From Rhipicephalus microplus (lineage: Eukaryota; Arthropoda; Arachnida; Ixodida; Ixodidae), in contig NW_027464602.1 of NCBI RefSeq assembly GCF_043290135.1, positions 4,030,001 to 4,094,000 on the forward strand: DNA of 64,000 nucleotides, read 5' to 3'. This document shows, piece by piece, positions 1 through 64,000 of the stretch. The notes under the pieces were generated by a model. It saw only the letters and a program-made list of their open reading frames with translations. It searched no databases and was not told the DNA's origin. The translations under genes were made by a program, and so were the position numbers. Every line of letters begins with the position of its first letter. Positions within the stretch are counted from its first letter, which is position 1.

Positions 1-127
1 TCCAACCTTACGGTTAACAGCCGATCGCGCTAGCCCTTTGCGCCACGGAGACAGTCTTGCTCCCCTTCTCACCACCATCAGAACATAGCTTCAAAGCTAT
101 CAGCCCAAAGAGAAAAAAGCACCGCAC

Positions 128-201
128 CACCACCGGGTGGGCTCGAACCTCCAACCTTTCGGTTAACAGCCGATCGCGCTAGCCAATTGCGCCACAGAGA
201 C
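128..201 (-). pseudogene. Representative tRNA-Asn(GTT)-like monomer
   Basis: This copy keeps the 5' acceptor strand GTCTCTG that I know from metazoan tRNA-Asn. On the minus strand, bases 201 to 128 give 74 nt. The D arm and anticodon loop (CTGTTAA) are normal. The anticodon stem has an A-A mismatch at its outer pair. The T stem GGAGG/CCACC has one A-A mismatch. The acceptor 3' strand CGGTGGT pairs with GTCTCTG only through wobbles and mismatches. T6 at 113-118 lies ten bases downstream. No CCA is encoded, as expected for a eukaryotic gene. It is given as a type example; the remaining ~260 copies are covered by the block entries. Confidence 0.8.
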
Positions 202-2099
202 AGTCGTGCTCCACTCTCACCACCATCAGAACATATTTTCGAAGCTATCAGCGCAAAGAAAAAAGCAAAACACCACTCCCGGGAGGGCTCGAACCTCCAA
301 CTTTTCGGTTAACAGCCGATCGCGCTGGCCAAATGCGCCACGGAGAAAGTCCTGCTCAACTCTCACCACAATTAGAACATATCTTCAAAGCTATCAGCCC
401 AAAGAAAAAAAAGCGCCGCACCACCACCGGGTGGGCTCGAACCTCCAACTTTTCGGTTAACAGCCGATCGCGCTAGCCAATTGCGCCACGGGGACCGTCC
501 TGCTCCACTCTCACCACCGTCAGACCATTTCTTCAGAGCTATCACCCCAAAGAAAAAAAAAAGTTCCGCACCACCACCGGTTGGGCTAGAACCTCCAACC
601 TTTCGGTTAACAGCCGATCGCGCTAGCCAATGGCGCCACGAAGACAGTCCTGCTCCACTCTCACCACCATCAGAACATATCTTCAAAGCTATTACCGCAA
701 AGAAAAAGCAACACACCACTCCCGGGAGGGCTCAAAACTCCAACCTTTCGGTTAACAGCCGATCGCGCTAGCCCATTGCACCACGGAGACAGTCTTGCTC
801 CACTCTCACCACCATCAGAACATATCTCCAAAGCTATCATCGCAAAGAAAAAAGCAACACACCACTCCCGGGAGGGCTCGAAACTCCAACCTTTCGGTCA
901 ACAGCCGATCGCGCTAGCCAACTGCGCCACGGAGACAGTCGTGCTCCACTCTCACCACTATCAGAACATAACTTCAAAGCTATCAGCCCACAGAAAAAAA
1001 AGCGCCGCACCACCACCAGGAGAGCTCGAACCTCCAACTTTTCAGTTAACGGCCGATCGCGCTAGCCAATTGCGCCACGGAGACAGTCCTTCTCCACTCT
1101 CACCACCGTCAGAACATTTCTTCAAAGCTATCAGCCCAAAAAAAACAAGCGCTGCACCACCACCGGGTGGGCTCGAACCTCCAACCTTACGGTTAACAGC
1201 CGATCGCGCTAGCCAATTGCCCCACGGAGACAGTCGTGCTCCACTCTCACCATCGTCAGAACATTTCTTCAGAGCTATCACCCCAAAGAAAAAAAAAGCG
1301 CCACACCACCACCGGTTGGGCTCGAACCTCCAACCTTTCGGATAACAGCCGATCGCGCTAGCCAATTGCGCCACGAAGACTGTCCTGCTCCACTCTCACC
1401 ACCATCAGAACATATCTTCAAAGATATTACCGCAAAGAAAAAAGCAACACACCACTCCTGGGAGGGCTCGAGACTCCAACCTTTCGGTTAACAGCCGATC
1501 GCGCTAGCCCATTGCGCCACGGAGGCAGTCTTGCTCCACTCTCACAATCATCAAAACATATCTTCAAAGCTATCAGCGCAAAGAAAAAAAGCGCTGCACC
1601 ACCACCGCTTGGGCTCGAACCTCCAACCTTTCGGTTAACAGCCGATCGCGCTAGCCCATCGCGCCACGGAGACAGTCTTGCTCCACTCTCACCACCATCA
1701 GAACATATCTTCAAAGCTATCAGCGCAAAGAAAAAAGCAACACACCACTCCCGGAAGGGCTCGAAACTCCAACCTTTCGGTCAACAGCCGATCGTGCTAG
1801 CCCTTTGCGCCACGGAGACAGTCTTGCTCCCTTCTCACCACCATCAGAACATAACTTCAAAGCTATCAGCGCAAAGAAAAAAGCAAAACACCACTCCCGG
1901 GAGGGCTCGAACCTCCAACTTTTCGGTTAACAGCCGATCGCGCTGGCCAATTGCGCCACGGAGAAAGTCCTGCTCAACTCTCACCACAATTAGAACATAT
2001 CTTCAAAGCTATCAGCCCAAAGAAAAAAAAGCGCCGCACCACCACCGGGTGGGCTCGAACCTCCAACTTTTCAGTTAACAGCCGATCGCGCTAGCCAAT

Positions 2100-5000
2100 T
2101 GCGCCACGGGGACCGTCCTGCTCCACTCTCACCACCATCAGAACATAACTTCAAAGCTATCAGCCCAAAGAAAAAAAAGCGCCGCACCACTACCGGGTGG
2201 GCTCGAACCTCCAACTTTCCGGTTAACAGCCGATCACGCTAGCCAATTGCGCCACGGAGACAGTCCTGCTTCACTCTCACCACCGTCAGAACATTTCTTC
2301 AGAGCTATCAGCCCAAAGAAAAAAAAAGCGCTGCACCACCACCGGGTGGGCTCGAACCTCCAACCTTACGGTTAACAGGCGATCGCGCTGGCCAATTGCC
2401 CCACGGAGACAGTCGTGCTCCACTCTCACCATCGTCAGAACATTTCTTCAGAGCTATCACCCCAAAGAAAAAAAAAGCGCCGCACCACCACCGGTTGGGC
2501 TCGAACCTCCAACCTTTCGGTTAACAGCCGATCGCTAGCCAATTGCACCACGAAGACTGTCCTGCTCCACTCTCACCACCATCAGAACATATCTTCAAAG
2601 CTATTACCGCAAAGAAAAAAGCAACACACCACTCCTGGGGGGGCTCGAGACTCCAACCTTTCGGTTAACAGCCGATCGCGCAAGCCCATTGCGCCACGGA
2701 GGCAGTCTTGCTCCACTCTCACCATCATCAAAACATATCTTCATAGCTATCAGCGCAAAGAAAAAAAAGCGCTGCACCACCACCGGGTGGGCTCGAACCC
2801 CCCAACCTTTCGGTTAACAGCCGATCGCGCTAGCCCATTGCGTCACGAAGACAGTCTTGCTCCACTCTCACCACCATCAGAACATATCTTCAAAGCTATC
2901 AGCGCAAAAAAAAGCAGCACACCACTCCCGGTAGGGCTCGAAACTCCAACCTTTCGGTCAACAGCCGACCGCGCTAGCCCATTGCGCCACGGACACAGTC
3001 TTGCTCCCTTCTCACCACCATCAGAACATAACTTCAAAGCTATCAGCGCAAAGAAAAAAGCAAAACACCACTCCCGGGAGGGCTCGAACCTCCAACTTTT
3101 CGGTTAACAGCCGATCGCGCTGGCCAATTGCGCCACGGAGAAAGTCCTGCTCAACTCTCACCACAATTAGAACATATCTTCAAAGCTATCAGCCCAAAGA
3201 AAAAAAAGCGCCGCACCACCACCGGGTGGGCTCGAACCTCCAACTTTTCAGTTAACGGCCGATCGCGCTAGCCAATTGCGCCACGGGGACCGTCCTGCTC
3301 CACTCTCACCACCATCAGAACATAACTTCAAAGCTATCAGCCCAAAGAAAAAAAAGCGCCGCACCACTACCGGGTGGGCTCGAACCTCCAACTTTCCGGT
3401 TAACAGCCGATCACGCTAGCCAATTGCGCCACGGAGACAGTCCTGCTTCACTCTCACCACCGTCAGAACATTTCTTCAGAGCTATCAGCCCAAAGAAAAA
3501 AAAAGCGCTGCACCACCACCGGGTGGGCTCGAACCTCCAACCTTACGGTTAACAGGCGATCGCGCTGGCCAATTGCCCCACGGAGACAGTCGTGCTCCAC
3601 TCTCACCATCGTCAGAACATTTCTTCAGAGCTATCACCCCAAAGAAAAAAAAAGCGCCGCACCACCACCGATTGGGCTCGAACCTCCAACCTTTCGGTTA
3701 ACAGCCGATCGCGCTAGCCAATTGCACCACGAAGACTGTCCTGCTCCACTCTCACCACCATCAGAACATATCTTCAAAGCTATTACCGCAAAGAAAAAAG
3801 CAACACACCACTCCTGGGAGGGCTCGAGACTCCAACCTTTCGGTTAACAGCCGATCGCGCAAGCCCATTGCGCCACGGAGGCAGTCTTGCTCCACTCTCA
3901 CCATCATCAGAACATATCTTCAAAGCTATCAGCGCAAAGAAAAAAAAGCGCTGCACCACCACCGGGTGGGCTCGAACCCCCCAACCTTTCGGTTAACAGC
4001 CGATCGCGCTAGCCCATTGCGTCACGAAGACAGTCTTGCTCCACTCTCACCACCATCAGAACATATCTTCAAAGCTATCAGCGCAAAAAAAAGCAACACA
4101 CCACTCCCGGTAGGGCTCGAAACTCCAACCTTTCGGTCAACAGCCGACCGCGCTAGCCCATTGCGCCACGGACACAGTCTTGCTCCCTTCTCACCACCAT
4201 CAGAACATAACTTCAAAGCTATCAGCGCAAAGAAAAAAGCAAAACACCACTCCCGGGAGGGCTCGAACCTCCAACTTTTCGGTTAACAGCCGATCGCGCT
4301 GGCCAATTGCGCCACGGAGAAAGTCCTGCTCAACTCTCACCCAATTAAAACATATCTTCAAAGCTATCAGCCCAAAGAAAAAAAAGCGCCGCACCACCAC
4401 CGGGTGGGCTCGAACCTCCAACTTCTCAGTTAACAGCCGATCGCGCTAGCCAATTGCGCCACGGGGACCGTCCTGCTCCACTCTCACCACCATCAGAACA
4501 TAACTTCAAAGCTATCAGCCCAAAGAAAAAAAAGCGCCGCACCACTACCGGGTGGGCTCGAACCTCCAACTTTCCGGTTAACAGCCGATCACGCTAGCCA
4601 ATTGCGCCACGGAGACAGTCCTGCTTCACTCTCACCACCGTCAGAACATTTCTTCAGAGCTATCAGCCCAAAGAAAAAAAAGCGCTGCACCACCACCGGG
4701 TGGGCTCGAACCTCCAACCTTACGGTTAACAGGCGATCGCGCTGGCCAATTGCCCCACGGAGACAGTCGTGCTCCACTCTCACCATCGTCAGAACATTTC
4801 TTCAGAGCTATCACCCCAAAGAAAAAAAAGCGCCGCACCACCACCGGTTGGGCTCGAACCTCCAACCTTTCGGTTAACAGCCGATCGCGCTAGCCAATTG
4901 CACCACGAAGACTGTCCTGCTCCACTCTCACCACCATCAGAACATATCTTCAAAGCTATTACCGCAAAGAAAAAAGCAACACACGACTCCTGGGAGGGCT

Positions 5001-5484
5001 CGAGACTCCAACCTTTCGGTTAACAGCCGATCGCGCAAGCCCATTGCGCCACGGAGGCAGTCTTGCTCCACTCTCACCATCATCAGAACATATCTTCAAA
5101 GCTATCAGCGCAAAGAAAAAAAAGCGCTGCACCACTCCCGGTAGGGCTCGAAACTCCAACCTTTCGGTCAACAGCCGTCCGCGCTAGCCCATTGCGCCAC
5201 GGAGACAGTCTTGCTCCCTTCTCACCACCATCAGAACATAACTTCAAAGCTATCAGCGCAAAGAAAAAAGCAAAACACCACTCCCGGGAGGGCTCGAACC
5301 TCCAACTTTTCGGTTAACAGCCGATCGCGCTGGCCAATTGCGCCACGGAGAAAGTCCTGCTCAACTCTCACCACAATTAGAACATATCTTCAAAGCTATC
5401 AGCCCAAAGAAAAAAAGCGCCGCACCACCACCGGGTGGGCTTGAACCTCCAACTTTTCAGTTAACAGCCGATCGCGCTAGCCAA
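2100..5484 (-). repeat. Higher-order repeat of 8 monomers (1179 bp), three copies, third shortened
   Basis: The phrase at 2101 (gcgccacggggaccgtcctg) recurs at about 3280 and 4459 with the following monomers in the same order, giving a 1179-bp period. The next equivalent point is near 5485, so the third copy is about 1032 bp, one monomer short. The missing monomer is visible near 5,130, where a hybrid monomer joins an 'aaagcgctgcacc' start to an 'actcccggtagg' T arm. This is the pattern expected from unequal exchange between monomers. Confidence 0.75.
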
Positions 5485-8382
5485 TTGCGCCACGGGGACC
5501 GTCCGCCTCCACTCTCACCACAGTCAGACCATTTCTTTAGAGCTATCACTCCAAAGAAAAAAAAGCGCCGCACCACCACCGGGTGGGCTCGAACCTCCAA
5601 CCTTTCGGTTAACAGCCAATCGCGCTAGCCAATTGCCCCACGGAGACAGTCGTGCTCCACTCTCACCACCGTCAGAACATTTCTTCAGAGCTATCACCCC
5701 AAAGAAAAAAAAAAGCGCCACACCTCCACCGGTTGGGCTAGAACCTCCAACCTTTCGGTTAACAGCCGATCGCGCTAGCCAATTGCGCCACGAAGACAGT
5801 CCTGCTCCACTCTCACCACCATCAGAACTTATGTTCAAAGCTATTACCGCAAAGAAAAAAGCAGCACACCACTCCCGGGAGGGCTCGAAACTCCAACCTT
5901 TCGGTCAACAGCCGATCGCGCTAGCCCATTGCGCCACGGAGACAGTCTTGCTCATCTCTCACCACCATCAGAACATATCATCAAAGCTATCAGCCCAACG
6001 AAAAAAAACCACCGCACCACCACCGGGTGGGCTCGAACCTCCAACCTTTCGGTTAACAGCCAATCGCGCTAGCCAATTGCGCCACGGAGACAGTCCTGCT
6101 CCACTCTCACCACCATCATAACATATCTTCAAAGCTATCAGCCCAAAGAAAAAAAAGCACCGCACCACCACCGGGTGGGCTCGAACCTCCAACCTTTCGG
6201 TTAACAGCCGATCGCGCTAGCCAATTGCGCCACAGAGACAGTCGTGCTCCACTCTCACCACCATCAGAACATATCTTCAAAGCTATCAGCGCAAAGAAAA
6301 AAGCAAAACACCATTCCCAGGAGGGCTCGAACCTCCAACTTTCCGGTTAACAGCCGATCACGCTAGCCAATTGCGCCACGGAGACGGTCCTGCTCCACTC
6401 TCACCACCGTCAGAACATTTCTTCAGAGCTATCAGCCCAAAGAAAAAACAAGCGCTGCACCACCACCGGGTAGGCTCGAACCTCCAACCTTACGGTTAAC
6501 AGCCGATCGCGCTAGCCAACTGCGCCACGGAGACAGTCATGCTCCACTCTCACCATCATCAGAACATATCTTCAAAGCTATCAGCGCAAAGAAAAAAGCA
6601 ACACACCACTCCCGGGAGGGATCGAAACTCCAACCTTTCGGTTAACAGCCGATCGCGCTAGCCAATTGCGCCACAGAGACAGTCGAGCTCCACTCTCACC
6701 ACCATCAGAACATATCTTCAAAGCTATCAGCGCAAAGAAAAAAGCAAAACACCACTCCCGGGAGGGCTCGAACCTCCAAATTTTCGGTTAACAGCCGATC
6801 GCGCTGGCCAAATGCGCCACGGAGAAAGTCCTGCTCAACTTTCACCACAATTAGAACATATCTTCAAAGCTATCAGCCCAAAGAAAAAAAAGCGCCGCAC
6901 CACCACCGGGTGGGCTCGAACCTCCAACTTTTCGGTTAACAGCCGATCGCGCTAGCCAATTGCGCCACGGGGACCGTCCTGCTCCACTCTCACCACCGTC
7001 AGACCATTTCTTTAGAGCTATCACTCCAAAGAAAAAAAAGCGCCGCACCACCACCGGGTGGGCTCGAACCTCCAACCTTTCGGTTAACAGCCTATCGCGC
7101 TAGCCAATTGCCCCACGGAGACAGTCGTGCTCCACTCTCACCACCGTCAGAACATTTCTTCAGAGCTATCACCCCAAAGAAAAAAAAAGTTCCGCACCAC
7201 CACCGGTTGGGCTAGAACCTCCAACCTTTCGGTTAACAGCCGATCGCGCTAGCCAATGGCGCCACGAAGACAGTCCTGCTCCACTCTCACCACCATCAGA
7301 ACATATCTTCAAAGCTATTACCGCAAAGAAAAAAGCAACACACCACTCCCGGGAGGGCTCAAAACTCCAACCTTTCGGTTAACAGCCGATCGCGCTAGCC
7401 CATTGCACCACGGAGACAGTCTTGCTCCACTCTCACCACCATCAGAACATATCTCCAAAGCTATCATCGCAAAGAAAAAAGCAACACACCACTCCCGGGA
7501 GGGCTCGAAACTCCAACCTTTCGGTCAACAGCCGATCGCGCTAGCCAACTGCGCCACGGAGACAGTCGTGCTCCACTCTCACCACCATCAGAACATAACT
7601 TAAAAGCTATCAGCCCACAGAAAAAAAAGCGCCGCACCACCACCAGGAGAGCTCGAACCTCCAACTTTTCAGTTAACAGCCGATCGCGCTAGCCAATTGC
7701 GCCACGGAGACAGTCCTGCTCCACTCTCACCACCGTCAGAACATTTCTTCAGAGCTATCAGCCAAAAAAAAAAACAAGCGCTGCACCACCACCGGGTGGG
7801 CTCGAACCTCCAACCTTACGGTTAACAGCCGATCGCGCTAGCCAATTGCCCCACGGAGACAGTCGTGCTCCACTCTCACCATCGTCAGAACATTTCTTCA
7901 GAGCTATCACCCCAAAGAAAAAAAAAGCGCCACACCACCACCGGTTGGGCTCGAACCTCCAACCTTTCGGATAACAGCCGATCGCGCTAGCCAATTGCGC
8001 CACGAAGACTGTCCTGCTCCACTCTCACCACCATCAGAACATATCTTCAAAGATATTACCGCAAAGAAAAAAGCAACACACCACTCCTGGGAGGGCTCGA
8101 GACTCCAACCTTTCGGTTAACAGCCGATCGCGCTAGCCCATTGCGCCACGGAGGCAGTCTTGCTCCACTCTCACAATCATCAAAACATATCTTCAAAGCT
8201 ATCATTGCAAAGAAAAAAAGCGCTGCACCACCACCACTCGGGCTCGAACCTCCAACCTTTCGGTTAACAGCCGATCGCGCTAGCCCATCGCGCCACGGAG
8301 ACAGTCTTGCTCCACTCTCACCACCATCCGAACATATCTTCAAAGCTATCAGCGCTAAGAAAAAAGCAACACACCTCTCCCG

Positions 8383-9800
8383 TGTGATGGTTAAGGAGAC
8401 GTTCGTCACTATGTTTGTTGATAGCGGACGAGAAATCATTAACATGAACTTTTTATTTCATGGCATGGGTGGAACGGCTGCCGACGCACGGATACGCTAC
8501 CGTGTGCAGCGCCGTTGAGTCGGACGTCGCGGCCAACCCAGCAGTCAGGGTCGCAACTCCGGAGGTCCTGGATCAGGCCACGGCTCACGACGACCACACC
8601 CGGTAGGCCTCGTCCACGAACCTGCTCCCGGCCTCTGCACTCAGGCAGGAGCCGTTCGGCAGGTCTCGGCCTTGAACCTTGAACAGACACACCGGAGCTC
8701 GACCTGGCCGACACGTACGGGTCTCACGTCCGGCTCAGGAACGCTGCCAGGAACTCGTCCTCTCGAGCGGCACACCGTTTCGTCTGCCTTCGTGGCCTCA
8801 ACTCTCGAGCTGCAGTGGCGGAGATGCCTTGACCAGCGCGACCTCGGACCTCGTTTCCAAGCTTTTGATCACCTTCCGGGCGTAGCGGTTCCACGTGCGG
8901 GTTCTGGCCAGCACAGCACCGTCTGTGCCGTGCTGAAATGCTGCTCGCTACAGCTGCGGTGCGGCAGCTCACTCACCGGCGTTCGTCGCCTTGGCCAGGG
9001 CACAGCCAGGTACCCTCGGGTGCGCCCCTCGTGAGCTCGCGGCCCACTTCCGAGGCTGGTGCGTCGCTCGGTACGGCTCGGCACCGCTCGGCGATCCTCG
9101 ATTCAGCCAGCAACTCTCCTGGCATCTGAATTCTCGGCCACCCTGAACCTCGCCCGGCTCCATGGTCCTCCGTACACACGCCCGCGTCTCGCCCGGCAGA
9201 AAGTCTCACTCGTCCCTTGCCGAAGTGCGACGCTCTGGTGATACCGGCGCTTGATGGCGTGGGTGCGGCCACGGAGCAGTAAACCCGCATCGGAGACGCG
9301 ATGCTCCATGCGGGGCATGGCCAGCCCGTCCAGCGAAGAGCGTGCGCCGAGACGCATGCTCGACGCAACCGTGACCATTAGCCAGGCCACGTTCATCGCT
9401 GTGTCGAACGGCTGACCGTGGAGACGCCTCGCCGAGATCCGCGATGCCCTCGGCAAGGAAGAGAACAGCAGGCCAGGCCGTGCCCCGAGATGCAGTACTC
9501 GTGCCGGCAATGCCGCCCCAGCTGGTAGTTGGACGGCAGCAGCGTGGACGGCCGCGTTCCCTGGCCGGAACCTGGATCACCTGCGTCCGACGCTTCGGCC
9601 CGCTGTCTCCCGTCTGCCGCTGCTTCGGCTCGTCCCCAGCCACAAAGCCCACTGCCACGTGATGGTCGCCCGTGGCCCAATCGTGGCACGCCACCTTTAT
9701 GGGCCACCACAGGTCATCAGCTCATTCGCTGACACTCACGCGCACATTACAAGCGCCTTGCCCCGCACTTCCGGCGTTGTCGTTTTCTTCACTCATCACA
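8383..9800 (-). mobile_element. Solo LTR-like insertion, copy 1 (1418 bp)
   Basis: This is GC-rich DNA unlike the array. It starts TGTGATGG and ends CTCATCACA, so it has TG...CA ends within an inverted TGTGATG. It is flanked by a 4-bp direct repeat CCCG at 8379-8382 and 9801-9804, and an uninterrupted monomer such as the one near 1745 shows the empty site. On the minus strand an AATAAA (8452-8457) lies about 70 bases before the 3' end, where a poly(A) signal sits in an LTR. Short ends, a 4-bp duplication, absence of gag or pol and the poly(A) signal favour a solo LTR on the minus strand. A non-autonomous DNA transposon is the alternative. The many overlapping short ORFs inside have no recognisable motif. 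Confidence 0.7.
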
Positions 9801-12800
9801 CCCGGAAGGGCTCGAAACTCCAACCTTTCGGTCAACAGCCGATTGTGCTAGCCCTTTGCGCCACGGAGACAGTCTTGCTCCCTTCTCACCACCATCAGAA
9901 CATAACTTCAAAGCTATCAGCCCAAAGAAAAAAAAGCACCGCAACACCACCGGGTGGGCTCGAACCTCCAACCTTTCGGTTAACAGCCGATCGCGCTGGC
10001 CAATTGCGCCACGAAGACTGTCCTGCTCCACTCTCACCACCATCAGAACATATCTTCAAAGATATTACCGCAAAGAAAAAAGCAACACACCACTCCTGGG
10101 TGGGCTCGAACCTCCGACCTTTTGGTTAACAGCCGATCGCGCTAGCCAATTGCGCCACAAAGACAGTCCTGCTCCACTCTCACCACCATCAGAACATAAC
10201 TTCAAAGCTATCAGCCCAAAGAAAAAAAAGCGCCGCACCACTACCGGGTGGGCTCGAACCTCCAACTTTCCGGTTAACAGCCGATCACGTTAGCCAATTG
10301 CGCCACGGAGACAGTCCTGCTTCACTCTCACCACCGTCAGAACATTTCTTTAGAGCTATCACTCCAAAGAAAAAAAAGCGCCGCACCACCACCGGGTGGG
10401 CTCGAACCTCCAACCTTTCGGTTAACAGCCAATCGCGCTAGCCAATTGCCCCACGGAGACAGTCGTGCTCCACTCTCACCACCGTCAGAACATTTCTTCA
10501 GAGCTATCACCCCAAAGAAAAAAAAAGCGCCACACCTCCACCGGTTGGGCTAGAACCTCCAACCTTTCGGTTAACAGCCGATCGCGCTAGCCAATTGCGC
10601 CACGAAGACAGTCCTGCTCCACTCTCACCACCATCAGAACTTATGTTCAAAGCTATTACCGCAAAGAAAAAAGCAGCACACCACTCCCGGGAGGGCTCGA
10701 AACTCCAACCTTTCGGTCAACAGCCGATCGCGCTAGCCCATTGCGCCACGGAGACAGTCTTGCTCATCTCTCACCACCATCAGAACATATCATCAAAGCT
10801 ATCAGCCCAACGAAAAAAAACCACCGCACCACCACCGGGTGGGCTCGAACCTCCAACCTTTCGGTTAACAGCCAATCGCGCTAGCCAATTGCGCCACGGA
10901 GACAGTCCTGCTCCACTCTCACCACCATCATAACATATCTTCAAAGCTATCAGCCCAAAGAAAAAAAAGCACCGCACCACCACCGGGTGGGCTCGAACCT
11001 CCAACCTTTCGGTTAACAGCCGATCGCGCTAGCCAATTGCGCCACAGAGACAGTCGTGCTCCACTCTCACCACCATCAGAACATATCTTCAAAGCTATCA
11101 GCGCAAAGAAAAAAGCAAAACACCATTCCTAGGAGGGCTCGAACCTCCAACTTTCCGGTTAACAGCCGATCACGCTAGCCAATTGCGCCACGGAGACAGT
11201 CGTGCTCCACTCTCACCACCATCAGAACATATCTTCAAAGCTATCAGCGCAAAGAAAAAAGCAAAACACCACTCCCGGGAGGGCTCGAACCTCCAAATTT
11301 TCGGTTAACAGCCGATCGCGCTGGCCAAATGCGCCACGGAGAAAGTCCTGCTCAACTCTCACCACAATTAGAACATATCTTCAAAGCTATCAGCCCAAAG
11401 AAAAAAAAGCGCCGCACCACCACCGGGTGGGCTCGAACCTCCAACTTTTCGGTTAACAGCCGATCGCGCTAGCCAATTGCGCCACGGGGACCGTCCTGCT
11501 CCACTCTCACCACCGTCAGACCATTTCTTTAGAGCTATCACTCCAAAGAAAAAAAAGCGCCGCACCACCACCGGGTGGGCTCGAACCTCCAACCTTTCGG
11601 TTAACAGCCTATCGCGCTAGCCAATTGCCCCACGGAGACAGTCGTGCTCCACTCTCACCACCGTCAGAACATTTCTTCAGAGCTATCACCCCAAAGAAAA
11701 AAAAAGTTCCGCACCACCACCGGTTGGGCTAGAACCTCCAACCTTTCGGTTAACAGCCGATCGCGCTAGCCAATGGCGCCACGAAGACAGTCCTGCTCCA
11801 CTCTCACCACCATCAGAACATATCTTCAAAGCTATTACCGCAAAGAAAAAAGCAACACACCACTCCCGGGAGGGCTCAAAACTCCAACCTTTCGGTTAAC
11901 AGCCGATCGCGCTAGCCCATTGCACCACGGAGACAGTCTTGCTCCACTCTCACCACCATCAGAACATATCTCCAAAGCTATCATCGCAAAGAAAAAAGCA
12001 ACACACCACTCCCGGGAGGGCTCGAAACTCCAACCTTTCGGTCAACAGCCGATCGCGCTAGCCAACTGCGCCACGGAGACAGTCGTGCTCCACTCTCACC
12101 ACCATCAGAACATAACTTAAAAGCTATCAGCCCACAGAAAAAAAAGCGCCGCACCACCACCAGGAGAGCTCGAACCTCCAACTTTTCAGTTAACAGCCGA
12201 TCGCGCTAGCCAATTGCGCCACGGAGACAGTCCTGCTCCACTCTCACCACCGTCAGAACATTTCTTCAGAGCTATCAGCCAAAAAAAAAACAAGCGCTGC
12301 ACCACCACCGGGTGGGCTCGAACCTCCAACCTTACGGTTAACAGCCGATCGCGCTAGCCAATTGCCCCACGGAGACAGTCGTGCTCCACTCTCACCATCG
12401 TCAGAACATTTCTTCAGAGCTATCACCCCAAAGAAAAAAAAAGCGCCACACCACCACCGGTTGGGCTCGAACCTCCAACCTTTCGGATAACAGCCGATCG
12501 CGCTAGCCAATTGCGCCACGAAGACTGTCCTGCTCCACTCTCACCACCATCAGAACATATCTTCAAAGATATTACCGCAAAGAAAAAAGCAACACACCAC
12601 TCCTGGGAGGGCTCGAGACTCCAACCTTTCGGTTAACAGCCGATCGCGCTAGCCCATTGCGCCACGGAGGCAGTCTTGCTCCACTCTCACAATCATCAAA
12701 ACATATCTTCAAAGCTATCATTGCAAAGAAAAAAAGCGCTGCACCACCACCACTCGGGCTCGAACCTCCAACCTTTCGGTTAACAGCCGATCGCGCTAGC

Positions 12801-12898
12801 CCATCGCGCCACGGAGACAGTCTTGCTCCACTCTCACCACCATCCGAACATATCTTCAAAGCTATCAGCGCTAAGAAAAAAGCAACACACCTCTCCCG
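9801..12898 (-). repeat. tRNA-Asn-derived tandem array, block B
   Basis: About 21 monomers of the same array, same orientation, between the two solo LTRs. The tandem-duplication junction at 10,350/10,351 lies inside this block. Two bases of the subfamily consensus vary near the edges, for example gattgtgct at 9841 against gatcgtgct at the equivalent point 14,357. Confidence 0.92.
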
Positions 12899-14316
12899 TG
12901 TGATGGTTAAGGAGACGTTCGTCACTATGTTTGTTGATAGCGGACGAGAAATCATTAACATGAACTTTTTATTTCATGGCATGGGTGGAACGGCTGCCGA
13001 CGCACGGATACGCTACCGTGTGCAGCGCCGTTGAGTCGGACGTCGCGGCCAACCCAGCAGTCAGGGTCGCAACTCCGGAGGTCCTGGATCAGGCCACGGC
13101 TCACGACGACCACACCCGGTAGGCCTCGTCCACGAACCTGCTCCCGGCCTCTGCACTCAGGCAGGAGCCGTTCGGCAGGTCTCGGCCTTGAACCTTGAAC
13201 AGACACACCGGAGCTCGACCTGGCCGACACGTACGGGTCTCACGTCCGGCTCAGGAACGCTGCCAGGAACTCGTCCTCTCGAGCGGCACACCGTTTCGTC
13301 TGCCTTCGTGGCCTCAACTCTCGAGCTGCAGTGGCGGAGATGCCTTGACCAGCGCGACCTCGGACCTCGTTTCCAAGCTTTTGATCACCTTCCGGGCGTA
13401 GCGGTTCCACGTGCGGGTTCTGGCCAGCACAGCACCGTCTGTGCCGTGCTGAAATGCTGCTCGCTACAGCTGCGGTGCGGCAGCTCACTCACCGGCGTTC
13501 GTCGCCTTGGCCAGGGCACAGCCAGGTACCCTCGGGTGCGCCCCTCGTGAGCTCGCGGCCCACTTCCGAGGCTGGTGCGTCGCTCGGTACGGCTCGGCAC
13601 CGCTCGGCGATCCTCGATTCAGCCAGCAACTCTCCTGGCATCTGAATTCTCGGCCACCCTGAACCTCGCCCGGCTCCATGGTCCTCCGTACACACGCCCG
13701 CGTCTCGCCCGGCAGAAAGTCTCACTCGTCCCTTGCCGAAGTGCGACGCTCTGGTGATACCGGCGCTTGATGGCGTGGGTGCGGCCACGGAGCAGTAAAC
13801 CCGCATCGGAGACGCGATGCTCCATGCGGGGCATGGCCAGCCCGTCCAGCGAAGAGCGTGCGCCGAGACGCATGCTCGACGCAACCGTGACCATTAGCCA
13901 GGCCACGTTCATCGCTGTGTCGAACGGCTGACCGTGGAGACGCCTCGCCGAGATCCGCGATGCCCTCGGCAAGGAAGAGAACAGCAGGCCAGGCCGTGCC
14001 CCGAGATGCAGTACTCGTGCCGGCAATGCCGCCCCAGCTGGTAGTTGGACGGCAGCAGCGTGGACGGCCGCGTTCCCTGGCCGGAACCTGGATCACCTGC
14101 GTCCGACGCTTCGGCCCGCTGTCTCCCGTCTGCCGCTGCTTCGGCTCGTCCCCAGCCACAAAGCCCACTGCCACGTGATGGTCGTCCGTGGCCCAATCGT
14201 GGCACGCCACCTTTATGGGCCACCACAGGTCATCAGCTCATTCGCTGACACTCACGCGCACATTACAAGCGCCTTGCCCCGCACTTCCGGCGTTGTCGTT
14301 TTCTTCACTCATCACA
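12899..14316 (-). mobile_element. Solo LTR-like insertion, copy 2 (1418 bp)
   Basis: Same length and ends as the copy at 8383-9800 and the same CCCG target duplication (12895-12898 and 14317-14320). Comparing the translations of both copies in several frames shows one base change, C at 9669 against T at 14,185. The identical insertion point means this copy arose by duplication of the surrounding array and not by a second insertion. The minus-strand AATAAA equivalent is at 12968-12973. Confidence 0.7.
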
Positions 14317-15039
14317 CCCGGAAGGGCTCGAAACTCCAACCTTTCGGTCAACAGCCGATCGTGCTAGCCCTTTGCGCCACGGAGACAGTCTTGCTCCCTT
14401 CTCACCACCATCAGAACATAACTTCAAAGCTATCAGCCCAAAGAAAAAAAAGCACCGCAACACCACCGGGTGGGCTCGAACCTCCAACCTTTCGGTTAAC
14501 AGCCGATCGCGCTGGCCAATTGCGCCACGAAGACTGTCCTGCTCCACTCTCACCACCATCAGAACATATCTTCAAAGATATTACCGCAAAGAAAAAAGCA
14601 ACACACCACTCCTGGGTGGGCTCGAACCTCCGACCTTTTGGTTAACAGCCGATCGCGCTAGCCAATTGCGCCACAAAGACAGTCCTGCTCCACTCTCACC
14701 ACCATCAGAACATAACTTCAAAGCTATCAGCCCAAAGAAAAAAAAGCGCCGCACCACTACCGGGTGGGCTCGAACCTCCAACTTTCCGGTTAACAGCCGA
14801 TCACGTTAGCCAATTGCGCCACGGAGACAGTCCTGCTTCACTCTCACCACCGTCAGAACATTTCTTCAGAGCTATCAGCCCAAAGAAAAAAAAAGCGCTG
14901 CACCACCACCGGGTGGGCTCGAACCTCCAACCTTACGGTTAACAGGCGATCGCGCTGACCAATTGCCCCACGGAGACAGTCGTGCTCCACTCTCACCATC
15001 GTCAGAACATTTCTTCAGAGCTATCACCCCAAAGAAAAA

Positions 15040-17683
15040 AAAAAGCGCCGCACCACCACCGGTTGGGCTCGAACCTCCAACCTTTCGGTTAACAGCCGAT
15101 CGCTAGCCAATTGCACCACGAGAATGTCCTGCTCCACTCTCACCACCATCAGAACATATCTTCAAAGCTATTACCGCAAAGAAAAAAGCAACACACCACT
15201 CCTGGGAGGGCTCGAGACTCCAACCTTTCGGTTAACAGCCGATCGCGCAAGCCCATTGCGCCACGGAGGCAGTCTTGCTCCACTCTCACCATCATCAGAA
15301 CATATCTTCATAGCTATCAGCGCAAAGAAAAAAAAGCGCTGCACCACCACCGGGTGGGCTCGAACCCCCCAACCTTTCGGTTAACAGCCGATCGCGCTAG
15401 CCCATTGCGTCACGAAGACAGTCTTGCTCCACTCTCACCACCATCAGAACATATCTTCAAAGCTATCAGCGCAAAAAAAAGCCACACACCACTCCCGGTA
15501 GGGCTCGAAACTCCAACCTTTCGGTCAACAGCCGACCGCGCTAGCCCATTGCGCCACGGAGACAGTCTTGCTCCCTTCTCACCACCATCAGAACATAACT
15601 TCAAAGCTATCAGCGCAAAGAAAAAAGCAAAACACCACTCCCGGGAGGGCTCGAACCTCCAACTTTTCGGTTAACAGCCGATCGCGCTGGCCAATTGCGC
15701 CACGGAGAAAGTCCTGCTCAACTCTCACCACAATTAGAACATATCTTCAAAGCTATCAGCCCAAAGAAAAAAAAGCGCCGCACCACCACCGGGTGGGCTC
15801 GAACCTCCAACTTTTCAGTTAACAGCCGATCGCGCTAGCCAATTGCGCCACGGGGACCGTCCGTCTCCACTCTCACCACAGTCAGACCATTTCTTTAGAG
15901 CTATCACTCCAAAGAAAAAAAAGCGCCGCACCACCACCAGGTGGGCTCGAACCTCCAACCTTTCGGTTAACAGCCAATCGCGCTAGCCAATTGCCCCACG
16001 GAGACAGTCGTGCTCCACTCTCACCACCGTCAGAACATTTCTTCAGAGCTATCACCCCAAAGAAAAAAAAAGCGCCACACCTCCACCGGTTGGGCTAGAA
16101 CCTCCAACCTTTCGGTTAACAGCCGATCGCGCTAGCCAATTGCGCCACGAAGACAGTCCTGCTCCACTCTCACCACCATCAGAACTTATGTTCAAAGCTA
16201 TCACCGCAAAGAAAAAAGCAACACACCACTCCCGGGAGGGCTCGAAACTCCAACCTTTCGGTCAACAGCCGATCGCGCTAGCCAATTGCGCCACTGAGAC
16301 AGTCCTGCTCTACTCTCACCACCATCAGAACATTTCGTCAGAGCTATCACCCCAAAGAAAAAAAAAGCGCCGCACCACCACCGGTTGGGCTCGAACCTCC
16401 AACCTTTCGGTTAACAGCCGATCGCTAGCCAATTGCACCACGAGAATGTCCTGCTCCACTCTCACCACCATCAGAACATATCTTCAAAGCTATTACCGCA
16501 AAGAAAAAAGCAACACACCACTCCTGGGAGGGCTCGAGACTCCAACCTTTCGGTTAACAGCCGATCGCGCAAGCCCATTGCGCCACGGAGGCAGTCTTGC
16601 TCCACTCTCACCATCATCAGAACATATCTTCATAGCTATCAGCGCAAAGAAAAAAAAGCGCTGCACCACCACCGGGTGGGCTCGAACCCCCCAACCTTTC
16701 GGTTAACAGCCGATCGCGCTAGCCCATTGCGTCACGAAGACAGTCTTGCTCCACTCTCACCACCATCAGAACATATCTTCAAAGCTATCAGCGCAAAAAA
16801 AAGCCACACACCACTCCCGGTAGGGCTCGAAACTCCAACCTTTCGGTCAACAGCCGACCGCGCTAGCCCATTGCGCCACGGAGACAGTCTTGCTCCCTTC
16901 TCACCACCATCAGAACATAACTTCAAAGCTATCAGCGCAAAGAAAAAAGCAAAACACCACTCCCGGGAGGGCTCGAACCTCCAACTTTTCGGTTAACAGC
17001 CGATCGCGCTGGCCAATTGCGCCACGGAGAAAGTCCTGCTCAACTCTCACCACAATTAGAACATATCTTCAAAGCTATCAGCCCAAAGAAAAAAAAGCGC
17101 CGCACCACCACCGGGTGGGCTCGAACCTCCAACTTTTCAGTTAACAGCCGATCGCGCTAGCCAATTGCGCCACGGGGACCGTCCGTCTCCACTCTCACCA
17201 CAGTCAGACCATTTCTTTAGAGCTATCACTCCAAAGAAAAAAAAGCGCCGCACCACCACCAGGTGGGCTCGAACCTCCAACCTTTCGGTTAACAGCCAAT
17301 CGCGCTAGCCAATTGCCCCACGGAGACAGTCGTGCTCCACTCTCACCACCGTCAGAACATTTCTTCAGAGCTATCACCCCAAAGAAAAAAAAAGCGCCAC
17401 ACCTCCACCGGTTGGGCTAGAACCTCCAACCTTTCGGTTAACAGCCGATCGCGCTAGCCAATTGCGCCACGAAGACAGTCCTGCTCCACTCTCACCACCA
17501 TCAGAACTTATGTTCAAAGCTATCACCGCAAAGAAAAAAGCAACACACCACTCCCGGGAGGGCTCGAAACTCCAACCTTTCGGTCAACAGCCGATCGCGC
17601 TAGCCAATTGCGCCACTGAGACAGTCCTGCTCTACTCTCACCACCATCAGAACATTTCTTCAGAGCTATCACCCCAAAGAAAA
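15040..17683 (-). repeat. 1322-bp tandem higher-order repeat, two copies
   Basis: Landmarks repeat with a constant 1322-bp offset (15,111 to 16,433; 15,410 to 16,732; 15,568 to 16,890; 16,140 to 17,462), which equals nine monomers. Shared private variants such as gatcgctagcc, ccacgagaatgtcc and aaaaaaaagccacacacc show that the block was duplicated as a unit. The right end is marked where the second copy reverts to gatcgcgctagcc near 17,745. Confidence 0.85.
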
Positions 17684-20600
17684 AAAAAGCGCCGCACCAC
17701 CACCGGTTGGGCTCGAACCTCCAACCTTTCGGTTAACAGCCGATCGCGCTAGCCAATTGCCCCACGAATACAGTCCTGCTCCACTCTCACCACCATCAGA
17801 ACATATCTTCAAAGCTATTACCGCAAAGAAAAAAGCAAAACACCACTCCCAGGAGGGCTCGAACCTCCAACTTTCCGGTTAACAGCCGATCACGCTAGCC
17901 AATTGCGCCACGGAGACAGTCCTGCTCCACTCTCACCACCGTCAGAACATTTCTTCAGAGCTATCAGCCCAAAGAAAAAACAAGCGCTGCACCACCACCG
18001 GGTGGGCTCGAACCTCCAACCTTACGGTTAACAGCCGATCGCGCTAGCCAATTGCCCCACGGAGACAGTCGTGCTCCACTCTCACCATCGTCAGAACATT
18101 TCTTCAGAGCTATCACCCCAAAGAAAAAAAAAGCGCCACACCACCACCGGTTGGGCTCGAACCTGCAACCTTTCGGTTAACAGCCGATCGCGCTAGCCAA
18201 TTGCGCCATGAAGACTGTCCTGCTCCACTCTCACCACCATCAGAACATATCTTCAAAGATATTACCGCAAAGAAATAAGCAACACACCACTCCTGGGAGG
18301 GCTCGAGACTCCAACCTTTCGGTTAACAGCCGATCGCGCTAGGCCATTGCTCCACGGAGGCAGTCTTGCTCCACTCTCACAATCATCAAAACATATCTTC
18401 AAAGCTATCAGCGCAAAGAAAAAAAGCGCTGCACAACCACCGCGTGGGCTCGAACCTCCAACCTTTCGGTTAACAGCCGATCGCGCTAGCCCATCGCGCC
18501 ACGGAGACAGTCTTGCTCCACTCTCACCACCATCAGAACATATCTTCAAAGCTATCAGCGCAAAGAAAAAAGCAACACACCACTCCCGGAAGGGCTCGAA
18601 ACTCCAACCTTTCGGTTAACAGCCGATCGCGCTAGCCAATTGCGCCACAGAGACAGTCGTGCTCCACTCTCACCACCATCAGAACATATCTTCAAAGCTA
18701 TCGGCGCAATGAAAAAAGCAAAACACCACTCCCGGGAGGGCTCGAACCTCCAACTTTTCGGTTAACAGCCGATCGCGCTGGCCAAATGCGCCACGGAGAA
18801 AGTCCTGCTCAACTCTCACCACAATTAGAACATATCTTCAAAGCTATCAGCCCAAAGAAAAAAAAGCGCCGCCCCACCACCGGGTGGGCTCGAACCTCCA
18901 ACTTTTCGGTTAACAGCCGATCGCGCTAGCCAATTGCGCCACGGGGACCGTCCTGCTCCACTCTCACCACCGTCAGACCATTTCTTTAGAGCTATCACTC
19001 CAAAGAAAAAAAAGTTCCGCACCACCACCGGTTGGGCTAGAACCTCCAACCTTTCGGCTAACAGCCGATCGCGCTAGCCAATGGCGCCACGAAGACAGTC
19101 CTGCTCCACTCTCTTCACCATCAGAACATATCTTCAAAGCTATTACCGCAAAGAAAAAAGCAACACACCATTCCCGGGAGGGCTCAAAACTCCAACCTTT
19201 CGGTTAACAGCCGATCGCGCTAGCCCATTGCACCACGGAGACAGTCTTGCTCCACTCTCACCACCATCAGAACATATCTCCAAAGCTATCATCGCAAAGA
19301 AAAAAGCAACACACCACTCCCGGGAGGGCTCGAAACTCCAACCTTTCGGTCAACAGCCGATCGCGCTAGCCCATTGCGCCACGGAGACAGTCTTGCTCAT
19401 CTCTCACCACCATCATAACATATCTTCAAAGCTATCAGCACAAAGAAAAAAAAGCGCCGCACCACCACCGGGTGGGCTCGAACCTCCAACTTTTCGGTTA
19501 ACAGCCGATCGCGCTAGCCAATTGCGCCACGGGGACCGTCCTGCTCCACTCTCACCACCGTCAGACCATTTCTTTAGAGCTTTCACTCCAAAGAAAAAAA
19601 AGCGCCGCACCACCACCGGGTGGGCTCGAACCTCCAACCTTGCGCTTAACAGCCTATCGCGCTAGCCAATTGCCCCACGGAGACAGTCGTGCTCCAGTCT
19701 CACCACCGTCAGAACAGTTCTTCAGAGCTATCACCCCAAAGAAAAAAAAAGTTCCGCGCCACCACCGGTTGGGCTAGAACCTCCAACCTTTCGGTTAACA
19801 GCCGATCGCGGTAGCCAATGGCGCCACGAAGACAGTCCTGCTCCATTCTCACCACCATCAGAACATATCTTAAAAGCTATTACCGCAAAGAAAAAAGCAA
19901 CACACCACTCCCGGGAGGGCTCAAAACTCCAACCTTTCGGTTAACAGCCGATCGCGCTAGCCCATTGCACCACGGAGACAGTCTTGCTCCACTCTCACCA
20001 CCATCAGAACATATCTCCAAAGCTATCATCGCAAAGAAAAAAGCAACACACCACTCCCGGGAGGGCTCGAAACTCCAACCTTTTGGTCAACAGCCGATCG
20101 CGCTAGCCCATTGCGCCACGGAGACAGTCTTGCTCATCTCTCACCACCATCAGAACATATCATCAAAGCTATCAGCCCAAAGAAAAAAAACCACCGCACC
20201 ACCACCGGGTGTGCTCGAACCTCCAACCTTTCGGTTAACAGCCAATCGCGCTAGCGAATTGCGCCACGGAGACAGTCCTGCTCCACTCTCACCACCATCA
20301 TAACATATCTTCAAAGCTATCAGCACAAAGAAAAAAAAGCGCCGCACCACCACCGGGTGGGCTCGAACCTCCAACCTTTCGGTTAACAGCCGATCGCGCT
20401 AGCCAACTGCGCCACGGAGACAGCCGTGCTCCACTCTCACCATCATCAGAACATATCTTCAAAGCTATCAGCGCAAAGAAAAAAAGCAGCACACCACTCC
20501 CGGGAGGGATCGAAACTCCAACCTATCGGTTAACAGCCGATCGCGCTAGCCAATTGCGCCACGGAGACAGTCCTGCTCTACTCTCACCACCATCAGAACA

Positions 20601-23600
20601 TTTCTTCAGAGCTATCACCCCAAAGAAAAAAAAGCGCCGCACCACCACCGGTTGGGCTCGAACCTCCAACCTTTCGGTTAACAGCCGATCGCGCTAGCCA
20701 ATTGCCCCACGGAGACAGTCGTGCTCCACTCTCACCATCGTGAGAACATTTCTTCAGAGCTATCACCCCAAAGGAAAAAAAGCGCCGCACCACCACCGGT
20801 TGGGCTCGAACCTCCAACCTTTCGGTTAACAGCCGATCGCGCTAGCCAATTGCGCCACGAAGACAGTCCTGCTCCACTCTCACCACCATCAGAACATGTC
20901 TTCAAAGCTATTACCGCAAAGAAAAAAGCAAAACACCACTCCCGGGAGGGCTCGAACCTCCAACTTTCCGGTTAACAGCCGATCACGCTAGCCAATTGCG
21001 CCACGGGGACCGTCCTGCTCCACTCTCACCACCGTCAGACCATTTCTTTAGAGCTATCACTCCAAAGAAAAAAAAGCGCCGCACCACCACCGGGTGGGCT
21101 CGAACCTCCAACCTTTCGGTTAACAGCCTATCGCGCTAGCCAATTGCCCCACGGAGACAGTCGTGCTCCACTCTCACCACCGTAAGAACATTTCTTCAGA
21201 GCTATCACCCCAAAGAAAAAAAAAGTTCCGCACAACCCCCGGGTGGGCTCCAACCTCCAACCTTTCGGTTAACAGCCGATCGCGCTAGCCTATTGCCTCA
21301 CGGAGACAGTCGTGCTCCACTCTCACCACCGTCAGAACATTTCTTCAGAGCTATCACCCCAAAGAAAAAAAAGAGCCGCACCACCACCGGGTGGGCTCGA
21401 ACCTCCAACCTTTCGGTTAACAGCCGATCGCGCTAGCCAATTGCGCCACGAAGACAGTCCTGCTGCACTCTCACCACCATCATAACTTATGTTCAAAGCT
21501 ATTACCGCAAAGAAAAAAGCAACACACCACTCCCGGGAGGGCTCAAAACTCCAACCTTTCGGTTAACAGCCGATCACGCTAGCCCATTGCGCCACAAAGA
21601 CAGTCTTGCTCCACTCTCACCACCATAAGAACATATCTCCAAAGCAATCATCACAAAGAAAAAAGCAACACACCACTCCCGGGAGGGCTCGAAACTCCAA
21701 CCTTTCGGTCAACAGCCGATCGCGCTAGCCCATTGCGCCACGGAGACAGTCTTGCTCATCTCTCACCACCATCAGAACATATCATCAAAGCTATCAGCCC
21801 AAAGAAAAAAAAACCACCGCACCACCACCGGGTGGGCTCGAACCTCAAACCTTTCGGTTAACAGCCAATCGCGCTAGCCAATTGCGCCACGGAGACAGTC
21901 ATGCTCCACTCTCACCACCATCATAACATATCTTCAAAGCTATCAGCACAAAGAAAAAAAAGCGCCGCACCACCACCGGGTGGGCTGGAACCTCCAACCT
22001 TTCGGTTAACAGCCGATCGCGCTAGCCAACTGCGCCACGGAGACAGTCGTGCTCCACTCTCACCATCATCAGAACATATCTTCAAAGCTATCAGCGCAAA
22101 GAAAAAAGCAACACACCACTCCCGGGAGGGATCGAAACTCCAACCTTTCGGTTAACAGCCGATCGCGCTAGCCAATTGCGCCACCGAGACAGTCCTGCTC
22201 TACTCTCACCACCATCAGAACATTTCTTCAGAGCTATCACCCCAAAGAAAAAAAAGCGCCGCACCACCACCGGTTGGGCTCGAACCTCCAACCTTTCGAT
22301 TAACAGCCGATCGCGCTAGCCAATTGCCCCACGAATACAGTCCTGCTCCACTCTCACCACCATCAGAACATATCTTCAAAGCTATCAGCCCACAGAAAAA
22401 AAAGCGCTGCACCACCACCAGGAGAGCTCAAACCTCCAACTTTTCAGTTAACAGCCGATCGCGCTAGCAAATTGCGCCACGGAGACAGTCCCTCTTCCAC
22501 TCTCACTACCGTCAGAACATTTCTTCAGAGCTATCAGTCCAAAGAAAAAACAAGCGCTGCACCACCACCGGGTGGGCTCGAACCTCCAACCTCACGGTTA
22601 ACAGCCGATCGCGCTAGCCAATTGCCCCACAGAGACAGTCGTGCTCCACTCTCACCATCGTCAGAACATTTCTTCAGAGCTATCACCCCAAAGAAAAAAA
22701 AAGCGCCACACCACCACCGGTTGGGCTCGAACCTCCAACCTTTCGGTTAACAGCCGATCGCGCTAGCCAATTGCGCCACGAAGACTGTCCTGCTCCACTC
22801 TCACCACCATCAGAACATATCTTCAAAGATATTACCGCAAAGAAAAAGCAACACACCACTCCTGGGAGGGCTCGAGTCTCCAAACTTTCGGTTAACAGCC
22901 GATCGCGCTATCCCATTGCGCCACGGAGGCAGTCTTGCTCCACTCTCACAATCATCAAAACATATCTTCAAAGCTATCAGCGCAAAGAAAAAAAAGCGCT
23001 GCACCACCACCGCGTGGGCTCGAACCTCCAACCTTTCGGTTAACAGCCGATCGCGCTAGCCCATCGCGCCACGGAGACAGTCTTGCTCCACTCTCACCAC
23101 CATCAGAACATATCTTCAAAGCTATCAGCGCAAAGAAAAAAGCAACACACCACTCCCGGAAGGGCTCGAAACTCCAACCTTTCGGTCAACAGCCGATCGT
23201 GCTAGCCCTTTGCGCCACGGAGACAGTCTTGCTCCCTTCTCACCACCATCAGAACATAACTTCAAAGCTATCAGCCCAAAGAAAAAAAAGCACCGCACCA
23301 CCACCGGGTGGGCTCGAACCTCCAACCTTTCGGTTAACAGCCGATCGCGCTAGCCAATTGCGCCACAGAGACAGTCGTGCTCCACTCTCACCACCATCAG
23401 AACATATCTTCAAAGCTATCAGCGCAAAGAAAAAAGCAAAACACCACTCCCGGGAGGGCTCGAACCTCCAACTTTTCGGTTAACAGCCGATCGCGCTGGC
23501 CAAATGCGCCACGGAGAAAGTCCTGCTCAACTCTCACCACAATTAGAACATATCTTCAAAGCTATCAGCCCAAAGAAAAAAAAAGCGCCGCACCACCACC

Positions 23601-24599
23601 GGGTGGGCTCGAACCTCCAACTTTTCGGTTAACAGCCGATCGCGCTAGCCAATTGCGCCACGGGGACCGTCCTGCTCCACTCTCACCACCGTCAGACCAT
23701 TTCTTAGAGCTATCACTCCAAAGAAAAAAAAGCGCCGCACCACCACCGGGTGGGCTCGAACCTCCAACCTTTCGGTTAACAGCCTATCGCGCTCGCCAAT
23801 TGCCCCACGTAGACAGTCGTGCTCCACTCTCACCACCGTCAGAACATTTCTTCAGAGCTATCACCCCAAAGAAAAAAAAAGTTCCGCACCACCACCGGTT
23901 GGGCTAGAACCTCCAACCTTTCGGTTAACAGCCGATCGCGCTAGCCAATGGCGCCACGAAGACAGTCCTGCTCCACTCTCACCACCATCAGAACATATCT
24001 TCAAAGCTATTACCGCAAAGAAAAAAGCAACACACCACTACCGGGAGGGCTCAAAACTCAAACCTTTCGGTTAACAGCCGATCGCGCTAGCCCATTGCAC
24101 CACGGAGACAGTCTTGCTCCACTCTCACCACCATCAGAACATATCTCCAAAGCTATCATCGCAAAGATAAAAGCAACACACCACTCCCGGGAGGGCTCGA
24201 AACTCCAACCTTTTGGTCAACAGCCGATCGCGCTAGCCCATTGCGCCACGGAGACTGTCTTGCTCATCTCTCACCACCATCAGAACATATCATCAAAGCT
24301 ATCAGCCCAAAGAAAAAAAACCACCGCACCACCACCGGTTGGGCTCGAACCTCCAACCTTTCGGTTAACAGCCAATCGCGCTAGCGAATTGCGCCACGGA
24401 GACAGTCCTGCTCCACTCTCACCACCATCATAACATATCTTCAAAGCTATCAGCACAAAGAAAAAAAAAGCGCCGCACCACCACCGGGTGGGCTCGAACC
24501 TCCAACCTTTCGGTTAACAGCCGATCGCGCTAGCCAACTGCGCCACGGAGACAGCCGTGCTCCACTCTCACCATCATCAGAACATATCTTCAAAGCTAT

Positions 24600-27500
24600 C
24601 AGCGCAAAGAAAAAAGCAGCACACCAATCCCGGGAGGGATCGAAACTCCAACCTTTCGGTTAACAGCCGATTGCGCTAGCCAATTGCGCCACGGAGACAG
24701 TCCTGCTCTACTCTCACCACCATCAGAACATTTCTTCAGAGCTATCACCCCAAAGAAAAAAAAGCGCCGCACCACCACCGGTTGGGCTCGAACCTCCAGC
24801 CTTTCGGTTAACAGCCGATCGCGCTAGCCAATTGCCCCACGGAGACAGTCGTGCTCCACTCTCACCATCGTGAGAACATTTCTTCAGAGCTATCACCCCA
24901 AAGAAAAAAAAAAGCGCCGCACCACCACCGGTTGGGCTCGAACCTCCAACCTTTCGGTTAACAGCCGATCGCGCTAGCCAATTGCGCCACGAAGACAGTC
25001 CTGCTGCACTCTCACCACCATCAGAACATATCTTCAAAGCTATTACCGCAAAGAAAAAAGCAAAACACCACTCCCGGGAGGGCTCGAACCTCCAACTTTC
25101 CGGTTAACAGCCGATCACGCTAGCCAATTGCGCCACGGAGACAGTCCTGCTCCACTCTCACCACCATCAGAACATAACTTCAAAGCAATCAGCCCACAGA
25201 AAAAAAAGCGCCACACCACCACCAGGAGAGCTCGAACCTCCAACTTTTCGGTTAACAGCCGGTCGCGCTAGCCAATTGCGCCACAGAGACAGTCCTGCTC
25301 CACTCTCACCACCGTCAGAACATTTCTTCAGAGCTATCAGCCCAAAGAAAAAACAAGCGCTGCACCACCACCGGGTGGGCTCGAACCTCCAACCTTACGG
25401 TTAACAGCCAATCACGCTAGCCAATTGCCCCACGGAGACAGTCGTGCTCCACTCTCACCATCGTCAGATCATTTCTTCAGAGCTATCACCCCAAAGAAAA
25501 AAAAGCGCCACACTACCACCGGTTGGGCTCGAACCTCCATCCTTTCGGTTAACAGCCGATCGCGCTAGCCAATTGCGCCACGAAGACTGTCCTGCTCCAC
25601 TCTCACCACCATCACAACATATCTTCAAAGATATTACCGCAAAGAAAAAAGCAACACACCACTCCTGGGAGGGCTCGAGACTCCAACCTTTCGGTTAACA
25701 GCCAATCACGCTAGCCAATTGCCCCACGGAGACAGTCGTGCTCCACTCTCACCATCGTCAGATCATTTCTTCAGAGCTATCACCCCAAAGAAAAAAAAGC
25801 GCCACACCACCACCGGTTGGGCTCGAACTTCCATCCTTTCGGTTAACAGCCGATCGCGCTAGCCAATTGCGCCACGAATACTGTCCTGCTCCACTCTCAC
25901 CACCATCACAACATATCTTCAAAGCTATCAGCGCAAAGAAAAAAGCTACACACCACTCCCGGGAGGGCTCGAAACTCCAACCTTTCGGTCAACAGCCGAT
26001 CGCGCTAGCCCATTGCGCCACGGAGACAGTCTTGCTCATCTCTAACCACCATCATAACATATCTTCAAAGCTATCAGCACAAAGAAAAAAAAGCGCCGCA
26101 CCACCACCGGGTGGGCTGGAACCTCCAACCTTTCGGTTAACAGCCGATCGCGCTAGCCAACTGCGCCACGGAGACAGTCGTGCTCCACTCTCACCATCAT
26201 CAGAACATATCTTCAAAGCTATCAGCGCAAAGAAAAAAGCAACACACCACTCCCGGGAGGGATCGAAACTCCAACCTTTCGGTTAACAGCCGATCGCGCT
26301 AGCCAATTGCGCCACCGAGACAGTCCTGCTCTACTCTCACCACCATCAGAACATTTCTTCAGAGCTATCTCCCCAAAGAAAAAAAAGCGCCGCACCACCA
26401 CCGGTTGGGCTCGAACCTCCAACCTTTCGATTAACAGCCGATCGCGCTAGCCAATTGCCCCACGAATACAGTCCTGCTCCACTCTCACCACCATCAGAAC
26501 ATATCTTCAAAGCTATTACCGCAAAGAAAAAAGCAAAACACCACTCCCAAGAGGGCTCGAACCTCCAACTTTCCGGTTAACAGCCGATCACGCTAGCCAA
26601 TTGCGCCACGGAGACAGTCCTGCTCCACTCTCACCACCATCAGAACATAACTTCAAAGCTATCAGCCCACAGAAAAAAAAGCGCTGCACCACCACCAGGA
26701 GAGCTCAAACCTCCAACTTTTCAGTTAACAGCCGATCGCGCTAGCCAATTGCGCCACGGAGACAGTCCTGCTCCACTCTCACTACCGTCAGAACATTTCT
26801 TCAGAGCTATCAGCCCAAAGAAAAAACAAGCGCTGCACCACCACCGGGTGGGCTCGAACCTCCAACCTCACGGTTAACAGCCGATCGCGCTAGCCAATTG
26901 CCCCACAGAGACAGTCGTGCTCCACTCTCACCATCGTCAGAACATTTCTTCAGAGCTATCACCCCAAAGAAAAAAAAAGCGCCACACCACCACCGGTTGG
27001 GCTCGAACCTCCAACCTTTCGGTTAACAGCCGATCGCGCTAGCCAATTGCGCCACGAAGACTGTCCTGCTCCACTCTCACCACCATCAGAACATATCTTC
27101 AAAGATATTACCGCAAAGAAAAAAGCAACACACCACTCCTGGGAGGGCTCGAGACTCCAACCTTTCGGTTAACAGCTGATCGCGCTATCCCATTGCGCCA
27201 CGGAGGCAGTCTTGCTCCACTCTCACAATCATCAAAACATATCTTCAAAGCTATCAGCGCAAAGAAAAAAAAGCGCTGCACCACCACCGCGTGGGCTCGA
27301 ACCTCCAACCTTTCGGTTAACAGCCGATCGCGCTAGCCCATCGCGCCACGGAGACAGTCTTGCTCCACTCTCACCACCATCAGAACATATCTTCAAAGCT
27401 ATCAGCGCAAAGAAAAAAGCAACACACCACTCCCGGAAGGGCTCGAAACTCCAACCTTTCGGTCAACAGCCGATCGTGCTAGCCCTTTGCGCCACGGAGA

Positions 27501-30500
27501 CAGTCTTGCTCCCTTCTCACCACCATCAGAACATAACTTCAAAGCTATCAGCCCAAAGAAAAAAAAGCACCGCACCACCACCGGGTGGGCTCGAACCTCC
27601 AACCTTTCGGTTAACAGCCGATCGCGCTAGCCAATTGCGCCACAGAGACAGTCGTGCTCCACTCTCACCACCATCAGAACATATCTTCAAAGCTATCAGC
27701 GCAAAGAAAAAAGCAAAACACCACTCCCGGGAGGGCTCGAACCTCCAACTTTTCGGTTAACAGCCGATCGCGCTGGCCAAATGCGCCACGGAGAAAGTCC
27801 TGCTCAACTCTCACCACAATTAGAACATATCTTCAAAGCTATCAGCCCACAGAAAAAAAAAGCGCCGCACCACCACCGGTTGGGCTCGAACCTCCAGCCT
27901 TTCGGTTAACAGCCGATCGCGCTAGCCAATTGCCCCACGGAGACAGTCGTGCTCCACTCTCACCATCGTGAGAACATTTCTTCAGAGCTATCACCCCAAA
28001 GAAAAAAAAAGCGCCGCACCACCACCGGTTGGGCTCGAACCTCCAACCTTTCGGTTAACAGCCGATCGCGCTAGCCAATTGCGCCACGAAGACAGTCCTG
28101 CTCCACTCTCACCACCGTCAGAACATATCTTCAAAGCTATTACCGCAAAGAAAAAAGCAAAACACCACTCCCGGGAGGGCTCGAACCTCCAACTTTCCGG
28201 TTAACAGCCGATCACGCTAGCCAATTGCGCCACGGAGACAGTCCTGCTCCACTCTCACCACCATCAGAACATAACTTCAAAGCAATCAGCCCACAGAAAA
28301 AAAAGCGCCACACCACCACCAGGAGAGCTCGAACCTCCAACTTTTCGGTTAACAGCCGATCGCGCTAGCCAATTGCGCCACAGAGACAGTCCTGCTCCAC
28401 TCTCACCACCGTCAGAACATTTCTTCAGAGCTATCAGCCCAAAGAAAAAACAAGCGCTGCACCACCACCGGGTGGGCTCGAACCTCCAACCTTACGGTTA
28501 ACAGCCAATCACGCTAGCCAATTGCCCCACGGAGACAGTCGTGCTCCACTCTCACCATCGTCAGATCATTTCTTCAGAGCTATCACCCCAAAGAAAAAAA
28601 AGCGCCACACCACCACCGGTTGGGCTCGAACCTCCATCCTTTCGGTTAACAGCCGATCGCGCTAGCCAATTGCGCCACGAAGACTGTCCTGCTCCACTCT
28701 CACCACCATCACAACATATCTTCAAAGATATTACCGCAAAGAAAAAAGCAACACACCACTCCTGGGAGGGCTCGAGACTCCAACCTTTCGGTTAACAGCC
28801 AATCACGCTAGCCAATTGCCCCACGGAGACAGTCGTGCTCCACTCTCACCATCGTCAGATCATTTCTTCAGAGCTATCACCCCAAAGAAAAAAAAGCGCC
28901 ACACCACCACCGGTTGGGCTCGAACTTCCATCCTTTCGGTTAACAGCCGATCGCGCTAGCCAATTGCGCCACGAATACTGTCCTGCTCCACTCTCACCAC
29001 CATCACAACATATCTTCAAAGCTATCAGCGCAAAGAAAAAAGCTACACACCACTCCCGGGAGGGCTCGAAACTCCAACCTTTCGGTCAACAGCCGATCGC
29101 GCTAGCCCATTGCGCCACGGAGACAGTCTTGCTCCCTTCTCGCCACCATCAGAACATATCTTCAAAGCTATCAGCGCAAAGAACAAAGCAAAATACCACT
29201 CCCGGGAGGGCTCGAACCTCCAACTTTTCGGTTAACAGCCGATCGCGCTGGCCAATTGCGCCACGGAGAAAGTCCTGCTCAACTCTCACCACCATCAGAA
29301 CATATCTTCAAAGCTATCATCGCAAAGAAAAAAGCAACACAGCACTCCCGGGAGGGCTCGAACCTCCAACTTTTCGGTTAACAGCCGATCGCGCTGGCAT
29401 TGCGCCACGGAGACAGTCCTGCTCCACTCTCACCACAATTAGAACATATCTTCAAAGCTATCAGCCCAAAGAAAAAACAAGCGCCGCACCACCACCGGGT
29501 GGGCTCGAACCTCCAACTTTTCGGTTAACAGCCGATCGCGGTAGCCAATTGCGACATGGGGACCGTCCTGCTCCACTCTCACCACCGTCAGACCATTTCT
29601 TCAGAGCTATCACCCCAAAGAAAAAAAAAGCGCCGCACCACCACCGGGTGGGCTCGAACCTCCAACCATTCGGTTAACAGCCGATCGCGCTGGCCAATTG
29701 CGCCACGGAGAAAGTCCTGCTCTACTCTCACCGCCATCAGAACATATCTACAAAGCTATTACCGCAAAGAAAAAAGCAACACACCACTCCCGGGAGGGCT
29801 CAAAACTCCAACCTTTCGGTTAACAGCCAATCGAGCTAGCCCAATGCGCCACGGAGACAGTCTTGCTCCACTCTCACCACCATCAGAACATATCTTCAAA
29901 GCTATCATCGCAAAGAAAAAAGCAACACAGCACTCCCGAGAGGGCTCGAAACTCCAACCTTTCGGTCAACAGCCGATCGCGCTAGCCCATTGCGCCACGG
30001 AGACAGTCTTGTTCATCTCTCACCACCATCAGAACATATCATCAAAGCTATCAGCCCAAAGAAAAAAAAAAGCACCGCACCATTAACGGGTGGGCTCGAA
30101 CCTCCAACTTTTCGCTTAACAGCCGATCGCGCTGGCATTGCGCCACGGAGACAGTCCTGCTCCACTCTCACCACAATTAGAACATATCTTCAAAGCTATC
30201 AGCCCAAAGAAAAAAAAGCGCCGCACCACCACTTGTGGGCTCGAACCTCCAACCTTTCGGTTAACAGCAGATCGCGCTAGCCAATTGCGCCACGGAGACA
30301 ATCGTGCTCCACTCTCACCACCATCAGAACATATCTTCAAAGCTATCAGCGCAAAGAAAAAAAAGCGCCACACCACCAACGGGTGGGCTCGAACCTCCAA
30401 CTTTTCGGTTAACAGCCGATCGCGCTGGCCAATTGCGCCACGGAGACAGTCCTGCTCCACTCTCACCACAATTAGAACATATCTTCAAAGCTATCAGCCC

Positions 30501-33500
30501 AAAGAAAAAAAAGCACCGCACCACCACTTGTGGGCTGGAACCTCCAAAATTTCGGTTAACAGCAGATCGCGCTAGCCAATTGCGCCACGGAGACAATCGT
30601 GCTCCACTCTCACCACCATCAGAACATATCTTCAAAGCTATCAGCGCAAAGAAAAAAAAGCGCCGCACCACCACCAGGTGGGCTCGAACCTCCAACCTTT
30701 CGGTTAACAGCCGATCGCGCAAGCCAATTTCGCCACGGAGACAGTCCTGCTCTACTCTCACCACCATCAGAACATATCTTCAAAGGTATCAGCCCAAAGA
30801 AAAAAAAGCGCCGCACCACCACTTGGTGGGCTCGAACCTCCGACTTTTCGGTTAACAGCCGATCGCGCTAGCCAATTGCGCCACGGAGACAGTCCTGCTC
30901 CACTCTCACCACCGTCAGAACATTTTTTCAGAGCTAGCAGCCCAAAGAAAAAAAAGCGCTGCACCACCACCGGGTGGGCTCGAACCTCCAACATTACGGT
31001 TAACAGCCGATCGCGCTAGCCAATTGCCCCACGGAGACAGTCGTGCTCCACTTTCACCATCGTCAGAACATTTCTTCAGAGCTATCACTCCAAAGAAAAA
31101 AAAAGCGCCGCACCACCACCGATTGGGCTCGAACCTCCAACCTTTCGGTTAACAGCCGATCGCGCTAGCCAATTGTGCCACGAAGACTGTCCTGCTGCAC
31201 TCTCAACACCATCAGAACATATCTTCAAAGCTATTACCGCAAAGAAAAAAGCAACACACCACTCCTGGGAGGGCTCGAGACTCCAACCTTTCGGTTAACA
31301 GCCGATCGCGCTAGCCCATTGCGCCACGGGGACAGTCTTGCTCCACTCTCACCACCATCAGAACATATCTTCAAAGCTATCAGCGCAAAGAAAAAAGCAA
31401 CACACCACTTCCGGGAGGGCTCGAAACTCCAACCTTTCGATCAACAGCCGATCGCGCTAGCCCATTGCGCCACGGAGACAGTCTTGCTCCCTTCTCACCA
31501 CCATCAGAACATAACTTCAAAGCTATCAGCCCAAAGAAAAAAAAGCACCAAACCACCACCGGGTGGGCTCGAACCTCCAACTTTTCGGCTAACAGCCGAT
31601 CGCGCTGGCCAATTGCGCCACGGAGACAGTCCTGCTCCACTCTCACCACAATTAGAACATATCTTCAAAGCTATCAGCCCAAAGAAAAAAAAAGCGCCGC
31701 ACCACCACCGGGTGGGCTCGAACCTCCAACCTTTCGGTTAACAGCAGATCGCGCTAGCCAATCGCGCCACGGAGACAGTCGTGCTCCACTCTCACCACCA
31801 TCAGAACATATCTTCAAAGCTATCAGCGCAAAGAAAAAAAAGCGCCGCACCACCACCGGGTGGGCTCGAACCTCCAACCTTTCGGTTAACAGCCGATCGC
31901 GCAAGCCGATTTCGCCATGGAGACACTCCTGCTCCACTCTCACCACCATCAGAACATATCTTCAAAGGTATCAGCCCAAAGAAAAAAAAGCGCCGCACCA
32001 CCACTGGGTGGGCTCGAACCTCCGACTTTTCGGTTAACAGCCGCTCGCGCTAGCCAATTGCGCCACGGAGGCAGTCCTGCTCCACTCTCACCACCATCAG
32101 AACATATCTTCAAAGCTATCAGCCCAAAGAAAAAAAACCACCGCACCACCACCGGGTGGGCTCGAACCTCCAACCTTTCGGTTAACAGCCAATCGCGCTA
32201 GCCAATTGCGCCACGGAGACAGTCCTGCTCCACTCTCACCACCATCAGAACATATCTTCAAAGCTATCAGCACAAAGAAAAAAAGCGCCGCACCACCACC
32301 GGGTGGGCCCGAACCTCCAACCTTTCAGTTAACAGCCGATCGCGCTAGCCAACTGCGCCATGGAGACAGTCGTGCTCCACTCTCACCACCATCAGAACAT
32401 ATCTTCAAAGCTATCACCCCAAAGAAAAAAAAAGCGCCGCACCACCACCGGTTGGGCTCGATCCTCCAACCTTTCGGTTAACAGCCGATCGCGCTAGCCA
32501 ATTGCGCCACGAAGACAGTCCTGCTCCACTCTCACCACCATCAGAACATATCTTCAAAGCTATTACCGCAAAGAAAAAAGCAAAATACCACTCCCAGGAG
32601 GGCTCGAACCTCCAACGTTCCGGTTAACAGCCGATCACGCTAGCCAATTGCGCCACGGAGACAGTCCTGCTCCACTCTCAGCACCATCAGAACATAACTT
32701 TAAAGCTATCAGCCCACAGAAAAAAAAGCGCCGCACCACCACCAGGAGAGCTCGAACCTCCAACTTTTCAGTTTACAGCCGATCGCGCTAGCAAATTGCG
32801 CCACGGAGACAGTCCTGCTCCACTATCACCACCGTCAGAACATTTCTTCAGAGCTATAAGCCCAAAGAAAAAACAAGCGCTGCACCACCACCGGGTGGGC
32901 TCGAACCTCCAACCTTACGGTTAACAGCCGATCGCGCTAGCCAATTGCCCCACGGAGACAGTCGTACTCCACTCTCACCATCGTCAGAACATTTTTCAGA
33001 GCTATCACCCCAAAGAAAAAAAAAGCGCCACACCACCACCGGTTGGGCTCGAACCTCCAACCTTTCGGTTAACAGCCGATCGCGCTAGCCTATTGCGCCA
33101 CGAAGACTGTCCTGGTCCACTCGCACCACCATCAGAACATATCTTCAAAGATATTACCGCAAAGAAAAAAGCAACACACCACTCCTGGGAGGGCTCGAGA
33201 CTCCAACCTTTCGGTTAACAGCCGATCGCGCTAGCCCATTGCGCCACGGAGGCAGTCTTGCTCCACTCTCACCAACATCAAAACATATCTTCAAAGCTAT
33301 GAGCGCAAAGAAAAAAAAGCGCTGCTCCACCACCGCGTGGGCTCGAACCTCCAACCTTTCGGTTAACAGCCGATCGCACTAGCCCATCGCGACACGGAGA
33401 CAGGCTTGCTCCACTCTCACCACCATCAGAACATATCTTCAAAGCTATCAGCGCAAAGAAAAAGCAACACACCACTCCCGGAAAGGCTCGAAACTCCAAC

Positions 33501-36500
33501 CTTTCGGTCAACAGCCGATTGCGCTAGCCCATTGCGCCACGGAGACATCTTGCTCCCTTCTCATCACCATCAGAACATAACTTAAAAGCTATCAGACCAA
33601 AGAAAAAAAAGCACCGCACCACCACCGGGTGGGCTCGTACCTCCAAACTTTCGGTTAACAGCCGATCGCGCTAGCCAATTGCGCCACAGAGACAGTCGTG
33701 CTCCACTCTCACCACCATCAGAACATATCTTCAAAGCTATCAGCGCAAAGAAAAAAGCAAAACACCACTCCCGGGAGGGCTCGAACCTCCAACGTTCTGG
33801 TTAACAGCCGATCACGCTAGCCAATTGCGCCACGGAGACAGTCCTGCTCCACTCGCACCACCATCAGAACATAACTTTAAAGCTATCAGCCCACAGAAAA
33901 AAAAGCGCCGCACCACCACCATGAGAGCTCGAACCTCCAACTTTTCAGTTAACAGCCGATCGCGCTAGCAAATTGCGCCACGGAGACAGTCCTGCTCCAC
34001 TATCACCACCGTCAGAACATTTCTTCAGAGCTATAAGCCCAAAGAAAAAACAAGCGCTGCACCACCACCGGGTGGGCTCGAACCTCCAACCTTACGGTTA
34101 ACAGCCGATCGCGCTAGCCAATTGCCCCACGGAGACAGTCGTACTCCACTCTCACCACCATCAGAACATATCTTCAAAGCTATCAGCGCAAAGAAAAAAG
34201 CAGCACACCAATCCCGGGAGGGATCGAAACTCCAACCTTTCGGTTAACAGCCGATTGCGCTAGCCAATTGCGCCACGGAGACAGTCCTGCTCTACTCTCA
34301 CCACCATCAGAACATTTCTTCAGAGCTATCACCCCAAAGAAAAAAAAGCGCCGCACCACCACCGGTTGGGCTCGAACCTCCAGCCTTTCGGTTAACAGCC
34401 GATCGCGCTAGCCAATTGCCCCACGGAGACAGTCGTGCTCCACTCTCACCATCGTGAGAACATTTCTTCAGAGCTATCACCCCAAAGAAAAAAAAAGCGC
34501 CGCACCACCACCGGTTGGGCTCGAACCTCCAACCTTTCGGTTAACAGCCGATCGCGCTAGCCAATTGCGCCACGAAGACAGTCCTGCTGCACTCTCACCA
34601 CCATCAGAACATATCTTCAAAGCTATTACCGCAAAGAAAAAAGCAAAACACCACTCCCGGGAGGGCTCGAACCTCCAACTTTCCGGTTAACAGCCGATCA
34701 CGCTAGCCAATTGCGCCACGGAGACAGTCCTGCTCCACTCTCACCACCATCAGAACATAACTTCAAAGCAATCAGCCCACAGAAAAAAAAGCGCCACACC
34801 ACCACCAGGAGAGCTCGAACCTCCAACTTTTCGGTTAACAGCCGGTCGCGCTAGCCAATTGCGCCACAGAGACAGTCCTGCTCCACTCTCACCACCGTCA
34901 GAACATTTCTTCAGAGCTATCAGCCCAAAGAAAAAACAAGCGCTGCACCACCACCGGGTGGGCTCGAACCTCCAACCTTACGGTTAACAGCCAATCACGC
35001 TAGCCAATTGCCCCACGGAGACAGTCGTGCTCCACTCTCACCATCGTCAGATCATTTCTTCAGAGCTATCACCCCAAAGAAAAAAAAGCGCCACACTACC
35101 ACCGGTTGGGCTCGAACCTCCATCCTTTCGGTTAACAGCCGATCGCGCTAGCCAATTGCGCCACGAAGACTGTCCTGCTCCACTCTCACCACCATCACAA
35201 CATATCTTCAAAGATATTACCGCAAAGAAAAAAGCAACACACCACTCCTGGGAGGGCTCGAGACTCCAACCTTTCGGTTAACAGCCAATCACGCTAGCCA
35301 ATTGCCCCACGGAGACAGTCGTGCTCCACTCTCACCATCGTCAGATCATTTCTTCAGAGCTATCACCCCAAAGAAAAAAAAGCGCCACACCACCACCGGT
35401 TGGGCTCGAACTTCCATCCTTTCGGTTAACAGCCGATCGCGCTAGCCAATTGCGCCACGAATACTGTCCTGCTCCACTCTCACCACCATCACAACATATC
35501 TTCAAAGCTATCAGCGCAAAGAAAAAAGCTACACACCACTCCCGGGAGGGCTCGAAACTCCAACCTTTCGGTCAACAGCCGATCGCGCTAGCCCATTGCG
35601 CCACGGAGACAGTCTTGCTCATCTCTAACCACCATCAGAACATATCATCAAAGCTATCAGCCAAAAGAAAAAAAAACCACCGCACCACCACCGGGTGGGC
35701 TCGAACCTCCAACCTTTCGGTTAACAGCCAATCGCGCTAGCCAATTGCGCCACGGAGACAGTCATGCTCCACTCTCACCACCATCATAACATATCTTCAA
35801 AGCTATCAGCACAAAGAAAAAAAAGCGCCGCACCACCACCGGGTGGGCTGGAACCTCCAACCTTTCGGTTAACAGCCGATCGCGCTAGCCAACTGCGCCA
35901 CGGAGACAGTCGTGCTCCACTCTCACCATCATCAGAACATATCTTCAAAGCTATCAGCGCAAAGAAAAAAGCAACACACCACTCCCGGGAGGGATCGAAA
36001 CTCCAACCTTTCGGTTAACAGCCGATCGCGCTAGCCAATTGCGCCACCGAGACAGTCCTGCTCTACTCTCACCACCATCAGAACATTTCTTCAGAGCTAT
36101 CACCCCAAAGAAAAAAAAGCGCCGCACCACCACCGGTTGGGCTCGAACCTCCAACCTTTCGATTAACAGCCGATCGCGCTAGCCAATTGCCCCACGAATA
36201 CAGTCCTGCTCCACTCTCACCACCATCAGAACATATCTTCAAAGCTATCAGCCCACAGAAAAAAAAGCGCTGCACCACCACCAGGAGAGCTCAAACCTCC
36301 AACTTTTCAGTTAACAGCCGATCGCGCTAGCCAATTGCGCCACGGAGACAGTCCTGCTCCACTCTCACTACCGTCAGAACATTTCTTCAGAGCTATCAGC
36401 CCAAAGAAAAAACAAGCGCTGCACCACCACCGGGTGGGCTCGAACCTCCAACCTCACGGTTAACAGCCGATCGCGCTAGCCAATTGCCCCACAGAGACAG

Positions 36501-39009
36501 TCGTGCTCCACTCTCACCATCGTCAGAACATTTCTTCAGAGCTATCACCCCAAAGAAAAAAAAAGCGCCACACCACCACCGGTTGGGCTCGAACCTCCAA
36601 CCTTTCGGTTAACAGCCGATCGCGCTAGCCAATTGCGCCACGAAGACTGTCCTGCTCCACTCTCACCACCATCAGAACATATCTTCAAAGATATTACCGC
36701 AAAGAAAAAAGCAACACACCACTCCTGGGAGGGCTCGAGACTCCAACCTTTCGGTTAACAGCTGATCGCGCTATCCCATTGCGCCACGGAGGCAGTCTTG
36801 CTCCACTCTCACAATCATCAAAACATATCTTCAAAGCTATCAGCGCAAAGAAAAAAAAGCGCTGCACCACCACCGCGTGGGCTCGAACCTCCAACCTTTC
36901 GGTTAACAGCCGATCGCGCTAGCCCATCGCGCCACGGAGACAGTCTTGCTCCACTCTCACCACCATCAGAACATATCTTCAAAGCTATCAGCGCAAAGAA
37001 AAAAGCAACACACCACTCCCGGAAGGGCTCGAAACTCCAACCTTTCGGTCAACAGCCGATCGTGCTAGCCCTTTGCGCCACGGAGACAGTCTTGCTCCCT
37101 TCTCACCACCATCAGAACATAACTTCAAAGCTATCAGCCCAAAGAAAAAAAAGCACCGCACCACCACCGGGTGGGCTCGAACCTCCAACCTTTCGGTTAA
37201 CAGCCGATCGCGCTAGCCAATTGCGCCACAGAGACAGTCGTGCTCCACTCTCACCACCATCAGAACATATCTTCAAAGCTATCAGCGCAAAGAAAAAAGC
37301 AAAACACCACTCCCGGGAGGGCTCGAACCTCCAACTTTTCGGTTAACAGCCGATCGCGCTGGCCAAATGCGCCACGGAGAAAGTCCTGCTCAACTCTCAC
37401 CACAATTAGAACATATCTTCAAAGCTATCAGCCCAAAGAAAAAAAAAAGCGCCGCACCACCACCGGTTGGGCTCGAACCTCCAGCCTTTCGGTTAACAGC
37501 CGATCGCGCTAGCCAATTGCCCCACGGAGACAGTCGTGCTCCACTCTCACCATCGTGAGAACATTTCTTCAGAGCTATCACCCCAAAGAAAAAAAAAGCG
37601 CCGCACCACCACCGGTTGGGCTCGAACCTCCAACCTTTCGGTTAACAGCCGATCGCGCTAGCCAATTGCGCCACGAAGACAGTCCTGCTCCACTCTCACC
37701 ACCGTCAGAACATATCTTCAAAGCTATTACCGCAAAGAAAAAAGCAAAACACCACTCCCGGGAGGGCTCGAACCTCCAACTTTCCGGTTAACAGCCGATC
37801 ACGCTAGCCAATTGCGCCACGGAGACAGTCCTGCTCCACTCTCACCACCATCAGAACATAACTTCAAAGCAATCAGCCCACAGAAAAAAAAGCGCCACAC
37901 CACCACCAGGAGAGCTCGAACCTCCAACTTTTCGGTTAACAGCCGATCGCGCTAGCCAATTGCGCCACAGAGACAGTCCTGCTCCACTCTCACCACCGTC
38001 AGAACATTTCTTCAGAGCTATCAGCCCAAAGAAAAAACAAGCGCTGCACCACCACCGGGTGGGCTCGAACCTCCAACCTTACGGTTAACAGCCAATCACG
38101 CTAGCCAATTGCCCCACGGAGACAGTCGTGCTCCACTCTCACCATCGTCAGATCATTTCTTCAGAGCTATCACCCCAAAGAAAAAAAAGCGCCACACCAC
38201 CACCGGTTGGGCTCGAACCTCCATCCTTTCGGTTAACAGCCGATCGCGCTAGCCAATTGCGCCACGAAGACTGTCCTGCTCCACTCTCACCACCATCACA
38301 ACATATCTTCAAAGATATTACCGCAAAGAAAAAAGCAACACACCACTCCTGGGAGGGCTCGAGACTCCAACCTTTCGGTTAACAGCCAATCACGCTAGCC
38401 AATTGCCCCACGGAGACAGTCGTGCTCCACTCTCACCATCGTCAGATCATTTCTTCAGAGCTATCACCCCAAAGAAAAAAAAGCGCCACACCACCACCGG
38501 TTGGGCTCGAACTTCCATCCTTTCGGTTAACAGCCGATCGCGCTAGCCAATTGCGCCACGAATACTGTCCTGCTCCACTCTCACCACCATCACAACATAT
38601 CTTCAAAGCTATCAGCGCAAAGAAAAAAGCTACACACCACTCCCGGGAGGGCTCGAAACTCCAACCTTTCGGTCAACAGCCGATCGCGCTAGCCCATTGC
38701 GCCACGAAGACAGTCTTGCTCCCTTCTCGCCACCATCAGAACATATCTTCAAAGCTATCAGCGCAAAGAACAAAGCAAAATACCACTCCCGGGAGGGCTC
38801 GAACCTCCAACTTTTCGGTTAACAGCCGATCGCGCTGGCATTGCGCCACGGAGACAGTCCTGCTCCACTCTCACCACAATTAGAACATATCTTCAAAGCT
38901 ATCAGCCCAAAGAAAAAACAAGCGCCGCACCACCACCGGGTGGGCTCGAACCTCCAACTTTTCGGTTAACAGCCGATCGCGGTAGCCAATTGCGACATGG
39001 GGACCGTCC
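24600..39009 (-). repeat. Large array duplication: ~24.6-29.5 kb repeated at ~34.2-39.0 kb
   Basis: Landmarks repeat with an offset of about 9583-9587 bp (25,444 to 35,027; 27,212 to 36,798; 28,541 to 38,128). Private variants such as gagctatcaccccaaag with catcgtcagatcatttc and the gaacaaagcaaaataccac monomer are shared. Near 38,830 the second copy lacks one monomer that is present near 29,250-29,400. The equivalent of the duplicate's right-hand continuation lies beyond the 20-kb insertion, at 59,051 onward. Confidence 0.8.
32737..32810 (-). pseudogene. tRNA-like monomer with anticodon GTA instead of GTT
   Basis: On the minus strand the anticodon loop reads CTGTAAA where nearly all copies read CTGTTAA or CTGTTGA, changing anticodon GTT (Asn) to GTA (Tyr). 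The rest of the monomer belongs to the 'accaggagagctcg' subfamily. A sister copy near 33,950 has the normal loop. It is most simply a point mutation in a non-functional copy. Confidence 0.6.
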
Positions 39010-39330
39010 CTACTGAAAAGTTCCGTATGAAATCTTACGGAAAATATATGGACTCCGTAACATTTCCTTATGCTACATACGGAAAACTAATGGAGTTTTA
39101 TGGAAATATACGGAAGTTGTATGGCATTTACGGAAAGCTTCTTATGGAATATATGGAAGGATAAGGAAATTGTATGGCGTCTACGGAAAGCTTTTTATGG
39201 AGTATACAGAAAGATAAGGAAAATGTATGGCATATATGGAAAGCTTTATATGGAGTATAAAGGATAAGGAAGTTTTATGGCGTGGATGGAGTGAGTTTTA
39301 TGGAAAATATGGAAAGATAAGGAAACTTAT
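39010..39330 (+). repeat. Left terminal inverted repeat and ~53-bp subterminal tandem repeats
   Basis: After the 19-bp terminal repeat, short motifs of the form tacggaaa and tatggaa recur densely. A unit beginning tatggc(a/g)t, followed by (c/t)acggaaagct and aaggataaggaa, starts at about 39,120, 39,173, 39,226 and 39,276, a period close to 53 bp. Arrays like this next to element ends are commonly transposase binding sites in other DNA transposons; that role here is inference. Confidence 0.65.
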
Positions 39331-40500
39331 GGAGCATACGGAGAGTTCATTATGGAAGATTTGGGAGGATAAGGAAAGTGTATTGAGTGTACAGAAGCTT
39401 TCATAAGAAAAAACAGAATGTTAGGTCTTACGGAAATATACAAATTTTGTAAGGTGCTTACGAAAATGTGCAATAGTGTATGAAAGGAATGTGGATTGTT
39501 GCAAAAATGTGGAAACTGTACAGTTGTTGTCACATTTTCAGCAGGAAATACGAGCTCTTTAAAGTTATAAATGAATGCACAGTGACATATATAGTACAAA
39601 AGAATAACGCAGGCTAGTCTGTGTTGTTAGTCACCGCTGTTCGCCCTTTTTCAGAATGAATAGAACTTCTGCAGATGACCAGGTGCTAAAGTCTGTCACA
39701 CGGAAAATGTGTCATTCACAAGGAATGACAATAACTGTCATTTTACTTGCATGCTGTCACACGAAAACAAATCAAGCAAGCAAAGCATAACTTCAAGGGC
39801 TCGTTTTTTAATAGAAACAATAATAATGAGAACTAAATTCAATGTGAATGAACTTGTCAATATTAATGAAACTGTTCTCATTAACATTGGCAAAGAGAAA
39901 TGTCATTTTAAAATATCGACCATGAGCTTAGCTCTTCTGAGCACCGACAAAAGAAATGAAAATCTATGAAAACTAATTGCATGTAGCCTAAAAATAATTT
40001 TTTATTGATAGTATATGTGCTCCTACAATATAGATACAGCTATACACAACTTGCCACAGCTTCACGACAGAAACGAGGTAGGGGCAGAGGGAGTGGTCAG
40101 AAAAATAATTAAGTATGAGAGCACAACTGATATGTACGGACACATAATGGTGCTTATTATTGATGCACGGATGGTCGTGTATAGAGCTGGGTCGTTTTGA
40201 GATCTTCAAAAGCATTGTTTCAGACCACCATGCAGATTACGCTTCCATTGTAGTGCTACATAAGACACAACTTATGGGCCAGCTTTAATGAATAAAAAGA
40301 TTATAGGTTAAACAAATGCTTTAAAATATATCATATCATGGCTGCATGGACGCATACAAGCTATGTAAAGCGCAATAAAGTGAGGACGCATGAGTTCTCT
40401 TGATGCTTCAGTTCTACATCGATGCTTCAACTGTGCTGCAAAGAAATTTAACCAATGTCTGTGTGTGCAACATTGTCCATTTTAAACTATTTATATGTAT
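39331..40500. other. AT-rich DNA without recognisable genes
   Basis: Degenerate tacggaa-type motifs fade out by about 39,470. The rest is AT-rich with short ORFs of up to 86 codons (39,709-39,969 on plus) that have no recognisable motif and no clear splice context. The last four bases (GTAT, 40,497-40,500) are the left target duplication of the Gypsy element. Confidence 0.5.
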
Positions 40501-40659
40501 TATAATATAGAACGGAGACAGTCAAAACTGTTATCCGAGACCAGGTAGGAGCGTAGGCCTAGCTATCAAAATCAGCGACAGTCCGGGCCGAGCGTCTCGT
40601 GCTTAGCACTGACAATGTGTGTGCCGAGATTTGCATGACCCACTACAATCATCATTACA
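40501..40659 (-). repeat. Gypsy-1 3' LTR
   Basis: 159 bp, identical to the copy at 45490-45648. On the minus strand it begins TGTAATGATGATTG and ends CTATATTATA. The end lacks the usual CA, so this boundary could be off by a base or two, but the matching GTAT flanks support it. Confidence 0.9.
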
Positions 40660-40673
40660 TATTTCCCCCTCGC
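40660..40673 (-). promoter_or_regulatory. Gypsy-1 polypurine tract
   Basis: On the minus strand GCGAGGGGGAAATA lies directly against the TGTAATG start of the 3' LTR, the expected place for the plus-strand DNA primer. Confidence 0.75.
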
Positions 40674-40697
40674 TGAAGATAATGCCAAGTAAGTGTT

Positions 40698-43600
40698 CTA
40701 AGGTGTCGTGAGGACAAGTGGTTCGTGATATGGTTTGAGGCGATTCACATGTACGATTTCGCGGCCTCGGCGACGCATGTCGACAGTGGCCGTGAGGGGT
40801 TCGATGAGGTAGTTAACAGCGGAAGTTTGTTCTATGACGCGATAAGGTCCATGGTACCTGCTGACAAACTTTGTAGAGGTACCAGGAGCAGCACTGGGGG
40901 GCACCCACAGCCAAACAAGAGAGTTGGGCGAAAATTGGTAGTTGGACCGTCCATCGTCGTGACGAAATTTCTGTAGCCCTTGTTCTTGTGTTGTAAGGGT
41001 GCGAGCTAATTGCCGACATTCTTCCGCATACCGCGCGGCTTCGGAAAGTGGTGTGCCTTCGGATGAGTCGGGTCGGTAGGGGAGAATGGTGTCAATTGGA
41101 GACGATGGTTCTCGACCATAAAGTAAAAAGAATGGAGAAAAGCCTGTCGTCGCTTGAGGTGCCGTGTTGTAAGCGTACGTTACGTAAGGAAGGATGAGAT
41201 CCCAGTTGGTGTGGTCGGAGGCGACATACATAGAAAGCATGTCGCCAAGAGTACGGTTGAAACGCTCGGTCAAGCCATTTGTTTGTGGGCGATATGCGGT
41301 AGTACAGCGGTGAATTACATGGCATTCTGCAAGAAGTTCTCGAATAACATCCGCGAGAAAGACGCGGCCTCGGTCGCTCAAAAGTTCACGTGGAGCGCCA
41401 TGACGCAGAACAAAACGTTGCAGCAGGAAAGACGCAACGTCACGTGCCGTCGCGGCTGGTAGAGCGGCCGTTTCTGCATATCTCGTGAGATGGTCGATCG
41501 CTACAATAATCCAGCGATTCCCAGCTTATGTATATGGTAGAGGACCATAAAGGTCTATTCCAACCCGGTCGAATGGTCGCACTGGGCACGGTAACGGCTG
41601 CATTGGTGCAGTAGGACGGCTAGGATCGTGCTTGCGGCGTTGGCACTCTGTGCAAGATCGAATGTACTTTTGAACGAATGTGTACATGCCGCGCCAATAA
41701 AACCGAAAACGTAGCCTGGCGTAGGTTTTAAACAAACCGGCGTGCGCACACTGCGGATCGGCATGGAAAGCAGCACATATGCTGGCGCGGAGATGCCTGG
41801 GTATGACGAGTAGCCATTTGCGACCGTCAGGGTGGTAGTTGCGGCGATAAAGTATTCCATCACGGATGGCGAAGTGAGAGGCTTGTCGGTGTAGCGCTCG
41901 AGATGGCGGGTGGGCGAGTGCTTCAGATAGGTAATCCATCAGAGACGCAATCCACGAATCTTTGCGCTGCTCCGCAGCCATGTTGATGGGTCCTGATAGT
42001 GGAAGGAAGTTGTCTTGGATGGAGACACTCGCAATATCAGTAGAAACAGGCGAACGCGAAAGAGCGTCGGCATCGGCGTGCTTCTGGCCTGAGCGATAAA
42101 TGACGCGGATGTCGTACTCTTGGAGCCGTAAAGCCCATCGTGCCAAGCGTCCTGAGGGATCTTTGAGGGAGGATAACCAGCAGAGCGCGTGGTGGTCGGT
42201 AACAACATCGAAAGGGCGGCCGTACAGATAAGGCCGAAATTTTGTAATGGCCCAGATAATCGCTAGGCATTCTTTCTCAGTTACCGAATAATTTGCTTCT
42301 GTTCTTGTAAGAGTGCGGCTCGCGTACGCAACAACATATTCTTGGTAACCAGGCTTTCGTTGGGCGAGTACAGCGCCAAGACCGACACCGCTAGCATCTG
42401 TGTGGATTTCTGTGGGAGCGCTTGAATCGAAATGACGCAGTATGGGTGGTGTTGTAAGCAGTTCACGGAGCTTCGCAAAGGCACTGTCGCAAGCTGGAGA
42501 CCACGCAGATAGATTGCGGTCTCCCTGAAGTAGGTCTGTCAGAGGCGCCATGATCGAGGCGAAATCTCGGACGAAGCGGCGGAAGTATGAGCAAAGGCCA
42601 ATGAAACTACGCAGCTGCTTGAGAGACGCGGGCCTCGGGAACTCGCGAACAGCACGTAGCTTAGCGGGGTCAGGAAGAACGCCATCCTTCGACACGACGT
42701 GTCCGAGAATGGTCAGCTTGCGCGCTCCAAAGTGACACTTCTTTAAGTTGAGTTGGAGGCCGGCTGCAGAGAGGCAGCGTAGAACCTGTTCCAAGCGACG
42801 AAGGTGCGTGGGAAAATCGGGTGAGAATACCACTACATCGTCTAAGTAGCACAAACACGTGTTCCATTTGAGGCCTCGTAGGATAGTGTCCATCATGCGC
42901 TCAAATGTTGCCGGCGCATTGCATAGCCCGAATGGCATCACGTTAAATTCGTATAAGCCGTCTGGTGTAACAAATGCAGTTTTTGGCCTATCATCCGGAT
43001 TCATGGGCACTTGCCAGTACCCAGAGCGTAGATCAAGGGAGGAAAAGAACTCTGCGCCTTGTAAAGAGTCGAGGGCGTCATCAATTCGAGGCAAAGGATA
43101 AACATCCTTTCGTGTTATTTTGTTTAGGCGACGATAATCTACGCAAAAGCGTATCTTGCCATCCTTCTTTTTAACTAAAACAACCGGCGACGCCCAAGGA
43201 CTGTTTGACAGTTGAACGACGCCTCGCTTTAGCATGTCACCTACTTGTTCATCGATGATACGGCGTTCAGTTGGCGAAACACGGTATGGTCGCTGCCGTA
43301 GTGGTGGGTGATTACCTGTGTCGATCTGGTGGCATACGGTAGATGTGCGACCTAAAGTAGCGCTGTGACTGTCAAAAGATTGTCGAAACTCGTCAAGGAG
43401 GCTCAAAAGCTCACACCTCTGTTGTGGGTTTAGGCCTTCGTCGATGACACGGTTGAAAATGTCGGTAGTGGGAGGGTCATTCACGGAACTACAGGAGAGG
43501 GCACTGACTTCCGATGATTCATCAGGAACGTCAAGTGTAGCGATGGTTTCGAATGATTCTATCGAACCAATACATTCGCCTCGGAATAGCGTAATCGTGA

Positions 43601-44265
43601 ATGGGAACGGATTCTTCACAGGCACGTTGGTCGCACCACCTTGAAGTGTAACGAGAGCGGTTGGGAGCGGTGATAGGTGGCGATGAACGAAAGCAGCGGA
43701 AGGCGTGAAGAATGCGGTAGCGTCGACGACGGTGGAACACGACACAGGTGCGAAGACAGTAGCGCGTGGAGGGATTTGGGTGTCGTCACTAATGACCAAC
43801 TTCGCGTCGGAAGGGCGATCGTGCACTGGTAGCGCATCACCAAGGGGACAAAAGGCGACTTCGGCACGGGCGCAATCAATGACGGCTTGGTGATGGGAGA
43901 GAAAATCCCAACCTAAAATGATGTCATGAGAACAGTGCGGGAGTACTACGAACTGGACTGTGTAGGGCACTCCTTGAATTACAAGTCTGGCAGTACACGC
44001 GGCCACAGGCTGCACAGGCTGTGCAGTGGCAGTATGAAGACATGAACCCAAGTAAGGCGTTGTCACTTTTCGAATTGAACGGCAAACTTTTTCGGCGATG
44101 ACAGAAATTGCGGCACCAGTATCAATAAGGGCAAGTATGGGTACACCTTCAAGAACGGCATTAATTACATTCGGCGGCGAACGAAGAGGGCTTGTGCTTT
44201 GCGACGAGGACGCAGTTCTTGCCTCGGGAACTGCGTCATTTAGTTTTCCGCGTCGATTGTAGGGG
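40698..44265 (-). pseudogene. pol: Gypsy-1 pol (protease-RT-RNase H-integrase) with one in-frame stop
   Basis: The pol frame is -1 relative to gag and is already open at the gag stop (44,240), so it is probably made by a -1 frameshift; a C6 run (44,262-44,267) and GGAAAAC near the gag stop are candidate slip sites. Protease DTGA lies at about 44,112-44,123. Counted from an internal Met at 44,066, RT has LDLRSGY near residue 344 and YLDD at 407-410, RNase H has HTDASG near 556, and the integrase zinc region ends CTEC near 815. A TAA at 41,526-41,528 follows the first catalytic Asp (GIDLYG); the frame then stays open through SDRGR and TNGLTER, which hold the second Asp and the Glu, to a stop at 40,698. 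The stop thus splits the integrase core. Everything else looks intact, consistent with a young element. Confidence 0.9.
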
Positions 44266-45424
44266 GGCGTCGGCGCATCGGGGAGGGCGAGCGTCGACGT
44301 GGAGAAGGAGATCGGCGATCAGGAGCTGGTCGGTGGCTTGGACGAGGAGCGTACAATTCGGGGTCTGGGGTGTATTGAGTGTACGTGTAATCGTTTTCGT
44401 ATGGACGTAGGTTTTCACGTGAGTGGAGTGGACGGCGGCGGCACAGACGTGCGACGTGCCCAGGTAGACCACACGAAAAGCAGATCGGTCGGTTGTCGGC
44501 AGTGCGCCATGGATTAGGGACTCGGCGAAGTGGAGGTCGTGGCGGCAGGGCAGCATAAACAGGAGCAGGCTGTGGAGGCGGCGCTTGGAACGTTTGTGGT
44601 CGTGGTCGTGCTGCTGCTTCGGCGTACGTCAATGGTGCATTGACTGGTGGCACCAGCTGTGGAGGAAGGACCTCAGACACTTGATCTCGTATAATAGTCC
44701 GTAGAGTAGGGCTAAGCGGTGCACTGCGCTCCGGTAGGCCAGAGATGAGCGAGAGTTGGCGGGCAACTTCTTCGCGCACGAAATCTTTGATCTGCGAGAG
44801 GAGGACGGGGTCTTGCGAGGGAGTTAAGCCGGACATCGATTCCTGATGTGGGACAGCACGGCGGGTGACGAGACGTTGCCGGCGGAGCTCATCATAGCTT
44901 TGGCAGAGCTCGGTAACTTGGGCGACAGTAGCAGGGCTTTTCGAAATGAGCATCTGGAAAGCGTCCTCGTCAATACCCTTAAAAATATGCTTGATGCGGT
45001 CCACCTCTGTCATGTTCACATCGACGCGCTTGCACAAGTCAATGACGTCTTCTATATAACTTGTAAAGTTCTCACCAGGCAGTTGAGATCTCGACTGAAG
45101 GCGCTGCTCCGCACGAAGTTTGCGGACAGAAGGACGACCAAAGACTTCGCTGAACTTTGCTTTGAATGCTGTCCAGGTGGGAACGTCGGTCTCATGGTTC
45201 CGAAGCCATAAGTGGGCAATGCCACTGAGGTAAATGCCGACAGTGGCCCGTCTCGTGGCTTCGTCCCATTTGTTCAAGACACTCACGAGTTCATAAGTAG
45301 CCAGCCAGTCGTCGTGGTCGTCAGTGCCGCTGAATATGGGAGGATCCCGCTGACGGACCGCGCCGGAGCACACGATGGCCTGGGAAGCCATAGGAGGAGG
45401 GCTTGTGGCAGATGCAGTGGTCAT
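44240..45424 (-). CDS. gag: Gypsy-1 Gag polyprotein
   Basis: The structural protein that would package the retrotransposon RNA into cytoplasmic particles. The ORF is open from 45,514, but its first 30 codons cover the LTR end and primer-binding site, so the Met at 45,424 is the likelier start, giving 394 residues. The middle has the helix-rich Gag pattern ([15 protein letters not shown] near the N-terminus, then FSEVFG). A CCHC zinc knuckle, [14 protein letters not shown] (C-X2-C-X4-H-X4-C), lies at about residues 315-328. It is followed by an Arg/Pro/Ser-rich tail that ends in the overlap with the pol frame. No internal stop is seen. Confidence 0.88.
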
Positions 45425-45470
45425 GACAGCAGGTAGAGTCCGGCTTCGCAACTCCAGGATTGCAAGGAGA

Positions 45471-45487
45471 CCCAGCAAACTCCACCA
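45471..45487 (-). promoter_or_regulatory. Gypsy-1 primer-binding-site candidate
   Basis: Two bases after the 5' LTR, the minus strand reads TGGTGGAGTTTGCTGGG. The leading TGG is what the 3' CCA of a tRNA primer would pair with. I could not match the remaining bases to a particular tRNA. Confidence 0.6.
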
Positions 45488-45489
45488 AT

Positions 45490-45648
45490 TATAATATAGA
45501 ACGGAGACAGTCAAAACTGTTATCCGAGACCAGGTAGGAGCGTAGGCCTAGCTATCAAAATCAGCGACAGTCCGGGCCGAGCGTCTCGTGCTTAGCACTG
45601 ACAATGTGTGTGCCGAGATTTGCATGACCCACTACAATCATCATTACA
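45490..45648 (-). repeat. Gypsy-1 5' LTR
   Basis: 159 bp, identical base for base to the 3' LTR at 40501-40659, and followed on the plus strand by the GTAT target duplication. It should hold the element's promoter; no convincing TATA box is obvious apart from AT-rich sequence at its 3' end. Confidence 0.9.
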
Positions 45649-45652
45649 GTAT

Positions 45653-46255
45653 ATATAAAATTCCTACTGCAGGTTAAGCTACGTAGCACTCCATAACTCT
45701 TCCTTTTATTAAGGGCAATTTTTCAAACAATCAACATTATTCATTTTCTGTCTCATGACTTCGTGCCCGCAATTCTTGGTTTGGCTCGATCACAATTGTG
45801 CAGCCCTTATTTTGGAGGAATCAAAAAACATCAACCAAAATATATTTTGGAACTGCTCCTCGGTGATATTGCCTTCCCTCAACTGCCACAGCTTGAGATG
45901 AGTCATATAGCAAGTCTCGCGCATACCTAGGGCCTACCCTTGAGGAAACTGGTCCGGCTGTGAAATGCTCAGTTTTTTCTCAAATAAACTTTTTGGTTTG
46001 AGTTTTCTCAGTTCTCGAGTCCCTTCACAATAAAGCAGACCCAATGTTCCCCTTAGTCCTTAATTTTGTTATATTATGAAATAAATAAAAAAAATAATAC
46101 TGAAAATAAAAATACTAATAACTGTTGCGCAAAAAACACAGTCCCACATACGTACTTGAACGCAATATTGCTTTTATTTTGTTTTATAACCTAAGGCATT
46201 AGAAAAAATAGTAGTACAATAAAAACTTTGAAAAAAAAAAAACAAAAAGAACTAA
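45653..46255. other. AT-rich DNA without recognisable genes
   Basis: AT-rich sequence with several A- and T-runs (about 46,060-46,260). I see no ORF, RNA gene or repeat that I can name. Confidence 0.5.
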
Positions 46256-46258
46256 TTT

Positions 46259-46340
46259 TGGCGGGACTCGAACCTGCGCCACTCAGTTGTGCTCGTGCAC
46301 GTGAACCGAGTGCGTTAACTAGCTGAGCTATTCGCGCAGA
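46259..46340 (-). repeat. tRNA-derived SINE head or degenerate tRNA
   Basis: On the minus strand a Pol III A box (TAGCTCAGCTAG, then TTAACGCACTCGG) and a B box (GGTTCGAGTCC) stand at tRNA-like spacing. A long T-run lies about 25 bases after the B box (plus-strand A-run 46,231-46,242). The acceptor ends do not pair, and the T stem has a mismatch, so it is more likely a SINE head or tRNA relic than a working tRNA gene. Confidence 0.6.
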
Positions 46341-47200
46341 ACAGTAAAGTGGCGTTTAAGTTATGCATATAAATTTGCTTTTCACACGCTATGTGTTGGC
46401 ATATTTATGTACGATATGCGATCGTATCTATTGTTGTGTGCATACGTTTTGTGATTGTATATACGTCACATGCTTTTCGCATGTCTTTCAACTATAGATT
46501 GCTGCCCCGCCGCGGATGAAAACAAGTATTTTTACATCCACACACAAGCTTGAGCAGTTGAAGGTTGTTTCCCGGGGCTCTCTTGCGATTGAGTCGGCCA
46601 CCACAGGGAATTAGAGTGATACGCCATTAATCCCTGCATCTAGCTGTATTCCACTTAGTAGCTCTATCGCTTGATGACAAATCGAGCGCGGGGCGCGACG
46701 TTATTGCGCACGACCATGCCTCGCGTAGTGACGACATCAGCTGATTGCGCCGGCCCGCTTGCTTCGATTTGCTTCAGAGCAAAGAAATGTCATACCTTGA
46801 AAGATTGCGTACTGCACTATATCAAAATGTTACTGCTTTGTAGCCATCCTATTATTCATTGAGAATTGATAACTCTGATATCACTACTGTAGAGCTTTGT
46901 GTCGGCGACACGCACCGAACGTGAAACCGCACTACGTCTGTCGTAGAAGCAGTAGGAGGCTGTCGTCTGCTAGAACAAAAACAAAACAAAAACCTGCGAA
47001 AATATTCATAAGTTGTAACTTGTTTTTTGAATAACCGTTTATTACTTTTAAAGTTATTTTGCCAGATAACATACATTTTTTTAGTTTATAGCAGCGACAG
47101 ATGTTTTTTTTTTCCCTCACACAGATATCCAAGCCAAATCCATTCACAGCTAAAGCCACATGTTGTTTGTCTTTGTCTCCGTGGGTAGCTCTCTCCTGTG
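46341..47200. other. Intergenic DNA, nothing recognised
   Basis: Mixed-composition DNA, becoming more GC-rich and CpG-containing after about 46,500. Short ORFs only, with no motif. It may include promoter sequence for the exon-like region that follows, but no core element stands out. Confidence 0.4.
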
Positions 47201-47428
47201 TTCGCGCTGCTACACACGAGAGCACGAAATGTTAAATTTACGCAAGGAAGCGCCGTTCCTCGTTCGTGTGATGTGCTAAGATTGCGCCCTATTCCCGCGG
47301 TTGTTCGAGTGCGGATTAAGTGCGAGTCGTCCAAGCAATCGGCGGGTTGGGCGGGCGCTCGAAGGACTCCGAGGTGACGGCTGACGCCTGTGGTTGCTTC
47401 CCTCGGGACAGTGTGAAAGAAACTAAAG
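47201..47428 (+). other. Candidate first, non-coding exon with a strong splice donor
   Basis: A GC- and CpG-rich stretch in an otherwise AT-rich region ends in AAAG|GTAAGG at 47,428/47,429, a near-consensus 5' splice site. The left end is arbitrary because no transcription start can be read. Together with exon-like segments downstream on the same strand it could be the 5' exon of a spliced transcript, coding or not. Confidence 0.25.
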
Positions 47429-50303
47429 GTAAGGTGGACACTTTTTTATGTAGACCAAGTATGCCACTCAGTGCAAGTGTGTGTTGCTGAACTCGAACGA
47501 GGCGTCGTGAAACGGCAACCTTACGCGCCTTTGCGAGTGCGGTTGCCGATTCGCTTTGACAAGGCTAACGCTAGCAGAGCCATGGCGCATCGGCGCGGCC
47601 TTACTGGAGCTAATTCGAGACAACTGCGGCAACATGCATGTGTATGGTGATCGATTTTTTCATATGTGCAGTGTAGTGAGGAAGACGCACACGGCGCTTG
47701 CTACGTTGTTGATTAAACGAAGCCTGCAGTGCCATTTGATGGAAAGCAGCATTTTGTTTACGTTCGCGGGCGATACAACTCGTAACTTGGCTCGATTCAC
47801 CTAGCCAACCGCCTAAGTGGGTTGATTAGCATACGTTCACGGTAGAGCGTTATTATGCCCCTAAACAGGGGCGTGTGCTTGTTAAAAGATATAATGTGTG
47901 TGCCTAGTGTAGAGAGAGAGGTGTTCGTGCAATCTGCATGTGTACCTGCAAGACGCTTCTGCTTGTAACTAATAATGTACCGGCCAGCACCTACATTGTA
48001 CGCCTGACTTTGAAGAAAACTTGCATGCACAATGTGAGATTTTGTAATCTGCCAGAGTTGCTTTTTATAAAATAATACACTGCCAGCATGTTCAAAATAT
48101 GTTTCGCTGCTGTGTGGCAGGGGTGCGGTTATCATGCTGTTGTGTAGTTGCTGATGGAAGCACTTATAGTTTTGATGCGTTAATATTTCTCATCTAACTC
48201 ATCAGGTGTTTGGCTGTTTCAGCACAAACAAGGCAAAGAGAGAAGGAAGACGGGTAATGACAGGAGGAGTGCCGACTTTTGTTTGCAGGAGAATACCCAT
48301 GTTGGTGTATTTATTGTGACAGCCTTTCTGTGTTGCTTTCTTGCCCAATTTATGCAACAACACAGTTGTCAGCAATATGAGAGAGAACACTGAAATTAGC
48401 TTTTAAAGATCATGGTGACTAAATGCCTAGTAATTCACAGCACAAAGTAACAACAAAAGACATCAGTATGATTATTGTGGACGAGTACAGTCTTGCATCT
48501 AAAAAATATATTCTGCAAAATGTTGCCTAAGTAAGAAACCTCTCTATGTTTGCAAATAGTGTGACGTCACTTCGAGCGCCGTGCCAGCCATTCCCTCCCT
48601 CTGTGCAAGGGCTGGTTGGCAAGGAAGTTGTTTGTGACATTCCTGATAGACCACTGAGATGTATGCGATTCTAAACCTGTAGCCTAATATATACATAATC
48701 TTTTGCGCAGTTACATCGCTGCATCTGACACCTACAACTTATTTGCATATTTACATTGCTCCCTTAGGACCTAACACACAAACTTGTTTGCATTGTCACT
48801 TCATGAATATCGAGCGGTAAAGGTACTGAGTATATGTGAAACAAGAATCTCTGCTTATTACATGAAGACATATGAGGCCTTCGATAAAACGAGTTATACC
48901 TTTATTGGGCTTGCGTACTCGTCGGGGCGATTCATACATGCAGCTTCAGCAAATGGTATCTTCCAGCCCGGTGACCATGCAATTTTTTTTTGCACATAGC
49001 GCAAACACTGAGATGTACCCACTCGCAGATGGTCGCGTCAAGTGCATATTTACCTTGACTAAAATGTCGAATCAAGTTTTTTCATCGACCGGTCCCTGCC
49101 ATGAGTGCTAACGTCTTCGCAAACAAGACACATTGTTATTGACACTGCACACACCACACACAATATTCTCTGTTGAACCAATATTCTCAATACCTTTCAA
49201 TGCACACTACATGCCGCAATCAACAGTGCACATTTTTGAAGACTATGCCACTGTTCCTCGCACAGGCCACCACGTGTGTTCACTTCTTCAAGATAAACAG
49301 ACAGCGTGGCAAATATTTTACCACACAGCTAGATGTTTGCTGACACATACTACAGCTAATGTCGACATTGTAACGTGAAGTGTAAGCTTTGAAAAATTAA
49401 AGCTTGCCCCAAACACCGCACGACTGTACCGGGCTGAGCCACCAGCGGGAGTGTTTTTCCAGCCACACCTTTTACATGTGCCAGTGACATCATGCTGTGA
49501 CGTACCTCGGTAGGGGCCTATCGCTGCATACTTTATGTGAATGAGGGTCCTGTTAGTGAAAGCAGGCATTGTTGATTTCGTAACTTGTTCATTCCCAACT
49601 GGACCTTCATTTGCACGAGTTGTCTGACTGATATTCAGGCGAACTTTTGTGCAGTAAGTTATACAGTTGGCAGTCTGTGCTTGCTCCATACTGTTGTTAC
49701 TGGTGTTTCTTGTTGTTACTTTGCACTGCTCATTACTGCTCACCCACAGAAGCTAGCCTATCTTGCTGCTGTTTTGGACAAGATGCAGCTGGCAAGTGCG
49801 ATAGTGTTCATAACTCTAAATTCTCAAGCAAAAATTATCGTTTCATATTCAGTTAGTTGCATTCATATCAGTACATTATAAGAAATCATTGATTAAAGAT
49901 TAATCCGTGTTCCTTCACATAATGCTCACAACTTTTATATCAATTTGAATGGTGTTTATAAAAAACTTGGGTTTTAGCTAAACTTCATGCTGTTTTCTTG
50001 AACAGCTGACAAAACGCTATTGGATGCTTACTTGCCATGAATTGGACTGTGTTTGAAATACATTGCAATTCTTCACCGGACTGCCAGTACACTTCACATT
50101 GGGGTAACATTTATTAACCATGGATTGATTAATTAAGAACGGGAAGAAAGAAGCGGCAGGCCGGGATACTTGATATTGGCATCCGTTTTGCTACCCAGCG
50201 CATTATCATGCAAACTTCCTATAGAGTGGTTATGCGTCTTGCATGTGTGTCTGTAAACCAAGAACTTTGGGTAGAACTATATTTTTCTTACAAATGGTTG
50301 CAG
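47429..50303. other. AT-rich DNA, possible intron
   Basis: AT-rich with only short ORFs. No recognisable protein motif, RNA gene or repeat. It lies between the candidate splice donor at 47,429 and the candidate acceptor at 50,303, so it may be an intron. Confidence 0.35.
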
Positions 50304-50413
50304 GACTGTGGAGGCTGTAGGGCTGCTTAGGAATGGTGGAATCCCTGGACATGTGTTCAACCTTGCTGCATCAGCTCCTTGGTGTTTTCACGGCATCTTT
50401 ACAGATGTGTTGG
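50304..50413 (+). other. Candidate internal exon (110 bp)
   Basis: A pyrimidine-rich tract and ATGGTTGCAG end at 50,303, and TTGG|GTGAGT follows at 50,413/50,414, a good acceptor and donor pair. Two frames are open throughout: one contains ATG with a reasonable context (AGGAATGG) at 50,333, and the other reads through from the acceptor. Neither translation resembles a family that I recognise. It is only a candidate, since such pairs also occur by chance in long AT-rich DNA. Confidence 0.3.
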
Positions 50414-52690
50414 GTGAGTAAAGCAAGCAGGTTTCAACACAAGAAAAAGTATAATATGGCAGCACCTCTTGTGCATGCCTTACATCCCAAGTATATCAAA
50501 TATTTATCTTGCACCTTGTGGCCTGTAATTTTTAAAGAGACACTTCTTTTTGCTTTATATTTGAGTCTTGATGCTTCGACAGCAATGTATTTGTGTTTGA
50601 CAGCAAGTGTTCTTGAACAAATAACTGATCTCAATAATGACAACACACCCTTCAAACTTGGTCCTTAGCATAAGCTAGCACATACCTGTAGCAGATTCAA
50701 TTATTCATTTTTTGCTGGGATGATAATGGGAAAGTAGCAAAGGCAAGTTCAGATTGGAGTGGTCGGTGACGTCTGTTTAGGCTCTGCCATATTGCTTTGC
50801 AACCAGAGTTACTTGTGGCCACATATACAATGAAGCCACATGACGTGCATTCTAAATGAGATTACCATATCACATTTCGCTGCATCTCAATGTGTGCCAA
50901 ACAAATGCAGATATCATTAGCTTGCCACTATAAAGGGATACTAAACCAACACAAGGTTGAAATTTAGTCGTGGTGTTGCAGCTGTGTATGACTCTACAAT
51001 GGATGCATAGCCGTGATAATTTGTCTATATGTTGTCGCAATAGTAATGTTACACACATTGTACGATACAAAAGAGGTCCTCGCTTATTTCGCTTTTTTTC
51101 GCAATGCTTCTTGTCTCTTCTTGCCATGTGCTCCTCCTCACTGTACAAGGAGCAAGAGTAGTGGGCACACAAACACGTATTTAAAAAAAAATGTTGTAAG
51201 GTGAGCACTGAGAAGCTGAACACTTCCGAAAGGCTCAAAGAGGTAAAGGTATTGTTTCTAGCTACTTTTTGGGCACCCACAGCTAGTTGTGCTGCTGCAG
51301 TTAAAAAATGAGTTAAATGTTAAAAATTAATTGGAGGTGGTTTGGCACCCATAATTGCAGTTACATACAGAACTAGGTTTCAATGCGTAAGCAAAATCTG
51401 TTCACTCTAAATCAATCCTAATGATATCTGAAATTCAGGAAATATTCACAGAAAAGCTCAGGAAAAGGCTAAGTGGTTGCCCCTTGAACGTGAAGGAGAT
51501 ACCCTTCTTCTAAAAGGTCAATAGACCGTCTAGTAGTCTCGATATTACATGCACTGTAAAATATTCTGGTGTGGTGCTTTTCATGCATGTTATAATGAGA
51601 GGGGTTTTTAACAGAACTGTTGTAACTTTGCCTTGCGTTGCTAAAATTTGTTCACATAGTTATAATACATGAATCACTTTATGCCTTTTGATTTTATGCA
51701 AATGGTTTGCTTACCCAGTCGGTTTAACTTGATTTGGATAAAAACATAAATGCTCGAAACTTTTTTTTATTATACAGCAGGTTTATTTTTAAAATACGCG
51801 ACCATTGATGTGAACACAGTTGGTGGCGTGCTTGATTAATCCTTCACTATCACCACTCTAACTACACCTGCTACAGTGCATAGTGTGACAAAAGTAATGG
51901 TACTTAACATTACTGGCAGCATACTTTTATGTCTCAAAATGTGTTAAAAAGCCTGGTAAAAGTGTGTGTACGTTTTTTTTTTTCGCTCCAACTAAATATT
52001 CTGGTCTACTCAAAATAGCTTCCGCTCTTTTAAGGTCCTCAATCTATTAGGTGTTCAAAAGAAGTATCAATGCCATATGCTTTTTTTGTCAGCCTACTCA
52101 CAACTCTAATAATGAGAATTACCCGACAACATTACCCAGTAAAATATAGGGATGTTATAAAAAGTAATGTCAATTCAATTGTCAAGAAACTTTGCGAAGT
52201 TACATTTTTGTTCACTTTTCTTTTCATAATTTTGTTAAAGTTACTTTTGATAACATCCCCTACAATTTGTTTGGCATCATTTTCTACTAGTTCTCATTAT
52301 AATGTGTTCAACAAAGACAACAAACCCTTAAATTTATAGTTCTTTCCTTTACTCATGAATCTGAAACAGTGAATCTCAGTAATCTTAGCGGTGTGTGACT
52401 TGTTTTTTTTTTTTTTTTGATCAGTTGTGCATGTGTTCAAGTACATGCATTTAGGTGGGAGGGTGAACCATTGCCACCTCCTGTGACTAGCAGATTTTCC
52501 GAGAACTGACAGATGCATAATGCTGCCAAAGAAGTATAGGGATATTGGAAGTAATCGTAACGTAATTGCAATCGTAATGTTATTGCCAGTAGGCAAAAAA
52601 AAGGTGTGCCACACTTGCCATAATGGTAACAAGCAGCGCTGACTGACTCTTCCATGTATAAATGCACATATATACCGTACAAAATGGAAG
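50414..52690. other. AT-rich DNA, nothing recognised
   Basis: AT-rich sequence with homopolymer runs, including a T16 stretch at about 52,404-52,419. ORFs are short and unsupported. Confidence 0.45.
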
Positions 52691-52696
52691 AGGGAT

Positions 52697-52828
52697 AGCC
52701 GCCATGGTAGCTCAGTTGATAGAGCATCGGACATGTTATTCGAAGTTCGCAGGCTCGGTCCCTGTACAGGGCAGGTTATCTTTTTTCCTTCTACTTTTCT
52801 TTCTTCACAATTACAACACTTCTATTCT
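52697..52828 (+). repeat. tRNA-derived SINE of a type I recall from ixodid ticks
   Basis: A plus-strand tRNA-like head has the A box TAGCTCAGTTGATAGAGC (from 52,708) and the B box GGCTCGGTCCC (near 52,752). The tail is gttatctttttt followed by pyrimidine-rich cttctacttttctttcttc. This head-plus-tail layout matches, from memory, a SINE common in hard-tick sequences. The head differs from the array's tRNA-Asn, so the two are unrelated in origin. Confidence 0.7.
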
Positions 52829-52830
52829 TC

Positions 52831-53365
52831 TTGAAGACTTTCTGGTGTAAAAAAGGTACCTTATAATCTGAAGAGGCAAACAGAATGTGCCAGTGCACGA
52901 GTTAGCTGTTGTAGTGGTTACAAGTAAGATATGTTTTGAAGAATAAATCATTCTGCCACTTGCCTAAAAAATGGCTACAGGACATGGCACTGGATGCACT
53001 TTGTTATTTTTGAATCAAGCTATCTTGTATTCTATTTTTATAAATTACATGGGATACACATGACGGTATCACACACTTTAATGCCACAAAGATTATGCAG
53101 CGAACAATGTTATAAATGCGAAATTGCATAAGGATAAGGTGAAAACTGCACCCTCAACGAGAATGTACAGGGAGCACAGGGTGCAGGCGTCATTCCTTCT
53201 GCACGTGCTTTTCAAGTGCGAGCTGTTTTCTCCTCGTTCTGACCAACTAACTAAATTGAGATGTGTTGTTATAGTGCAAGAAGATGCTCCACGGGAAACT
53301 AGGTTTGTCTCAAACTCTGTGTGTGTCTTTCAATCTATATGGTGCCCGGTTCAAGAGTTCATGCA
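52831..53365. other. AT-rich DNA, nothing recognised
   Basis: Follows the SINE tail. Short ORFs only (one of 102 codons begins at 53,124), with no motif, and compositional features do not suggest coding. Confidence 0.45.
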
Positions 53366-53369
53366 GACC

Positions 53370-53458
53370 AGATCGTGTAAAATAGGACCGTGTAAAATGG
53401 GCCGTGTAAATAAAATAAAATGGACCATGTAAATAAACAGGATCGTGTAAAATGTCGT
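53370..53458 (+). repeat. Short degenerate minisatellite
   Basis: Imperfect repeats of about 14-18 bases built on ga(c/t)cgtgtaaaat: gatcgtgtaaaatag, gaccgtgtaaaatgg, gccgtgtaaataaa, gaccatgtaaataaa, gatcgtgtaaaatg. At least five copies. Confidence 0.65.
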
Positions 53459-54842
53459 TTTCGTGTGCAACTGTAGTTGTGGTTGTGCTGAATGACCTTT
53501 CTTTATATACACTACATAACAAACTTGCTCCTTTAGAGTCGAGTGCATCTTCGGATCGATTGTAAATGTTTGCATATGCGAGGCCTTAAGTTTTATAAGA
53601 AATTGCTCAGTGTGCCACGAGGAAATGTGGGTTCAGCGAAAATTTGCATATCATTATATACAACTCTTAAAGCCTTGTCTACAACTTTGGGCAGGTTGAC
53701 TTTGAGCAGAAAACGAGGAGCACCAGCAGCCCCCAAAAAAGAGCAAGCACCCTCCAAGCTCCCGAAGCTCTCTTCGACAGGAACATCATGGTCACTGTGT
53801 GGCATTGAAAGCCATTGCAAGGAGTGCCTTATCAGTACACTGTGCTGCTCTTTCATCGCAGAAGACGAAGTTGACCACTCTAGAGGAACTTCATGCTGTG
53901 TATTGTGAGTGCTTCAGTGGTTTTGTTTTTGTCCAGCCAGCAGTTAAGAAATCATGTGTCAGATTTAGCCGGGATGGCTAGAGGGAGTCGGGCAGGCATG
54001 TTTGGACATTTGTCTAGCCAATTTTCGCACTGGTCCTGTTGGAGTTACTGCCACAATCACAGAAGCTACGTAACCTCTCTAAATGTACAGATGTGTCGGG
54101 GAAGATTAGCTGCATTAGGTTTTTCTATAACTGATAGCTGCCAGCATTCTTCATTATATAGGAGTTTTGTTCCTTACTTATGGGTGTAAAGTCCTCCACA
54201 GAAAAAATGCAACACGTCTACTTCCAGAAGGCTCCAAGGCCCTACTTGTAGGTTTTTTCGGCTTGTATCGTAAGCACCTTGTTTGGGTGTACATGAACAT
54301 TTTATAAACATGTACAGCGAAAAATTTGGGTGGCCGGTCGTTTTGTTGTTATCATGTTCCTCGCAGTATTCTTAAGCATGTTGTGCATTACGTTGTCAAT
54401 CTGGTTCATGTGCATAGAAGATATTACGAAGTTTTAGGCTACAGTATAAAAAGCCTGGAAGCAAGCTATCAATAATTTTTTAACAGAGTTGCTTAATCTC
54501 ATACATGATACATCACTAAACTTTCGTGGGTATTCATCAATGTAAGCTCGTCTTAGTGTTATCCAAAATGAAGATGTGAGTCGACAGATGGAAACATCTA
54601 GTAATCAGGGTGAACAGTGGAAGTGCCTCAGACAGGCTGGCCGATGTTGCGATAGGAGGACCTAATTTTTAGAAGTCACATTGTCATCCTTGGCGTGTTA
54701 GTTTAAATAAGGTCAGTAATGACATCATCTTTTGCTGTAGGCGTGTGTGCCTGTTGGAAATGTTTGTCTGAGAAAAAAAATACCTATAACGCAGAAGAGT
54801 GCAGCCCTTGCTTCTTTTCAAGTTAGGTTGCGCTGATACAAA
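53459..54842. other. Unassigned DNA with a weak exon-like ORF
   Basis: At 53,710-53,910 two plus-strand frames are open; one encodes a basic stretch (RKRGAPAAPKKE) and the other a Gln/Lys/Ser-rich one. A weak acceptor (tttgggcag at 53,696) and a donor-like ATT|GTGAGT (53,904) bracket it. I recognise no family. The rest of the interval is AT-rich and featureless. Confidence 0.25.
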
Positions 54843-54904
54843 GTGGTCTCTCCTCCAAAGGGAAGCAAAAAAAAGATAAATGATAGAAAAGAAGAAAAAA
54901 GAAG

Positions 54905-54976
54905 AAAGAAAAGGGGGATGCAAAGTAAAAGTAGTGCTACACTGCTCCTACTTTGCATCCCCCTTTTCTTCTTTTT
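54905..54976. other. Perfect 21-bp inverted repeat (hairpin) in purine/pyrimidine tracts
   Basis: The sequence agaaaagggggatgcaaagt is followed after about 25 bases by its reverse complement, actttgcatcccccttttct. It sits between an A/G-rich tract (54,885-54,915) and a T/C-rich tract (54,960-55,015), so the fold-back extends imperfectly outward. No microRNA-like context can be shown from sequence alone. Confidence 0.75.
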
Positions 54977-55346
54977 TTTTCTCTTGTTTTCTTTTTTCAC
55001 CTTTTTTGTTACATTTGCATTGTCCCATCTAGTGCATGAATCAATGACACATGGCTTTGCTATAGCAAAGATGCTTATGAAGTGTTGGATTGAACAGTGC
55101 ATTGTACTTCATTCAGTTAATTACAGACTGATCAGTCTTGCAATAAGTGCTTCCTGTCTATCACCACACATGTTCAAATGAAAAGTTTGTGCTTGGCTCT
55201 TAGTATGCTGGTATATAGCTTGTGTCTTGGACTACTCAAAATGAATGTTGTTTTGCTGCTGTTTATGGTAATGAATTTATCCAACATGAAAATATCTTGC
55301 CTTGCGAACTTTGTCGGACCTGCCTTTCTTTTTCTTTCCTATGCAG
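54977..55346. other. AT-rich DNA, nothing recognised
   Basis: Pyrimidine-rich at its right end, where it forms the strong acceptor tract before 55,347. No gene or repeat is recognised. Confidence 0.45.
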
Positions 55347-55430
55347 GCATTGTATGTGAGGGAGGCAGTAACAGAGAAGGGATAGCTTGAGCTTCGGAAG
55401 AATAAATGCTGGCAGTGAAGCAATTACACA
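55347..55430 (+). other. Candidate terminal exon with poly(A) signal
   Basis: A strong acceptor (ctttctttttctttcctatgcag region, ending at 55,346) is followed by a 12-codon open frame ending TAG at 55,383-55,385, and by AATAAA at 55,401-55,406. It would suit the 3' end of a short spliced transcript. Without RNA evidence it remains a pattern only. Confidence 0.25.
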
Positions 55431-57282
55431 TCAAACATCCCAGCCATTTTGCCAACCGTACTAAATGTGTTTTGAAAAAAAAATGTGCTCGGTTACTGTA
55501 TTAAAAACAGCAAAATGCTAAAATATATCGCAGAGAACAAAATATTAGGCCACGTTGGTGCCTTCTGGACTTCCCAGGTTGTCGTCTGGGTGTTGTTTGT
55601 AAAAAGTAAAAAGTGTTTCAAAAATACTGCCTTTTTACACCAAATTCGGTCTAGGTATTAAGTAAAGGTGATTGTGTGTAGTGCATGAAGCTCAGTAATA
55701 TTAGTGCAATTTTTTTGCCACATCAAAAGCAAGGAAGCAGTTCTTTTTATATGGCAAGTTATATGATTACACTTTGTCTTAAAGTAGAAATGAATTTTTG
55801 AAGTTTTCTTATGAAGGCTGTTCTCTGCATTTGATATACGACAGCTTCCGTTCCGAAGTTCTCCATGGCCCTCAATAGGAGACTTCAAAAATCATTTTCC
55901 TTATTTAAACAAAAATTGTAATGATAACACTTGCCATGTAACAAGAACTGTTTATTTGCTTTCAACTTACACATAAAAGTAATTTTCAATTAGACAAACA
56001 CACAGCTCAAGTTGCATCTCAATGTGGACAAAAACGATTATATAGTGATATTTGTAATCTGGACCTAACATTATTTTTTTTCGTGAAATATAACTTCTGT
56101 GCAGTGAGTATTTGTGGCTCAAATATTCATACAAAGTGCAGTATTGCCATACAAGAAATGCAAACGATAAACAGTTTGGCTGAATTCTTCAAAGCCTATG
56201 TAGCGGAAAAATTGCACTAATGTTACTCGACTTCAAATACTTTAAGAAGCACCTTTACTTAATATGTAGATCAAATTTGATATGGCAAGAAAAAGCGGTA
56301 CTTCGAAATTTTTCTCACAAATAACACCCGCACGACATTCTGCGAAATTCTGATGGTACCCACGTGACCACTACTTTTTTCTCTTCAAAACATTTCTGCA
56401 AATAGCTATTTTCAGGAGAGTAAATTACCATCATTTTTTAAACTATACATCTGTGATGGTCGCCAGGCAGTATGGTTTGTATGTTTGGTGTAGAATAGCC
56501 CAGTGCGAAAAACAACAAATGTCTGAGCATCCTTTGACGCTCGGGCAATTTCGAAAGCATTTGTTTGTTAGCAGCAATTCAGTTAAGCCCTTGTCTTTAT
56601 GCTTAGGCCCAGAAACAAAACACAAGTAACCAAAGTAGTCCTAAGAGTCATGCAGTCTCGCTGTTCCAAGGCTTGTGGAGCCTAATTTAGTGCAAGCTTC
56701 ACCATGTTTTAAAAATTCAGATTCAACCAACAGGTTTTGGAGGCACAGTGCATTTTCAGCTAACTTGTTTCACACCAGTTACTTTGATAAAAAGCGGGAA
56801 GTAGAGGTAAAAATACCATTTTAAAGGCATTGTAGATAATAACAAAACGGACTGCTTTCTTTTTTTGTGTGGTGCTTTGCCTGAACGCTGTGCTTTTTGT
56901 GGTATAGTTCATTGTCTAGTGAACAGAGGCCTTAAAAACTAACATTAGCCATGTTGAGGTCGATTTCCTGGTTATAGTCATAGTAGCCATATTAAAAATA
57001 TATGACTTCAAACTTGATTGTTCTTTTGAAGATGTTTTCTTGCATAATGATATTTCAGAGTCTTAGTCAATTTTGTTATAAGAAAACGTGATGTCATAAT
57101 AGGGTCACTTTTTGTAGGGTCGTTCAGTTCTACCTTACCTTTTATATTCCTAATAGAGCAGTTATTTTCAATATTGGTATTTAAAATGGAATGAGCATGC
57201 TGTATGTAGTAAGGTGTAAGCACTTACAGATAGCACATGCACACAACTTTTCTGTTGGCAGTTTATTTCTGTTATTCTTGAT
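55431..57282. other. AT-rich DNA, nothing recognised
   Basis: AT-rich sequence on both strands with only short unsupported ORFs, no repeats that I can name and no RNA gene signals. Confidence 0.45.
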
Positions 57283-57285
57283 TTA

Positions 57286-57474
57286 TATGTGGGGTTTCAC
57301 GTCCGAAAACTACGATATGATTATGAGAGACGCCGTAGTGGAGGGCACTGGAAACTTCGACCACTTGGGGTTCTTTAACGTACACCCAAATCAGCACACG
57401 TGCCCACAGCATTTCTGCCTCCATCGGAAATGGAGCCGGGGTTTGATACCGCGACATGCGGGTCAGCAGCTGAA
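57286..57474 (-). repeat. Ixodid-type SINE fragment (Ruka-like), head truncated
   Basis: The plus strand contains the phrases ggggtttcacgtccgaaaac, gagagacgccgtagtggagg, gaccacttggggttctttaa and gcctccatcggaaatg. I recognise these as the body of a SINE very common in hard-tick genomes and transcripts. The element reads on the minus strand. Its B-box region (GGTATCAAACC) is mutated, and the A-box end stops at about 57,474 instead of continuing, so the tRNA head is truncated. The name Ruka-like is from memory. Confidence 0.75.
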
Positions 57475-58025
57475 TTTCTTTTACTCTTGCTCCCCTATAT
57501 GTGTGCAGTTCGGTTATAGTTATCTGGCTTCCACAGATGTTTGATTTCACCTGCCTGGTCCTGCTTGCTTTCATGGTGATTTTAACCTTCATAACTTGCA
57601 TAGGTTTAACTCTCAAAATTGTTCAAGATGCCAATTTTGTGCACAAACTCTATAGTGTAAAGGCAGCAGATGTACATGCACACACTATTAAATGTACATT
57701 GAGAGATTTCACTTGCAGTTCATAAAGTTTTACTGTGCAGGAAGCATTTAAATCATAAATTTATACGGACATATTAATCGATTATCTCTACCATTGAAAA
57801 GCGTGACAACCTAGTTGTTTTCACTGTGGTAAGCATGCTTTTTTCTTTGATGTGGCAGAACTAATTTATACACTCATTCCTTCTATTATTCACATATGCA
57901 TAACTTGAAGGATTGTGTGCCTTACATTTTCAGTTTCATTCTGTGTGTTATATTTCTTGTGCATGTGAACTAATGTGCTAACATGTGTCTCTGACATTAT
58001 TTGTGCCAATTATTTTCATTTCCAG
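57475..58025. other. AT-rich DNA, nothing recognised
   Basis: No supported gene. The right end is pyrimidine-rich (aattattttcatttccag) and forms a candidate splice acceptor at 58,025. Confidence 0.45.
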
Positions 58026-58355
58026 GTGCCTATGAAGGACACATAAGTTCTATGGCAGTGACCTTCCAAATTTACAGTGGTGCCGGAGCCTCAAGCAGCA
58101 TTTCGCCGATCTCCACAAGGCGTTCATGATACAAACACAGCGCCACACTTTCACAGTGCTATGATTATTATTTATGTTTAAACATTTCGTTCTAAAATTG
58201 CTGTTACATTGTGTTTTGTGCCACCATACTGTGGCTTAGGTGGAGCACGTGAAATTACGGTGTAGTCACCTCATTTGTGTACCATCAACACTGCAATGTC
58301 ACCATTCACAGCTGGAGCATACAGACAAATAAAAAAATATATTGATTGTAGCAGG
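58026..58355 (+). other. Candidate terminal exon with poly(A) signal and GT-rich downstream element
   Basis: The acceptor attttcatttccag ends at 58,025. AATAAA stands at 58,328-58,333, followed within 30 bases by GT-rich ctggtgtgtat, the usual layout of a metazoan cleavage and polyadenylation site. One frame is open for about 33 codons from the acceptor and encodes nothing that I recognise. It may be a 3' UTR or non-coding exon of the transcript that starts near 47.4 kb; that link is speculative. Confidence 0.3.
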
Positions 58356-58813
58356 GCTGGTGTGTATAATAATGCTTCTCTATTGATAATAATAACTTTA
58401 TAAGTTCTTTAGGTCTTGCATAGAACACTGCATTAATGTGTTGCAATGTAACCACCATTTGTGATCGCTAGCATGTTAATTTAGTAGTTTTGTAATGTAT
58501 TTTATTTGAAAGGTAATTTTGCTTCCGCATCACGACAATTAGAAAGATGCCGATAATTCAATTCCTCATTAGGTAGCTTCTTAACACATTTGTTTCTTTC
58601 AAGCCTTTGTTTACTCATCAAGGCTGTTTCAGATAGCAAACATATTTCACCTTCATGCAACAGATTAAGAATGAAATATTCATATATATTTATACACAGT
58701 ACTTGCTTTTGCAAACAATGTGAATGGCCAATTGCTTTTACTCGAGATCTAGGATGTCCATTTGATCTTTGCAAGATGAAGCAGATAGCTGCATAGTTTC
58801 TGCATTATGCTAA
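58356..58813. other. AT-rich DNA, nothing recognised
   Basis: No gene, RNA or named repeat. It ends where the right subterminal repeats of the 20-kb element begin. Confidence 0.45.
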
Positions 58814-59050
58814 TTTCCGTAAGCTGCTTATCGGGTAATTTAGCATGATATGGCACCTTCCGTAAGCTGCGGATGTCCGCAACTTTCTGCACGATGTGGC
58901 GCTTTCCGTAAGCTGCGGATGTCCGCATCTTTTCGCATGATATGGCGCTTTCCGTAGGCTGCGCATGTTCGTATCTTTCCGCATGATGCGGCTTTCCGTA
59001 GTCCAATAATTGCGTATGTACGGATTCGTATATGCGGAACGTTTCAGTAG
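58814..59050 (-). repeat. Right terminal inverted repeat with 45-bp subterminal tandem repeats
   Basis: ttccgta(a/g)gctgcg with gatgtccgcat and (g/a)atgatatggc recurs with a 45-bp period at about 58,859, 58,904, 58,949 and 58,994; a diverged copy begins at 58,814. The 19-bp terminal repeat closes the element at 59,050. The tacggaaa core, on the minus strand, is shared with the left-end repeats, although the units differ in length. Confidence 0.7.
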
Positions 59051-61580
59051 ACTCTCACCACCGTCAGACCATTTCTTCAGAGCTATCACCCCAAAGAAAA
59101 AAAAAGCGCCGCACCACCACCGGGTGGGCTCGAACCTCCAACCATTCGGTTAACAGCCGATCGCGCTGGCCAATTGCGCCACGGAGAAAGTCCTGCTCAA
59201 CTCTCATCACCATCAGAACATATCTTCAAAGCTATCATCGCAAAGAAAAAAGCAACACAGCACTCCCGGGAGGGCTCGAACCTCCAACTTTTCGGTTAAC
59301 AGCCGATCGCGCTGGCAAAGCGCCACGGAGACAGTCCTGCTCCACTCTCACCACAATTAGAACATATCTTCAAAGCTATCAGCCCAAAGAAAAAACAAGC
59401 GCCACACCACCACCGGGTGGGCTCGAACCTCCAACTTTTCGGTTAACAGCCGATCGCGGTAGCCAATTGCGACATGGGGACCGTCCTGCTCCACTCTCAC
59501 CACCATCAGAACATTTCTTCAGAGATATCACCCCAAAGAAAAAAAAAGCGCCGCACCACCACCGGTTGGGCTAGAACCTCCAACCTTTCGGCTAACAGCC
59601 GATCGCGCTAGCCAATTGCGCCACGAAGACAGTCCTGCTCTACTCTCACCGCCATCAGAACATATCTTCAAAGCTATTACCGCAAAGAAAAAAGCAACAC
59701 ACCACTCCCGGGAGGGCTCAAAACTCCAACCTTTCGGTTAACAGCCAATCGAGCTAGCCCAATGCGCCACGGAGACAGTCTTGCTCCACTCTCACCACCA
59801 TCAGAACATATCTTCAAAGCTATCATCGCAAAGAAAAAAGCAACACAGCACTCCCGAGAGGGCTCGAAACTCCAACCTTTCGGTCAACAGCCGATCGCGC
59901 TAGCCCATTGCGCCACGGAGACAGTCTTGTTCATCTCTCACCACCATCAGAACATATCATCAAAGCTATCAGCCCAAAGAAAAAAAAAAGCACCGCACCA
60001 TTAACGGGTGGGCTCGAACCTCCAACTTTTCGCTTAACAGCCGATCGCGCTGGCATTGCGCCACGGAGACAGTCCTGCTCCACTCTCACCACAATTAGAA
60101 CATATCTTCAAAGCTATCAGCCCAAAGAAAAAAAAGCGCCGCACCACCACTTGTGGGCTCGAACCTCCAACCTTTCGGTTAACAGCAGATCGCGCTAGCC
60201 AATTGCGCCACGGAGACAATCGTGCTCCACTCTCACCACCATCAGAACATATCTTCAAAGCTATCAGCGCAAAGAAAAAAAAGCGCCACACCACCAACGG
60301 GTGGGCTCGAACCTCCAACTTTTCGGTTAACAGCCGATCGCGCTGGCCAATTGCGCCACGGAGACAGTCCTGCTCCACTCTCACCACAATTAGAACATAT
60401 CTTCAAAGCTATCAGCCCAAAGAAAAAAAAGCACCGCACCACCACTTGTGGGCTGGAACCTCCAAAATTTCGGTTAACAGCAGATCGCGCTAGCCAATTG
60501 CGCCACGGAGACAATCGTGCTCCACTCTCACCACCATCAGAACATATCTTCAAAGCTATCAGCGCAAAGAAAAAAAAGCGCCGCACCACCACCAGGTGGG
60601 CTCGAACCTCCAACCTTTCGGTTAACAGCCGATCGCGCAAGCCAATTTCGCCACGGAGACAGTCCTGCTCTACTCTCACCACCATCAGAACATATCTTCA
60701 AAGGTATCAGCCCAAAGAAAAAAAAGCGCCGCACCACCACTTGGTGGGCTCGAACCTCCGACTTTTCGGTTAACAGCCGATCGCGCTAGCCAATTGCGCC
60801 ACGGAGACAGTCCTGCTCCACTCTCACCACCGTCAGAACATTTTTTCAGAGCTAGCAGCCCAAAGAAAAAAAAGCGCTGCACCACCACCGGGTGGGCTCG
60901 AACCTCCAACATTACGGTTAACAGCCGATCGCGCTAGCCAATTGCCCCACGGAGACAGTCGTGCTCCACTTTCACCATCGTCAGAACATTTCTTCAGAGC
61001 TATCACCCCAAAGAAAAAAAAAGCGCCGCACCACCACCGATTGGGCTCGAACCTCCAACCTTTCGGTTAACAGCCGATCGCGCTAGCCAATTGTGCCACG
61101 AAGACTGTCCTGCTGCACTCTCAACACCATCAGAACATATCTTCAAAGCTATTACCGCAAAGAAAAAAGCAACACACCACTCCTGGGAGGGCTCGAGACT
61201 CCAACCTTTCGGTTAACAGCCGATCGCGCTAGCCCATTGCGCCACGGGGACAGTCTTGCTCCACTCTCACCACCATCAGAACATATCTTCAAAGCTATCA
61301 GCGCAAAGAAAAAAGCAACACACCACTCCCGGGAGGGCTCGAAACTCCAACCTTTCGATCAACAGCCGATCGCGCTAGCCCATTGCGCCACGGAGACAGT
61401 CTTGCTCCCTTCTCACCACCATCAGAACATAACTTCAAAGCTATCAGCCCAAAGAAAAAAAAGCACCAAACCACCACCGGGTGGGCTCGAACCTCCAACT
61501 TTTCGGCTAACAGCCGATCGCGCTGGCCAATTGCGCCACGGAGACAGTCCTGCTCCACTCTCACCACAATTAGAACATAT
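59051..61580 (-). repeat. tRNA-Asn-derived tandem array, block D
   Basis: About 17 monomers, same orientation as the rest. It restarts mid-monomer at the right edge of the 20-kb insertion. From about 59,620 to 61,580 it matches 29,700-31,670 at a constant 29,918-bp offset, including private variants (cattaacgggtggg, accacttgtgggc, gctagcagccc). The stretch 59,051-59,480 repeats monomers found at 29,257-29,720 in a rearranged order. The block is cut at 61,580 by the second Gypsy element. Confidence 0.92.
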
Positions 61581-61753
61581 TGTTACACGCAAGAAGTACA
61601 CGAAAAGGTTGAAAAACAGGCGAGCCTGGATGGTTCGCGTTTACTTCCACAAGGGGTCTCGAGACAGCACACCCAACGTCGTCTTCCTTCTTTACCTTTT
61701 GTCTGAATGTTCATTCGCGCTGTATGCGCCGTGCATTGCAACCGCTCGTGACA
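61581..61753 (-). repeat. Gypsy-2 3' LTR
   Basis: 173 bp with TG...CA ends: plus strand TGTTACACGC to GCTCGTGACA. The left end abuts array sequence exactly, and the right end abuts the polypurine tract. Length and ends are typical of small Gypsy LTRs. The second copy is outside the window, so the boundary rests on these landmarks. Confidence 0.75.
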
Positions 61754-61764
61754 TTTCCCCGTTG
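61754..61764 (-). promoter_or_regulatory. Gypsy-2 polypurine tract
   Basis: On the minus strand AACGGGGAAA stands directly before the TGTCACGAGC start of the 3' LTR. Confidence 0.65.
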
Positions 61765-61787
61765 GCAGACGAAGCCCGCCGGGCGAG

Positions 61788-64000
61788 TCACTCAGTGGTT
61801 CGTGCATTGCATAGCTTCATGCGAGCGACGTGCGCCACTTCTGTTTTAGCCGAGCGCCGTCCAGTGCTTGTGAGCCGTGCTATGCGGTAGTTGACCTCAC
61901 TGAGGCGTTCGAGGATAACGTAGGGCCCGACATAGTGAGCGAGAAATTTCTGGTACAGGCCACGTTTCCGTAAAGGCGTCCAGAGCCACACCTGATCTCC
62001 AGGATTGAAGTGAACATGTCGGTGACGGTCGTCATAGCGGATCTTTGACCGGTCTTGCGAGGTGACGGTGCGTAGCCGAGCGAGGCGTCGCGCTTCTTCT
62101 GCTCTACAGAGAATCTCGTTGATCGGCTCACTGTGATGAGCAGAGTAGGGAAGCATAGTGTCAAGATTATAGCGTGGTGGACGAGCATAAAGGAGAAAGA
62201 AAGGTGAGTAACCAGTGGTCTCATGTCTTGCGGTGTTGAAAGCATAGGTGATGAAAGGCAAAATTGTGTCCCAGTTTTTGTGCGCGGAGTCGATGTACAT
62301 GGACAGCATGTTGACAAGCGTTCGGTTCGTGCGTTCCACTAGACCATTAGTCTGTGGATGGTATGGAGTGGAATGGCGGAAGCTTGATGAGCACAGACGA
62401 AGGGTCTCTTCGACAACATCCGCGGTAAATTGCCGCCCACGGTCGCTGATTACGATGCGAGGAGGTCCGTGTCTGAGGATAACTTGAAACAGCAAGAAGA
62501 TGGAAACGTCTTTTGCTGTGGCCGACGGCAGTGCTGCCGTCTCACAATAACGGGTTAAGTGGTCTACGCAAACGATGACCCAACGATTGCCGTCTGTGGA
62601 TCGCGGAAAAGGGCCCAGAAGATCTATACCAACTCGCTCAAAGGGGGTGCTAGGAGGCGAAACAGGCTGAAGGCGACCAGACGGCGCGTCAGTTGGTCGC
62701 TTGTAACGCTGACATTGGGTGCAGCTGGCGACGTACCGTTCGGTATCATTGCGCATCCGGGGCCAATAAAAGCGTTCCTGAGCACGGTAGAGTGTTCTTG
62801 TGCATCCAAGATGTCCGGAAGTTGGTTCGTCGTGCATGGCAGATAATACGTGACTGCGAAGGCTCTTGGGGACAACCAAAAGGTAGCGCGCACCGGTAGC
62901 CGAGAAGTTCGTCTTATATAGGGCGCCGTCACGTAAGCGAAAACGATTGTCTGCAGCGGACTCCCGCGCGGCCGCGAATAGCGGCTGTAAGCTGTCGTCT
63001 TTCCTCTGCTCTGATATGAAGGTATCCATATCCGGAAATCCCGTGGACACAAAAGCGATGTATTCATCAAAGTTGTCCGCGTCACATTCAGTCGTTGGGA
63101 GTGGCAGGCGAGAGAGACAATCAGCATCAGCGTGTCGCCGGCCGCTCTTGTAGGAAACAACGAAATCATACTCCTGCAGACGGAGCGCCCAGCGTGCTAG
63201 TCGACCAGAGGGATCCCGAAGATTCACAAGCCAGCATAGAGAGTGATGATCCGTGACGACAGTAAAGGGGCGCCCGTAGAGATACGATCGAAACCGTTGC
63301 ACAGCGAAGACGACCGCCAGACACTCTTGTTCGGTGACAGTGTAGTTGCGCTCGGGGCGACTCAATGAGCGGCTAGCGTACGATATCACATGCTCGCTGT
63401 CGCCGACACGCTGAACTAGTACGGCGCCAATGCCAACACCACTAGCATCGGTATGAACTTCTGTCGGTGATGACGGATTGAAGTGGCGAAGAATAGGCTG
63501 GGACGTCAACAGTAGCTTTAGCTGCCGAAACGATGAGTCGCATTCCGAGCTCCACTCGAAAGGAACACCTTTTTGGAGAAGGCATGTGAGCGGATGAGCT
63601 ATGTCAGCAAATTTGGGAATGAAACGGCGAAAGTAGGAGCATAACCCTAAAAAACTTCGTAGCTGCTTCACAGAGCGAGGTGCCTCGAATGCCTCCACAG
63701 CTGTTGTCTTTTGTGGATCTGGTCGTATACCTTCTTTGTCGATCAGGTGTCCCAGCACAAGTGTCTGTCGTTCACCAAAATGGCACTTTTTAGAATTAAG
63801 CACAAGGCCGGCCTTCCTCAAGCAGTTCAGTACCAAGTCCAGGCGCTCGTTATGCTCACGAAATGTTCGGCCGAAGATCACAACGTCGTCTAGGTAGCAC
63901 ATACAAACTTCCCACTTCAAACCGCGAAGTATAGTGTCCATGAACCTTTCAAACGTTGCGGGGGCGTTACAAAGCCCGAAAGGCATCACGTTGAATTCAA
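61788..64000 (-). CDS. pol: Gypsy-2 Pol, 3' part (RT, RNase H, integrase), partial
   Basis: The frame is open through the window edge, so the true start lies beyond 64,000. About 737 residues are visible; numbering here is from the GTG codon at 63,989. RT has [14 protein letters not shown] at 2-15 and YLDD at 32-35. RNase H has HTDASG near 181, TEQECLAV near 220 and TDHHSL near 247. The integrase has an HHCC zinc region with H386, H393, C423 and C426, then a catalytic core with Asp in GIDLLG (455), Asp in SDRGRQF (516) and Glu in LVERTNR (552), the D-D-35-E spacing. A C-terminal GPYVILERLSEVNYRI segment follows, and the frame ends 35 bases before the LTR. No stop or frameshift is seen, so this copy could be functional if the rest is intact. 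Confidence 0.92.
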   Translation of the reverse strand, partial: EFNVMPFGLCNAPATFERFMDTILRGLKWEVCMCYLDDVVIFGRTFREHNERLDLVLNCLRKAGLVLNSKKCHFGERQTLVLGHLIDKEGIRPDPQKTTAVEAFEAPRSVKQLRSFLGLCSYFRRFIPKFADIAHPLTCLLQKGVPFEWSSECDSSFRQLKLLLTSQPILRHFNPSSPTEVHTDASGVGIGAVLVQRVGDSEHVISYASRSLSRPERNYTVTEQECLAVVFAVQRFRSYLYGRPFTVVTDHHSLCWLVNLRDPSGRLARWALRLQEYDFVVSYKSGRRHADADCLSRLPLPTTECDADNFDEYIAFVSTGFPDMDTFISEQRKDDSLQPLFAAARESAADNRFRLRDGALYKTNFSATGARYLLVVPKSLRSHVLSAMHDEPTSGHLGCTRTLYRAQERFYWPRMRNDTERYVASCTQCQRYKRPTDAPSGRLQPVSPPSTPFERVGIDLLGPFPRSTDGNRWVIVCVDHLTRYCETAALPSATAKDVSIFLLFQVILRHGPPRIVISDRGRQFTADVVEETLRLCSSSFRHSTPYHPQTNGLVERTNRTLVNMLSMYIDSAHKNWDTILPFITYAFNTARHETTGYSPFFLLYARPPRYNLDTMLPYSAHHSEPINEILCRAEEARRLARLRTVTSQDRSKIRYDDRHRHVHFNPGDQVWLWTPLRKRGLYQKFLAHYVGPYVILERLSEVNYRIARLTSTGRRSAKTEVAHVARMKLCNARTTE

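Follow-up and report, generated by a model that had tools for sequence, protein, structure and literature searches.

The tandem repeat that runs through the window (the whole 64,000-bp stretch of DNA analysed here, from the tick Rhipicephalus microplus) is very probably part of a major satellite which arose from a decayed copy of a tRNA-Asn(GUU) gene and spread one-way by the duplication of blocks. The founder would have been one copy of a tRNA-Asn(GUU) gene, complete with 3' terminator and ~60 bp of flank, which then lost its proper fold to give a repeat unit of ~147 bp. This unit would have extended along the contig in a single orientation, through repeated duplication of blocks that reached tens of units in size, by unequal exchange or a similar process, and transposons that inserted into the array would have been duplicated along with the blocks.

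Extent of the array and its tRNA-Asn likeness

Within the window, nhmmer identified 260 complete and 6 partial units of ~147 bp, all on the minus strand, and found none on either strand in the rest of the window, beyond the array limits. Unit starts are spaced by 144-150 bp, mostly 146-149 bp, TRF gave a period of 148 across 1-39009 and 59051-61580, and the array sequence proper sums to ~38.7 kb. The earlier note on this DNA, which had counted about 260 tandem monomers in a single orientation and ~38 kb of a ~147-bp repeat, was accurate in these respects. Its span of 1-61580 did not hold, as the array is interrupted by two 1,418-bp solo LTR copies and a 20,041-bp insertion (Table 1). Given the mean pairwise identity of 0.884 over the 260 units in the window, a chance origin of the repeat is not in question. 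A dimeric unit (TRF period 294) was rejected, lag-2 identity (0.878) being no higher than lag-1 identity (0.880).

The array extends past both the left and right ends of the window. There are 1,555 unit matches in the surrounding 264 kb, on one and the same strand, and units were present, again on that strand, in 15 of 20 samples of the 6.8-Mb parent contig, the furthest at 5.2 Mb. Across 364 kb of this contig (C29), all 1,972 complete units are on the minus strand and 1,267 distinct unit sequences occur among them. C29 also bears degenerate CCTAA tracts, at 6.2 and 6.8 Mb. In the 3.26-Gb genome an exact 33-base core of the tRNA part has 72,776 copies (reversed control, 0), and by extrapolation the genome total would be ~430,000 units, or ~63 Mb; the core also lies off C29, with C1 and C2 among the first 100 places of the genome-wide match list. 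The description of the array as satellite-like is thus upheld by long head-to-tail arrays and a high copy number at several loci, and the array extends far beyond the window. It is a genuine satellite of unusual size, although similar ones are already known from other animals. Exact unit patterns gave 0 matches in viral and genome contig collections, from which near relatives of the window may be left out.

That the units derive from tRNA-Asn, in the degenerate form proposed earlier, is supported by sequence comparison. About half of the ~147-base unit corresponds to a decayed tRNA-Asn gene, and the unit consensus is identical to an animal tRNA-Asn at 65 of 74 bases. The anticodon GTT, rightly called near-universal, is found in 259 of the 260 complete window units and in 1,914 of the 1,972 units from 364 kb of C29. 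ARAGORN called 163 tRNAs in the window (162 Asn-GTT and one Tyr-GTA) and 1,181 in the 364 kb, 1,133 of them Asn-GTT. When another RNA class was looked for with covariance models, Rfam returned 192 matches at the gathering threshold in the window, the best at 47.8 bits, and 571 in 120 kb made up of adjacent sequence and contig samples, the highest at 56.2 bits with the anticodon GAU; every match among the 150 listed of the 192, and among the 150 listed of the 571, was a tRNA.

Insertions and block duplication

Table 1. Features of the window (window numbering), with strand and supporting evidence
Feature	Position	Strand	Evidence or remark
Satellite array, ~147-bp tRNA-Asn-like units	1..8382	-	TRF, nhmmer; continues leftward of window
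tRNA-Asn-like part of one unit, as an example	128..201	-	GTT anticodon; ARAGORN and Rfam
Solo LTR, 1,418 bp, TGTGATGG...CATCACA	8383..9800	.	4-bp target duplication CCCG
Satellite array	9801..12898	-	nhmmer
Solo LTR, copy 2	12899..14316	.	Flanks identical to copy 1; shift 4,516 bp
Satellite array	14317..39009	-	TRF, nhmmer
20,041-bp insertion with inverted ends	39010..59050	.	
Ty3/gypsy element within the 20-kb insertion	40499..45652	-	gag and pol domains
Satellite array, continuation	59051..61580	-	98.5% like 29138-31662
Ty3/gypsy element, left part	61581..64000	-	Whole element 5.36 kb, ending at ~66935 in window numbering

The two solo LTR copies differ at 1 of 1,418 bp and have identical flanks, indicating that the LTR was copied along with a block of the array. 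In the window, 209 of the 260 units lie in blocks of at least 5 units with a copy of at least 98.5% identity elsewhere in the window, against 0 in 50 order-shuffles, and over 264 kb 1,300 of 1,548 units fall within duplicated blocks of at least 8. These results support the unequal exchange proposed in the earlier note. The duplicated blocks reach 43 units, at listed lags of 16-122 units and additionally of 8 and 9 in the window; a fixed higher-order period was rejected on the grounds that the listed lags vary, from 8 to 122. Identity between units is flat with distance: it is 0.890 for units within 500 bp of each other, 0.891 for those 2-5.3 Mb apart and 0.888-0.894 between these. In summary, the spread of the array is explained by duplication of blocks that vary in size.

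The 20,041-bp insertion has 19-bp inverted ends (17/19, 89%) positioned precisely at the array junctions, and its site is without a target duplication and lacks 6 bp of the unit (TGCTCC). The LTRs of the Ty3/gypsy element nested within it are ~165 bp long and 99.4% alike, and those of the element beginning at 61581 are 173 bp long and identical, with a 4-bp duplication, ATAT.

Promoter boxes, the tRNA fold and alternative explanations

It had been claimed that each unit inspected carries an A box and a downstream T-run. The T-run was confirmed, with at least four T after the tRNA part in 259 of the 260 complete window units, but the boxes are less uniform than this claim suggested: a strict A box is present in 165 and a strict B box in 156, and all three elements in 85. 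For the 1,972 units of the 364 kb, in which the T-run was counted as at least four T within ~30 bases past the tRNA part, the corresponding numbers are 1,405 for the A box, 1,140 for the B box, 1,962 for the T-run and 776 for all three. The sequence would permit Pol III reading of some units.

It could be argued from these 776 units, from the GTT anticodon in 1,914 of 1,972 and from the 1,133 Asn-GTT among 1,181 ARAGORN calls that this is a giant array of tRNA-Asn genes working in translation, comparable to the arrays of Phytophthora infestans. However, this is extremely improbable: at least 2 of the 20 tRNA pairs are broken in each of the 1,972 units (gaps scored as broken), pair 27-43 is unformed in 1,963 and a fully paired cloverleaf was found in none. 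Furthermore, even the best Rfam scores are 47.8 bits in the window and, for the match with a GAU anticodon, 56.2 bits in the 120 kb, and a canonical-like core, with T at position 51, has 349 copies genome-wide as opposed to the 72,776 array-type cores; this T51 core is on C9 and C12 at spacings that suggest arrays, and is dispersed elsewhere, for instance on C3 and C4. A bank of working tRNAs was rejected on account of the broken pairs in every examined unit; the units most likely are not such a bank, and the array would have no role in translation. RNAalifold gave 7 pairs and no cloverleaf, and the MFE structures of the two consensus types lack one as well, but so does that of a true tRNA, which makes these folds uninformative. 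Paired cells make up 80.6%, against 34-46% when slid, for which descent from a tRNA alone would suffice.

The persistence of boxes and terminators in many units raises the question of whether selection maintains them, for chromatin insulation, for chromosome-end or centromere structure or as a source of non-coding RNA. Consistent with this, little variation is found at the columns of the T-run and the anticodon loop, which belong to the least variable regions. No triplet in the window is more conserved than the anticodon (259/260), which ranks 11 of 144 in the larger sample. Tree counts for the window (non-CpG, allele presence) place pair-keeping stem changes above expectation, by a ratio of 2.1 (95% 1.3-4.8), an excess that would agree with selection on the fold, whether past or present; for the 1,267 distinct units the ratio is a borderline 1.83 (1.00-3.09) at non-CpG columns and 1.57 (0.91-2.93) at all columns. 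Rare alleles go the opposite way (2 pair-keeping observed, 9.3 expected) and covariation above shuffles was absent, with 1 double-change pair against 2.9 in shuffles; the signal of fold selection is mixed and not robust. Moreover, 832 of the 1,972 units are without a strict B box, and diversity is equal in the tRNA and spacer halves (0.109 each in 1,972 units; 0.107 and 0.123, respectively, in the window alone), as is recent change (76 differences against 84, p 0.81). Per column, rare-allele carriers are somewhat fewer in the tRNA part than in the spacer (8.8 and 11.4) and tree-counted changes are somewhat more numerous (19.8 and 17.0). Selective retention of the boxes is therefore improbable, and it is equally doubtful that hundreds of thousands of internal Pol III promoters are occupied or transcribed, such that the satellite would act as a genome-wide TFIIIC sink, an insulator or a source of tRNA-like small RNA with its fold under weak selection.

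SINE heads typically lose their likeness to tRNA toward the 3' acceptor half, and the likeness of the unit weakens in the same half. It is conceivable, if rather unlikely, that the tRNA part is the head and the remainder the body of a SINE that was multiplied in tandem as in squamates, some satellites of which, their units measuring 67 to 215 nt, are described as including SINE-head parts (PMC10702118). Ticks are also described as carrying a tRNA-like SINE, Ruka, but one that is tRNA-Ser-like (PMC3160391). Against a SINE seed, the T-run in 1,962 of 1,972 units would stop Pol III ahead of the presumed body, just as the terminator of a genuine tRNA gene does, and the rest of the window holds no dispersed copy of the unit. 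A tRNA gene would thus appear preferable to a SINE as the source. Finally, given that long satellites are prone to assembly error, a short array might have been falsely expanded or joined into a chimera; there is very little chance of this, with 1,267 distinct sequences among the 1,972 units, transposons that lie within units and have 4-bp target duplications, and cores on further contigs (C1 and C2, and C9 and C12 for the T51 core).

Related systems and significance

RMR-1, a cattle tick repeat of ~149 bp that Hill et al. (2009) reportedly described as subtelomeric, may belong to the same family as the ~147-bp satellite; its unit length and probable host group are the same. ISR-2 of Ixodes scapularis is likewise an abundant tick satellite, at ~7% of the genome, but its unit is 95-99 bp and its description, as far as available, states no tRNA likeness (PMC4748124), in contrast to the ~147-bp tRNA-Asn unit. 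A literature search for a tRNA satellite in ticks found no report, and there is no mention of one in the available parts of PMC7417564, PMC2893602 and PMC10561763.

By their descriptions, the closest relatives are the tRNA-containing satellites of amphibians and squamates. PolIII/TAN of the newt Cynops, which is said to be capable of in vitro transcription, Rana/polIII and Xenopus OAX are described as tandem repeats containing tRNA-related sequence (PMC10702118), and a tRNA-like sequence inside each tandem unit is shared with the tick satellite. However, their units are given as ~360 nt for PolIII/TAN, ~250 nt for Rana/polIII and longer for OAX (PMC10702118), as compared with ~147 bp in the tick, where a nearly full-length tRNA-Asn makes up half of the unit. 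The SINE-derived satellites of squamates (PMC10702118) and PcH-sat of limpets (PMC11121367) are described as short, like that of the tick, some with a tRNA-related head part, and mean unit similarities of 63-86% are given for gecko satellites. A parent SINE is identified in those descriptions but none was found for the tick satellite, and PcH-sat is described as without boxes A and B (PMC11121367), whereas many tick units keep both. Tandem tRNA-containing units, as in the tick, are also described for Entamoeba (PMC2652664), Phytophthora infestans (271 tRNA-Cys copies, 513-nt unit; PMC9584435), Hydractinia (PMC11067881) and human 1q23.3 (PMC4041453). By their descriptions these are arrays of tRNA genes, in Entamoeba without clear pseudogenes (PMC2652664), whereas the tick units examined are all decayed, none being an intact tRNA gene of the Entamoeba or Phytophthora type, and number tens of thousands or more, unlike tRNA gene arrays.

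The tick array would be a very large animal case of a tRNA gene turned into satellite DNA, with a tRNA part that is nearly full length and, in many units, a promoter and a terminator that can still be recognised. It offers a way to study whether satellite chromatin comes into contact with Pol III factors. One such satellite can inflate tRNA counts by orders of magnitude, here and perhaps in the genomes of relatives, and open frames cross it that risk being annotated as proteins.

tRNA ancestry and decay of the unit

The earlier note had described some 260 tandem monomers running in a single orientation over positions 1-61580. Count and strand stand, with 260 complete and 6 partial ~147-bp units in the window, minus strand throughout; continuity does not, the array being interrupted by solo LTRs and an element of 20,041 bp. 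Mean pairwise identity among these units is 0.884 and adjacent units, at 0.880, are no closer to each other than random pairs. There are two main unit types, which differ at tRNA positions 63, 69 and 70. By eye, each type has its own palindrome within tRNA positions 61-71, CTCCCGGGAG or CCACCCGGTGG. Open frames crossing units could end up as spurious protein annotations.

The tRNA class proposed for the units was borne out by covariance models: every Rfam match listed is tRNA, both in the window (150 of 192, best 47.8 bits) and in 120 kb of other sequence from the same 6.808-Mb contig (150 of 571), where the top score among those listed, 56.2 bits, belongs to a unit with an anticodon reading GAU. 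ARAGORN called 1,181 tRNAs in 364 kb of the contig, on a single strand and 1,133 of them as Asn-GTT, and the unit consensus shares 65 of 74 bases with an animal tRNA-Asn (61 of 66 over the first 66), upholding descent from tRNA-Asn with an anticodon that is mostly GTT. Damage is common to the units: among the 1,972 complete units in the 364 kb, pair 27-43 is unformed in 1,963 and none has fewer than two of 20 pairs broken, gaps being scored as broken.

It is possible that the unit began as a SINE head, for which the faded 3' acceptor half of its tRNA leaves room. However, a T-run shortly after the tRNA part is found in tRNA genes and should, as a rule, be missing from SINE heads; given that one follows closely behind the tRNA part of the unit, an origin from a tRNA gene plus its 3' flank is favoured.

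Tests for selection on the tRNA part are mixed and are taken as no proven constraint. Diversity is 0.109 in the tRNA half and in the spacer half alike over the 1,972 units, and 0.107 and 0.123 respectively in the window, while the tRNA half and the rest carry 76 and 84 nearest-neighbour differences (p 0.81) and 34 and 44 private variants (p 0.43). Per column, there are 8.8 carriers of rare alleles in the tRNA part against 11.4 in the spacer, and trees count 19.8 changes in the tRNA half against 17.0 in the other half. By tree-based counts pair-keeping changes in stems exceed expectation, the count over 1,267 distinct units giving a ratio of 1.57 (0.91-2.93) over all columns and 1.83 (1.00-3.09) without CpG; rare alleles show a pair-keeping deficit (2 vs 9.3 expected), and covariation beyond shuffles was seen for none of the pairs. 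The anticodon triplet has the top conservation in the window and ranks 11 of 144 in the 1,972-unit sample, of which 1,405 units have a strict A box, 1,140 a strict B box, 1,962 the T-run and 776 all three together.

Block copying and interrupting elements

Of the window's 260 units, 209 belong to blocks, five units or longer, for which a copy at ≥98.5% exists elsewhere in the window; 50 shuffles of unit order yielded 0 such units. Over 264 kb around and including the window, 1,300 of 1,548 units lie in blocks of at least eight, the duplicated blocks reaching 43 units and the lags listed ranging between 16 and 122 units. Identity between units shows no drop with distance, up to 5 Mb, and a solo LTR was copied together with its array block at a shift of 4,516 bp. 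As the earlier note had proposed, this pattern fits spread by unequal exchange or a similar block duplication, rather than retroposition of single units.

Features of the window
Feature	Position or size	Details
Unit (consensus, minus-strand reading)	~147 bp	~73-base tRNA-Asn-like stretch, about 10 bases, T-run, ~55-base spacer
Array-spanning ORFs	e.g. 28835-29677	up to 280 aa, crossing several units
Solo LTR, two copies	1,418 bp	CCCG target duplications; one difference between copies, flanks identical
Element with inverted ends	39010-59050, 20,041 bp	19-bp ends, CTACTGAAA...
Tandem repeats with many TACGGAAA/TTTCCGTA motifs	39094-39401 and 58843-58987	near both ends of the 20,041-bp element
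tRNA-like stretches with following T-runs	46261-46340 (-), 52700-52790 (+)	within the 20,041-bp element; SINE-like by eye
Repeat-like stretch	57285-57460	resembles an interspersed repeat that is highly abundant in hard ticks
Gypsy element	starts 61581, end beyond window	173-bp LTRs identical, ATAT duplication

Insertion of the 20,041-bp element cost the array 6 bp and left no target duplication. A gypsy element is nested inside it, and the two non-gypsy ORFs scanned from it have no Pfam match; it is possibly an undescribed large DNA transposon. ARAGORN calls neither of its two tRNA-like stretches.

Extent and relatives

The window occupies positions 4030001-4094000 of contig C29, the 6.808-Mb contig, in an assembly of 3.26 Gb and 1,202 contigs. 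Genome-wide, the core GGCTGTTAACCGAAAGGTTGGAGGTTCGAGCCC, a 33-base stretch of the tRNA part, has 31,167 forward and 41,609 reverse occurrences; the reversed core, as a control, has 0 matches genome-wide. Given 336 cores per 1,972 complete units in 364 kb of the contig, extrapolation from this one contig, with other arrays assumed alike, gives about 427,000 units, ~63 Mb or ~1.9% of the assembly. A core variant that has T at position 51, like the animal tRNA-Asn used for comparison, has 349 occurrences in the genome. Among the 100 places listed, several on two other contigs, C9 and C12, cluster at multiples of ~147 bp and, given this spacing, are probably in arrays; dispersed ones may be real tRNA genes.

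The tick satellite is closest in kind to the tandem repeats containing tRNA sequence of newt, frogs and Xenopus (PMC10702118) and to the SINE-derived satellites of squamates (PMC10702118) and limpets (PMC11121367), as opposed to the tRNA gene arrays of Entamoeba (PMC2652664), Phytophthora infestans (PMC9584435), Hydractinia (PMC11067881) and human (PMC4041453), arrays of this type being surveyed in PMC2888827. Among the matches listed by a literature search that covered few subscription papers, no tick satellite was described as tRNA-derived.

In the 264 kb all 1,555 unit matches lie on one strand only, and units occur in 15 of 20 five-kb samples along the contig, always on the minus strand and as far as 5.2 Mb; the samples at 2.4, 3.85, 5.7, 6.2 and 6.8 Mb contain no units. 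RMR-1, from Hill et al. 2009, is reportedly a ~149-bp subtelomeric tick repeat and may belong to the same family as this satellite. The far part of the contig has degenerate CCTAA tracts on the plus strand, at 214 copies per 5 kb in sample L039 (6200001-6205000) and 133 per 5 kb in sample L040 (6803001-6808000), where they are embedded in another complex tandem repeat. Given that plus-strand CCTAA is oriented opposite to what a simple telomere there would require, a subtelomeric place is unsupported. The sample at base 1 (L021, 1-5000) holds two units; an array junction lies at ~233, and beyond it come a poly-T tract and DNA outside the array, which resembles an inserted non-LTR element complete with poly(A) tail.
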